Assembly (NCBI GenBank): GCA_032622095.1
Contig: CP136068.1
Location: 159,173,465 to 159,237,464, forward strand
Origin: Siphonodentalium dalli
Lineage: Eukaryota > Mollusca > Scaphopoda > Gadilida > Siphonodentaliidae
Reading direction: 5' to 3'
DNA length: 64,000 nt
Shown here: positions 1-64,000 of the stretch, piece by piece
Position numbering within the stretch: position 1 is the first letter of the stretch
Layout: each line of letters begins with the position of its first letter
Program-made: the position numbers and the translations under genes
Notes under the pieces: generated by a model
Databases searched by the model: none
The model's input: only the letters and a program-made list of their open reading frames with translations
What the model was told of the DNA's origin: nothing

Positions 1-916
1 TGGTTTACATCATGTCTTGTGACATAGAAGCACGAGGTGGAAAACAATCGTACGTACGTCTGAGACCGGCGCTTTTTGGTCGTACGTGCTAATATGAACT
101 GAATAGCCTCACGACAGACTTTCAGGCAAAATCTCTAACTGCTTGGTCTTTGGAATTGTTGTGGTATATCTATATCCATACGCACTATACTGGATTAAAT
201 AACGATTGTTAAACATCTAAACTGTGTCTGAACCAGCGTTACCCAACGTGGAGTCAACGATCAATGGCCTAGTGTAGGACATAACAACACATACAACGAA
301 TATCACACATATAATTTAGCATGAAATATTTCAAGGGAAGAGAGGAGAATTATTACACAGTCACAAGCACAGTCTCACACACTTCATTCGCACCTGGTGT
401 CATCATATAAGGTGACTTGTACATCGAACATGGTTATTTGAAATGATATGGAGATTTGGCACGTTCGACGACAAAACGCTGGTGGGTGGCAGGTTGTCTG
501 CTATTGGGTGGCAGGTGGGCGGCTGTTGGTCGGCTGATGGGTGGCTTGTTGGCGGCTTATGTTGAACTATGCATCTTAACGGCTGAGTCAACTGGGTCCT
601 GGTCGATGTAAAATAGTGATAGCAAATCAAATGTTCCCGGGTGACTATAATCAATTGTCATCGCACACATTCGCACAGTAGAATAACGATTGAGGAAGTT
701 GTTTGTTCTGATTTTGATATGACGGGCGATGTGCAATGTGTACACAAGACAGAGTTTCGCTCTATTGCAGATAATTCCCATGGAGTAGACTATTCCCGGT
801 GTGCTGTTTTCATGAATAGTAACATTGCTGCATAGCAATATTGCTACATAACCGAATCAAACAAGTGCGTTAACTTTTGTTCCTTGGATCCACTGACTTC
901 CGGCCATAAATTCGGA
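1..916. other. 5' flank, no gene recognised
   Basis: Contains a short run of degenerate repeats around 480-560 (GGTGGCAGGTTG-type, GGCGGC/GGCTG). Short reading frames on both strands here resemble no family. The promoter of the gene starting at 917 would be expected here, but no TATA box or initiator could be assigned with confidence. Confidence 0.4.
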
Positions 917-974
917 ATGATAATTCCAGACGTCTTTATTCTGCTGCTCATCAACATCGCTGGCGTATATGGAG
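917..974 (+). CDS. Exon 1: signal peptide
   Basis: ATG at 917 opens 19 codons reading [19 protein letters not shown], a short N-terminus, a hydrophobic core and a small residue suited to signal-peptidase cleavage. The exon ends in phase 1 at a GTTAGT donor (975). Its last base G joins the first two bases of the SRCR exon to give Gly, so the mature protein would start just before the SRCR beta-strand TARLIGEV. This start is chosen because it is the first ATG upstream of SRCR that gives a hydrophobic leader with the right phase. No promoter motif could be assigned upstream. The alternative is that this is a chance leader and the true first exon lies before the window. Confidence 0.6.
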
Positions 975-3900
975 GTTAGTATGTGATTGATCTAATGTAT
1001 TAGTGATTCATAACTAATTACTCCATTATTTCCAAACTAACTCTTCCTGGTATTTCGGAATATATTGATTCTATCGTGTCAGAAATGTATCTGGTGTTTC
1101 AGAGCTAACTGTGTATTTCAGAACAAATTATTTCGAGTGTTTCATACTATAGTGGTTCTATAGTTTCAGAACTAACCGTTTCTAGTGTTTCAGTACTAAC
1201 TGTTATAATATTTCGAAATAAATGTTTCTAGTTTTTCAGATCGAGCTGGTCATGATATGTGTTTGGCACTAACTGGTTCTAGTAATTCAAAACTATTTCT
1301 AGGGTTTGTCATTTTTTTTAAAGGTCTCTGTGATTGACTATCATCTAAAAATGTTAGGTCAAATACATTCGCGTGTAAACAGAAATAGTTCAAAATACGG
1401 CGCCACAAGTGTTGTTGACGAAGCGACCATCAACATATATATTATGCCAGGCAAAAATGGGCATAGGTGTGGCCTCGAGAGGGAATTTATGAAACCTACA
1501 TTTTTTGGTTAGAATAAATACTTAACTTTCGGAATCCGTATGCTGGATTTAGGTAGGCATATTTTTTTTTCACCATTCTGTTTTCTTGAGTCACTCCGTG
1601 AAGAAATCGGTCATTTTATAAATAAAGCCGATATTTTTGACAGAACATGTTCACACCTTTCGAGAAGAGATATTCATGCAATGTTTATAACTGAGAATGG
1701 GGCGATGGCCAGTGCAATATAATACGATATAATACGTGTAACCATTGAATCTCGGAATGTCAATCATGAAGTCATGCAACGTCAACTATTTATTACAGTG
1801 AGAATAATATGACGATTCACGCAAACCGCTGTCTTTCGGCAAACTCCATGCATCGCCCTCTCAGTTATCACTGCGATAGATCACTCCCAGAAGGATGGTA
1901 CTTTGCGGACCGATACATGTATTGTTACATATCGTCAGAACTATATTTAGTCACCTATTATATTAGTTTGACCACCAAAAGTTTGCAATAATATAATTCA
2001 TTCCGTATTGATGTGAACTGTACGAACAGAGCCAGACATATACAATTTTAATCCTAAAACATAAGAACTAAGATCATGTCAGAAATTCTTACCAAATGTC
2101 CTTGTGACAGTGGTATCTCAGCGGAGCGATGGGAGATAACTCTGCCTGGAATTTGGTCTGTCGATTCTCATAAAACATGTGCGCAATCACCAAGTATGTT
2201 TCTAATCGCATTTATAACACCCAATAATGTACGATCTCGACAATAACCATCCAGTATCCTATAAACTGGACTCGATGAACAAAGGAGTGACGGCATAGTC
2301 ATGTTTCAAGCGATTTTATTAAAATTGTTAAACGCGAACTATCGAATATTGAATGATAGCGATTATAATACTCCATACGGTATTATAAAGATAACTTCGA
2401 TATAAGGCATATATATACATTATTGATAAATTGATATATAATTGTGTGCGTGTGTAATTGTGCATAAATTGATATGTACACTTCTAAGCCTATTATTATA
2501 ATAAATGATTAGTGTTATTATATCTATTTATTTATAATGTTTATTTATATATATTTATAATAATATGTATAATATGTATGTATATGTACCATGTTATATG
2601 TAAATAGTGATCAAATGTTATCACGATACCATAATATTATAAAAATAGGTTAAGAGAATAAAGAATTGAATTGAATTATGAATGGGGGGGTCGGGTGATA
2701 TCAAGTACAGTGATATCCAAAGATATGCATCACAGCTGATCGCACGCGAAACAGAGGATGAGGAGTATGTCCCTTAAGTCCATGTATATCTTACGACGAG
2801 TCGGATCATTTATATCGTGCTTGTTATACATGTGTGCATACTAATTTTGTCAAACATATGGGGGTGGCATACACTGTTCCCATGACGATGTGTGAACAGC
2901 AGAGCACAGCACTGTTTGACGCCCGTCTGACCGAAATAATCTGAGTAAGCGTACCTAAACGGCGAAGAGAACGATAAACAACAAACCAGACCTAGCAACC
3001 GCCATTGGTTACTATCTCTTAACGAACCTTGGAGTATGGGGTACATTCAGTTAAAACGACACCGAGCTTGGAAGTTGGATCGTATCCAACAGAACGGCCC
3101 TGTGCCAATGCATTCTCTTATATATGCGAGTCGACCATAGGTCGCCTCGCATATATAAGAGAATGCATTGGCTTAACACATTACAAATTATAAAATTGTT
3201 AAAGAATGTAAGAAAAAATGGTAAAAACAGATTTGTTTTAGGCCAATGCATTCTCTTATATATGCGAGGCGACCTATTGTCGACTCGCATATATAAGAGA
3301 ATGCATTGGCACAGGGCATAAGTGTAACCATCACAATGTGGTCAATGAGCCGGTTCCAATGATATCCATATGTGTATGGTTTTATTGAGACAGACCCAAG
3401 ATAATTTAGGCTGTTGCAGCTTTATTTGGCTGTTTTTGGCCGGTTTGTTGGGTAAAGGGTTAAACGTGCTATAATTAAGATATGTTTTATTATTGTCGTT
3501 ACGACGCCAATGGCCGTAGGAACAGAACGTCCTATAATTATTAAGTTATTGGATTGCTATTGTAGGCACGGCACGGTTGATCGGAGAAGTGAATGCGACT
3601 GAAGGACGCATAGAGGTGTTCACCAATAACACGTGGGGTACAGTGTGTGCTGATGGATGGGATACATTGGACGCTGAGGTAGTTTGCCGGCAGCTCAGTC
3701 TTGTGTAAGTATTGAGTTTCGAAAACCCTTTAACTTTTTCCGTGGATGCTGGGCACATGTTGGACATGTAGCCTACTACTGAAGTAATTTTCTAATTTCA
3801 TTTATGATATTGTTTCTTGAACAGAGGAGGACAGGCAAAGTATTACGCTGGAATTAATGACACAGTTTCGATGGTCAATGTCACGTGTGCTGGCAGTGAG

Positions 3901-6900
3901 TTACACATCCAGGATTGTCCCTATGAAACTGGCATAAATTGCACATCGATGAATGAAGCAGGCGTGGAGTGTGGTAAGTATCAAGTTTAGTAATGTACAA
4001 TTTGTTTCTGCTCGTTGATGATTGTGCCGCTTGATCGATTGTACACCTAACATGTCTATTAAATATATTTGAAAGAATGTGTCCTATCTCCCGGATGATA
4101 AACGCATTAGTCATAAAATGCGAAATATACATAAATGTTGTACTATCTGGCGTTTAATAGACATTTGCTATAAAATATTTGATAATATTCAACCGGACAA
4201 TAACTCGCTGTATTCCAAAGATCAAATCACAAGTAGCTTAATTGTGAAGCCCCATGGTCCAGTGGTTAGAATGACGGATTTGCCTTTGCTATCAACACAT
4301 TGATACAAGAAAACTAAGATGCATGCATCAGGTCGGCCGTGAACTATCTACCATAGAATTGTTGTAGCTATCGATTATACATTTTGAAACACCTGTCTGT
4401 ATGTATGTGTGTATGCGTGAATGCATGTGTGTATGTGTTATAGACTCTAACACTGCTCGAATTTGGTATTTAACGTGTCAACTTGACCTCGCTCATAGGC
4501 ATGTTTCTGGACCTTGACCGATCCGACTAAAAATTTGTGTGTATAGGACTACTTCGATCCCGGGAGCAATATGGACGGGTCCAATTTCACGTGGGACCAT
4601 GTTCTCGAACGTGCTGATATAGGCATGTTTCTGGACCAATTGAACAATAGTTTGGCCAGACGCTGTATATACTGGGTACTGTCCAGATGGAGGCGATCAC
4701 AAAAAAAATCCCTAACTAGCCCGAACGAAGTCGAGTACATCAGCTAGTTTAATATATATTTTGGACATTTGTCTGTCTGTTTGTCTGTTAGCTATTGCCG
4801 GGAAAACTGCCGGACAGATTTGACGAAATTTGATACCTAGGGGAAATTATTTCCAGGGAGTATTTTGGACGGGTCAAATCTTGATCCCGACCTGACTTTG
4901 ACATTCAAAAAGATCAATTCAAGGTCAAATCTGGTAAAACGGAAGTATTTCAACGAAATTTGATACCTACTGTTACTTTTGTCCCAGGAGTGTTTCGGGT
5001 GGGTCAAATCATGACCCTGACCTGATCTTGACATTCAAAATTGTCAATTCAAGGTCAAATCGGGTATAAAGCCGGGCGGGTTTCGACGGGTACTTTTGTC
5101 GTGACTTTTGTCCGGGGAGTGTTTTGGACGGGTCAAATCGTGACCCCGACATGACCTTCACCTTTAAAATAGTCAATTCAAGGTTAAATCGCGCATTTCT
5201 CCGAAAATCAGAGGGGAACATCCCGGACGAAGTGGGGTCCACGAGCTACTATTATATATTTCTAGATTTAGTTACAAACTAAATACCTGTATATTGTACA
5301 AAGAAATGTTTGACAAATATATCTGTATCAATATTACCATACGGGTCATTAAAATAGAAACGACGAAACAAATTTTGAAGGGTGCATGTATCAGGTAAAT
5401 TTTTATATTTCAAATGATGACAGGAATGCAGAAAGTTGAAGTACCTACGTAATACTGGCTATCCGCATGAAGAGATATACATGTATATAAAAACCAGATG
5501 AGGGATATGTCTGTACAGTTGCTAAACAATTCAGTCATGCAAAAGAGGATCAAAGAGTAAGATACCAAATTGCTGCCTGTGGTAATGTTTTTTAACGAAA
5601 TTCGGGAAAATTAGATTACTCTCACCCTGGTTATCCAGAAGATAATTGTGGAATCTGATGACAGTTTGAGAACAAAATATGGCTCACATCTAGCGGTGAC
5701 CCAAAATATCCACATAAGAAAAAGTTCTCCAATAAAAGCTGGCTGCAGGGTGCGCCAATTGATTCAAATTCGAAATTTAGCAGGGTGTACTGCTTGTGGC
5801 CATGTTTTCCCCGCAAATTTGATAGACTGATGGACAAAACCACTGAATCCGTTGATTCAATATACATGTATACATGGATTAATTTATATGCATTGTTATA
5901 CACAGTACTGGTATATAAAGGTACTGAAAATAACTATATTACTAGTATACACAAAATAAACCATATATCATGGCTATGGGTTCTAATATCCGAACATGAC
6001 AGCTGAGAACTTGGTGTGAATTAAAGAGTGGTGGTTTCTCAAGCATATCTAACCCTCCACGTTAGAAACATGCCATTAAATGTCATAAGTATAATCTAGC
6101 TTGAGGACAGAAGTGATCCATAAAACCCCCCTTAATTCAACCAGGTCATCGCGCGATGTATGATCGATCACATGATGATCTAGGGGGATTAGAATTGATG
6201 TATAAAAACAGCACTGCATGTAAATATAAAATAAAATAGTGCTACATCTTATTACAGATTATTGCCATATATAATCAGTGATTATACAGACAGTCTGACA
6301 AAATAAAGTTTCAGTGACACTCTATCCGAAGAGGGGAATAATTTCATCTGTTACAGTCAATGGAGCAATTATGAATCTGGAAAGGTGAAATTTCTAAGTA
6401 ATACTAGATATCGACAATACGCGATAAAATATAACGTAAATGCAATATGGCCGCTGGCGACCATTTTTTCCTATGAAATTAAAAAAATATTTGATAGGTC
6501 TCATCTGATAGATCAATATCAAGATAAATATGAAGTTTGGTGATGATCGGATGAGTGAAGTGGACTGTGGTCTGTGTGTAAATATAAAATAAAATAGTGC
6601 TACATCTTATTACAGATTATTGCCATATATAATCAGTGATTATACAGACAGTCTGACAAAATAAAGTTTCAGTGACACTCTATCCGAAGAGGGGAATAAT
6701 TTCATCTGTTACAGTCAATGGAGCAATTATGAATCTGGAAAGGTGAAATTTCTAAGTAATACTAGATATCGACATGACGCGATAAAATATAACGTAAATG
6801 CAATATGGCCGCTGGCGACCATTTTTTCCTATGAAATTAAAAAAATATTTGATAGCTCTCATCTGATAGATCAATATCAAGATAAATATGAAGTTTGGTG

Positions 6901-9900
6901 ATGATCGGATGAGTGAAGTGGACTGTGGTCTGTGCTAAACGGTTTAGTAATGCTTAAAAATATTCTTACCTTAATATTTTTATGTTCACTTTATAAACTT
7001 CACTGAGTCATCTTTGTCATGTATTGAGTTTGATATCTTTTGTTAACAGTTTATAAATCATGTATGTCTCATGTTTGTTATTTTAATTTATGTGTTTATT
7101 ATCATTAAATAAAGTTGCATTCCTTAAAAAGATTCTTACCTCAATGTTTTTATGTTCACTTTATAAACTCCACTGAGTCATCTTTGTCATGTATTGAATT
7201 TGATATCTTTTGTTAACAGTTTATAAATTATGTATGTCTCGTGTTCGTTATTATATTATATATACTTTATAGTGTGTTTTCAGAACGAAAAAAATTGAAT
7301 AAAATCAACAAATTTGTAAATTTAAAAACAATTCAAACGTTGTTGTATTCCATGTCCCAGCCCGGACATATACACCAATATTTCAATAATATTCATTGAG
7401 AAACAACGGACCAAACGCTATATAACACCCGTATACATCTTTTATTCCGAATCGGACTCGGGTACATGTTATAGTAGGTACCGAATTGACACACGTCGAC
7501 TGGGCGAGTTGGCCATGGGGCGATTAGGCCGATTCCGGCATATTCTATAATTTACCGTATGTATCCGTTTACGCGTAGTTTACTTTAGAAAGTTCCGCAA
7601 TTAATACCGTAAATAGAGCGACCTTATTTGACAGAGAATGCCTCTGTTATTGATTATCAAGTTGCTGTACATTAAAAACGACAAATTCACATGCTCGTTC
7701 AAGCGCAGTAGTCTATTTTCCCCATGTTAAAGGACATCCACAAATACTAAATAACGCTAACCTACTGCCGAATGTTTGACACGACAACTGTTAACATATT
7801 TGGGCTGAATTCATCTGACGCGGTATTATTCCTCAAAATAAACAACAAAACCATCGTTACTTGGAAATGTAGTTTGGGCTAACATTTACATAAATCCTCC
7901 AGATCAATTATCCGACACACACGTCAGATGAAAAAGTCACATGAAGTAACCGGCCAAATTGGCCGAAATGAGTTTGCAGCTGTTCTTGGCCGAATTGATT
8001 GACGTGCAATTGTCCGATCGTATGCGGTTCAAATTTCGCGCCAAGCTTTGACCCTTGATAACTGTGACGACTGATTCGCACCACCATGTGCTAAAATACT
8101 ACTCGGTACGGGTGTCCATATACCTTGTCAATACAGACCTTTCGCGAAATAACTATTACGATTACGGATATGATATATTGTCCTAGTAAGATGGACACCG
8201 TCACAATGTACCTATGATGGTTAATTGATGAGACTGCAGATGCCCCACTATGCAGTTACAAATATATTTGATGGAAAAATCAATGTGTGTTTCTTTCAGA
8301 TCCCATGTTCTTATATGTGTGTTATACACCACACGGATGATGTTAGAGCGCCCCCAAGCAGGACCGGTGTCACAACCTTGCCACATGTTCACATAATTGA
8401 ACTGAGTGGGTATATTTCGTCTCACATAAACCCCCGAGCGTAGAGATATAATTTTGGCCTTATAATGGCAGGACACTTGATTTTCATGTATTTTCTTGCA
8501 GACATCGATGAATGTTGCAGATCGCCATGTCAGAATGGAGGGGCCTTTAGTGTCGTGGTTAATGGTAACGGGTTTCGATGTCGATCTGAATAAATGAACG
8601 CGGGAGCCCTCTAACCACGCCCCTTATTTGGACGGTGCCATTTGATTTCCATGTTTCTCTTGCAGACATCGATGAATGTGGCAGAACGCAATTTGAGAAT
8701 GGAGGGGCGTATAGTGACAGGTTACACGTGTTCAAGTGGACCCGGGTATAATGACCACGGATACCCCCTTGCAACACCCCTTACTCGGACGGCGACACTT
8801 GATTTCAATTGTTTTAAAGACATTGATGAATACGACAAAACGCATTGTCATAATGAAGGGACGTGTAGTGACGGGGTTCATGACTATATGTGTATATGTC
8901 GAACCAGATATAATGAACCCTGTGACCTCTGGCCAAGCACCTGTCTGACGTTGTTACATGATTTCCCTTTTTTTGTTGTTGAAGCTATCGACGAATGTGA
9001 CAGCATCCAATGTCAGAATGGAGGGACGTGTGTGTACGACCACGAGTATGGTGACCACTGGTGCGACTGCCCTCCAGGGTACAGGGGTTTTAAATGTCGA
9101 ATAAGTAAGTGCTATTCTTTAGTTGATCTGGATACAATGAGTGGATACCTCCATCCCCACCCCTATTCTGAATGTTACGCATATATGAATCTAGCATCTC
9201 GCCAAAGCGTAATGGAGTGACGTGTAGGTTAATAGCTACAGTTGTACAAGTCCACCCGTATATAATGGCATCGGAGGAGACCCTCTAGCCACGCCCCTAA
9301 ACCGACGGTGGCACTAAAGTCTTGATTTCACTTGATGTAGCAGCAACATATGTCAAAATGGAGGGGCGTGTAGTGAGGAGGTTAATGGTTACACGTGTTC
9401 ATGTCGACTCGGATATAATAAACGTGGAGACCGTCTAGCCACGCCACGCCCATATTTGGACGATGACACTTGATATCCCATGTAATTATAATTGTTTAAA
9501 GATGCCCCATTCGATTTGAAACTGTAAATCTACTGACATTTTTCAGGTTTTCCAACCCGAATATGTTTATTCAAATCAAATCACACCTACCATTTGTTTT
9601 TGCCACGTCTCTGGTCGACAAGGATGTCTTTCTGGCTAACGCGATGTTTTATTCGAGAGGGTCCTATGTTTATGTAGGATAGAACGAGAATGAACATAGA
9701 TGCATGCCAAATAATACATTTATGCTGTACTGTGGTTAAAGTGATGTCAACAGTAAATTGAACCTCACAATTGAGTTCCCTGCGTCATTCTGTGGGAAGA
9801 GTGAATAAAATAACTCAGATACACGAAACCCCCCCCATCCTGAAGTCAGTTTGTACACATTATACGGCCATTCGGCTAACTATTTCTATTTCATCAATCG

Positions 9901-12900
9901 TCCCGATTAATCTCGCCATAATAACACGAAAAAACAAACCGATACGTCGTCTTGTGCAGTCACGGAAATGCCCGAGCACTTCCGACTCGATTGGGATTGA
10001 ATCGGGTTTGTTCTCAGAAATGGCTTCTAGGGAGGATGACCGTTCGCTGGAATAGCGTCACATCAGAATATTAAAGCGAAAAACAAATTGACATCGCAAT
10101 CGGTAGTCAATTCGACAGGGAATTAATAGAAAGGGAATTGTTGCGTGAAATCACAAACGGAAGAACATTGGCCGAGTTATAATCGAACAGTGATCGAGAG
10201 GTAATAATTCCAAAATGTTACTATTTATAGAAAATTGTAAGCGCATTGACCGAATTTTTACATCAATCTGGCCATCGATCTATATACGTCGATGATCTGG
10301 CCGCAAGAACAGTACCGTGCAGAAAGAGTTGTCTTTTAATTTTGTAACTCAAAACTGTGTAATTACATTATACCTGTACAATAGTACAATAATTGGTAAC
10401 CGTATTCAATATGCCAGTACAGACCATTTGTCAGCTCATTGGCCATGAAATATTTTTAAGGGCAAATTCTGTTGTCAAGATTTTGTCAGCACTATTCATT
10501 CTGATAGATGATAACTATAATGGAAGGCCTTTTTCACATGTATTAGCTAATTGCACTTTAGCGTAAGTGAATTACACTTAAGCGTAATGTATTACACTCA
10601 GGTGTAATGCACACATATAAAGCGTAATTCACTTACGCTTAACCGCACGATGTAGATAAAGCATTATTCCTATGAGTACTGGTCATTCATTTTCATTGAT
10701 AGATTAATTACACTTAATCGTAAATGAATTATGCTTAAGCGATTATACGAGAAGCCGTTTTCACATGTATTCTGATTCTGCTTAATCGCAAATCATTTAC
10801 TCTTAAGTGTAAATCATTTGCACTTAAGAGCAAATCATTTATACTTAAATACAAATCATATGCGCTTTAGCGGAAATAGTATGGGAGGCCCTTTTCACAT
10901 TTATTATTTATTTGCGCTTAAGCGCAAATATTTGTGCTTAAGCGTAAATCATTTGCGCTTAAGCGCAAATATGTGTCTATCAATTTATTTGCGATTAAGC
11001 GCAAATACCTAACACTCCCTTACATCCCTCTGATGTGAATGATTGAGTCCATCTCATATTATATTATCATGGGCCCATAGTAGTAGCCCCATACAGACTG
11101 GAAAGTTGAAAAAAGAAATCCATATGCATATCAGCATCTCTGTCCCTGGTGTCCCAAGAATTGGTGCCTCACTCCCAGAGCTCATGTATATTTTATTATC
11201 TCCTGCACAGATATATACCATGTCCATAGCCATAAATAGGGAATTAGGGGTTACTGGGGTTTGCTTCCCTCATATGGTGTACTCATTGGCTTGAAGTAGG
11301 GGAAAACCCCTATTTTCATAATATCAGCATCCCTGTCCCCAATAAGTTGTGTCTCCATCTCAGAGATATAGTATATTTTATAAAAGAGACATATCCTACA
11401 CAGATCTATATCATTTCCATGGTCATAAAACAGATCTTGGGGTTTCTGGGGGATTGTTTCCCTCATATGGTGGGGTTATATCAACTTTAGTGATGTGTTT
11501 AGGCCTGTGCCATGTAAAATTAATTTAGGGGGGGATCAATGCATATTCATTTTTATTTGCGCTTAAGTGCAAATGATTTGCGCTTAATGCAAATATGATC
11601 TATTTGCTTAAGCGTAAATGATAGAGGTTATTTGCGCTTAAGCGTAAATAAATAATAAATGTGAAATGGGCCTCCCATAAAATAGATCACATTTATGGCA
11701 ATTTTATGCTAAAGCGCAAATATATTATTAGACACATATTTTTTGCGCTTGAGCGCAATTGATTTACACTAATAAATAATATATTTGAAAAGGCTGTCTC
11801 CCATGCGATTCCCTCTAAACTCAAATTTACTCTGGCAATAAGACATCAATCAAACATCGGTTTAGACTCCCCCATATAATATGAGATGGACTCAATTATT
11901 CAGACAGAGGAAATCAGTTGGAGTTAGGTATTTGCTTAAGCATTATTCATTTTAATCATGCTTAAGTGTAAATGAGTTCCGCGCTTAAGCGTAAATGAAG
12001 TACGCTTAAACGTAATTCATATACACTCTCATTGAACTCCCCTCAAGCTGAAATGGATGCAACCGCATTACTAATGCCAGTAACCTACATCAGGTTATAC
12101 CAATATACATGAGGTATATGGGGAGCCAAATTAACATTTAATAAATAATAGAGCTTAAGCGATATAATTGAGCTTAAGCGATATAATAAGGGAATATATA
12201 ATTGCGATTAAGTTCAATAAGGAAATATACAATTGATGGGAGGGGGCTTGAGCTCAATTATTTATTAAATGTTAATTTGGCTTCCTCCTATAGAGGTGAG
12301 ATAGCTGATGAAGCCAATTACACTTAAGCGTAATTCAAATGTATTACGCTTATCGTAAGTTAATTATGCTTAAGCGTAAATAATTTACGCTTAAGTGTAA
12401 TTAGCTACTATAAAGTGAATCTGGGATAAGGGGAGTACTCTAAATTGTTCTTTCGACCAGCTGTTTTTACCAATTAAAAAAAATTCTCATTTATTTTGAA
12501 ACTAATGAAAGACAACGGTAAAAAATTTTACTGGTAATATTCATTATAAACTTGTACAAATTTGAAAACAAACAAAATTTTAATATTTAAGAAATTTAGA
12601 GTTCCCTCTATTACAGCAGCGACCACTATGCCAGGAAGACCAATCGATCTAGCTCAGCCCGATTGGGCTATTATAATTTATAGATCGATCGGTGATTCAC
12701 TCTGCATTTCAAATATTGCTAATAATTTCCATTTACAGAAGTCAATAATGCCATTGCAGATAACTTCATCTTAAATTCGACCAAATATGTTGACGTTTGA
12801 TAAGAAGGGCAGGAATTCTCCGATTTGTTTATTTCCAATCGATGAGAAGCATGACGACCTGGATCAGTTCGGAGGTGTGCCAATCGTATTTTGCATGCTG

Positions 12901-15900
12901 TGAATACCCATTCACGCCTAAATTTGCAAACAATCCATATATAACATATACACAGTGTGTACACTTTGTTAGTTGCCAATTAATTCTCGATATTTCAATT
13001 AGAAAACATGAGATATCGATGCAAAAATAAAGACATTATCTAGTTTGTGTTTTGAGGAATCTACTTTCGGTTATCGACATGCCGGCTATTGTTTTGGCTG
13101 TTCTGTCAACCGTGCGTGCCAGCCGATCGTCGTTTTTCGGGCGGTTCCGATTTCTTCCGAATATAATTCCATGACCTCCACGCGATGATTCGCGCCGAAA
13201 ATGTGGTTATATCTGAGAAGATTTCTTACTCTGACCGCAGTTTTCAACAATTTAATACGGGGCGAATACCGCATCAATAATATGCAACCTTGGGGTTTTA
13301 TTTCTAGTTTTTTATGACCTATCTTATGGTATATCGGATACAGTTCTGTCTGACATGAAATATATACCCACCGGGAGTGAAGCTAATGACTTTAAGGCTT
13401 GACAGCATATATGTTGTGTTGAAACGACTAGGGTTTTTCATAGTCGAATTATCGACAGTCAAAAATCGAGTCAAAGTTGACTAATCGACAACCCCCATTC
13501 ACATGGAAAACTTCCATTATCTATTTATAAAATGCCCATCGAACCACAGCTTTCTTAAATCTGTACCACAGAATACACCCGAGGGGCGTTAATGACACTT
13601 CGTGATACCATATCCGGACACATTAGTCCATACTCAAACTGAATTAATTACACACATACTAGTAGTGATTATAGTGACAGAGAATACGCAATAAACGTTA
13701 ATGGTTACACGTGTTCAATGGACCCGGGTAATATGACCACGGATACCCTCTTGCCACGCCCCTTACTCGGACGGTGACACTTGATTTCCATGTTTTAAAG
13801 ACATTGATGAATACGGCAAAACGCAATTTCATAATGAAGGGACGTGTTGTGACGGGGTTCATGACTATATGTGTATATTTATGTCGAACCAGATATAATG
13901 AACGCTGTGACCTCTGACCAAGCATCTGTCTGACGTTGATACATGATTTCTTTTCTTTTTTTGTTGAAGCTATCGACGAATGTGACAGCATCCAATGTCA
14001 GAATGGAGCGACGTGTGTGTACGACCACGAGTATGGTGACCACTGGTGCGACTGTCTTCCAGGGTACAGGGGTTTTAAATGTCGAATAAGTAAGTGCTAT
14101 TCTTTAGTTGATCTGGATACAATGAGTGGATACCTCCATCCCCACCCTATTCTGAATGTTACGCATAGATGAATCTAGCATCTCGCCACCCGGATATAAT
14201 GGCATCGGATGAGACCCTCTCGCCACGCCCCTAATCCGACGGTGACACTAAATTCTTGATTTCACTTGATGTAGCAGCAACACATGTCAAGATGGAGGGG
14301 CGTATAGTGAGGAGGTTAATGGTTACACGTGTTCATGTCGACTCGGATATAATAAACGCGGAGACCAGACCCGCTGGCCACAAGTTCAAGTTCAAGTTCA
14401 AAAGCTTTATTTATAAAGTCAGGCATTTTAAATTACAAACAATGAGCATTAAGCTCTTAACTGACTTGTAAAACAATGAATATGTACATAAACAGTAACG
14501 TGAATAAAACACAACCCATCTGAAAAATAAAGTACATGTATATCAGGTAAAACATTGTAAAAGACGAATAAAATCACTGAGGACAGGTAGCCCTGACTCG
14601 AACAAAAGCGTAAGACACAAATGTGTATATTCATATACGGCACAGTAATGTGCACAACGAGTCCATATTTCATTCCTGGATAACACGTTTTGTTCCATTC
14701 AGAGATACCAGACCAGAGAGTGAGGATTAAAATACAAAACATATACATATAATTAGGATATCCTACAGGCACTGCATTTACATTTAAAACCATTCCAGGT
14801 TTCTAACATACATTCAAAGTCTTCCACGCCCCTATTCGGACGATGACACTTGATATCCCATGTAATTATAATCGCGGAGACCCTCTGGCCACGCCCCTAT
14901 TCGGACGATGACACTTGATATCCCATGTAATTATAATCGCGGAGACCCTCTGGCCACGCCCCTATTCGGACGATGACACTTGATATCCCATGTAATTATA
15001 ATCGCGGAGACCCTCTGGCCACGCCCCTATTCGGACGATGACACTTGATATCCCATGTAATTATAATCACGGAGACCCTCTGGCCACGCCCCTATTCGGA
15101 CGATGACACTTGATATCCCATGTAAATATAATCGCGGAGACCCTCTGGACACGCCCCTATTCGGACGATGACACTTGATACCGCCGTTTGTCTTGCAGAT
15201 ATCAATGATTGTGGCACCTCGCCATGTGAGAATGGAGGGACGTGCACTGACATGGTTAATGATTACAGGTGTACATGTCAACCCGGGTACTCGGGTGATT
15301 GGTGTCAAATAGGTAAGGGCTTTCATTATTCGATCCAGATATACTGAAACAGAGACCATCGAGCCACGTATCTGTCTGAAATAAATATAAATGGCGTAAA
15401 CTATTCTACGTACAGTCTGTTTTTGCGACAATTCTGGAGTTTTGCGACGGTTCTCACACTGAAAAAAAAAACTTAGTCAAAAGTAACTAAGTTACCTTAG
15501 TCAGAACCCCCGTCTCAAAACTAACTAACTTAGCTTAGTCAGAAATGACTAAGGTTGCCCTTAGTCATTTCTGACTAAGGCCTTAGTCAGAAATGACTAA
15601 GGCCTTAGTCAGAAATAAATAAGCCCTTAGTCAGAAATGACTAAGGCCTTAGTCGGAAATGACTAAGGCCTTAGTCAGAAATGACTAAGGCTTGACTAAG
15701 TCATCACTGTATCCAGATAGTACATTTAATTGGGCCTAATTATTGGGGGTATCATAGCCCTGCAGCCTCAGCTGAACATCGCAACTGCAGATTAAAATAA
15801 CTGAAAATAATGACTTACAGGTATCAACATAAATTTTATTAACTATTGAAACAATTAGACAATATAAACAATGTTTTATCTTGAAAGAAAATTATTCATC

Positions 15901-18900
15901 ACAGAATACTAGTATGCATTGAATATACATTCAATATCTGACCAGTCGATAATTGTTTCAAATTGAAACAAAAATTTATGCTTACATTAAAATGATAACG
16001 AACGACCAACATAGAAGATTAAATCGGAGGAAATGAAGAGTTTTTTTAGAAGAAAAATTATATGATAAATATCTTCACCACTATGTGTGGAACTGAGCAC
16101 TTGTATCAAGCCACGGTGGGGTTTCCGACACACATCGTGACTTGCCTTCAGACTCGTCACAATAATTTCAGGAACACCGCCTTGGCTTGATACAAGCGTG
16201 CATATCCACACAGGCATAGCACTTGGTGAATACCTCTATTTAACAAATGAATGTGTTTTCAGAAATGCATGCAATTATGAACGCTTTGTTGCGGTCACAT
16301 TTTGAGTGAATCGCGGAAACAAACCTCGCAACATTTGATTTAAATGTCACAATTTTGAGCGCAAAGTGTCACCATATTAAGCGCAAAATATTGCAATAAT
16401 ATCACAAGCGACATGCTTATAAGTGTTTCCACTTGCCAAAATAGCATGCTTAATACACCACTTCTTTTGACTGGTACTGTACTACTGTATATATCAACAA
16501 CAGCTACCGGTATTTGGGATTGGTCCCTTCAGGACAACAGCAGATCCAATAAACATGTAACTGTGCGCAATGACTTGGCGACAATTTTCCATGAAATATC
16601 AGTGAATCAGCCGAAGATAGTTTGATAAGAACATCCAACCAATAACAGTGTACTCCTGGTAAATTGTCGTGATGCCGGTAACTTGACGATAACATGGCGA
16701 ATAATGACAATGTCTCATATCCACACATTTCAATGAACAATGATGAACACAGATGAATTGGTCGGGGTCATTGTAAAGTTGGAATTGTAGATACATGTAT
16801 GTATGTGATCATCCATCACTACACGGCATCAGTTTCATTGTTTTTTTGTGTTTTGTTGACGTTGGAGCTATGTGAATTACACTGGTGCGCACGCCGCATA
16901 TCCTCTCTTGTAATTGTACATGCATGTCAATGTGCTCGGAAAGAATCAGATTCTGAACAAGTACCGTACTGTCAACTGCATTTTCACCATTCTAATATTA
17001 ACAGCTGCTCGTTGAGTCGTTGTTATTATTGTCACTATTGCTTGACATCGAAGCTTCAGCCTTGTGTTCATCTGAATGAAGTCAGACCTTTGATTCTATT
17101 GAATAGATCATGTCATGATTCATCGATTAATTGGCATGCATCACTGCTCTCGATGAATTTAGTGGAAATTGTCGATGATTAATAAGCCTTTTTTCGCAGA
17201 ATTTAAACTTGTGCGGTTATCAAAGGAGTTCACCGAAATCAGACCGTCTTTAACAACTGTCCGCAATCGAACAGGTAACAGTCTCGATCACCAAACCAAG
17301 CCGGAATGAACTTCAACTTGGGGTAGTCGTCCACAATGCCACAGCGAAAATTTTTCACCACACATTATGTACTGACTACTGTGCAGTATTGTGTACGGTA
17401 CATGTAACCTTGAAGGAGTCATCAGGCACAAATCTAATTTTGGCAGCAAATATTTCAGGCGCCGTTCTTTCACATGTAGAATAAAGATTCAAGCTACATG
17501 TATTATTGACAAATTGTCCACTTGTTGAAAGCAGCTGAATAATAAATTAGTTCAAGTTCAACAATACACGAGTCACGATTAACGGTTTCGCAGATTATTT
17601 TCCTAACTTCTCTTTTATCCTGGTTTTATCCGCTCTCCAAATACGCCATGGTTGTTATTTATGTAATATGTCGTCTCTTTTAGTTCTTTCGACGCCAATA
17701 TCACGTCTAAATTACTCTGATTTTAGTGATTTTTCCGAATTAAAAATGTCAGCAAACCATAATGGTTGGCGATTATCGCAATACGATAGGGGAACACTTT
17801 TACGTTCGTACTCATATTTCACCAATTTTTGTACCTGGGTTGCCTGTCCTGAGTTTCACGTCAAAATGGCCAATTTGATTTTATTTGTCGTTGTATACAT
17901 ATTTATCACCCCATTTATTATTAAAGAAGCTAAAGATGACATGTTTAAAATGTTTGAAGGCTTTGAAGCATGAATTTGGCGATAAGTAGTTTTCAGAGTA
18001 CGTTATACTTGCGATAGTTACGTTACGCACACAATGTTCCCCTATCGTATTGCGATAATGGCGTGACAATAATTTGCGTTAAATTTACGTACTCGTCCAT
18101 AGACGTACCGACCCGATTAACACAGGATGAATGCGATATTATATACATATTAAATGTCAGCAGAGTAAGATTCAGTCATACTGTATGGAGTCATTGCCGT
18201 ATATAATATGTCGCCGATAAGTATACTGTTGAGTTTTGACGGCATGACTGAATCAAGAAAATATTAACCTTAGTAACTAAGGTGTGACTAAGGTCACACT
18301 TAGTTACTTTTGGCTACGTTAGTCAAAAATAACTAAGTTACGGGTTGACTAAGGCTATGACTAAGTTTTTTTTTTCAGTGCAGTGGTCTGCGACGATTAT
18401 CAGTGGTTTGATCATATTCTGATCAGCTACGTTAGAAACTTTTCAATCGAAACCTCCCAAATAAAATGATAAATTAAGTTTTCATTTTGCGATTACTTCT
18501 AAGAACCTGTAATTATAATTGCTTAAATATGCCCCATTCGATTTGAAACTGTAAATCTACTAAAAATGTTCAGGTTTTCCAAACCGAATATGTTTATTCA
18601 AATTAATCACACCTACCTTTTGTTTTGCCACCTCTCTGGTCGACAATGATGCTTTCTGGCTAAAGCGATGTTTTATTCGAGATGATCCTATGTTTATGTA
18701 GGATAGAACGAGAATGAACAGAGATGCATGCCAAATAATGCATTTATGTTGTAATGTGGTTAAGGACTGACAGCATAATATGTAGTGTTGAAACGACTAG
18801 GGTTTTTCATATTCGAATTATCGACAGTCAAAATTCGAGTCAAAGTCGACTTATCGACAACCCATTCCCATGGAAAACTTCCAATTTACTATGTTGCTAT

Positions 18901-19417
18901 TGAGTACTGTAAAATCACTGCGATATAACGGCAGTTTCCATTTTTCATGGGTGTTGCGATCGGAAGACGGAAACTGGTGGCCGGTGCTACAAACCTGTTG
19001 CCGGTGCTATTAATACATGTACATTTGTATCCATCCAGCTAATTAATACACAGTGTCTTGGCTAAGTTGGCTTCAATGGGTTTCATTGTGTATAGGTTTC
19101 TCGTTTAACATTGTATTATGACACTTCATCATTCCATATCCGGACACATTAGTCCATACTCATACTGAATTAATTACACACATACTTGTAGTGACTATAG
19201 TGACAGAGAAAACGCAATAAACGTTTTGGTATAATTATTGTATTCAATTAAACTGACGTGACGCGACACACATTGAATGAAAATCAAAGGATTCGAGGTG
19301 CGGCTGCTCATATAGTTATCTTTGATCGGACATCGTGGAACGATGTATAGATAGATAGATAGATAGTTTATTGGTCAGAATGCTATTCAGATTAAACAAT
19401 GTTACAAATATAGATAT

Positions 19418-19466
<49 letters not shown>

Positions 19467-22400
19467 CATCCTGCCAGGATTGACATGGCCTTTGTTTGGA
19501 ACCGACAGTTATATTATATATACACAATAATATATATCGAGAGATGCAGGCACCCGCTTAACCGAATTGAATTTTATAAGAACAATGGTTATAGAATGAA
19601 GTGGTTATAATATGAAGTGGTTATAATATAAAGTTTTCTATGGACGTGGTTGTCGACATGAATTATTGTTTGAATGTTGTACATTATGGATATTTGAGGC
19701 TCACAATTTTGACAGTCGAAATCCGGCACGACCCCTTAAACTTAAAGCGACATGTCGGATCCCGCTTGACACCAGACACGTTTATTGGTCTTCGAGATAT
19801 ATACACATACGCATAGCGCGTGTCAGTTAGTTAGGTACAATCTGGACAGTAGGGATTATCACATGCCACCTCATTGGGATAGGATTCCGTGAAGTTCTCA
19901 CTAATAATTTTCTTAAAGGTACACTTATTTCCTTGTTCCCTAAGATTACTATCCAGGTCATTCCAGATGCGCGGATAATTGAAATGTGGTAGGGTTTCGA
20001 TTGTCTTGTTGCGCGGCGTTTCATAAACCAGTGTTCCCTTCTGGCGGGTTACTCGTTTTGTGTTATCTTCCTGCTTTGTGAAGAATGTATTAAATGATAT
20101 TGGGGTACAGGCAAATTTCCAGTCGCGCACGAACGATGTTATTTGTAATATGTAGAGATGAGCTATCTTGAGAATCTTGGATTCGCGGAAAAGAGGGTTG
20201 GTATGGGAGTTGTATTTTGCGTTATTTATAATGCGAATTGATTTGTTCTGCATAAGAAATAACCGATTTAACTGGCTGCTATGGCCCCATATATGTATAT
20301 ATATATGTATATGTCGGTTGAATCAGAGAAACAGGCTTTCGAACTGGCAATGGACGCGAAAAGGACACGCCCACTCGCATAAAGTGAATGTGTTAACAAG
20401 TATCCCTACATGTGTACCTGTCCACTCTCCTTTCATTTTGTGAAACACCCATGATGTGCTTCTCGAAAGAACACAACGTTTAGCCAAAGAGGCAGCCTTG
20501 TATGTCATAGAGGTGATCTTGTCAGCCAGAGGCAGCAAATCAAATTGTAGGTCACGTAGGTGTGAATATAATTATATCAAACATATGATCCCATTTATAG
20601 GTTTTAATGATCACCATCAGGTACCATACCAGTAGGCTCTCAAGATCAAAACATCATCTAACTAGTACGATAAATGTCAACTTTATACTTTCATTACAGC
20701 ATAGCTGTAATTATTAAAAGTGTTATCAGAGGAATATGTCTATGGAGTTTTCAGACGAGTCTGTTGTGTTGGTCCGTATGTTGTGTTGATCCGATCTGTT
20801 GTCTGCATTAAGCCGTTAACCACACAATGGCGTACGTTGCGTTATAACGTAGAGCTTCCAATTAATAATTGGAGCTAACAAGTTCGAAATTGGAATAAAT
20901 GCAATATTGCATTCAAATCAATCTACCGGTATCTGTAATAAATTATTTGCACAATATTGTCAAACATGTCAAATCAAAATAACTAAAACTAGACACTGAC
21001 ATGAATACAATTTGATTTTCCTTCGCTTCGAAGACACCGCCATCTTGTATCGATTGAAAACAAGAAACGTCATGATGAGTATCATATAAGGTATGCGTTT
21101 TGCTTTAAGTTAAAATATTGATATTAAAATATCTCCATTGAGTGAGCAACTGGTCAAACGGACGTTCTTGCGGATGAAGATGGATAACTCTAAAATCAAG
21201 TGGTAATAATAACCGTCCATTTGGCCACATGTGTTTGGGCCAATTATTAATGCAGATCTCGGGAAATAATAAACTTCAAAAATCGATATATGATCACTCT
21301 GAGCTTTGATGGGTGGGTTCCTCGACTGGAATCAAATATATTTTACACCCGAAGCAAAAGAAATAGTAATTTAGGAGCGTCTGATCGTATTGAGGACCTT
21401 TAACATATGTATCGCATGTGTCTGAACGCATTGGTGGTATTGCCTGTAGTCAAATTTCAACACAATACACGCAACGGACTCGTATGAACGCTACTTTATG
21501 CTGATTTGGAATTTCATTTGAATGTTATTTAATTCTGTTTACCATGGGTGATTATGATGGCTCCACTGCTAAATTTGGACACATTTGATGTCATTTATTG
21601 TCTATCGAAAAACCGAACACAACCAATCACAAATAAGAGGAAATACAACAAATCGTCAGTGGGCTTCTAAAAGGTCGTACCTGCCATTTTGGAGCGAAAC
21701 GATTTATTGCATTTTCGGAATCTACGGGTTCGATTACATACCCGGTAAGTTCCTGAGATAACTTGACAATATTTTAAGTATAAATGCAATTTGTTTTATG
21801 TGTTTTAGGGAAATTTGTGTTCTAAAATGTCGTATCTGGGTTCTCCATGAAATTATTTGTTAATTTATTAATGTCGTATATTTTATATTCAAAAACGTTC
21901 CTGATAGGATAATTCTGATGGGATTGTTTTGAAGACGAATGGCGTGAGGGCGTATCGGCCTTATCATGAGTGACAGAGTCTAACGAAGATGCGGCAATCA
22001 TCAACATCATTAACTTGTTGTATAGACTATAGACAATATTTCTATTTTTTATTTTAAGAGTGCTGTGCATGTATACCATCATAAAATCATTTGTTCTCAT
22101 CAACTAGAAGATAATTGAATATGAAAGTGTATCTATTATAACAACCGTGAATTAAAGTGTTATTATGCAACATTGTAATACGACCCTGCCTAACTATGCT
22201 TAAAAGCCATGTCCTGATTGGCCAGTGGCCCGAGTTACCATGGCTATCTCGTTCCAGTTTTGTGGTACAATTCTACTTTTTCCAATTGTACCACGAAAAA
22301 AATCGGTTTATTCAGATCGACGCACGCGACTTTTCCCGTCTTTTCTAACTCCGCGCAAACGGGGCATCAACGGAGTACACCCGCACCCGTAACCCTTTGA

Positions 22401-25400
22401 ATTTTGCTACATCTTGACAATCTTGCGAATTTTCTAGCGATTTGTCGCTTGAAACCAGTTTGGTTGACAATGAATATGGTCCAAATGATGTTATGGTATA
22501 TTGATATATGTTACGACCAAAGAAAGTTACTTAATAAGTATATTAAATGACAAAATAAATCCATGGGGCCGGGCTGTGCATCTCGATCATATTCGTCGAT
22601 TCGATATTTCGGAATCAAGTTGAAAATGAAAGCGTTTGTTCACCAGTACAGAAGGGGGATAAGATAATTTAGATCGCTTTGTGTAAGGAAAATGGTCCAT
22701 AGTCGATGATCATATTCATGTTGTCCCAACAACGTTCAACACAGAAATGACCGCAATTCGTATTTCCTGTACAATTTAAATGAAAGGCACGGGCGCCGCT
22801 GAAAACACATCGTTTTTTAGCCAATCACAACGATTATTTTCTAGAAGAGGTGCCTCGAAAAGTCAATGGGGGAATTTCATAACAAGACAAGATTACCGGA
22901 GTATTCCATGCAAATAAATCGAGTACGCCCAATACGAATTACACCACGAAATGTTTTCTCACCTGAGACCGAAAAAGCGCAGTATTTCGTTGACTATTCA
23001 GTCGAATTGTGACCATAAACTTTCAGTCGTATTACAAAAGAAATAAATACACGGTGTATCGGTGTGTATGGTCAAGTTGTACCACAAAAAACTGATTGTA
23101 GGACTCCGCTGCAGTTTTTTGTGGTACAACTTGACCATACACACCGATACACCGTGTATTTATTTCTTAAATATTCACAGATAACAATTATAGTTCCAGA
23201 GATGAATAGTTTTTACGACCTTTTAGAAGCTCACCGACGAGATAAAAGTCGATTTGCACTAATACAGATAGTTATGTTTAAGTATACAATGTAGCCTCTT
23301 GTGAATTGTGGTGTAGTTCGGGTCACTAATAAGATATTTAATCACATATGGTATACAGATAACGAGCTTACCCACATGTACTGGTAGTATAAAGGCTAGC
23401 GCTTAACCTACTACTACATGTACCTGTAAGTGATAATGTACTATGACATATATTCCATCGCTGTGCTAATTACAGTGTACATTAACACAACTGAATGATA
23501 TCGGTAGATGTACTGTCAGTACATGTACATATACCGATATCATGCAGTTGTGTTTACTAGCGGTAAGGTGCATGATTGCCAGTTAAGGTTTTAATAGTTC
23601 TTTATTGTGGTTTAAATTAATATGCGTCATGATATTAACTGTTATCTTTCTGGTGAACAGCCTTTAATATCCATGAACAATAACCTGCGAAGTTCGCACT
23701 TAATAATAACAAAAATAATATCTCAAATTAATGCATAGAAAATATAATTACATGTTACCGATATAACCACCAACTTAAAATTAATTTATGAATCAGTTAA
23801 TATTATAATTTTTATATCCATATTGGCAGCACACAATTTTACGTGTAAATTATATTCAGCGATTCTCACTGCAGTGATCGTTGTCGATTCTTTATCGTTA
23901 TCGGATAATTTACCATTCCGCGCTGCATGATCATTCTTCGACAGAATATAAGCTGTTCGCAAATAACAACGATTGTATGCAGAACATAAACATTATTATT
24001 TTAGAAAGAAGATAATATAATTTATGATGCAAGATTTACGGCTTCGGGTCATGTTTAACACCGCCGATCGATCCACTGCTGCGTTGAACATAAACCCTGT
24101 GTTATTAATTTCACACAATGTTAAAACTGTATCAACCGATAATAACATACTAGCATAGTAGTTAACAAAAACGTTCCGTTTTATAATAATCATCAGCTCT
24201 TCTTTAACATTTTTATAATTTTACCCATACAGAGCCCCAGACAAACATGAGCAGACGACACTCTTCTATATGCTTCTATATATGTGTGGGGCTCCCTGCA
24301 GGGTAATGGATGTTTTTTATTTCATGTCCTAAAATTTGTAAGAAACATTATTTAAAAAAAAAGATAAAAAATTGTTAGGCCAATGCATTCTCTTATATAT
24401 GCGAGGCGACCTATGGTCGACTCGCATATATAAGAGAATGCATTGGCACAGGGTAAAAAAAATCCCGACTTATGACTCAAATTTCTGAGCTTCTTTTTGT
24501 TGAATTTCTCAATACAGGCAAAACAACAATGAGTGCATCAAGCATGGCCACAACTAGCACTGGAACCACGACGACAACAACAACAGCAGCAGCAACAACA
24601 ACCGTAACATCAACTATCACCATTACGACAACTACAACGACTACCACCACATGGACAACAAGCACCAATACTAGTGCTACGTCAACCACTGCAAGCAAGG
24701 TAACAACAACTACACCTACTACCAGTACAACAGCCACAACGACGATGATAACAACCACCAATACAAACACTACCAGCAGTACAACGTCACCCACTGCAAG
24801 AACGACAACCACAGGCAAAACAACAACGTCCACCACTGTCACCAGTACAACAAACTTGAACAGTATGTTATCACTAAAATCTTATATATTAACGCTCTTT
24901 GAAATCTCACACTAGCTTCAGAGAATGGCCGGAACTCGGAACCATTCACAATGATCCATCTTGTAAAAGTTATGTAACATCCGCATTCCAACTGTACAAT
25001 TGGTCATATATTGGCAGATTTGATTCCCAATACTATACAACAAATACAAGTTATGAAATAGCACACATCCGATATGTATCCATTTAAAGATCACTACACG
25101 CACCTGACTTAATTGCGACGTCACGGAACGAATACGTCATACGGGAACCCAATAGTCGTGGCGTGTGTTCGTACCGTGTGGACTTCAGACCAACGGGAAC
25201 CATCCGGAGGTATGATGCACGGTTGGGCTCTGTTATGTACAGACAATATGTGTTTCTTAAATCATTCTTCTGTACTGCACGAACATGCATATTGTGCGGG
25301 TGTAACCAAATGTATGTACTCTGGGATTATTTTATGATAGCATATAACCTAATTGTTTATGTATGGCATGCATTTTCACTTTTAAATGGATTTTAAATGT

Positions 25401-28400
25401 ATTATAAACACGACTTCCATTCACATAAACTAACCGATGTTTGCCAATTATACATAAATACATTTTGCCAGATCATAAATAACTTGACCCCGATTGCTAA
25501 TTATATATAATTACATTTATCCCACGGGGTCATATGATAGGTTTGCCCAGGTAGCGGAAACATGTTGGTCTAAACTTTAGGATTTCATCTATTGCAAATT
25601 TACGCCCCATTTTTGCCCCACAAGCGCCGTGTCACAGAACAGAGAAGCTACCGTGCAACAGAGTTGAGTCCATTAAGCACGGGAACATATGCTGTCCTGT
25701 TTAACTGGACCTGCAATTAACTTGACATATGGGTTTAGTAAAGGTCCCTGAAAAGAAATTTAAATGTCAAATAACATTTTCAAAACAGCATCACTTTGCT
25801 CTACCAACATCATAGTAATTAACCAGGACCCACATTTATAAAAGCAGAACAACTTAACGAGGTGTGTGTATTCCTCTTCCGATGTGGTCATTGTTTTCCG
25901 GTCATAATATAGATAATGCACATTTGAGCTAATAATGACTCGCAAAATAATTACCACCTCGGCGAGCTAACTCCTCGGCGTCTTCGGTGGAAGACAATCG
26001 GCGGAATAATACCCTAGCGACAACAATAGGTAGACGCTCAAGTGGGATTTAATGCCAAATATAGACTTCAGTGATCTGGGAAATTTGTATCGAGAGTATA
26101 CAAATGCATTCAGGGTTCCGGGATATTTTGTTAATACACATATTTTACTCGCTTTTAAGGTTTTGTTGTACACAATGACATGTTTGGAACAAGAAATACT
26201 ACAAGCAAGACAATTTAAAATAGTTACGATTTCTTTTATTTTGTCAATCAACAGTCAATACTACCGACCCGGTGGCAACTGACCCGACCAATACGGTACA
26301 ATCAACAGTCAATACTACTGACCCATTGGTAGCTGATCGGACCACTACGGTACAATCAACAGTCAATACTACCGACCCAGTGGCAGCTGACCCGATTACT
26401 ACGACACAATCAACAGTCAATACTACCGACCCAGTGGCAGCTGACCCGACCAATACGGTGCAATCACTAGTCAATACTAATGACCCAGTGGCAACTGAAC
26501 CGTCCACAACGGTACCATCAACAGTCAATACTACTGACCCAGTGGCAACTGACCCGACCACTACGGTACAACCAACAGTCAATACTACTGACACAGTGGC
26601 AACTGATCCGACCATTACGGTACAATCAACAGTAAATGGTACTGCCCCAGTGGAAATTGACCCGACTACTACGGTACAACCAACAGTCAATAGTACTGAC
26701 CCACTGGCAGCTGACCCGACTACTACGGTTCAATCAGCAGTCAATACTACTGATTCAGTGGCAACTGACCCGACCACTGTGGTACAATCAACAGTCAATA
26801 ATACTGACCCAGTGGTAGATCACCCGACCACTATAGTACCACAAACAGTCAATAATGCTGACCCTGTGGCAACTGAACAGACAACTACGCTACAATTAAC
26901 AGTCAATACTACTGACCCGGTGGCAACTGACCCGACAACTACGGCACAATCAGCAAGGAACACTACTGACCCAGTGGCAGCTGACCCGACCACTACGGTA
27001 CAATCAACAGTCAATACTACTGACCCAGTGGCCGCTGACCCGACCACTAAGGTACAACCAACAGTCAATTCTACTGACCCAGTGGCAGCTGACCCAACCA
27101 CTAAGGTGCAATCAGCAATGAACACTACTGACCCAGCGACAGCTGACCCGACCATTACGGTACAATCAGCAGTCAATACTACTGAACCAGAGGCAACTGA
27201 CCCAACCACAACGGCACAATCAACAGACAATACTACTGACCCAATGGCAACTGACCCGACCAATACGGTACCATCAACAGTCAATACTACTGACACAGTG
27301 GCAACTGACCCGACCACTACGATACAATCAGCAGTCAAATCTACTGACCCAGTAGCAGCTGACCCGACCACTACGGTACAATCAAAATACAATACTACTG
27401 AGCCAGTGGCAACTGACCCAACCACTACGGTACAATTAACAGTCAATACTACTGACCCAGTGGCAACTGACCCGACGTATACGGTACAATCAACATTCAA
27501 TACTACCGACCCAGTGGCAGCTGACCCGACCACTACGGTGCGATCAGCATTCAATACTAACGACACAGTGGCAACTGACCCGACCACTACGGTACCATCA
27601 ACAGTCAATAATTTTGACCCAGCAGCAACTGACCCGACCACTACAGTACAATCAGCATTCAATACTACTGACGCAGTGGCAACTTACCCGACCACTACAG
27701 TACAATCAACAGTCAATAATACCGACCCAGTGGCAGCTGACCCGACCACTACGGTGCGATCAACAGTAAATAATACTGACCCATGGGCAGCTGACCCGAC
27801 CACTACGGTGCGATCAACAGTCAATACTAACGACCCAGTGGCAACTGACCGGACCACTACGATACAATCAACAGTCAATAATACTGACTCAATGGCACCT
27901 GAACCGACCACTACATTACAATCAACAGTCAATACTACTGACCCAGTGGCAGCTGTCCCGACCAATACGGTACAATCAAGAGTCAATACTACTGACACAG
28001 TGACTACTGACCCGACCACTACAGTACAATCAACAGTCAATACTGCTGACCCAGTGGCAACTGATCCGAACACTACGGTACAATCAACTTTTATTTCTAC
28101 TGACCCAGTGGCAATTTATCCGACCACTACGGTACAATTACCAACCAATACTACTGCCCCAAGGGCAACTGACCCGACCACTACATTACAATCAACATTC
28201 AATAATACTGACCCATTGGCAATTGAACCGACCACTACGGTAAAAACAAGAGTCAATACCACTGACCAAGTGGCAACTGACCCGACCACTACGGTACCAT
28301 CAGCAGTCAATACAACTGACCCAGTGGCAGCTGACCCGACGGCTACGGTACAATCAACAGTCAATACTACTGCCCCAGTGGCAACTGACCCGACCAATAC

Positions 28401-31400
28401 GGTACAAGCAACAGTCAATAACACTGACCCAGTGGCAACTGACCCGACCAATACTTTACCATCAACATTCAATAATACTGACCCAGTGGCAACTGACCCG
28501 ACCAATACGGTACAATCAACAGTCAATAATACTGACCCATTTGCAGCTGACCCGACCAATACGGTACAATCAACAGTCAATACTACTGACCCAGTGGCTA
28601 CATACCCGAACACTACAGTACAATCAACAATGAACACTACTGACCCAGTGGCAGCTGACCCGACCACTAGGGTACAATCAACATTCAATAATACTGACCC
28701 AGTGGTAGCTGACCCGACCACTACGGTACAATCAGCATTCAATACTACTGACCCAGTGTCAACTGACCTGACCAATACGGTACCATCAACAGCCAATACT
28801 GCTGACACAGTGGCAGCTGACCCGACCAACACGGTACAATCAAGAGTCAATACTACTGTCCCAGTGGCTACAAACTTGACCACTACAGTACAATCAACAA
28901 TGAACGCTACTGACCCAGTAGCAGCTGACCCGACCACTACGATACCATCAACAATCAATACTACTGACCCATTGGCAGCTGACCCGATCACTACGTTGCA
29001 ATCAACAACCAATACTACCGACACAGTGGTAACTTACGCGACCACGACAGAACAATCAGCAGTCAATACTACCGATCCAGTGGCAACTGACCCGACCACT
29101 ACGGTGCGTTCAGCGATCAATGCTACTGACCCAGTGGCAGCTGACCAGACCACTACGGTATCACCAACAGTCAATACTACTGACCCAGTGGCAACTGACC
29201 CGAACAATACGGTACAATCAACAGTCAATGCTACTTTGTCAATGGCACCTGAACAGACCACAACAGAACTATCAACAGTCAATAATACTGACCCAGCGGC
29301 AGCTGACCAGACCACTACGGTACAATCAACAGTCAATAATACTGACACAGTGGCAACTGACCCGAACAATACGGTACCACCAACAGTCAATACTACTGAC
29401 CCAGTGGCAGCTGCCCCGACCAATACGGTACAAACAAGAGTCAATACTACTGACCCAGTGACTACTGACCCGACCACTACAGTACAATCAACAGTCAATA
29501 CTGCTGACCCAGTGGAAACTGACCCGGCCACTACGGTACAATCAACTGTTATTACTACTGACCCAGTGGCAACTTATCCGACCACTACGGTACAATTAAC
29601 AACCAATACTACTGCCCCCGGGGCAACTGACCCGACCACTACATTACAATCAACAGTCAATAATACTGACCCATTGGCAATTGACCCGACCACTACGGTA
29701 CAAACAACAGTCAATACCACTGACCCAGTGGCAACTGACCCGACCACTACGGTACCATCAACAGTCAATACTACTGACCCAGTGGCAGCTGACTCGACCA
29801 CTACGGTACAATCAACAGTCAATACTACTGACCAAGTGGCAAATGACCCGACCACTACGGTATCTTCAACAGTCAATACTAATGACCCAGTTGCAACTGA
29901 CCTGACCAATACGACCACTACAATACAATCAACAATGAACACTACTGACCCAGTGGCAGCTGACTGGACCACTATGGAACAATCAACATTCAATAATACT
30001 GACCCAGTGGCAGCTGACCCGACCACTACGGTACAATCAGCATTCAATACTACTGACCCAGTGGCAGCTGACCCGACCAATACGGTGCAATCAAGAGTCA
30101 ATACTACTGTCCCAGTGGCTACAAACCCGACCACTACAGTACAATCAACAATGAACGCAACTGTCCCAGTGGCAGCTGACCCGACCACTAGGGTACAATC
30201 AATATTCAATAATACTGACCCACTGGCAGCTGACCCGACCACTACGGTACAATCAGGATTCAATACTACTGACCAAGTGGCAACTGACCCGACCACTACG
30301 GTTCAACCAACAGTCAATACTACTGACACAGTGATAACTGATCCGACCACTACAATTCAACCATCAGTCAATACTACTGAATCAGTGGCAATTGACCCGA
30401 CCAACACGGTACCATTAACAATCAATACTACGGACCCAGTGGCAACTGACCCGACCAATACGGTACAATCAACAGTCAATACTACCGACCCAGTGGCAGC
30501 TGACCCGACCACTACGATACAATCAACAGTCAATACTACCGACCCAGCGGCAGCTGACCCGACCAATACGGTACAATCAACAGTCAATACTACTGACCCA
30601 GTGGCAGCTGACTCGACCACTACGGTACAATCAACAGTCAGTACTACTGACCCATTGGCAACTGACCCGACCATTACGGTAGAATTAACAATGAACACCA
30701 CTGACCCAGTGGCAACTGACCCGACCACTACGGTACCATCAACATTCAATAATTCTGACACAGTGACTACTGACCCGACCACTACGGTACACTCAACAGT
30801 CATTACTACCCACCCAGTGGCAACTGACCCGACCACTACTGTACAACTAACAGCCAATACTACTGACCCAGTGGGAACTGACCCGAGCACTACGGTACGA
30901 TCAACAGTCAATTATACTGACCCAGTGGCAGCTGACTCGACCACTACGGTACAATCAACAGGCAATACTATTGACCCAGCGGCAGCTGACCCGACCACTA
31001 CGGTTCAATTAGCAGTCAATACTACTGACCCAGTGGCAGCTGACCCGACCACTACGATACGATCAACAACCAATACTACTGACCCAGTGGCAGCTGACCC
31101 GACCACTACGATACGATCAACAATCAATACTACTGACACAGTGGCAACTGACCCGACCACTACGGTACGAACAACAGTCAATACTACGGACCCAGTGGCA
31201 GCTGACCCGACCACTACAATACAATTAACAGTCAATACTACTGACCTAGTTGCAGCTGAGATGGCATTGCGAGCTCGCCTGTTCAACTCATCCACTTATG
31301 ACGGCGACGTTAAACAAGCCAATACCATCACAGTCAATATATATGTAGATATAGGGGCCCTCACTGAGGTGGTGAGTATTTAACCGTTTCTGTCAAATTA

Positions 31401-34400
31401 AATTTGCTCATCAGTCTATTATCCATCTGTAGGGGTATTCGGGAAATATCATTGGAACCGGTTCATTGACCAAATTGTGATGGTTACAGTTATGCCCTGT
31501 GTCAATGCATTATCTTATATATGCGAGTCGACCATAGGTCGCCTCGCATATAAAAGAGAATGCATTGGCCTAAAAAAAAAATTATAATATTTTACTATAT
31601 TCTTTGACAATTTGATAATTTTTAATATGTGTTAAGCCAATGCATTCTCTTATATATGCGAGGCGACCTATGGTCGACTCGCATATATAATAGCATGCAT
31701 TGGCACAGGGCCGTTCTGTTGGGTAAAGGGTTAAAGGGACTGAAGGCATTCGGAGCTAGTCAACGAATAATACGAGAGCTAGCGGATTGTTCTACTTTGG
31801 ATGAACATGTTCATAATTCTTGAAATTATTGTCTGAACATCTCCTAAGTGAAATATTCATCAATGCGTATTTATGCTTAAGCGTGCACATTGTAACGGTG
31901 TGATATTCAGTTGTATGCGTGTTCATGAAATCTAAGCAAATGAAACAAAATATAAAATAAAAGTGGACAATTGTCAATTCAATTTATTTATTTCTCAATT
32001 CCCTAACAAAGGCATTGAGATAAATATATTAAGTATATACATATATGTACATGTCTACAGTTGGTCAACATGGCGAACAAACATATGTATATAGCCTACA
32101 TGCCATCAATTAAATAAATAATGTCATACATATCATATAGTTTGGCTACCATATATATATACACTTCGTTAGAATCACCTGATACAGACCAATGTTACTC
32201 TGTAGTAATACAAAACTATTAGTTAAAATTCCTCAGTGATAAAGGGTATGTGGCATGCCACGCCAGCCGTTAAGGCATGCCAATATCCCATAATATGTCA
32301 AATATAGCGAATTATCGAAATATGAAATACCACGAAAAAGCGAAATAGGAAAATACAGCGAAATTGCGGAATAAAAAATGCATCGAAATGACGAAATAGC
32401 GCGAATTATGAAATAAGAAATTATTTTTATTAACTAAATAACGGAGATATTTGAAGAAGTGTTTTTGACGAAATAACGGGCATATTTGGAGAAGTTTTAT
32501 GGTATATTCTAATGCATGGACGTTCGTGTACGTTATATGATATATAAATCTAAGAACATTCTTTGACTATTTTTCTTATCAGAATACATATATGTCGAAA
32601 TAAATGTTTGTCTTTAGTGTTGAGTAGTTCGCTCATAACTATTACATTTGGTTTTTCTGTGAATTCTATTGGCAAGAGATGGGTTCTTGATTCTTTAATA
32701 TTATCGCATTTGAACAGATAGTGAAATTCATCGCCAATTTCTTCGGAAGTACATCACGTGCAACTTCGTTCTTCAACTCCAATGTCATGCCATCTACCCA
32801 CTTCGACTGGGAATTTATGGTTGCGTGTTCGAGATTTGCATAATGTTGTTCTGTCATTTTCATTCGTACAGTCTAGATAGTCTTCAAACTGGAAATTGTG
32901 TTTGTACATTCGATAAACGGTGCCTCTAATAGACTTATCAATATCGGTGGACCAAGACGAAATAAAATTATCTATCAAGCAACATCTTACATACTCAATT
33001 AATTGATCTACATTGTTTATACTTTCAGCGCCCCATAAGTGCGATTGGCTACATTCTTCTAATACAGCACGTACCTTACCCATTCAAGGGAAACAAGACT
33101 CGTTTTCGTTTGAAACACGTATCGTGTAGGATAGCTTATAAAGCGATTTACTATTTATAGTACAGCGGCCAAATCGAAAAAGAGCTCTAGTTTTCGAGAT
33201 ACCCCTACCCACGGTAGAACAAGTTAAACCCAACATATTTTGAAGGAGAAATATATAGTGTTGACGAAAATGATAGTGAAAAATAACGGAATTGGTGGTG
33301 GCTTTTGTCAAATCGACGATGAGCGATACCCACCAGTGACTTTTACCAGAAATTAACGATTTTGGTAAAGCGAGCCCTGAGGCTATGTCCTAACCTATTT
33401 GCCAATATTGTTGGGATTAAAATTACTATATCATACCATACCTCTACCTGCTATGAAAAAAGTGTTGGTTAATTTAGATTTCCCTGCCATTGGAGCCGAA
33501 ACATTTATTTTTTGCTGAAAAATCGCACTTTTTCACACAATTTTTTTTTCAAACATTATCTTTCAAATGGATATTGCTTTTATGCCGAACTATTTAATCC
33601 TTATGGTGAAGCGGTTATATGCCAGGCATATGCAGAAAAAAGTTAACAAAAATTTAGAACGATTTGCGAAATAATGGATTTTAGCTACCCCTCCCCCAAA
33701 CACGTTTTTGGTCGACGAAAAATATTTTTGTTCAGAGAACTTTACTAAATTTCCCAAACGATCATAATGGGACCCAACATAATTCGTTTGCTGAAAGCCC
33801 GGGGACATTGCCTAAGTGATTTATGACGTGTTCCGGTTTCCAGATCCCAAATTACAACAACATCAACAACCCATTTTATTTGCTATTACATACAGTAAGT
33901 GTCGCATATCACAATTACTCCATTCTCGCTTAAGATTGAAATGCAGTAATTTGAACTATGACATATTGAGTAATCGCATTAAAACGTCCACTCGCTGTCA
34001 TTGTGGCAAAATAGAAACAGCACATCATTACTTATTGGAATGTCCTGAATTCACTGGTCCTATAGGACTGAACTTCTATGCGCCAAACTGAATGTCATTT
34101 TATCAGAAATACTCTTTTGTATGGAACACAGCAACTCAGTCATCGCGAAATTATTAACATAGTTGACGGGGTTCAAACATTTATCTCGAAAACAAAGCGA
34201 TTTCCATAACGCTGTCATTTGTTAACACTTCGTGAAAAGCATTGAAACCCTGCTAAGCGCGAAATTTACCCCCACCATATCGTCTGTAATCTCACGGCGA
34301 CGGACGTATCAATGACGCAAACAATGATATGTGTATCATTGTGTCCAATCAACTCCAACGAAACTATGTGTATATCATTGTATCCAATCAGCTCCAACTG

Positions 34401-37400
34401 GATTACATCCTAACTTATCCCATACAGTCTCTCTCCCAGATAAATTGTTTACCTCCTGATAGAACTACCCTATGTCCACAGACTCAGTTAAAACTGGGAG
34501 GATGTCCCTCGAGTTCTTGGTGTTTTCATGACTTAAAATAGCATATGCATCACATAAAAAGTTAAAATTGCATTTTTGTTATTTGCCAGCCGCTTTTTGT
34601 AAAGTGTCACATGCTGTCGGAAACCAATACAACCTTATATATCGCATAGTTTCGGCCACAATATAGGTTGATATTTAAAGCATACTCCTTTCAGTGCATG
34701 ATGTGTTCAAGACTTCAAATAGGGTAGGGGTACACACAACACAGTGAACATTTGCCAGCCGGTTGTTGTGAGTGAAGTGCACATAATGCAGACCATGTGG
34801 TGTCTTCCAATACATAAAACAAGTTTGCCTTATTTTCAGCCACTTTTTGTTAAGTGCTCATGCTTTCTGAACCCGATCCATCTATTTACATTGTGTACAT
34901 CTCTGTACAACTAACTTCCCATTGTCCATACACTCAGTCAATGAGGGTATCGTTCCAGTTCGTGGTGTGTTCTAGTCTTCAACTTGGGAAGGGGGCAATA
35001 AAAACATTGAAAAATCGCATTATTTATTTTCCAGTCGCTTTTTGTAAAGTGTCCCTGACTGTCTGGTACCAACCCATCTATAACAATTGTGTATTTCTTT
35101 ATAGAATGGCCATTTCCCAGATCGTCGTTTGGCCTTGGGGGCACATCCATTCAGTTCATGGTAGGTTCAATGGTTTACATGGTGTAGGGGTCCCTTAAAA
35201 ATCGCCTTCATCGTTTGTGTAAGGCGCCACGGTGTTCTCGCGAGAGCATTGCATCTTTTCTGATAGAACAGCCATTCGGCCACAATATATGGTGATATTG
35301 ATAGCATATGCCTTGAGCTAGTGGTGTGTTCAAGACTTCAAATAGGGATTGGATTCCCCTGAGACAGTGAAACATAGCCCTTTTCGTTTGCCGGCAGCTT
35401 GTTGTAAAGTGCCATATATAGGCTTTCGGGAACCATCTCATCCATAACAGATTCGTATTTCCGGATACTACCATTTATCCACACCCTCAGTTAACATTAA
35501 GAGCATATCATTTTTTGTAAGACTTCCAGTGGGATAGTGGGGTCATCAAAACAATATAGAACATTGGCCTTTCGTGTTTGCCAGCCGCTTTTTGTAAAGT
35601 GTTCCAGGATTTCGGGGGAACCACATCACCAATATCAATTAATAATTCCATAATAGCAATACCTTTCGATCACAAACTCAGCTAAGTATGACAGAATATA
35701 ACTTCGGTTCATGCTGTGATCAAGATGTTACATGGTTAATGGGGTCCCCCCCATAAAAACAGTGTGTATTCGCCTTTCTCGTTCACCAACCGCTTTTTGT
35801 AAAGTGACCAAGACATTCAAGACCCTGATATACTATACTCTTGCTATAGCAATTTCTCTACACACTCAGTTAATATTGGGGGCATATCCTTTCGGTTCAT
35901 TGTGTTCAAGACTTCAAATGGGGTAGTGTGGCCTCAAAACAAAAAAGTCACATTTCGTATGTTCCAGCCGCCTTTTGTAAAGTGCTCCAGGATTTCGGGA
36001 ACCAAACCACCAATACAAATTGTATATAATACATGAAAGCACTACCTTTCGTTCACGCACTCAGTTAATATTGAGAGCATATAGATTCGGTTCAGTGTGT
36101 GCTAAAAAGTTTAGAAGGGTTATGGGTACCCAAAAACAGTGAGAATTCCCCTTTCTCTTTGCTAGCCACTTTTTGTAGTGTCCCATACATTCGGAAACCA
36201 ACCCACCCACTGAAGATGCATGTTTCCCGAATTACCTACCATTTGTCCACACCTCAGTTAATATTGAGAACATATCCATCCATTGGTGCTCAAAGAAAAT
36301 ATTCAACTTTGGTATTTGCCAGCCGCCTTTTGTAAAGTACCAAAATATTTTGGGAACCAAACTACCCATATAAATTGTATATTCCCTGATAGCATGCACT
36401 ACCTTTCGTTCACAATGTGAGTTAATAATAAAAGCATATATATTCGGCGCATGGTGTGTTCAAGAGTTTAAATGGGCTTATAAAGGGGTCCCACAAAACA
36501 AAAATTATTCGCCTTTGGCGTTTGCCATCCGATTTTTGTAAAGTGCTAAAGGTTTTCGGGAACCAACCAAGCCATCCATCAACATTATGTATGTCCCGAT
36601 ATTACTATCCTTTGCCCACATCCTCGGTCAATATTTACAGCAATAATTTCAGTTCGTGGTTTGTTCAACTTTAACACGTCAATTGTGTAGGGGGTCCCCA
36701 AAACAGCAAACTCGTCTTATTTATCAGCCAATATGTGTAAAGCGACACAGGCACAACCCACCCATACAAATTATGTATTATCTGATAGTACTACATTCCA
36801 GTCACACTCTCAGTTAATATAGAGCATATAGCTTCATTTCGTATTGTGTTCAAGTCTTTAAATCGGGTAGAGTGTTCTCGAAATAATAGAAAATTCGCCC
36901 TTCATATTTGCCACGCAGCCTCGTTTAGTAAAGTGCCACACTATTTCGGTAACAAACCCATCCATAAATATTGCATATTTCCTTATGTAACTATCCTGTA
37001 TAGTTGATTCTTAATATTGATATCATATTCTTTCAGTTCGTGGTGTGTTCAAGACTTTTAATAGGGCAGTGGGGGCGTCACGATATAGAACATATTTGAA
37101 CTAAGGCTTCCACCTTGGTCAAATTAGTTTATGAGATATAAAATACAATATCCATAGCTTCTATAATTTGCTCGATTTAGAGGGACTCTAACAATCACTA
37201 TGGAAGCAACAATGATTTTGTTCTGTATGTGTAATTTATATTATGTGTCGTTTAGTACAAATAGTTTAGTTCCTCAAATTCGCTATATGTTAATATAAAA
37301 TTACATGTTATAAATAACATGTTTTGTTGTTGTTGTAACTGGTGGTTTGAAAGCCTGATGACATCTATAACCACGCTAGCGGTGTCTACGGATCAGGTTT

Positions 37401-40400
37401 TCATCACACGAATCATGATTAGATGCCCATTATAATCATTTAGAAAGGTCTGTGTTGTTATCATAAATATGTATTTTTTCTACCAGATCGCGTAAGGGGG
37501 AGCGGTACCTAATTTCCATATCTGGAAAACCATTCACAATTTCTGTCAAATACTTTATACTTGTGATGTCCAGATAACTACTGAGCCATAGGAATTATAT
37601 AGTTGGTCACGTGTTGTTTATAACACAGGTTTTAGTACTTAACATCGATGTTAATGCATGCAAAATTACCTGTTGTCAATAAAATAATTGTTGTTGTTGT
37701 TGTAACTGGGGGTCTGAAAGCATGAACACATCTGTAATCAAGTAAACGGTATATCTGGACAAAACTTTCAGTACAAGATTCATATTGGGCCCCATTAAGA
37801 TCAATTAGAAAATATTTGTAAAGTCGTTATCAAAAATATGTATTTTTTCGACCAAAAACGTTTTTGGGGAGGGGTAGCTAAAATCCAATATCTCGCAAAC
37901 CGTATAAAATTTCTGTTAACTTCTTGCTTCGTATGCTTGTCAGATAACTACTTCACCATATGGACTAAATATTTCAGCATTATTGCAATATCCGTTTGAA
38001 TGATAATGTTTGAAAAATATTATTTTTGTAAAAAAGAGAGATTTTTCAACAAATGGCAGGAAAATCTAAATTAACCAACACTTTTTGTATATCAGGAAGA
38101 GATATGGTATGCTATAGTAATTTTAACACCAACAATGTGGGTAAATATCTTAGGAAATAGCCGCATGGCTCACTTTACCAAAATCGTTAATTTCTGGAAA
38201 AAGTCACTGGTGGGTATCGTTCATCGTCGATTTGAGAATAGCCACCACCAATTCCGTTATTTTTCACAATTATTTTCGTCAATAGTATATATGTCTCCTT
38301 CAAAAAAAGTTGGTTTTAACACGTTCTACATTGGGTAGGGTTACCCGACAGCTTGTGGCGTTTGGCAGCTGCACTAATATGTAATCTTCATGGTTTATAA
38401 TTTTACACCAAAAGCTTAATCATTCGTACGTTGATAAGTATAGCAAGTGGCGGTCGACCGCTTTCGCCGTTCACCATGTAATTAGAGGTGCTAGGTTTTG
38501 ATCTGAGAATATCCTTAATGAATGTTTCTATGTAAGTTTTCAACAATGTCGTTGTTTGCGCATCCCCATATTTCAAACCCATATAAAGCAATAGGCGATC
38601 AGGGTGTCGATTAAGTAAAACATATTCCTGATTGAGAGGCAATTTTTTCTGGCCTTTCCAATTAACGCGTACATGGCTTTTGTCGCCTTTTCGGTTAGTG
38701 TTACTTTTGCAACTGAAAAAGGGAATCCAACATATTCATCCTCTCCCTCTAAAAACTGAACGTTTAAAATTTATACCCAAATAATTAAAATTTTGTACTC
38801 TCTAGATTTCGTGGTCGCCAAATTTGAAAATACGGGTTTTTGGCACTCTTCGTCTGGATAACATTAGTATTTTTGTTTTTCAACGTTAACGTGTAATTTC
38901 CATTTTTTTCCAGTACTCTTTGAATCGGTTTGTTTATAACAACTTTAAACACTTTCCATTAATTCCGCTCCGTATCATTTTGAGCCATAGTCCAGACACA
39001 CTCTATCAAACGCCTTTTCAAAATATATGAAAGCAAATATTAGCCTCGTTTTAAGTTTTTTCCATATTTTACTTAATATATGAAGGATAAACATATTATC
39101 TCGAATAAGTCGAATAATATTTACGAAAACCTGTTTGATTCTGCAGTAGGTTGTCGTTTTCTTCAACGAAAGCATTAAGTCTATTTGAGACATTTTTTGT
39201 GAATAATTTACCAAAACAGCTCGACAGAGTAATAGGTCTATAATTTTTGGGGCCCACGGGGCTACATTTATTTTTATACAAAAGTATAATCGTTCCAATT
39301 AACCATTCTTCGGGTGCACATCCTGAGTCTAAAATTGTATTACAGAGTTTGTGATATGTATCCAGCAATCGTGGTTGTGATGCCTTAAGATATTCATTTA
39401 AAATGTTATCGTGGCCGCTCGATTTACTATTTTTCAGAATTCTTAGAGCTGTATCTATTTCTTCCCTACTAATTGCCTTATTTAAATTTGTGTCGGCTGT
39501 TCCAGGGTTTGGTCACAAAAGATATCGCGAGGCTGTGTCTTAGTGCTCAGAATTTATATTGGGAAAGAATTCAGCAAGTGGAGCAAGCTTAATTGAATGG
39601 TTATTGTTTTTTGATTCTCTATTGGTTAACAAATTCCAGAAATCGCGTGTGTTCCGCGTGTTCATGTTTGAACTGTTTCTTCTCATTGTCTCCCTGTGTG
39701 TCCTGATAGCGAAGTCCATTTCTCGTTTATATGTTTTGGCCGCCGATTTCATCGCATATTTCGAGTAGACATTGTGCATTCGGTCTTTCTGTATTCCATA
39801 CGAGCCTTTCGACATTGTATTGTAAACCATGGTTTAGTGTGATTATGTTTTTTGTGACTTTCGGTTGATTAGAAGAATATGTCTTAGTATCGAAGGTTTT
39901 ATTAGCTGCTCCTACAACTATATTCGTGATATCTTGTACAACTTCGTTCAATAATTCTGAGCGGCCTTTTTCGTCCGTGTCCGCCATATTTTCAAGTTTC
40001 GAACTTATACTGTTAATATTATAAGTGTCAATATTACACTTCGGTGTGCCTATCCGGTTCCAGGTTTGTTCTATCGCGTCGCTTTCGGATGGTTTTTTCC
40101 ACGATAAAACCGCAACAGTGCCTGCACTGCACGTCGGAAAACAAAGCAGTATAGTCTAACACCAGACAGTCCATAACGATAGGAATAGTTGTTGATGAAC
40201 ATATGGTATACTCTATCACTGATGCGTCCCTACATGTCAGGGCACCAACATTTCTATCTTGACCAGTTCTACCGTTAAGTATTGCAAAACTATTGCGTCT
40301 ACAGTATTCTAATAATTTATCACCGTAACTGTTTTTGTCAACTCCTTACTGGTATGTTCTCTGGTCCAACCTACCGAGTCTAATTTGATAGAGCTGATTT

Positions 40401-43400
40401 CGGGTTGAATCAAGGTTGAGTCTTTCTGGGGAATTAGCATTTATTCTTATAATAGAAATATACGGACATTCCGGTATAGTTGGAAGCGGTCCACACAACA
40501 ATCGGAACTCCGGTTGTAATATGTGAAGTTACTGAAAGGCGGAGTTCCGGAACATAAAGTAAAATAACATAGTTTTACATCGTTTATGTCGTGTTGGCAG
40601 ATAATGATTATCTGTTGTCGTTATAACATTCTCACTTTACAGGATATAGAGACACAGGTGGTGAAGTTCCAAGTGTTCATTGGACTAGTGAGTATAACGT
40701 GACGATCGCCTACATTACCGTAATCGTAGCATCATCCGTACATATAATTATCGGTGTAATAAACATATAAATTGAGGGCTACATCTGGAGTTTGGGTAAT
40801 CAGTTTGCGAAATCAACCTTGTATTTTTGTCATTCCCATAATACTGATACATGTACGTCAATAGCGGCTGTCACGAATGTGAAATCAAACTATTTTTTGG
40901 AAATAATTAACAGAACGATTAAGACGTGAATGTGTCAACGGTGATACTTGTTGAGCTTTCTCTGATAACCTAATATTGATCCACTGAAATTACAGTATAT
41001 TTTTCAGGCGCATTTTAAATATAATTATGTTAAAAGTGGGAATCGTTTGAGAATATTTGATTGTCAAGTTAGTTGGTCAGTACAATGTTTTGGGACTTCC
41101 CATATATAAACACGTAGCCGAACAATATATCGTACTATAATATGCGTATGTGTCACTGAATGCAGAGCTGTGACCAAGAATAAGTATGTGCCACACTAAC
41201 ACACTGCTTCAACTTGAAACAATTTATCACTGTTGTCACCAATAGCGGTAGTGAACCACACGTAGGGTATGTTTACATTGGTGTAGATCTGTACACAGAT
41301 ATGTGAGAAGTCACGTGTCGCGGATTTGGCAACGGCAAAAATAATTCACATTTGGCAAAAAATATTTTCATTTGACAAAAGTGTTGCAAGTCAAGTTCCT
41401 CAAGAAAGTTGAAAAATATTGGTCAATCAGTACCATTTCATTTCAAGAAACTCTTACAATATAATTATATTAGTGGTGTTTTACCTCTATTAAGATGCAA
41501 AGTAATCTGATAACATTAGTATCGACGGGTGGAGGGATTACCCGTATTTAGATTTTTTCACATAGTTAATCCGCTTGTGGTGTGCCCTCTTGACGAAGCA
41601 ACCCTCATATCATGTTCTTGTTCGGTGATTGGTTTATTGATGTATGATAAACTAAAATGGAGATGCGAGTATAATTGTTAACTAACTGCTTTCCTATCGA
41701 TATCAACAGTCGTTCAAACCGCGAGTGTCAAAACATAAGAATCAAGGTTGCATAAAATGATACTATCAGGGATAGCATTTTGGCAAATTCTATAAGAATT
41801 TGGCAAAAAACAATTAATTTGGCAAATAATTTGGCAAAATTAAAGTTCGGTCCACCGCGGACCCTGCTTATACCTTTGCTAAAATGCAAATCTGCGTTTT
41901 TATCTCGCGACAATTTGTCCCATAGAAGACCGCACCTCCATCATGAATCGGATCAATCTCTGGGAAATCTAGTATCGTGCTTGCTATTTCAATATAATTT
42001 AATCCTTGTCGCCACTGTGATGTCTTGGATATATTTAGAGATGAATTATAATTGAACACGTTTAAGATTTGGAACTCGACATGGGCGCAGACATATTAGT
42101 AACTCTAAATTCAGACACGTCCGAATAATTACCGGACGTGTCTAACTTTGGTATAACAATATGTCTGCGACCATATCGAGTTCCAAATCTTAAACATGTT
42201 CAATTATAATGTTACACTATTAATGCGTATGAATAGTGTAACTGAACTCATCATAGTATGTGGTAATGCTGTGTCAGCACCAGAAAACAAAAGAAAATCA
42301 AACATAAAACTAGCCGCAACTTCTTAGCACGAGCTATCGTCTGTGAAATCGAGTGTGTAGTCTTACATGGTGGCGGTTTCTTCTCGGACCACGGTACATT
42401 CCACCGTAATGACCGCGACTGAGAATTTAGACCAATTCACGGGTGCATTTCCAGTAAATGTTAAGGGATTTTCTGACAGTATTGCTAATCCTCGCCATTC
42501 AAGCTTTCGGTGCTGTGAAAAAGCCTGAAATCCGCACTTTCGCCGGTTTAGGCTAAAAGTCAAAACAAACAATCGATCGCCAGATAGGTCGAAATTTAAC
42601 TTTTTTCCCCGTAGAGGCGGAAATCGAAAGAAAGAACCGGTGGACGAAAAAGCCTGAAATCAGCTCTTTGGCTGGTTTAGGCTAAAGATTAAAAATGAAT
42701 CGATCGGCAGATTGGTCAAACTTTGACATTTTCCCCCGTAGAGGGGAGAAAATATGAATCGATCGGCCGATTGGTCGAACATTGACATGTTCACCGTTAA
42801 TTGCTCTCCCATGAAAACCACCACAGGGTTGAGTGTTTTGCTTATTGAACACTCTTTCTCCACTGTATGCACATGTGGACACCAGTTAATTTGGAAATAA
42901 TGTTTTAAAACCCATTACTCGTTTTCAGTCAGCGCATATATCTGTTGAATTATGCATAATCTGTCCAAGCTTCAGTTCTTATAATTTTAGTTAATTATTT
43001 TCATTAGACTTAGGACTATCATTATTATTGATTTAGCAGAGTTAATTCCCTTTTTCATTCGGCAAGCTACCTGATACCACGCCAAACAGGTAAGCTGTGT
43101 GGACATCCATCGTCTTACTGGACACCAGTTACACCACTATAATTATGCATTTAGTTATCAAATATGGCAAATGAAGCCACACATAATAAAGCCGCCCCAC
43201 TGCGCTCATACACATACTCCCCGATGTGAACATACCACATATTTATACCACGATCGCCTATTTTACTATATAAATAAAGCCATCTGTTTAAATTTTACAT
43301 TTAATCAACACCTGTTGATTAAACGTACCTACTGTTGATTGAACTTCGCAGAGTGGATTAAACTATTTCCATACAATTTGAACGGAAAAGTGTTTATCCA

Positions 43401-46400
43401 TCGCAGGAACTACGATACGTTTGACCTTTCGTGACCCGGACAAGTGCACCGGTGTGAGTTATTTTTAGCGATAACATCTCGCGGAAACAATTGGACTTAA
43501 TCGGTTCATTATACAAACAAACACCGAAAATAAACGCCAAGGAAGACATTTTAATGTCTGTTGTATCGCAATTGTTACAAATAACACAATACAGTATGTT
43601 TTTCTCAATATATTTTTATCTCGAATAAATTAAAATGAACAAGGTACGGACACTGGAAAGTACGTTTCGGATGTAAACAAATGTTCGTAAATGTATGGAA
43701 CGTCTGCGCCGTATCAATTTAGAAATTAATGTCAGAATATTGTTGTTGGCGGAAGTTCTAGCGATGTTTGGTGGCTTTACTGTTTCGAACGACTTGCATG
43801 ATATCTTTAATTTGTTCACTTAAAAGAGGTATGTGTTGTTTACTTACTTTCCAGTGTTGTGATATCAATGCGCGGCAAGGTAAAGGTTTAATCCACACCT
43901 GTGGTTGCCGTTGCAAAGCGTAAACGGGTCATGTTTTCGTAGTTTGAAAATAGTTTGATGGCGATTTTAATTGGAAATAACGATTTTCACATTGTAAAGA
44001 TCGTGGCATAAACAAAATATACGCATAGTGTTTCTGAATAACAAATTTAATCCACTCGTGGGATTGGCGATTTACACCACTCGCTGAAGCTCGTGGTGTA
44101 AACGCCAATCTCACTCGTGGATTAAATTTGTTATTCAGAAACACTATGCGTATATTCTATATATATATACAATGTTTATATATATATAGAGAGAGAGAGA
44201 GAGCGAGAGAGAGGATATAAGATTTTATGAAACGAGTTTGATAAATTTGATTCACAACGAGTCGTAGACGAGTTGTGAATCAAATTTATCAAATGAATTT
44301 CATAAAATCTTATATCCCAACATAATGAATTGAAGATCTTGTATATCACATGAAAAAAACTAAACCTTTTTGCCCTTTTAACATCAGCTTTGTAGAGAAC
44401 ACGCATACTGTATACAATTCTTGTGTTGACTCAGACGCTTCACCACTATACGTCAGTACTGCCACACACACGCAACGAAATAAAGTCAGTTTCGTCTTTA
44501 TTTGACGTGTATTGGGTTATTTATTGGTAATATTTGTCAATAATATATTTTAATCAAAACAAATAATCAGTTTTCAAGAGTAATTCACAGTTTTTCGTTA
44601 TAATGTAACGTTTGTATAATCAACGCATTATATTGGCTGTCTGAACCAGAGTCAAGGACACGGGCGCGTTTCGCTGGCGGATTATTGTGAACGTGGATTT
44701 TGAACTTTTCTCTGTTAATGTTTCCAGAAAATAATGAATGGAATCCGCCAGTTACATGTATTTTATTCACCGCGTTATTCGAGGAAGCACTGCAATGCAA
44801 TAATTGTTTACCGACTGAATGTTTTTATGGCCTGGAATCTGCATAATTTGGTTGGCTGGGATATTTTTGTCGTTTAATGTTTAAATCAGGAATTTCCTGG
44901 CACTGTGGTTGGAAATATTATTGGTGGTCTGGATTCCAGCGGCATTGAACATCGTGCTCATGAGTGAGATAAGTTTGTTTATACCAATGACATTTCGACT
45001 AAACCAACACTCATTCAATTTTGGAATCCCAGTGTGCGTGGCTATATATATAGAACGGATCATCTTTGTTGGAATAGTTGCTTGGTCTGTGGGAAGAGTA
45101 AGCATTGTAACCTTGTACAATACATCGTCCTGTGTCCTCTATATTTTCCCACAACTTGGGTACAACCACCCGAATGTTTATAGGGTCCCCACCTGTCCTT
45201 CTTTTTGACTGCCTCTCGTTGAATTCGAGGTATGGGAGACCGTCGGTCTCACCTTTTAGCTGATTGCTCCCCACTTCATGGAATGATGTTCTGTCGTACC
45301 CATCAGCCCAAAGTGTACTGTGTAGTAAAACCAAAGGGCGTTTATTATGCTCTGGGGAGTTGAAATTCCAAATTGTCCACACTGCCATAATTCATTCACC
45401 TCTTCGTTTGAAATGGGGTCTCTCTTATTTGGGATATTTCCCTTACCCTCACGTTTCAGGGATGTTTGCTTTGATGAAACGACCTCTCTCATCTGTGCAA
45501 ACTCGACACTCCCAACAAGACTGAATCCATATTTGTGGCGTCGCAAATGGCGTTCAAAGCTACCAAACATTGTCCTGAATGTGTGAGGCTCATAGTCCGA
45601 GCCATCCGACCTAAACTGTCATAAAAAACCTACTTAGGAGATCACAAAGTTCACTAGGTGCAATGTTATGAATTTCTCTAGATTCTGCAATAGTGGGCTC
45701 AATAATAAATTATTTATATATGTTCATGGCATAGATTGTCTTATCGGTGTATTTGCATTGATTGTTGTTCAGTTCAATAAAGGACTGAAAGTCAAATGTA
45801 GAAGCATCAGTTGGGAATTGGGACGTACGGATATTATCAGTGGCAGCGTCAATCGTATTATTCCTTTGAGTTTCGCCGCCGATTGCAGAGTCGGCTGCGG
45901 TGTCTGTCGCTTTGATCTTTCTCAGCCGACTGGCTTTGACATTGGTTACGAAATCTATCCCCATCAATTTTAAATGTGATGTACATGGCATATTCGATCA
46001 TCCTGGCTCCAATGGCAGTTATTGTACCTCCATTGTGTATACAGCAGCACCAATTGGAAATCGTCCGACATTGTTTATCTGTGGGTACGGAAGTAAAATG
46101 ACGTCATGCGCGCAGGTATACAATGAAAGTGATTACCGCTTGGACTATTAGCTATTAGCCACTAGTGACAGATAAGAAAATATATTAATATACTCCCCGA
46201 TGTGAATATACCATATATATCCTCAGGAGTGGGAAGACGCACGGCTAAAGTGGAATGCAAATAACTCGGTTGGTGTCATCTATGAATCACAAGGTCGGGC
46301 ATGGGCGCCGCCAGTCATCCATAGCAACAGGTGAGTGTAATATCACGCATTGGTCTCCTGGTCTGTGATTGTTCGCTGATACCAGTATACAAATATATCG

Positions 46401-49400
46401 AATAATGGAGATGATTATAAGCGTAGTAGTTAAGTCGGTGACACTTTTTTTATTGAATTTTTGACTGTTTTGAATATCTGCGAAAATAATAATTGATCAA
46501 TTTCGGTGTCACTCTCGCCTGATTCCCATTACTGCTCCGAATGGTCCCACTTCGGAAATTTAAACTACACCATTAGGTTTATATTATCACTTACATATTG
46601 CGATATAAATGTATATACTGGGATGCATCCGCGATATAAATGTATATATTGGAAGGAATCCGCGATATAAATGATTTATAATTGTTTTGGCTCCACTCTC
46701 CTCCATGACGAGTGACGACATACACGTTTCATTAATGTATGTGCCATGTCCACACGCAATCGCTTATGCATTTAAATCACGCCGTTCGTTTCCCTATAAG
46801 TTGATTGAAATCGATGAGAAAAAAAGTAACATATATCATTAATTGCACCCCTAACCGGATCCCATCCCTGACATTGGCAGCGCCACTTAATTATCTTTAA
46901 ACCACACCGTTATATTCCCTGTATTTAGGAGATTACTATATATCAGACCTAACAGTTATATCATGTTTGTGCCCCTCCCCGATCACATCCCTGATAAGGA
47001 CGGGGCACTTCAATATCTTTAACCCATGCCATTATATTACATTGTATATAGCATGGAAATGATTTTGTTGAAATCGACGACAAAACTGTTTTATCATTGT
47101 TTGCGCTCCTCCGCCGACTTCATTATTGGCATGGACGCCCCCTTATATATGTATCTTTTAACCACACCATTAGAAATCATAGAGAAACAAAGTCGTTATT
47201 AAATTTGACATTCACACCCAACCCCTGGTTCTGGCGGTGGCCCCACACCATCTGCTTTGCCATATTATTGAGATGATCGTTTTCCCCACCAACATTATAT
47301 CAATAACTCAACAAAAACATATAGCAAATGAGTATGTACCGATGTTTTCTACCTCACTATGAATCACGTGATTCCCATCCATATATCAGTATGGCCGTTG
47401 AGAAGGTGTAAGCGTTCAACGCAATATTGTTCAACGTATGGAATTTGAAAGGCAACATCTCTTTAAAACAAATTAGATCGATATCCTGTTTTTGAAGTAT
47501 CCGATATGAGTGTCTGTGTGTGCTCATTAGATCGATATCCTGTTTTTGAAGTATCCGATATGAGTGTTTGTGTGAGCTCATTAGTCTAATGGCTTGCTGA
47601 TAACGTTCGATAATATAGGAAAAAATTAATGTAAAAATTTCAAGCAAATTATGATGTAGGTTCGTGGCCATGGCACCGCTCTGATGTAGGTTCGTGGTCA
47701 TGGCACCGCTCTGATGTAGGTTCGTGGCCATGGCACCGCTCTGATGTAGGTTCGTGGCCATGGCACCGCTCTGATGTAGGTTCGTGGCCATGGCACCGCT
47801 CTGATGTACGTTCGTGGCCATGGCACCACTCTGATGTAGGATCGTGGCCATGGCACCGCTCTGATGTAGGTTCATGGCCATGCCACCGCTGTGATGTAGG
47901 TTCCTGTCCATGACACCGCTCTGATGTAGGTTCGTGGTCATGGCACCGCTCTGATGTAGGTCCTGTCCATGGCACCGCTCTGATGTAGGTTCATGGCCAT
48001 GACACCGCTCTGATGTAGGTTCCTGTCCATGACACCGCTCTGATGTAGGTTCCTAGCCATGGCACCGCTCTGATGTAGGTTCCTGGCCATGGCACTGCTC
48101 TGATGTAGGTTCCTGTCCATGACACCGGTCTGATGTAGGTTCCTGGCCATGTCACCGCTCTGATGTAGGTTCCTGGCCATGGCACCGCTCTGATGTAGGT
48201 TCGTTGCCATGGCACCGCTCTGATGTACGTTCGTGGCCATGGCACCACTCTGCTGTAGGATCGTGGCCATGGCACCGCTCTGATGTAGGTTCATGGCCAT
48301 GCCACCGCTGTGATGTAGGTTCCTGTCCATGACACCGCGCTGATGTAGGTTCATGGCCATGACACCGCTCTGATGTAGGTTCCTGTCCATGACACCGCTC
48401 TGATGTAGGTTCCTGGCCATGGCACCGCTCTGATGTAGGTTCCTGTCCATGACACCGCTCTGATGTAGGTTCCTGGCCATGTCACCGCTCTGATGTAGGT
48501 TCCTGGCCATGGCACCGCTCTGATGTAGGTTCGTGGCCATGACACCGCTCTGATGTAGGTTCCTGTCCATGACACCGCTCTGATGTAGGTTCCTGGCCAT
48601 GGCACCGCTCTGATGTAGGTTCCTGTCCATGACACCGCTCTGATGTAGGTTCCTGGCCTTGTCACCGCTCTGATGTAGGTTCCTGGCCATGGCACCGCTC
48701 TGATGTAGGTTCCTGTCCATGACACCGCTCTGATGTAGGTTCCTGGCCATGTCACCGCTCTGATGTAGGTTCCTGGCCATGGCACCGCTCTGATGTAGGT
48801 TCCTGGCCATGGCACCGCTATGATGTAGGTTCCTGACCATGTCACCGCTCTGATGTAGGTTCCTGACCATGGCACCGCTCTGATGTAGGTTCCTGGCCAT
48901 GGCACCGTTCTGATGTAGGTTCCTGACCATGGCACCGCTCTGCCAACTTTGAATCACACCATTATATTCATGGGGACACCTACATGTATATAACAATTAT
49001 GTTTTATTAATTATAGTGACTTATCTATCAAATTGTTATGCATAAGTGAGGTGTATCTCGGCGACGACTTTTAATTTTGTTGCCTCTCCCGTCCCTGACT
49101 CGAATAGAGCATCATTACAGTGTTAAATCCACACCATTATATTACTCAATGATTACTTATAAGTTCGGTAGAAATCACAGACTAAAAACGTTCTTCTTTT
49201 TTTCTTTCTTCTTTTATTGAGGAAGAAGATATAACAACAAAAACATGAGACAGACATACATACGCATAGCACAAGCATTATCGTAACGATACATTGATAC
49301 ATATTGTATTCCTGCACTCATTTTTGCACGTTCCCAAGTGAATTTCACTTGGGCTACTCTCTCATTGGCGACATTAATACAATTATGCATGAATAATATA

Positions 49401-52400
49401 ATTATTTTGGTGTAGTTTTTATAAAGAGATACTTAGTTTGTTTTTCCGTTGGCCGTTTGGCGACACAACGTTTGCGCATTTAATGAAGAGTGTCATTTAT
49501 ACAGTTATATAAAGAGTAAAGTTTGGCGCAGATAAATTCGTGCCAGCTTTTTGATGATCAAGTTAAGAAATGATTAATGTAAATTTGAGAGATAGCTCGG
49601 GTTACGGGCTCTATGTATATAATTGTGTTAATCGGGGTATATACATGTATAAAGTTAGTTTTGTTGGGGGTATCAGCAAGTCAATCAGTCTTGTCATTAA
49701 TTATATTTTTTAAGGGTAGCCATCGATTTTGAAACTCTTGATTTCGCATGTTGCATCTGGATGTGTACTTATCGCATTTATATTTGAAGTTCAATTCAGC
49801 GATAAATGCCTTTATTGAAAGTTGGATCGGGTCAAATGTAGTCCTATACATATTGCTTTAGCACAAAGTAGGAAGTAGTTTATGATATAATTCACTTGAC
49901 TGAAACATTCTTATCAATATTGGTGACCCTCCCCTCCCTACACCTGACCTAAACGGTACATATTTTGCATAGTTAAACCACACGATTAGTTTACTCGCAT
50001 GATGGAGAAGAATATATATTAATTTGGTTGAATTCGACGTCAAAACTATTTTTATAAATTTTGGCACCCCATCCTCCCTATCCCTGGCTCGAACGGCGCA
50101 TTTGTGACAACTTTAAACACTATTAGAGTATCTGTAAGTTTTGTGGAAATCAGCGACAAAAATGTCTTCAATTATGTTGTACCCTCCCACCTTTGCTGTC
50201 CCTGATCCCGCTAGCGTCATTTTTGGAAGTGTTTAACCTGCAACATTATCTTCCTCAATTAACGTTACGCCGACTAGACCCCTTTGGGATCATCTAGATG
50301 ATCTACCGGTATAAGTTATATAGCTGACAGACAATCCCAAATATAGGTACTGATTATACAATCTACAAATTGCTCGGCGACTTCTAAAATATCGAGTTTG
50401 GATTATTGATGGAACACCAGCCCCGCTGTGTATTCCATATCCCTTGCTAAACATTTGTGATATCTTGTAATTTTAAAGTATTTGTTTTAAATGTACCAGG
50501 AGCGATGCTCCATGTACGCTTTAAAACTTGTGCCTCAATCCATTCGTATTTGTAAATATATTTTTCATATACATTAACATATGCTTAAATTAAAAGTACA
50601 CATTATAAATTAAACTGTTGCGTTTAATATAAATAACATGTGTTATACAGCTCATGATATTGCTATCGTGTCTCTGACAAAACATGGCCTCGACACGATG
50701 CTCTCAATTTGTTTCGGCGTTTTGTGTTTTCGTCTTCCAAGAGCCGTGTGGTCGTGTTCAACGAAAGTATGCAGCAACACAAGTCAATGACTAGATCTCG
50801 GTCTGATGGAGGCACACCCATCACCGAGAGTTCTGATTGTGTACACCTCGGAATTATGCAGACTGAGGCGGTCTTAATTCTCCACAACAGGAAGCCGAGC
50901 ACTACAGGCTAGCACACCAGAACAGTCGTCAACATCACGAAGTCAGTTGTATTACCGAAATCGTTATTCGGAGCTGAACTCTTCCCGCTTAACAAAGTCA
51001 ATGCACTTCAGCCACAGGCAAAAAACACTCTGCACCCGTGTTAAACATTGTCAGTCTATTGCAGGTTCGCACAAGAACTAACTTATCGCTAAGCCTCCTT
51101 GGGATGTTACCCATAGAAAAGTTAATTCATATTAGAAAGCTCATCTTCGTCGAAAACCTAATCCTTCCTCCTGACCATCAAACCCCACTGAAACTGTTCA
51201 TCTTTAAAGTACAGCAACGTGTTCTTTTTGTGAGACATTCGTAGGAATTCGTGATGGATTTGATTTCTCGAGGAATATAGTCTGCTCGAGTTTGTTCTAA
51301 TCTTCATTGACACGGGGGTGTCTCCCGACAAACAAGAATGGAAGAATATCTTGAAATCATAAGTTAAAAACTGTTATCGGGCATATTGGTCGGAATCTGT
51401 TGCCAATGATTCACATCTATGTTTCTTCTTGCGATGTCACTCATACCCCTCTCAATATGTGATATCGTATCAAGGAATCGCCATCATTCAAAAGAACTGT
51501 GACACCTGGCACTTCTTCTGAACAAAACGACGAACGCAAACAGTCTGTGCTGTGCTAAAAAACTTCCCCAGCGCCAATTATCGGTCCCAGGCTTTTCGCC
51601 TTTAGAGGCCGAAATGTCGGATACTGATCGATTCCTCTCGCCCGTGCAACGACTTTTCGCCTCGGAGGCCCGACTCACGAATCTCACTCCCCGACGGGAG
51701 ATTTCTCGTTCCCGCTTTTCGCCTAAAGAGTGGGAAACCTCGGACGCGTTTCCCGCGAGGGCGGTCGCTCGCCTCGGACCGCCTGTTTCGGCGCAGGCTA
51801 CGGCTCGATATACAACAACGAAATTATACACGTAACATCTGACTGTCGAGCCCAATCGTTGAATCATCTCAGGAATATATTCTGGGAGAGCGTGGTCGAT
51901 GTGTACGACATTCAGTGCTACGAATGCCTGGCTTCACACTCTGTGGACACTTTCGCATATCTTCTTCTTGGAAACTCTAGCATATGCGAAGTCAAACCAT
52001 ATCCACAATTCCGTGAACCTTGTCATGTATGCTTCTGTCTTTCTGTTCAACTCTTGCAACATTGCGAAGGGTGTTCGCAACTACTAGCTTCCACGATTAT
52101 GCTACAAACTGTTGGTTATCTAACACGCACAAAATAAAACTTGTGATTGTGCACATCTTTCTTTCTATTGTATATAGGTATTATTTATGCTTGTGTGTCT
52201 ATAGTCTTCCTTTATACTGTTGTATAATCTCTCCATACAGGAGGCAAGTCAGATATATGTAGTGGTGTGGTGTAGTAATAGTGCGTTCTGTCGGTTTAAA
52301 ATGTTTCGTGGAATGTGAACATGTCCATAGACTCCCATGCTTTTGTCATTTGTCATGTATAGGCTCACATCAATATCACAGTCTGGTTTGCGAACATTTT

Positions 52401-53237
52401 TGTGGGAAAAGTGGATGCAGGCGGGAAACATTAATACAAAATGTTCAACATCACCTCCACAGTCGAAGAACTGAAGAACTATTTCGCAAGATTATTGATT
52501 TGTGTTTATCTCATTGAAATTATCAACTGAGGTATTTTTTTCATAAAGTAATTTAAATAATATGAATGACTCTGTCTTCAACTGTTAACACTTTCATGAG
52601 AGGAGCTGCGCTGGCGCAGCATTAAACACCATGTGCCAATGCATTATCTTATATATGCGAGTCTACCGTAGGTCGCTTCGCATATATAAGAGAATGTATT
52701 GGCCTAACAATTGTTTATCTTTTTTTGTTTTTTTTACATTCTTTAACATTTTTTATCATTTTTGTGACATGCAATAACAATTGTTATAATTTTTTCATAT
52801 GTTCTTTAACACTTTTAATTTTTTTAAGCATTTGTTCTTGTATTCTTTAAAATATTTTGATCATTTTTTATATTTTTATCTTACATTCTTTATCAATTTG
52901 TTATAATTTTTTCATGTTTTGCTTACATTATTTTGCAATTAATAATAAGGATGGCTTACAAGGTCAAGATAAATATTGTTAGATGAATGCATTCTGTTAT
53001 ATATGCGACGCGACCTATGGTGGACTCGCATATATAAGAGAATGCATTGCCACAGGGTTTTCGCAAACTTTCAAGAAGGTCCAGTCATGAAAGGGTTAAT
53101 AGCGTCTAAAGAACGTGCGCGTGACAGTCGTTCATGCCAGTCCCACCAAACTATCATGCATACATACAAACGCTCATGATGTATGTTCATGTCAGTCCCA
53201 CCAAACTATCATACATACATACATACATACATATACA

Positions 53238-53271
<34 letters not shown>

Positions 53272-56200
53272 CATACAAACTCTCATGATGTATGACCATT
53301 CATTTCAATAGTTTCACCTTAATTCCAATATTCTAGTCAGGGATCGATGACATTGCTCCGAGCACCCGATATCCCAATACAGATCACATCGGCTGGAAAA
53401 TTGGAATGGAAATTTATGGGTGACATCATGACGTCATGTGAAATGAGCGCCGATCTTTTTCCATTTGAGGAGCACCAATGTGAAATCAAATTCGCAGTTG
53501 TCGGATACACATCTGAGTTTGTCCGGATCGCAGTACCCAACGGGCTGGTTACAGCTAAAATAAGGTACACAAATCAGCTTTATATACCAGATAACGTACA
53601 CAAATCAACGTTGTATACTGGATAATGTTCACTATATAATTATAAAGTACACAAATCATCTTTATATACCGAGCTAAAATAATGTACACGAATCATCTTT
53701 ATATACCAGATAATATACACAAATCACCTTTGTATACCGGATAATGTTTACTGTATAATTATAAAGTACACAAACCATCTTTATATACCGACCTAATCTA
53801 AGGTACATACATCATCTCTGTATATACCGGATATAATGAGTAAAAAATAAGGTAATTAAATCTTCTTTATATACCAGATAATGTTTACTCTATAATTATA
53901 AAGTACACAAACACCCGATCCACATAGCCTTATCAGACAATATAAAACGTATTTTCGACAAAATAGCGGAGATCTCTGAAACAATTTACAACACCACAAC
54001 AGATCAACTTTGGCCGTATGTAAGTCAATTTTCATCTACTGGGTGGGTGGTCATGGGCAGGTTTGGGGTCATTCTTTAAAATCACTTCTTCGAGAGAAAA
54101 AGCGGGCTTGAAAAAACGCTCTTCAAATGTTGTTTATTTTTTGTTTTGTTTTTTTCAGTTCTGAATATCTCCTTTATTTAGTCAATTTAAATTTCTTCGG
54201 AAAAAAATCTCTTTAAAAGAATCGCTTTTATGTTTAATTTCTGAATAGTTCCGTTATTTCGTCAATATAATCATCACGACGTGTCCGTGGTCAGTTCAGT
54301 ATTATGAATTATATAACCGAATGGTGGGCTCGATGGGCTATGAGGTACACACTTAAGGATATACAGATGGTAAATAATGCCCGCAGTTAAGTATATATAT
54401 CGGATAACGCTATGTAACGCTATGTAACGCTATGTAACGCTATATAATTATGAGTATGTTCTTACACAGTAATATCGTCAGCTTCACCGATGTAACTTAC
54501 GACTTAATATCTAACGTTGATGTGCGAATATAGTCACGACAAATTTCGCTGTCGATTCGATGCGGACGGCGACAAAAGCTTTTACGAAGTCGCCCTATAA
54601 GTTATGACATGCAGACTTCACATGTTACCTATAACCAAAGTGCTATACATAGAGCAAAGTGAACTTACAACTTACAAAACTTGACATGATTATGGCATAG
54701 TACTAAGGTAGTGGTTATGCATGTCGTGTGTATACCCATGCGTCACAGGTTTATGTTTTGTAAGCATGCTAGCGTATCGTTTTTATCTCAAGCAAAAACA
54801 TGGACTGGATTCTTGACACAGGAGACACAATCACCAGCAGTCAGCTCGGAAAGATATCCTATGCAGTCCTTCCATTCACATTAACCAGACAGCCGCTCTC
54901 CTTCCTCGTCGCCAATGTTTTACCAGCTATGATCGCAGCGCACCTCGGACCACTCGTCTTTTACCTACCACTGAGCTCCGGAGAACGCATGGGGTACATC
55001 ATCACGGTGGTCCTCGCTTTCGTGTTCATGAACACTTCTGTGAATGCCATGCTACCAGCTCAGTCGGGAACGATATTAGCTCTCGGTACGTATATTTGAT
55101 GGATAAATACATGTATACCAGCTCAGTCGGGAACGATATCAGCGCTCGGTACGTATATTTGATTGATACATACATGTATACCAGCTCAGTCAGGAATACT
55201 ATCAGCCCTCGATACGTATAGTTGATTGATACATAGATGTAAACCAGCCCAGTCAGGAACGATATCAGGCCTCGGTAGGCGTATCTGGTGAATAAGTATA
55301 CGCATACCAGCCCAGTCAGGAACGCTATCAGGCAACGTTACGTATATCTGATTGATATATACATGTATACCAGTCCAGTCGGGAACGATGTCAGCCCTCG
55401 ATACGTATAGGTGATGGATACATACATGTAAACCAGCCCAGTCAGGAACGCTATCAGGCAACGCTACGTATATCTGATGGATATATACATGTATACCAGC
55501 CCAGTCAGGAACGCTGTCGGCCCTCGGTATGTGTATTTGTTGAATACCTACATTTATCTTACAATTTAGCTATTTATCCTCAAGTACACGTGTAAACGTC
55601 TAGATTTCAGATCTTGTATCCTAGATTTCAGATCTTGTATCCTGGACAGCAACAAGGATATCCTGGACGGCAACAGCGAGTGTACGTGCGTTTTGACAAC
55701 TAGCTTGTTTTCAAAACAAAGCATCTAAATAACCAATTTAAAAGCCGTAAAATGAATTAGCGTGGGCTACGAACGTAAAATAATAAATACTTATGTCAAC
55801 CAAAGTGGAAAGAATGTGGAGAGAGGACAGGACACGACCGAAAAAAGAAAAAAAAACGCACCGCAAAATGTTCCGAAATTTAAAAAGCAACACATTATTT
55901 ACAGCGCACACGAATACGGACTATTTCAACAATTCATATTGTAAACTAACTAGGGAATTCCCCACAATTTTAGTACGGTCTTGGTCAGAAGCTGCTGACG
56001 GCAATGTTTATTCGATAAAGTTCAGAAGGGAAAATGAAATAAAACTATATTTTGTTTAGGATACAAGAGCGATTACGAAAAGTCCGTACTTTCATCGCAT
56101 TTCCCATGAATTCATTTTTTTATTTAAAGAGTGATTTAGATGCGTAAAACAACGTCTGCATTTGAAATTTCTGCGTGCAGAGTACACAATGTAAATCCAT

Positions 56201-59200
56201 CGATTCTTGCAAAAGCACGTAAATTAAAAACAATATGGAATTTGAAGCAGTTAATCCAAACGAGGTATCATACGATGATCTAATGCAGCTATTTAGAGAA
56301 AATGGCGATTAGCATGATGTTGTGAGCAGAATTAATTAAACAAAAAGTTCTAAAACTAGTGAAAGCAATGTTTTAGGTGAAAGTCAGTGTAATTTTCAAA
56401 TGTTGCCTGTAGATGCCACAATCTCAGCCAGTGTTTCTGATTATTGTACTCAATTCCATTTTGGGGATGGAGAAGAAGCAACAATGCTAATAGCACAAAT
56501 GCAAGTATTTTTCAACCACTGATACTATTAGTACTGCTGCTGTTATTGCACCATAAGCAGTGAATCTGAATGTTCAGATACCTGCATCAAATTGCAAGGC
56601 ACGAACATTTGTTGATGTTCATTATTCTGAGAAAGATGACTGTATAATTAGCATGGAAAATGATTATACAGTGAAGAAAACACAACTGGTGATAATGGCA
56701 TTCAAAAGATTTTTGTCAGAGAGAAATGAATTTCAAGCTATTGAGACAATTGGCCCAATCATATGGACAATTATATAGGCATTCATTCTGTCTATAAGGA
56801 AATCTGATTATGAGCCAGACTCATTGACATCATACCACCGTGGTATTCACAGATACTTGAGGGAAAAGAAATATCATTATCGCATATGCATGGACCGTGA
56901 ATTTGAAAATTCCAGGACGGTGTTATCATGCAAGAGGAAGCAGTTGAAATAAGCTGGCAAAGGTAATCGCCCAAATACAGCGGAACCAATAACGGAGAGT
57001 GCGAAAGTTCTTCTCATGGAGAGATCAGTGCTGAGTGTTGACTGCCCCTACGGTTTAACACATCTGATGTGGTACAATAATGTTAAATTATTCGGCATGC
57101 GTACAGGAAAAGAGCAACATAGTTTGCGATGGGGTGACATTGCACTTGGGAAGGACGCGAATGGTATTGCATTTCTTAAACACAATGTAAGGACGACCAA
57201 AACCGGAACAGGAGAAAGTGCCAATACTCACCACCGAGCATTCAGTCCGAAAGCATTCGCAATCCCTGTAGTTCCAGCTACAGAATGTCCAGTTGCGGCA
57301 TCGTATTCACATCGAAGCGCCCATTGAACACTTTGCAAGCTTGATTCACCATTCTACATTCAAGTTAATCATAATCGGAAACCAGATTCACCTTTCTGGT
57401 AAAAGTCTCAACACGCATTGGCCAAAATAATGAAGAATATAGCAGAGAAAGGTGAACTTCCTGGTAGAAAGACCAATAACTGCATCCGGAAAACAACGTG
57501 CACTCGACTTCTTCATAATGAAATTACTTCTAACACAATTGCACAGCTTTCAGATTACATAAATATTGCCAGTGTGAATAATTATTCTGTTGCGTCTGTA
57601 GAAATGCAACGAAAATGTCGGATATCCTCTGCATTGCACCAACTTCTGATTCCAATGACGACAATTCGAATTCCGTTCCAACTAGAATTGCTGATACACG
57701 TGACACTGCGAATACGGCAAGTCAGAATTCGATTGTTGAAGTGTCGGGAAATACGAAATTTTGTTAACAAAGTGAATTGGACAGTCATATCCTGCATTGC
57801 CTCTTGCCACAACTATTACCATCCAAGGAAATTGCACCATCAAATATTACAATTATCCTGTCAAAAGTGACAATTTTGTCGAACACTAGAAACGTAAATA
57901 TCATCGACTCATCATTGAATCGGATTCCAGTGAAAGCGAAATTGAATATTCACATGATCTGCTTTTCTCGAAATTTTGACCAGTCACGATGTCGCTTGCT
58001 GAGAACTATGTACGTTGTGTGTTGCGCGTAATAAAATAGTTCCTGTTTTAAATTGAGTTTTATTGCATTTTTATGGGACGAATTGTAAGATAAATTGGCT
58101 ATCACCACCCTGTGTGTTTCCGAGATCCGTATTCAAATCTCGCTGCCTTCTCTGGGCTGTCCAGAGAAGGCAGCTCGACTTGAATGCGGAACTCGGAAAC
58201 ACACATGTTGGTGATATACTTTTTATTTGGGACTTTTGTCTGTCTTTCTGTTTGTTTGTTTGTTAGCAATGGGCGGGAAAACTGCCGGACGGGTCAAATC
58301 GTGACCCGACCTGACCTTGACCTTCAAAATGGTCAATTCAAGGTCAAATCGCGCCTTTCGACGGATGAAAGCAGAGGGGAAATAGTCCGGACGAAATCGG
58401 GTCACCCTGCTCGTAACCTATATTTATCAGACGATGACATTTGGTACGAATTTTGACCATAATGATGACTTACAACGCTGTTTTAATTGTTTGCACTAAC
58501 CAATTTAGGGTTATTGCTCTATGTTTATTAAGACATAGATAGTACTCATTTGGTTCCGAGTGTTAAGTTAAATAATTCACAAGAGGCGAGATACGTCGGT
58601 AAGAAACGAGTGCGCATTAGCGCACGAGTTTCCTACCTAAACGTCTCTCACCTGGAGTTAATTATTTAACGAAATTCCCGGAACTAATCAATTACTCTAA
58701 TTAGTACACTTCTGCATCAATTTGGTTCGCCAAACACCAAGAACCAAGATATGAAAGTCCCGACGTGCAGAATGGTCAACCATCAATCTAGATATATTCA
58801 GTAAGCGACGTAACATCAAGGACGTCGTAAGAAATGACATAATTCACCAGTGACATTACCATTTTGAATTAACGACGTTTTCAATGGAAATCGCGCATAG
58901 AAGTGTAATAAATAGAGAGTAATCAATTGGTTCCGAGAATTACGTTAAATAAATCTCGAGAGGCGAGAGACGTCGGTAAGAAACGAGTGCGCTTTAGCGC
59001 ACCTAAACGTCTCTCGCCTCGAGTGAATTATTTAACGTCATTCTCGGAACTAATTGATTACACTTCTGCATCAATTTGGTTCGCCAAATATGACTAAAAC
59101 ACCCATAATTAATGCATAAATGTCCCGATGCGGAGAACGATCAACAATCGAAACTTTAGTCTGGATCAGTAAGCGACGTTACGTCAATGACGTCACGAGA

Positions 59201-62200
59201 AATGACATAATTCACTAGTGACACTACCATTTTTAATTAACGGCGTGTTCAATGGAAATCGCGCATAGGAGTGTATTAATTGTTTATATTTGTTTGCCCG
59301 CACGAATATCTGAACAATGGCTCATCAGATCTCAATCTGAGTAGAATTGGGGTAGAGTCGGTTCAAGGACAGCTTAAACAAAAATCATGGTCATGTTACA
59401 TCTACTTTGGATATTCCCATTCTAGACTGTATGCAACAAGGCGGTGTGCACCGGGTAACAGCCCAACATTTTTTGAGACTAATTGATATTCTCCAGAATA
59501 TAACGTGATGTGCTGTTTTCTGTAATCACAAGTCGGAGTGAAAATGAAGAGCGTTCTATTATTCACTATGCCCCCTAGAGTTACAAGTTTCACAATCTAC
59601 AGCGCTCAGACATTGACCAATATCATAATTCATTTCAAAGAACGACTGCAGTGATCGGTGTATCACTATCAACTTAACTATCTTGATTAATTAAGTAACT
59701 TAATTAATCAAGATAGCTGACTTGATTAATCAATATAGCTAAGTTTATTAAACAAGATAGCTAAGTTGATTAATCAGGACAGTAAGTTGATTTATCAGGA
59801 CAGTAAGTCGGTTAATCAAGATAGCAAATAAAAGTGGTGTGGCGGTTCTACGCCACCGTACATATGATCAATGTGACACAAAAGTCGAGAATCACCGATC
59901 AGCTGGACATTATAAGCCAAATTTATTTACAGTGTCCAATGAAACTTTAAATGTTATCAGGTACTAAAACCGTCTGCAAAATAAAACTTGTTCGCCAGTG
60001 CAGTGTATACACCCATGATATATAGTTGTCATCGGAAGAAACCTATTTGCTCTCGATTATAACACTATCATAATAATTTTCACTTACAATATAACCACAT
60101 ATAATATTCATAATTGAGAAAGTGCATGTCATGTTGATTGCCCCCTGCTTCAGTTGACCATACTGATATAAACATGTATGCCCATTGGACTGATATAAAC
60201 ATGTATGCCCATTGGACTGATATAAACATGTATGCCCATTGGACTGATATAAACATGTATGCCCATTGAACTGATATAAACATGTATGTCCATTGAACTG
60301 ATATAAACATGTATGCCCATTGGACTGATATAAACATGTATGCCCATTGGACTGATATAAACATGTATGCCCATTGGACTGATATAAACATGTATGCCCA
60401 TTGGACTGATATAAACATGTATGCCCATTGGACTGATATAAACATGTATGCCCATTGGACTGATATAAACATGTATGCCCATTGTACTGATATAAACATG
60501 TATGCCCCTTGGACTGATATAAACATGTATGTCCATTGGACTGATATAAACATGTATGCCCATTGGACTGATATAAACATGTATGCCCATTGGACTGATA
60601 TAAACATGTATGCCCATTGGACTGATATAAACATGTATGCCCATTGGACTGATATAAACATGTATGCCCCTTGGACTGATATAAACATGTATGCCCATTG
60701 GACTGATATAAACATGTATGCCCATTGGACTGATATAAACATGTATGCCCCTTGGACTGATATAAACATGTATGCCCATTGGACTGATATATTTGTGGCT
60801 GCATTCTTATTTGCCTGATATTAAGGTGTGTTGTTATGTCATTTATTTAAAACTTTAGTTAATCATTATAACAAATGATTGTGCCATGGCGTACTCTCCC
60901 TCCCTCCCTCGCTCTCTATCTCTCTCTCATTCTCTCTCTCTCTCTATCCACCTCTCTCTCGTAAAACTAATACTACATATTATTTGATGAAATGCTTGTT
61001 TCGTGAAATGGTAAATAATTTCTAGCAGTTATTGGTACAAAACTAAAACATCCACCTCTCAAATATGTGCAAAATCCATTGGTTTGTTTTCTTTTCTTAT
61101 TGACTGTTCAGATTATATGTGACCCGCCATATCAACTCCAGTAGGAAGTCGGGAGTTTTTTTATCCTGTGCCAATGCATTCTCTTATATATGCGAGTCGA
61201 CCATAGGTCGCCTCGCATATATAAGATAATGCATTGGCCTAACAATTTTTTACAATTTTAATATTTTGTTCTTGTATTCTTTAACAATTTTATAATTTCA
61301 CCCATACAGAGCACCAGAAAAACATGAGCAGACGACACTCTTATATGTGCTTGTAATGGATGTTTTTTTATTTTATGTCCTAAAAATTGTAAGAAACATT
61401 TATTTAAAAAACACGATAAAAAATTGTTAGGCCAATGCATTCTCTTATATATGCGAGGCGACCTATGGTTGACTCGCATATATAAGAGAATGCATTGGCA
61501 CAGGGTAAAACAATCCCGACTTCCGACTGGATTTGATATGGCGGGTCACATATTCACTCCTAGAGCGGGTGGTCGCTCAATTGGTAACTGTGAACTACTA
61601 GAGTTGAAATTGAGTAGTCTGGAATCTTCCCTGGAATAATATTTCCCTGGCGCCTCTTCCAGTTCTCCAATACTTAATTCTACGTATATGGGTGAAGTAA
61701 ACACTTGCCTGAGTGTAATCATTATCATAAACATCGAATTTCATTTTAATTATGCGCAGATCTTCGACCTTGGACCTTAAACTTTAATATCATTTCCTAA
61801 TTCCCTGTCCAAGCCGGGACACGATTTTACGTGGCAGCAACATAAATGTTGCTGCCACTTAAAACAATTACGCGACAGTAACCACTTCGGATTATATCTG
61901 TAATGCATATGATTATTATCGGGAATTCAAGAGTTGTCACTGAGTAGTTACAGGCAAATTCTTCATTGCTTATGTCTTTCAGTTCTAGTCTGGATTTATG
62001 CAAAACGTGTGACGCATAGACATAATTATAGTCATTAAAGCCTCTAATCCTTATCACGGCGTTTTACGGGTGGAGTTGATCCAGAGGGTTAATTTCAACT
62101 GACAACTGTTCAGATACAGGCATAATTTAACGTCCCTGCGCATAGGTCACACATCTACCCAGATACACGAACAATTTAACGTCCCTGCGCGTAGGTCACA

Positions 62201-62880
62201 CACCCGCCATAGATGCGCAGCTTATGTGAGCACAATGCACTATACATCTTACTAACCGAGCTACCGGGGTCACCCAATTGTTACTATTATTTCCCTTAAG
62301 CATCAAAGGGACCGCTAACTCGACGTTTATGTCAAATTTAACGCATTTTTAGTCGACCAATGGCATCGCAATTAAATATATGCACTACAGCTACAACGTG
62401 GCTTTCATTTTCTTGCAGCTATCTACCTTCAACTATTGGGTCTGAACGGCGTGCTATGCATTCTATTCTCAATGTGGAACATGGTGGTTAGCAAACGCGG
62501 TGTCAAACCCGTTCCCAAGGCAACGGAAATCATCATCTGGATGATTCAAAACGCTTCACAGCAAAGAAGATATAGAAAAATACAACCAACCCCCAATACC
62601 CCCAACCCCCAATACCCCCAACGACAAACCGCAGCAATTTTCTGAACGAAGTCATGCTGAACTGACGCCACCCGAGACCGTAGAGACACAACTATCAATA
62701 CATGACGACCTTCCAATCTCCGCTGAAGTCAACCTCAACGAAACCGAGACTGATTTACAAGTTGGAAAAGTATCATGGCAACAGGTGGCGGAAATATATG
62801 ACGTAATATGCTTAGTAACATTCTCCCTATACAACATTATGCTGACGCTGGTGTTTGCGTGGGAAATGAACTTAATCTGA
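917..62880 (+). CDS. Multi-exon gene: signal peptide-SRCR-EGF-mucin repeat-Cys-loop ligand-gated ion channel
   Basis: Gene model joined from 917-974, 3566-3704, 3825-3973, 8985-9104, 13970-14089, 15199-15312, 24518-24862, 26255-31371, 40643-40687, 46227-46330, 53337-53564, 54793-55085 and 62419-62880. Each exon is bounded by AG and GT, and phases agree at all twelve junctions. Predicted product is about 2,430 residues: secreted N-terminus, one SRCR domain, EGF repeats, Thr-rich linker, about 1,660 residues of mucin-like repeat, then a nicotinic-type ligand-binding domain and M1-M4. It should be a plasma-membrane channel subunit with an enormous glycosylated ectodomain. Linkage of mucin to receptor is direct, in one exon. 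Linkage of SRCR, EGF and Thr-rich exons rests on strand, order and phase and needs cDNA. Optional exons may be missing. The only defect seen in the receptor part is a 2-base irregularity in the last exon. Confidence 0.72.
1010..1305. repeat. Degenerate short tandem repeat in intron 1
   Basis: About nine loose copies of a unit built on TTTCAGAACTAACTG followed by TTCTAGTGT, spaced 30-45 bases. Every copy contains a TTTCAG or TTCTAG acceptor-like word, but none opens a recognisable exon. Confidence 0.55.
2122..2193 (+). CDS. Possible small phase-1 exon, unrecognised
   Basis: Between an AG (2120-2121) and a GTATGT donor (2194) lies an open 72-base stretch that begins and ends in phase 1, so it could be spliced between the signal peptide and SRCR exons without disturbing the frame. 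It would add 24 residues including [19 protein letters not shown]. The motif matches no domain I know, the polypyrimidine tract is weak and there is only one cysteine. It may be chance. Confidence 0.2.
2350..2685 (+). mobile_element. LINE-like 3' tail
   Basis: Very AT-rich stretch ending in AATAAAGAATTGAATTGAATT, the kind of short-repeat terminus found on CR1/RTE-type LINE 3' ends. The minus-strand LINE at 32-40 kb ends in a similar word near 31975. No reverse-transcriptase coding is seen upstream, so only a 5'-truncated tail would be present. Confidence 0.35.
3047..3465. mobile_element. Fold-back element, copy 1
   Basis: Two hairpins of about 75 bases (3101-3175 and 3242-3313) face each other, each built from CCAATGCATTCTCTTATATA paired with its complement around a GTCGACC/GGTCGCC centre. 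The outer ends read CCCTGTGCC and GGCACAGGG (3098-3316). The right flank, 3317-3370, is the reverse complement of the left flank of copy 3 (31435-31496), so the element extends beyond the hairpins. The core inner spacer is AT-rich and non-coding. Confidence 0.7.
3566..3704 (+). CDS. Exon: SRCR domain, first half
   Basis: Begins after TTGTAG with two bases completing a Gly codon, then reads [20 protein letters not shown] and continues with [21 protein letters not shown], the hallmark of the scavenger receptor cysteine-rich fold. It carries the second and third canonical cysteines. The first and fourth positions are not Cys, which makes this a group A-type domain. It ends with a GTAAGT donor after two bases of a Val codon. 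SRCR domains are extracellular and usually bind polyanions, microbes or proteins; the ligand here cannot be read from sequence. Two NxT sequons (NAT, NNT) suggest glycosylation. Confidence 0.9.
3825..3973 (+). CDS. Exon: SRCR domain, second half
   Basis: Follows an ACAG acceptor. Reads [20 protein letters not shown], then four cysteines in [14 protein letters not shown] and GVEC order, which completes the six-cysteine group A pattern. Splitting of one SRCR domain across two exons is typical of group A, whereas group B domains are usually in one exon. It ends phase 1 at GTAAGT, so the pair of exons is phase 1 at both outer borders. Only one SRCR domain is present. Confidence 0.9.
4247..4310 (+). 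repeat. tRNA-like SINE head fragment
   Basis: CCCCATGGTCCAGTGGTTAG resembles the 5' end and A box of a tRNA-Glu-type gene. No B box or acceptor stem follows, so it is at most a truncated tRNA-derived SINE head, not a tRNA gene. Confidence 0.3.
4480..5245. repeat. Dispersed repeat with internal tandem units (copy A)
   Basis: Three or four loose copies of a unit of about 120 bases with the words GGACGGGTCAAATC, GACCTTGAC, and CAATTCAAGGTCAAATC, preceded by TGTCTGTCTGTTTGTCTGTTAGC and GGGAAAACTGCCGGA. A single-unit copy with the same head lies at 58225-58420. This is a dispersed non-coding repeat; its open frames are by-products of the repetition. Confidence 0.7.
6219..6934. repeat. Near-perfect 358-bp tandem duplication
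   Basis: 6219-6576 and 6577-6934 are the same sequence apart from about three changes (around 6415 and 6498 in the first copy). The unit starts TGTAAATATAAAATAAAAT and ends GTGGACTGTGGTCTGTG. No coding potential is seen. The near identity indicates a recent duplication. Confidence 0.9.
6953..7300. repeat. 170-bp tandem duplication
   Basis: CTTAAAAATATTCTTACC at 6953 recurs as CTTAAAAAGATTCTTACC at 7123, and about 150 bases after each match closely. ATTAAATAAAGTTGCATTCC closes the first unit and looks like a polyadenylation-type terminus, possibly of an old retroelement. Confidence 0.75.
7301..8480. other. Intron sequence without recognisable features
   Basis: Unique-looking intron DNA between the SRCR and EGF exons. 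Short reading frames on both strands overlap without matching a family. Confidence 0.5.
8502..8593 (+). pseudogene. Degenerate EGF exon A1
   Basis: After a TTCTTGCAG acceptor the frame reads [20 protein letters not shown] and then NGFRC, reaching TAA at 8591. The EGF third cysteine is replaced (GGAF instead of GGTC), one cysteine of the CxC pair is gone, and no donor is visible. It is a decayed copy of an EGF exon and is unlikely to be spliced into the message. Confidence 0.65.
8666..8751 (+). pseudogene. Degenerate EGF exon A2
   Basis: Starts after TCTTGCAG with [19 protein letters not shown] and then loses the EGF frame, running to TAA. Cys2 and Cys3 are replaced. The preceding intron (ACCACGCCCCTTATTTGGAC...) matches the spacer before the other EGF copies, so exon and intron were duplicated together. 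Confidence 0.65.
8820..8935 (+). pseudogene. Degenerate EGF exon A3
   Basis: After TTTTAAAG reads [20 protein letters not shown] then [11 protein letters not shown]. Five of six cysteines survive; Cys1 is Tyr and no GT donor closes the unit in frame. It might still be recognised if an unusual donor is used, but decay is more likely. A second copy with further changes lies at 13801-13918. Confidence 0.55.
8985..9104 (+). CDS. Exon: EGF-like domain 1
   Basis: A pyrimidine-rich tract and GAAG acceptor lead into [16 protein letters not shown], then [14 protein letters not shown]. This is a complete six-cysteine EGF module with the usual CxC and Gly-Tyr. The exon is phase 1 on both sides and ends at GTAAGT. 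The Asn/Asp-hydroxylation consensus between Cys3 and Cys4 is absent, so strong calcium binding is not predicted despite the IDEC start. Its close twin is the exon at 13970-14089, with about three base differences in 120. Confidence 0.85.
   Translation, partial: LSTNVTASNVRMEGRVCTTTSMVTTGATALQGTGVLNVE
9333..9455 (+). pseudogene. Degenerate EGF exon A4
   Basis: Reads [19 protein letters not shown] then [13 protein letters not shown], with a stop immediately before the first cysteine and no acceptor in place. A closely similar copy lies at 14265-14370. Confidence 0.6.
10540..12420. repeat. Inverted-repeat unit rich in CTTAAG palindromes
   Basis: Dozens of short palindromes of the type TTTGCGCTTAAGCGCAAAT or TTACGCTTAAGCGTAA line two arms, about 10540-11070 and 11870-12420. 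The arms are inverted relative to each other: GAGTCCATCTCATATTATAT at 11045 answers ATATAATATGAGATGGACTC at 11876. Between them lies a roughly 185-bp tandem duplication (11130-11300, 11310-11480, each ending TTCCCTCATATGGTG). No protein is encoded. Confidence 0.75.
12421..13391. other. Remaining part of the TTAA-flanked insert
   Basis: Non-repetitive at first sight. Short frames on both strands give no recognisable domain. Confidence 0.4.
13801..13918 (+). pseudogene. Degenerate EGF exon B3
   Basis: Second copy of the unit at 8820: [19 protein letters not shown], then a short insertion that breaks the CxC frame. It has more substitutions than its partner, so it is not expected to code. Confidence 0.6.
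13970..14089 (+). CDS. Exon: EGF-like domain 2
   Basis: After TTGTTGAAG reads [16 protein letters not shown], then [14 protein letters not shown], ending ATAA|GTAAGT. All six cysteines, both splice sites and phase 1-1 are kept. Only Gly-to-Ala before Cys3 and Pro-to-Leu after Cys5 differ from EGF 1. The flanks match as well, so this exon arose by segmental duplication of the 8.7-9.5 kb block. It may be spliced in tandem with EGF 1 or used alternatively. Confidence 0.8.
   Translation, partial: LSTNVTASNVRMERRVCTTTSMVTTGATVFQGTGVLNVE
14265..14370 (+). pseudogene. Degenerate EGF exon B4
   Basis: Copy of the unit at 9333: [20 protein letters not shown] follows an interrupted start without an acceptor. 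It is cut at 14380 by the element beginning CAAGTTCAAGTTCAAG. Confidence 0.55.
14381..14820 (-). mobile_element. Retroelement 3' tail insertion
   Basis: On the minus strand the segment ends ATAAATAAAGCTTTTGAACT followed by GAACTT repeats, a typical non-LTR 3' terminus. It splits the degenerate EGF unit from the CCACGCCCCTATTCGGAC spacer that resumes at 14823. No reverse-transcriptase motif was recognised in the open frames inside. Confidence 0.5.
14823..15185. repeat. 65-bp tandem array upstream of EGF 3
   Basis: Between five and six copies of a 65-bp unit starting CCACGCCCCTATTCGGACGA and containing TGACACTTGATATCCCATGT and GGAGACCCTCTGG. The unit is the short intron that normally separates EGF exon copies, amplified alone without the exon. 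Confidence 0.9.
15199..15312 (+). CDS. Exon: EGF-like domain 3
   Basis: TTTGTCTTGCAG leads into [15 protein letters not shown], then [20 protein letters not shown], ending at GTAAGG. All six cysteines are present. It is phase 1 on both sides and 114 bases long. It has the C-x-D-x4-Y-x-C consensus for Asp/Asn beta-hydroxylation and a D-x-N-D start, so it is the best candidate for a calcium-binding EGF in this protein. It is the most intact and least duplicated of the three EGF exons. Confidence 0.88.
   Translation: MSMIVAPRHVRMEGRALTWLMITGVHVNPGTRVIGVK
15461..18382. mobile_element. 2.9-kb non-autonomous element with CACTG ends
   Basis: Starts CACTGAAAAAAAAAACTTAG and ends with the exact complement CTAAGTTTTTTTTTTCAGTG. 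Subterminal arrays of ACTAAG/CTTAGT words (15470-15700 and 18265-18370) line both ends. Both flanks carry CA next to the element, so a 2-base target duplication is possible. CACTR ends plus subterminal repeats suggest the EnSpm/CACTA group. No transposase was recognised inside. Confidence 0.65.
17770..18062. repeat. Internal inverted repeat in CACTG element
   Basis: ATCGCAATACGATAGGGGAA at 17775 is answered by TTCCCCTATCGTATTGCGAT near 18035. The loop of about 230 bases contains a short hydrophobic open frame ([14 protein letters not shown]) of unknown meaning. Confidence 0.5.
18513..19230. repeat. EGF-cluster spacer, copy 2 (intact)
   Basis: Uninterrupted second copy of the spacer at 9480-9739 plus 13392-13690, with a private middle part (18895-19110). 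It supplies the empty-site reference for the TTAA-flanked insert. Confidence 0.75.
19345..20260 (-). mobile_element. LINE 3' fragment (reverse-transcriptase C-terminal region)
   Basis: Minus-strand frame 20253-19831 reads [20 protein letters not shown] and continues with [13 protein letters not shown] and [15 protein letters not shown], the conserved C-terminal region after the RT thumb in CR1/RTE-like non-LTR retrotransposons. Downstream on the same strand the sequence ends in TGACCAATAAACTATCTATC repeats (19345-19375), a LINE-type tail. The RT core and endonuclease are absent, so it is 5' truncated. Confidence 0.75.
19413..19463. repeat. TA microsatellite
   Basis: Uninterrupted TA dinucleotide run of about 50 bases inside the LINE 3' end. 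Confidence 0.9.
23039..23167. repeat. Perfect 55-bp inverted repeat hairpin
   Basis: Arm 23039-23093 (AGAAATAAATACACGGTGTA...) is the exact reverse complement of 23113-23167, separated by a 19-base loop. A transcript would fold into an uninterrupted 55-bp stem. Confidence 0.9.
23480..23560. repeat. Imperfect hairpin
   Basis: ACACAACTGAATGATATCGG pairs with CCGATATCATGCAGTTGTGT around a TGTACTGTCAGTACATGTACA centre. Confidence 0.7.
24200..24470. mobile_element. Fold-back element, copy 2 (truncated)
   Basis: From ATTTTACCCATACAGAGC to the terminal hairpin (24377-24455) and GGCACAGGGTAAAAAAAATCCCGACTT. It matches the right two-thirds of the full copy at 61119-61554. The left hairpin is missing. 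It ends about 45 bases before the Thr-rich exon. Confidence 0.75.
24518..24862 (+). CDS. Exon: Thr/Ser-rich mucin-like linker
   Basis: The AATTTCTCAATACAG acceptor is followed by a 345-base exon, phase 1 at both ends, closing at GTATGT. It encodes about 115 residues dominated by Thr with Ser, Ala and Val in short runs such as [16 protein letters not shown], plus a few NxS/T sequons (NTS, NTT). No cysteine is present. This is a typical O-glycosylated spacer. Its low complexity means it could also be fortuitous, but the matching phases and sites on both sides and its position next to the big mucin exon support it. The antisense frame, rich in Val, is a shadow. Confidence 0.7.
24863..26254. other. 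Intron between the two mucin exons
   Basis: Contains an open stretch, about 25080-25400, whose plus-strand frame reads [20 protein letters not shown] and [16 protein letters not shown]. It has protein-like composition, but I recognise no family, no phase-1 splice pair frames it, and stops lie upstream. The rest is AT-rich and featureless. Confidence 0.4.
26255..31250 (+). repeat. 54-bp coding minisatellite, about 92 copies
   Basis: The unit is 18 codons; consensus core words are CAATCAACAGTCAATACTAC, TGACCCAGTGGCAGCTGAC and CCGACCACTACGGTA. Almost all copies keep exact length. One unit near 29905 has a small in-frame expansion of Thr codons. Blocks of many units are themselves duplicated at an offset of 27 units (see findings). 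Confidence 0.95.
26255..31371 (+). CDS. Giant exon: mucin-like repeat stalk fused to receptor N-terminus
   Basis: Opens after TCAATCAACAG in phase 1 and stays open for 5,117 bases to a GTGAGT donor in phase 0. The first 1,665 or so residues are tandem 18-residue units of the type [18 protein letters not shown], cysteine-free. Each unit is rich in Thr (O-glycosylation) and most carry an NTT or NNT sequon (N-glycosylation). The last 40 residues leave the repeat and read [20 protein letters not shown] then [17 protein letters not shown]. This is the N-terminal helix and first beta-strand of nicotinic-type Cys-loop receptors (compare LxxxLFxxYxxxVRPVxN...VTVxxxLxLxxLxxV). The transition lies inside one frame with no intron, so mucin and receptor belong to the same polypeptide. 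The antisense frames are shadows of the 54-bp periodicity. Confidence 0.92.
31378..31736. mobile_element. Fold-back element, copy 3
   Basis: Paired hairpins at 31496-31570 and 31636-31708, with CCCTGTG and CACAGGG outer ends. The left flank (31435-31496) is the reverse complement of copy 1's right flank. The right end runs GTTCTGTTGGGTAAAGGGTTAA. The left end may be the TTAACCG just after the splice donor of the giant exon, which would give TTAA at both ends. This assignment is tentative. Confidence 0.65.
31975..33201 (-). mobile_element. LINE, 3' part (minus strand)
   Basis: On the minus strand, 33083-32754 reads [18 protein letters not shown], then [15 protein letters not shown], and [20 protein letters not shown], followed by [11 protein letters not shown] in another frame. 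This is the C-terminal region of a CR1/Jockey-type non-LTR retrotransposon ORF2. Two or three frame breaks are present. The tail near 31975-32000 ends AAATAAATTGAATTGACAAT. The 5' portion of the same element continues at 38342. Confidence 0.75.
33816..34160 (+). mobile_element. LINE C-terminal zinc-knuckle scrap
   Basis: The frame at 33816-34091 reads [20 protein letters not shown], then [20 protein letters not shown]. The CxC...H...C knuckle after an R-L-R-x-K motif is the standard end of many LINE ORF2 proteins. No RT domain precedes it. It lies inside the 5.1-kb element on the opposite strand to the interrupted LINE. Confidence 0.7.
34560..37100. repeat. Degenerate satellite array, about 190-bp period
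   Basis: The word GCCAGCCGCTTTTTGTAAAG recurs with changes about 14 times (for example 34588, 35036, 35583, 35788, 35966, 36320, 36526, 36910). Each is followed by AACCAAC/CCATCCATA, a TTAATATTGAGAGCATAT-type word and GTGTTCAAGACTTCAAAT. Divergence between units is high, so the array is old. Confidence 0.8.
38342..40480 (-). mobile_element. LINE, 5' and RT part (minus strand)
   Basis: Reading on the minus strand: an endonuclease remnant ([33 protein letters not shown], 40400-40190); a linker (39987-39540); RT motifs [37 protein letters not shown] and LLQNQTGFR (39368-39096); a FEKAFDRV motif (about 39010); and a thumb-like segment [11 protein letters not shown]...[16 protein letters not shown] (38642-38403). 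The order fits a CR1/Jockey-type LINE. The catalytic FADD box is not visible in an open frame, and several frameshifts and stops are present, so it is inactive. It continues at 33201 beyond the nested element. Confidence 0.82.
40643..40687 (+). CDS. Exon: receptor ligand-binding domain, 45-nt exon
   Basis: After CACTTTACAG reads [15 protein letters not shown] and ends at GTGAGT, phase 0 on both sides. It corresponds to the beta1-beta2 segment DVDEKNQVLTTNxWL of nicotinic receptors. Vertebrate nicotinic receptor genes have a 45-nt exon at exactly this place, which strongly supports both the exon and the receptor family. The loop D aromatic (usually Trp) is Phe here. Confidence 0.88.
42050..42215. 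repeat. Long hairpin
   Basis: AACACGTTTAAGATTTGGAA and CTCGACATGGGCGCAGACATAT are answered by ATATGTCTGCGACCATATCGAG and TTCCAAATCTTAAACATGTT. The inner stem is GACACGTCCG/CGGACGTGTC. Probably a small non-autonomous inverted-repeat element. Confidence 0.75.
42540..42800. repeat. Short tandem duplications
   Basis: The block GGTTTAGGCTAAAGATTAAA, AATCGATCGGCAGATTGGTC and CCCCGTAGAGG recurs two to three times with period 85-125. Non-coding. Confidence 0.6.
44004..44150. repeat. Long palindrome
   Basis: TACGCATAGTGTTTCTGAAT...ATTTAATCCACTCGTGG on the left is mirrored by CCACTCGTGGATTAAAT and ATTCAGAAACACTATGCGTA. The centre at about 44085 is CACGAGCTTCAGCGAGTGG. Confidence 0.85.
44208..44322. 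repeat. Second palindrome beside a GA microsatellite
   Basis: ATATAAGATTTTATGAAA...TTTGATTCACAACGAGTC pairs with GACGAGTTGTGAATCAAA...TTTCATAAAATCTTATAT. A GA run (44188-44212) precedes it. Confidence 0.85.
44850..45990 (-). mobile_element. Crypton-type tyrosine recombinase remnant (minus strand)
   Basis: Minus-strand pieces read [84 protein letters not shown] and NHSARKF. This is the DUF3504/KIAA1958-like tyrosine recombinase carried by Crypton DNA transposons; HxxR in NHSARK is part of the catalytic set. About three frame breaks lie between the pieces, and the N-terminal part (45990-45600) is eroded. It sits in the intron between the 45-nt exon and the next receptor exon. Confidence 0.75.
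46227..46330 (+). CDS. Exon: receptor ligand-binding domain, loop D to loop A region
   Basis: ATATCCTCAG is followed by [20 protein letters not shown] and [12 protein letters not shown], and the exon ends in phase 2 at GTGAGT. It matches the nicotinic WTDxxLxWNxxxxxGVxxI...IWxPDIxLxNS segment, including the structurally essential WxD...LxW and W-x-P. The loop A Tyr of ACh-binding subunits is His here. The border falls after Asn of the NS pair in phase 2, where vertebrate nicotinic genes also have an intron. One NNS sequon is present. Confidence 0.9.
47652..48941. repeat. 30-bp minisatellite, about 43 copies
   Basis: Unit TGATGTAGGTTCCTGGCCAT plus GGCACCGCTC. Because 30 is a multiple of three, several frames stay open on the minus strand (for example [10 protein letters not shown] repeats). 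No splice or start context supports a gene. It lies in the intron before the Cys-loop exon. Confidence 0.95.
49190..49410. other. AT-rich intron segment
   Basis: A TTC-rich run (49190-49225), then unique-looking sequence. No gene seen. Confidence 0.3.
50660..52140 (+). mobile_element. LINE RT C-terminal fragment (plus strand)
   Basis: Plus-strand pieces read [31 protein letters not shown] (50709-50912), [20 protein letters not shown] (51080-51140), [20 protein letters not shown] and [16 protein letters not shown] (51840-51990). This is the thumb and C-terminal region of a non-LTR retrotransposon, 5' truncated and frame-broken. A GC-rich tract (51500-51830) with SCTTTTCGCCT-type repeats interrupts it and may be a separate insertion. 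Confidence 0.65.
52585..53105. mobile_element. Fold-back element, copy 4
   Basis: Diverged hairpins at 52633-52705 and 52985-53056 enclose about 280 bases of T-rich sequence. The outer ends read TTAACACTTTCATGA (52585) and TCATGAAAGGGTTAA (53085), forming an inverted repeat ending in TTAA. Several mismatches in the stems suggest this is an older copy. Confidence 0.65.
53200..53275. repeat. CATA microsatellite
   Basis: CATACATACATA run between two copies of AAACTCTCATGATGTATG-like sequence, about 60 bases upstream of the Cys-loop exon. Confidence 0.85.
53337..53564 (+). CDS. Exon: receptor Cys-loop and loop B region
   Basis: The TATTCTAG acceptor is chosen over the TCAG four bases later because it alone keeps phase with the previous exon and restores the conserved Asn-Ser (HSN|S). 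The exon encodes [17 protein letters not shown], then [21 protein letters not shown]. The two cysteines enclose exactly 13 residues with the FPF motif, which defines the Cys-loop family. In loop B the Trp of ACh binders is absent (AVVGYTSEF). It ends after ATA AG at a GTACAC donor, in phase 2. Confidence 0.92.
53555..53930. repeat. Tandem copies of the exon end and splice donor
   Basis: The AGCTAAAATAAG|GTACACAAATC exon border is echoed at 53671-53692 (GAGCTAAAATAATGTACAC) and 53790-53807 (GACCTAATCTAAGGTACA). Intervening AAATCATCTTTATATACC and GGATAATGTTTACTATATAA units are also repeated. The period is about 118 bases for the long unit and 30-45 for the short one. Confidence 0.65.
53931..54792. 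other. Intron before the M1-M2 exon
   Basis: Contains four copies of CGCTATGTAA (54409-54448). Otherwise unassigned. Confidence 0.45.
54793..55085 (+). CDS. Exon: receptor loop C, M1 and M2
   Basis: After TTTTTATCTCAAG reads [20 protein letters not shown] with no vicinal Cys pair in loop C, so it is not an alpha-type subunit. M1 is [19 protein letters not shown], with the conserved Pro. M2 is [18 protein letters not shown], then TSVNAMLP. It aligns without gaps to nicotinic M2: Glu at -1', Thr at 6' and Leu at 9' are kept, as in cation-selective channels, while the acidic 20' residue is Ala. It ends after ILAL plus one base at GTACGT, phase 1. No anion-type Pro-Ala at -2'/-1' is present. Confidence 0.92.
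55055..55555. repeat. 63-bp array built from the M2 exon end and its donor
   Basis: The unit starts CCAGCTCAGTCGGGAACGAT, includes CTCGGTACGTATATTTGAT and ends ATACATGTATA. Copies start at 55055 (exonic), 55118, 55181, 55244, 55307, 55370, 55433 and 55496. Each repeats about 31 coding bases and the donor region. Confidence 0.95.
55556..56230. other. Intron segment, unassigned
   Basis: A short direct repeat of TAGATTTCAGATCTTGTATCC lies at 55600-55640. Lys-rich short frames at 55760-56060 match no family. Confidence 0.4.
56235..57900 (+). mobile_element. Crypton-type tyrosine recombinase remnant (plus strand)
   Basis: Starts [20 protein letters not shown] and continues in pieces: [106 protein letters not shown], then [18 protein letters not shown] and [20 protein letters not shown]. 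This is the whole length of a DUF3504-like Crypton recombinase. R of GMRTG is kept, the HxxR box has decayed (NNCIRK), and the terminal Tyr region (VNNYSVAS) is still readable. Several stops and frame breaks are present. Termini were not identified. Confidence 0.8.
58090..58215. repeat. Hairpin with about 50-bp arms
   Basis: TATCACCACCCTGTGTGTTTCCGAG... pairs with CTCGGAAACACACATGTTGGTGATA, and CTGCCTTCTCTGG pairs with CCAGAGAAGGCAG around a GCTGT loop. Confidence 0.8.
58225..58420. repeat. Dispersed repeat (copy B)
   Basis: Same family as 4480-5245: TTTGTTAGCAATGGGCGGGA, AACTGCCGGACGGGTCAAAT, CTTCAAAATGGTCAATTCAA, and a GTCCGGACGAAATCGGGTC end. Here it is a single unit. Confidence 0.7.
58540..59280. 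repeat. Tandem pair of hairpin elements
   Basis: Two units of about 370 bases (58540-58917, 58918-59280). Each opens with a hairpin of about 140 bases (TTAAATAAT...GAGGCGAGA...GACGT with its complement, around GTGCGC..TAGCGCAC), followed by ATCAATTTGGTTCGCCAAA, AGTAAGCGACGT and TTTCAATGGAAATCGCGCAT. Internal divergence is moderate. Confidence 0.8.
59660..59825. repeat. Degenerate 21-bp tandem repeat
   Basis: Copies of TTGATTAATCAAGATAGCTA with small changes. TTGATTAATCAA is itself a palindrome. Confidence 0.7.
60166..60790. repeat. 27-bp minisatellite, about 23 copies
   Basis: Unit CTGATATAAACATGTATGCC plus CATTGGA, nearly uniform. The 27-base period leaves several frames open on both strands; these are not genes. 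It lies in the last intron. Confidence 0.95.
60893..60962. repeat. TC-rich microsatellite
   Basis: CTCTCCCTCCCTCCCTCGCT followed by TCTC runs. Confidence 0.85.
61119..61554. mobile_element. Fold-back element, copy 5 (most complete)
   Basis: Terminal inverted repeats begin TGTGACCCGCCATATCAA and end in its complement. TA lies immediately outside both ends, so a TA target duplication is likely. Inside each end is a self-complementary hairpin of about 75 bases (61168-61240, 61431-61502). The 190-base middle matches copy 2. It encodes no protein, so it is a non-autonomous MITE-like element. Confidence 0.8.
62115..62285 (-). repeat. tRNA-derived SINE remnant (minus strand)
   Basis: On the minus strand CCGGTAGCTCGGTTAGTAAG is a tRNA-type A box. 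Downstream, TGTGTGACCTACGCGCAGGG plus ACGTTAAATT occurs twice in tandem. No B box was found. Confidence 0.4.
62419..62880 (+). CDS. Last exon: receptor M3, intracellular loop and M4 (2-base irregularity)
   Basis: After TTTTCTTGCAG, phase 1, the frame reads [20 protein letters not shown] (M3), then [20 protein letters not shown] and a Pro-Asn-Thr tract, and meets TGA at 62643. From about 62590 another frame is open and protein-like: [33 protein letters not shown], then [19 protein letters not shown] and [14 protein letters not shown] (amphipathic MA helix and M4), ending at TGA 62878-62880. The switch falls in tandem units of ACCCCCAAT (9 bp) at 62590-62625. The middle unit is 7 bp, two bases short of its neighbours. 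If real, the subunit would lack M4; if polymorphic or an assembly slip, the receptor is complete. Confidence 0.85.
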
Positions 62881-63300
62881 TTAGATTTTAAAATATGATG
62901 GTCATGTGCATGAATGTCAATCCACCGCGAACCATGCAGCATGATCTCCACCCACAACACTTATCTTAATCTGATCAGATTTCAAACTGTGAGGGTCATG
63001 CATGAATCTCATACCACCGTGTATCATACAGCATGCTGCATGTCTCCACCCACAACACTTATCTTAATCTGATCAGATTTCAAACTGTGAGGATCATGCA
63101 TGAATCGCATACCACCGTGTATCATACAGCATGTTCTCCACCCACAACACGTATCTTAATCTGATCAGATTTCAAACTGTGAGGGTCATTCACCCACAGC
63201 ACTTATCTGCTGGAAAATATTGATTAAAGTGTCATGCATGAATCTCACACCACCGCGTATCATGCAGCCTTACCTCCACCCACAACACTTATCTCCGGTA
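62868..63300. repeat. Tandem repeat in the 3' flank starting at the stop codon
   Basis: CTTAATCTGATTAGATTTTA at the end of the coding region is repeated as CTTAATCTGATCAGATTTCA near 62965, 63063 and 63154, each followed by GTCATGCATGAATC, ACCACCG and CTCCACCCACAACAC. The period is about 92-99 bases. AATCTGATCAGATT in each unit is a perfect palindrome. Confidence 0.85.
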
Positions 63301-63388
63301 AATACTTATCTGGGTGCTAATTGAATTGCGCGTTGATGGTTACGTCATTATTCATAATTGGTAAATTTAATACATTTTATAAACTGCA

Positions 63389-64000
63389 GATTAACAAATG
63401 TTCTTGTTAAAAATAAACTTATTAGCGAAAATAAATTTGAGTGTATAAAGGAAACAGTACAAATGCGTGGCAAGGTTCAGCGAAATAAATCATTTGGCAG
63501 ATCGCTTTATAGGCTATTACTTTTCCACAAAGTGCAACCACTTTTTATATATTGCATATCCGCCCAGTAGATAGGGTGATATTAACGTGAAACTGTGCGC
63601 ATCAATGTGCTCTTGAGTGACCATTGGATGTGTATAACACGTGTCACACATGTTCATACCGTCCTGTTTATGTGTCCACACTCGGTATTAACAAATTGTC
63701 TTGCTAAAAATAAACTCTAAGAAAAGAGTACAACTGCATGCCACAGTGCGGCGATATAAATCATTTAGCTGACCGGTTTATGCTGTTTTGATACAGCAAA
63801 TAAGCAATTACTCTTCATAAATTGCAACAATTTGAATGAATGGACACATACTCCGTTCACTAAAATAACAATTTACTTTATATTTTCAAGTGTGTATTCA
63901 TTTTTTATATATTGCATGTTCGCGTATTTGATAGAGTGATATTAACGTGAGACTGTCCCACCAGTATGTTCTTGAATGACAATTGGAGGTGTATAACACG
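63389..64000. repeat. Direct duplication of about 310-350 bp
   Basis: ATTAACAAATGTTCTTGTTAAA...TTTTTATATATTGCATATCC...GTGATATTAACGTGAAACTG...GTGTATAACACG (63389-63640) recurs as ATTAACAAATTGTCTTGCTAAA...GTGTATAACACG (63688-64000). It runs off the window's end. Confidence 0.75.
63412..63435 (+). terminator. Candidate polyadenylation signals
   Basis: AATAAA at 63412 and at 63430 are the first such hexamers after the stop at 62880. No cDNA evidence is available. They could instead belong to the AT-rich repeat that begins here. Confidence 0.3.

Follow-up and report, generated by a model that had tools for sequence, protein, structure and literature searches.

The window analyzed here, 64,000 nucleotides from the scaphopod Siphonodentalium dalli, is animal-type DNA with 39% G+C, introns, and transposon fragments, and Rfam and tRNA scans found no match in the 64-kb window. 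On one strand, 13 exons with AG/GT borders form a chain of agreeing phases that runs from a signal peptide, with its start ATG at 917, to the third membrane helix (M3) of a nicotinic-type channel. The modules follow one another in the order signal peptide, one SRCR domain, three intact EGF domains, a Thr-rich exon, mucin-like repeats, a nicotinic-type ligand-binding domain (LBD), and helices M1 to M4, with a stop codon at 62880 behind an M4-like stretch. The features, in order of position, are as follows.

917..974, + strand: exon 1, ATG and signal peptide; donor phase 1
3566..3704, + strand: first half of SRCR; phase 1-2; Pfam SRCR, 1.5e-12 on the open reading frame (ORF) 3538-3705
3825..3973, + strand: second half of SRCR; phase 2-1; Pfam SRCR, 3.8e-5 on ORF 3808-3987, alone under the curated cut-off
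8985..9104, + strand: intact EGF exon with six Cys; phase 1-1; Pfam EGF, 8.7e-9 on ORF 8615-9217
13970..14089, + strand: intact EGF exon, near-identical duplicate of 8985-9104; phase 1-1; Pfam EGF, 1.1e-4
15199..15312, + strand: intact EGF exon with six Cys; phase 1-1; Pfam hEGF, 2.1e-8, and EGF, 6.1e-8
24518..24862, + strand: Thr-rich, mucin-like exon of 114 codons; phase 1-1; no Pfam match
26255..31371, + strand: mucin-like exon whose repeats continue without break into the LBD (N-terminal helix, first strand); phase 1-0
40643..40687, + strand: 45-bp LBD exon; phase 0-0; top of 15 open 45-bp AG/GT candidates
46227..46330, + strand: LBD exon ending in HSN; phase 0-2; Pfam LBD, 0.0052 on the exon alone, under the cut-off
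53337..53564, + strand: LBD exon with the 13-residue Cys-loop (53437-53481); phase 2-2; Pfam LBD, 4e-10
54793..55085, + strand: end of LBD, M1, and M2; phase 2-1; Pfam Neur_chan_memb, 3.6e-7
62419..62880, + strand: last exon, with M3, cytoplasmic loop, M4-like stretch, and stop; M3 falls within the octopus receptor alignment (query to residue 298)
62586..62622, + strand: perfect 16-bp tandem duplication, 2.3 copies, in a C-rich stretch of the cytoplasmic loop; frame change between M3 and M4

As assembled, the exons encode 2352 residues, and the product ends after M3. A domain search of the joined product, which the initial annotation had proposed as a check, returned matches to SRCR (8.8e-19), EGF (1.3e-6), Neur_chan_LBD (2.6e-23), and Neur_chan_memb (1.3e-7). 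An arm of about 2,000 residues lies ahead of the channel, which accounts for about 420 of some 2,430 residues and is therefore one sixth of the protein, not the C-terminal third given earlier. The single strand, module order, and matching splice phases described in the initial annotation are confirmed up to M3, beyond which M4 is out of frame. Donor scores are uneven, with 4 of the 12 model donors (LBD4, Thr-rich, SRCRa, and M1M2) at 0.4 to 1.7.

One open exon, 26255-31371, holds both the array of repeats and the beginning of the LBD, with no break between them. Mucin and channel had previously been treated as separate, in-phase modules; the shared exon is sharper evidence. Past the repeats, the tail of the array corresponds in alignment to the part of nicotinic subunits that forms their N-terminal helix and first strand. 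With a profile built from seven nicotinic-type proteins, the score was 90.2 bits with the true tail, 75.1 to 79.1 bits with 20 shuffled tails, and 74.8 bits with the tail removed, so that the true tail is worth 11 to 15 bits more than the shuffled ones. The 49-residue tail alone had no match in a PDB search or in Pfam, and it scores only in context. Among the 15 open AG/GT-bordered 45-bp exons that can be written from 31390 to 46220, that at 40643-40687 scored 90.2 bits and the other 14 scored at most 83.8. Because array and LBD start share an exon, and because the tail and the 45-bp exon raise the nicotinic match above the controls, we consider it close to certain that the mucin-like region and the channel belong to one gene.

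The giant mucin stalk of the initial annotation is borne out by a Thr/Ser-rich array of 1,665 residues with an open coding frame, made of about 92.5 to 93 copies of an 18-residue repeat. Its repeats have a high content of Thr, Pro, and Asp and many sites for N-glycosylation (36.9% Ser plus Thr, 10.5% Pro, and 85 N-X-S/T sites), and the 1705 codons of the exon contain no stop. None of the 383 single-base codon changes in the array makes a stop (7.1 expected), and 87 are synonymous (113.3 expected) and 296 nonsynonymous (262.6 expected), a ratio of 1.47, although these figures are rough since the copies are not independent. The third codon position is the least variable, and there is no amino-acid conservation beyond frame and composition. 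The lack of stops among the changes and the ratio of 1.47 indicate a frame that is maintained although its residues drift, a pattern known from many mucins. Within the Thr-rich exon, variation is greatest at the third position, and the reading frame has 0 stops, versus 6 and 2 in the other frames. Membrane-bound mucins combine one membrane helix with a SEA or related domain. The trait that this protein has in common with them is the long run of Thr/Ser/Pro-rich tandem repeats in the ectodomain; the array matched no Pfam family, there was no SEA or similar domain with a single membrane helix among the Pfam matches, and the stalk ends in a channel. Two further arrays in the window, of 30 bp (47652-48942, 43 copies) and 27 bp (60162-60791, 23 copies), are also open over long stretches, in several frames.

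The channel region was compared with solved structures in the PDB, where 194 distinct sequences matched at E<=0.01 (best, 1.1e-22); the 60 best of these 194 are all pentameric-channel subunits. The top solved relatives are octopus chemotactile chains (1.1e-22 and 1.2e-22), followed by muscle alpha (1.1e-21) and neuronal subunits, with a lead of about 3 bits for the best octopus match over muscle alpha (84.1 versus 80.7 bits) in what are pairwise scores, not a tree. The Cys-loop has the form C-13-C at 53437-53481. In the alignment to muscle alpha, Val occupies the loop-B Trp position, the loop-C Cys pair is absent, and the loop-D Trp is kept. The signature of acetylcholine-binding nicotinic alpha subunits, a vicinal Cys pair and the loop-B Trp, is therefore missing. 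M2 starts with SGE, its inner end thus bearing a Glu, and retains a Leu in the gate position; these two features argue for a cation pore. A sensory role not involving acetylcholine is more likely, given the lost acetylcholine-binding signature and the place of an octopus sensory receptor at the head of the solved relatives, and the best reading of the channel is an acetylcholine-insensitive, cation-type sensory channel with a recognition arm. It may sense mucus, microbes, or force, as initially suggested; the channel features favor none among them.

Tandem arrays also occur at the borders of the channel exons. An array with units of 31/119 bp (53553-53833) starts at the donor of the Cys-loop exon, and five copies of the string GTACACAAA lie between 53565 and 53903. 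Likewise, a 63-bp array of 8 copies (55053-55557) has its start within the M1-M2 exon, at the 3' end, and extends into the intron, spreading copies of the exon end and its donor, such that the exact donor string CTCGGTACGTA is found at both 55082 and 55145.

Of the nicotinic-type channel originally described, the LBD, the C-13-C loop, and M1 to M3 stand, whereas M4 was recognized only by eye, from a W..VA.I.D pattern, and has no significant family match. M1-M2 matched at 1.3e-7 and M3 is in frame; the M4-like stretch lies in another frame, with the change occurring around the perfect 16-bp tandem duplication. Pfam returned no match in the M4 region, on either 62545-62877 or 62376-62642, and the M4-like stretch scores -3.8 bits in the nicotinic profile. 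An intron in place of the frame break was considered, but inspection by eye gave no convincing combination of donor and acceptor with a fitting phase. The frame change may be allelic, may reflect a slip of the assembly, or may truly interrupt the gene.

At the other end of the gene, the SRCR domain (PF00530) is complete, covering profile positions 5 to 99 of 100 at 8.8e-19 once its halves are joined. The EGF repeats noted previously prove to be three intact exons, two of which (8985-9104 and 13970-14089) differ at two residues of 39, and seven further EGF-like stretches (near 8502, 8670, 8820, 9336, 13670, 13815, and 14270) that are degenerate, having lost Cys, frame, or donor as judged by eye. 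Because of these seven, part of the arm may be decaying. An EGF block is present twice in the same order, at 8660-9470 and 13640-14410, with all but the two intact exons degenerate. A 65-bp array (14824-15180; 5.5 copies, 98%) sits directly 5' of the splice acceptor that opens EGF exon 15199-15312, and a 358-bp tandem duplication with 99% matches occupies 6219-6934. A short dispersed element with a similar one-frame reading recurs across the window, in plus-strand ORFs that start near 3023, 3242, 31402, 31636, 52626, 52983, and 61104.

Whether this SRCR-EGF part and the channel form a single gene depends on the 9-kb gap between the last EGF exon and the Thr-rich exon (15313-24517). The rival explanation is that of two neighbors, a secreted or membrane-bound SRCR-EGF gene followed by a mucin-stalked channel with a first exon of its own that was not recognized. 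Phases agree at every module joint, and the Thr-rich and mucin exons begin in phase 1, matching the phase-1 ends of the EGF exons; nevertheless, SRCR and EGF modules are usually 1-1, so this agreement carries only moderate weight. First exons that combine a hydrophobic leader with a phase-1 donor were sought at thresholds chosen so that the control 917-974 passes; the scan found that exon as the sole match in 1-974 and no rival in 975-15198 or in 15313-26254. With a mean of just 0.33 matches in shuffled sequence for the latter interval, the chance expectation is itself low, and finding no rival is weak evidence. A first exon with a weak donor could escape the scan, considering that 4 of the 12 model donors score 0.4 to 1.7, as could one with a split signal peptide or another phase. 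Laxer donor cut-offs gave 0 and then 1 candidate in 15313-26254, the weak one at 20158 (chance, 0.65 and 1.2 +- 1.5), and 2 and then 3 in 975-15198. Similarly, a search of 15313-24517 for phase-1 terminal exons with a TM-like stretch gave two, against 1.0 +- 1.1 in 20 shuffles, so the terminal-exon candidates, like that at 20158, are at chance level. Among the ten plus-strand and ten minus-strand ORFs taken from introns and flanks, Pfam matches at E<=0.01 numbered 2 and 3, respectively, all of transposon type (DUF3504, phage-integrase type, and reverse transcriptase). Remains of these three types lie at 39099-39512 (-), 45014-45618 (-), and 56953-57867 (+). With phases in agreement and no convincing rival first or last exon found, we judge a single gene from SRCR-EGF through the channel to be likely, probably with an SRCR-EGF tip on a mucin-stalked channel, and two neighboring genes to be unlikely.

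Another explanation accepts the fusion but holds that it was made once and is now a pseudogene; in its favor are the M3-M4 frame change at the 16-bp duplication, the degenerate EGF stretches, and an array without amino-acid constraint. The other twelve exons, however, amount to 6,832 bases that are open with AG/GT borders, and the intact EGF exons keep their six Cys. The duplication, moreover, is perfect and so would be recent, unless it reflects an error of assembly or haplotype within a C-rich repeat. We therefore regard a dying gene as improbable. An assembly artifact, in which separate loci were joined such that the mucin-channel gene is real and its 5' part misplaced, could have arisen from the tandem arrays in which the window is rich (56 rows). 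It seems very improbable, given that strand, order, and phases are consistent over 62 kb, and given that the mucin and the LBD start lie inside one exon, which leaves no room for a between-exon misjoin there. The originally proposed channel with an SRCR-EGF-mucin arm is partly supported, as the best reading of the shared mucin-channel exon, the chain of phases, and the scans that gave no convincing rival signal-peptide exon between the EGFs and the mucin exon; a single transcript from SRCR to M4 would be expected on this reading.

Searches of a protein database used composites of different lengths. For the channel region of a 693-residue composite, none of 3896 candidates matched at E<=0.001, and for that of a 1500-residue composite (candidates of about 825 to 2625 residues), none of 4915 matched at E<=1. 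With the channel alone, 7 of 4508 candidates reached E<=1, at 22 to 26% identity. Five of these seven are vertebrate beta-type subunits; the remaining two are a nicotinic-type protein without a name and a protein from a gastropod, and no other Pfam domain occurs in any of the seven. These searches need shared 5-residue words, and absence of the layout is thus unproven. Within this limited sensitivity, no protein with the SRCR-EGF-mucin-channel layout came up, nor did a literature search at the level of titles and abstracts find a paper on one.

Cys-loop receptors are usually compact, with an LBD, four helices, and a short leader. The present channel resembles nAChR subunits in its LBD with a 13-residue Cys-loop, its membrane helices, and its pairing of a 45-bp phase 0-0 exon with a phase 0-2 exon after it, which is the arrangement in CHRNA7, where a phase-1 intron stands behind the signal peptide. 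Unlike nAChR alpha subunits, it has neither the loop-B Trp nor the vicinal Cys pair, and an arm of about 2,000 residues takes the place of the short leader. With octopus CRT1 (PDB 8eis and 9e6b) and squid CRB1 (8eiz), it shares the SGE at the inner end of M2; the chains of these cephalopod chemotactile receptors, however, are 379 to 410 residues long among the matches listed, with no arm. Octopus chemotactile receptors are described as also lacking common ligand motifs (PMC10338036), and as derived from nicotinic receptors, assembling into homo- and heteropentamers, and having hydrophobic molecules as their activators (PMC11526382).

Bivalve nAChR genes are described as strongly expanded, to 99 to 217 (Jiao et al. 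2019, PMC6896357), and some lophotrochozoan nAChR genes have gained dynamin or GAIN domains, with products of up to 2013 amino acids in oyster; the words SRCR, EGF, and mucin do not occur in the main text of that study. The expanded molluscan genes tend to be intronless (PMC6896357), unlike the intron-rich gene reported here. Alpo4 of Alvinella pompejana is a nicotinic-type orphan that also lacks the loop-C Cys pair but keeps key binding-site aromatics, and the passages of PMC10338036 on Alpo4 mention no arm. In the prokaryotic DeCLIC, an extra domain before the LBD appears to affect gating (PMC12664993); that channel, however, is bacterial, its lobes resemble prokaryotic calcium-binding domains, and no mucin stalk figures in the passages describing it. 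An Ambulacraria-specific expansion of nAChR-like channels has been described in sea cucumber (preprint, PMC13228809). One survey of the family deliberately discarded terminal parts and asks for work on domain architectures (PMC4795631).

Taken together, the reading toward which we lean, with modest confidence, is that of one gene encoding a nicotinic-type pentameric channel subunit with a signal peptide/SRCR/EGF/Thr-rich/mucin arm, putatively a cation-conducting sensor for something other than acetylcholine. Its N-terminal extension would consist of the signal peptide, the SRCR domain, up to three EGFs, the Thr-rich linker, and a stalk of about 1,660 residues. This architecture probably originated through exon shuffling, in which SRCR, EGF, and Thr-rich modules with phase-1 boundaries were inserted into the phase-1 intron that follows the signal-peptide exon. 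The repeat would have expanded inside the exon that begins the LBD.

Since the subunit N-terminus is at the receptor apex, the stalk would extend outward from the cell surface, and a homomeric receptor would bear five such stalks rising through mucus or glycocalyx. Extended mucins measure about 0.25 nm per residue, at which a 1,660-residue stalk would span about 0.4 micrometer. SRCR/EGF tips may attach to the surfaces of microbes or matrix, holding ligand or load close to the channel, whose cation pore would be opened by a ligand other than acetylcholine. The arm could position the tips within mucus, trap particles or microbes, keep ligand close, or transmit load; of these functions, we consider force gating less likely than the capture or positioning of ligand. 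A broader idea, which we offer tentatively and consider rather doubtful, is that of a class of armed channels that combine a pore with a pattern-recognition mucin, in which tip binding or a pull on the stalk gates or feeds a non-acetylcholine channel.

If true, innate recognition and electrical signaling would be joined in one molecule, with arms of several hundred nanometers. An armed subunit would show that the receptor apex can carry adhesion modules, and it would give a plain exon-shuffling route by which 1-1 modules are added behind a signal peptide. It would also offer a testable link from mucus or microbe recognition to ion flow. The finding bears on what the many non-acetylcholine nicotinic-like receptors of invertebrates sense, and, for a cell that carries such a subunit, the sensing of things held at a distance in mucus or in a surface coat could become possible.
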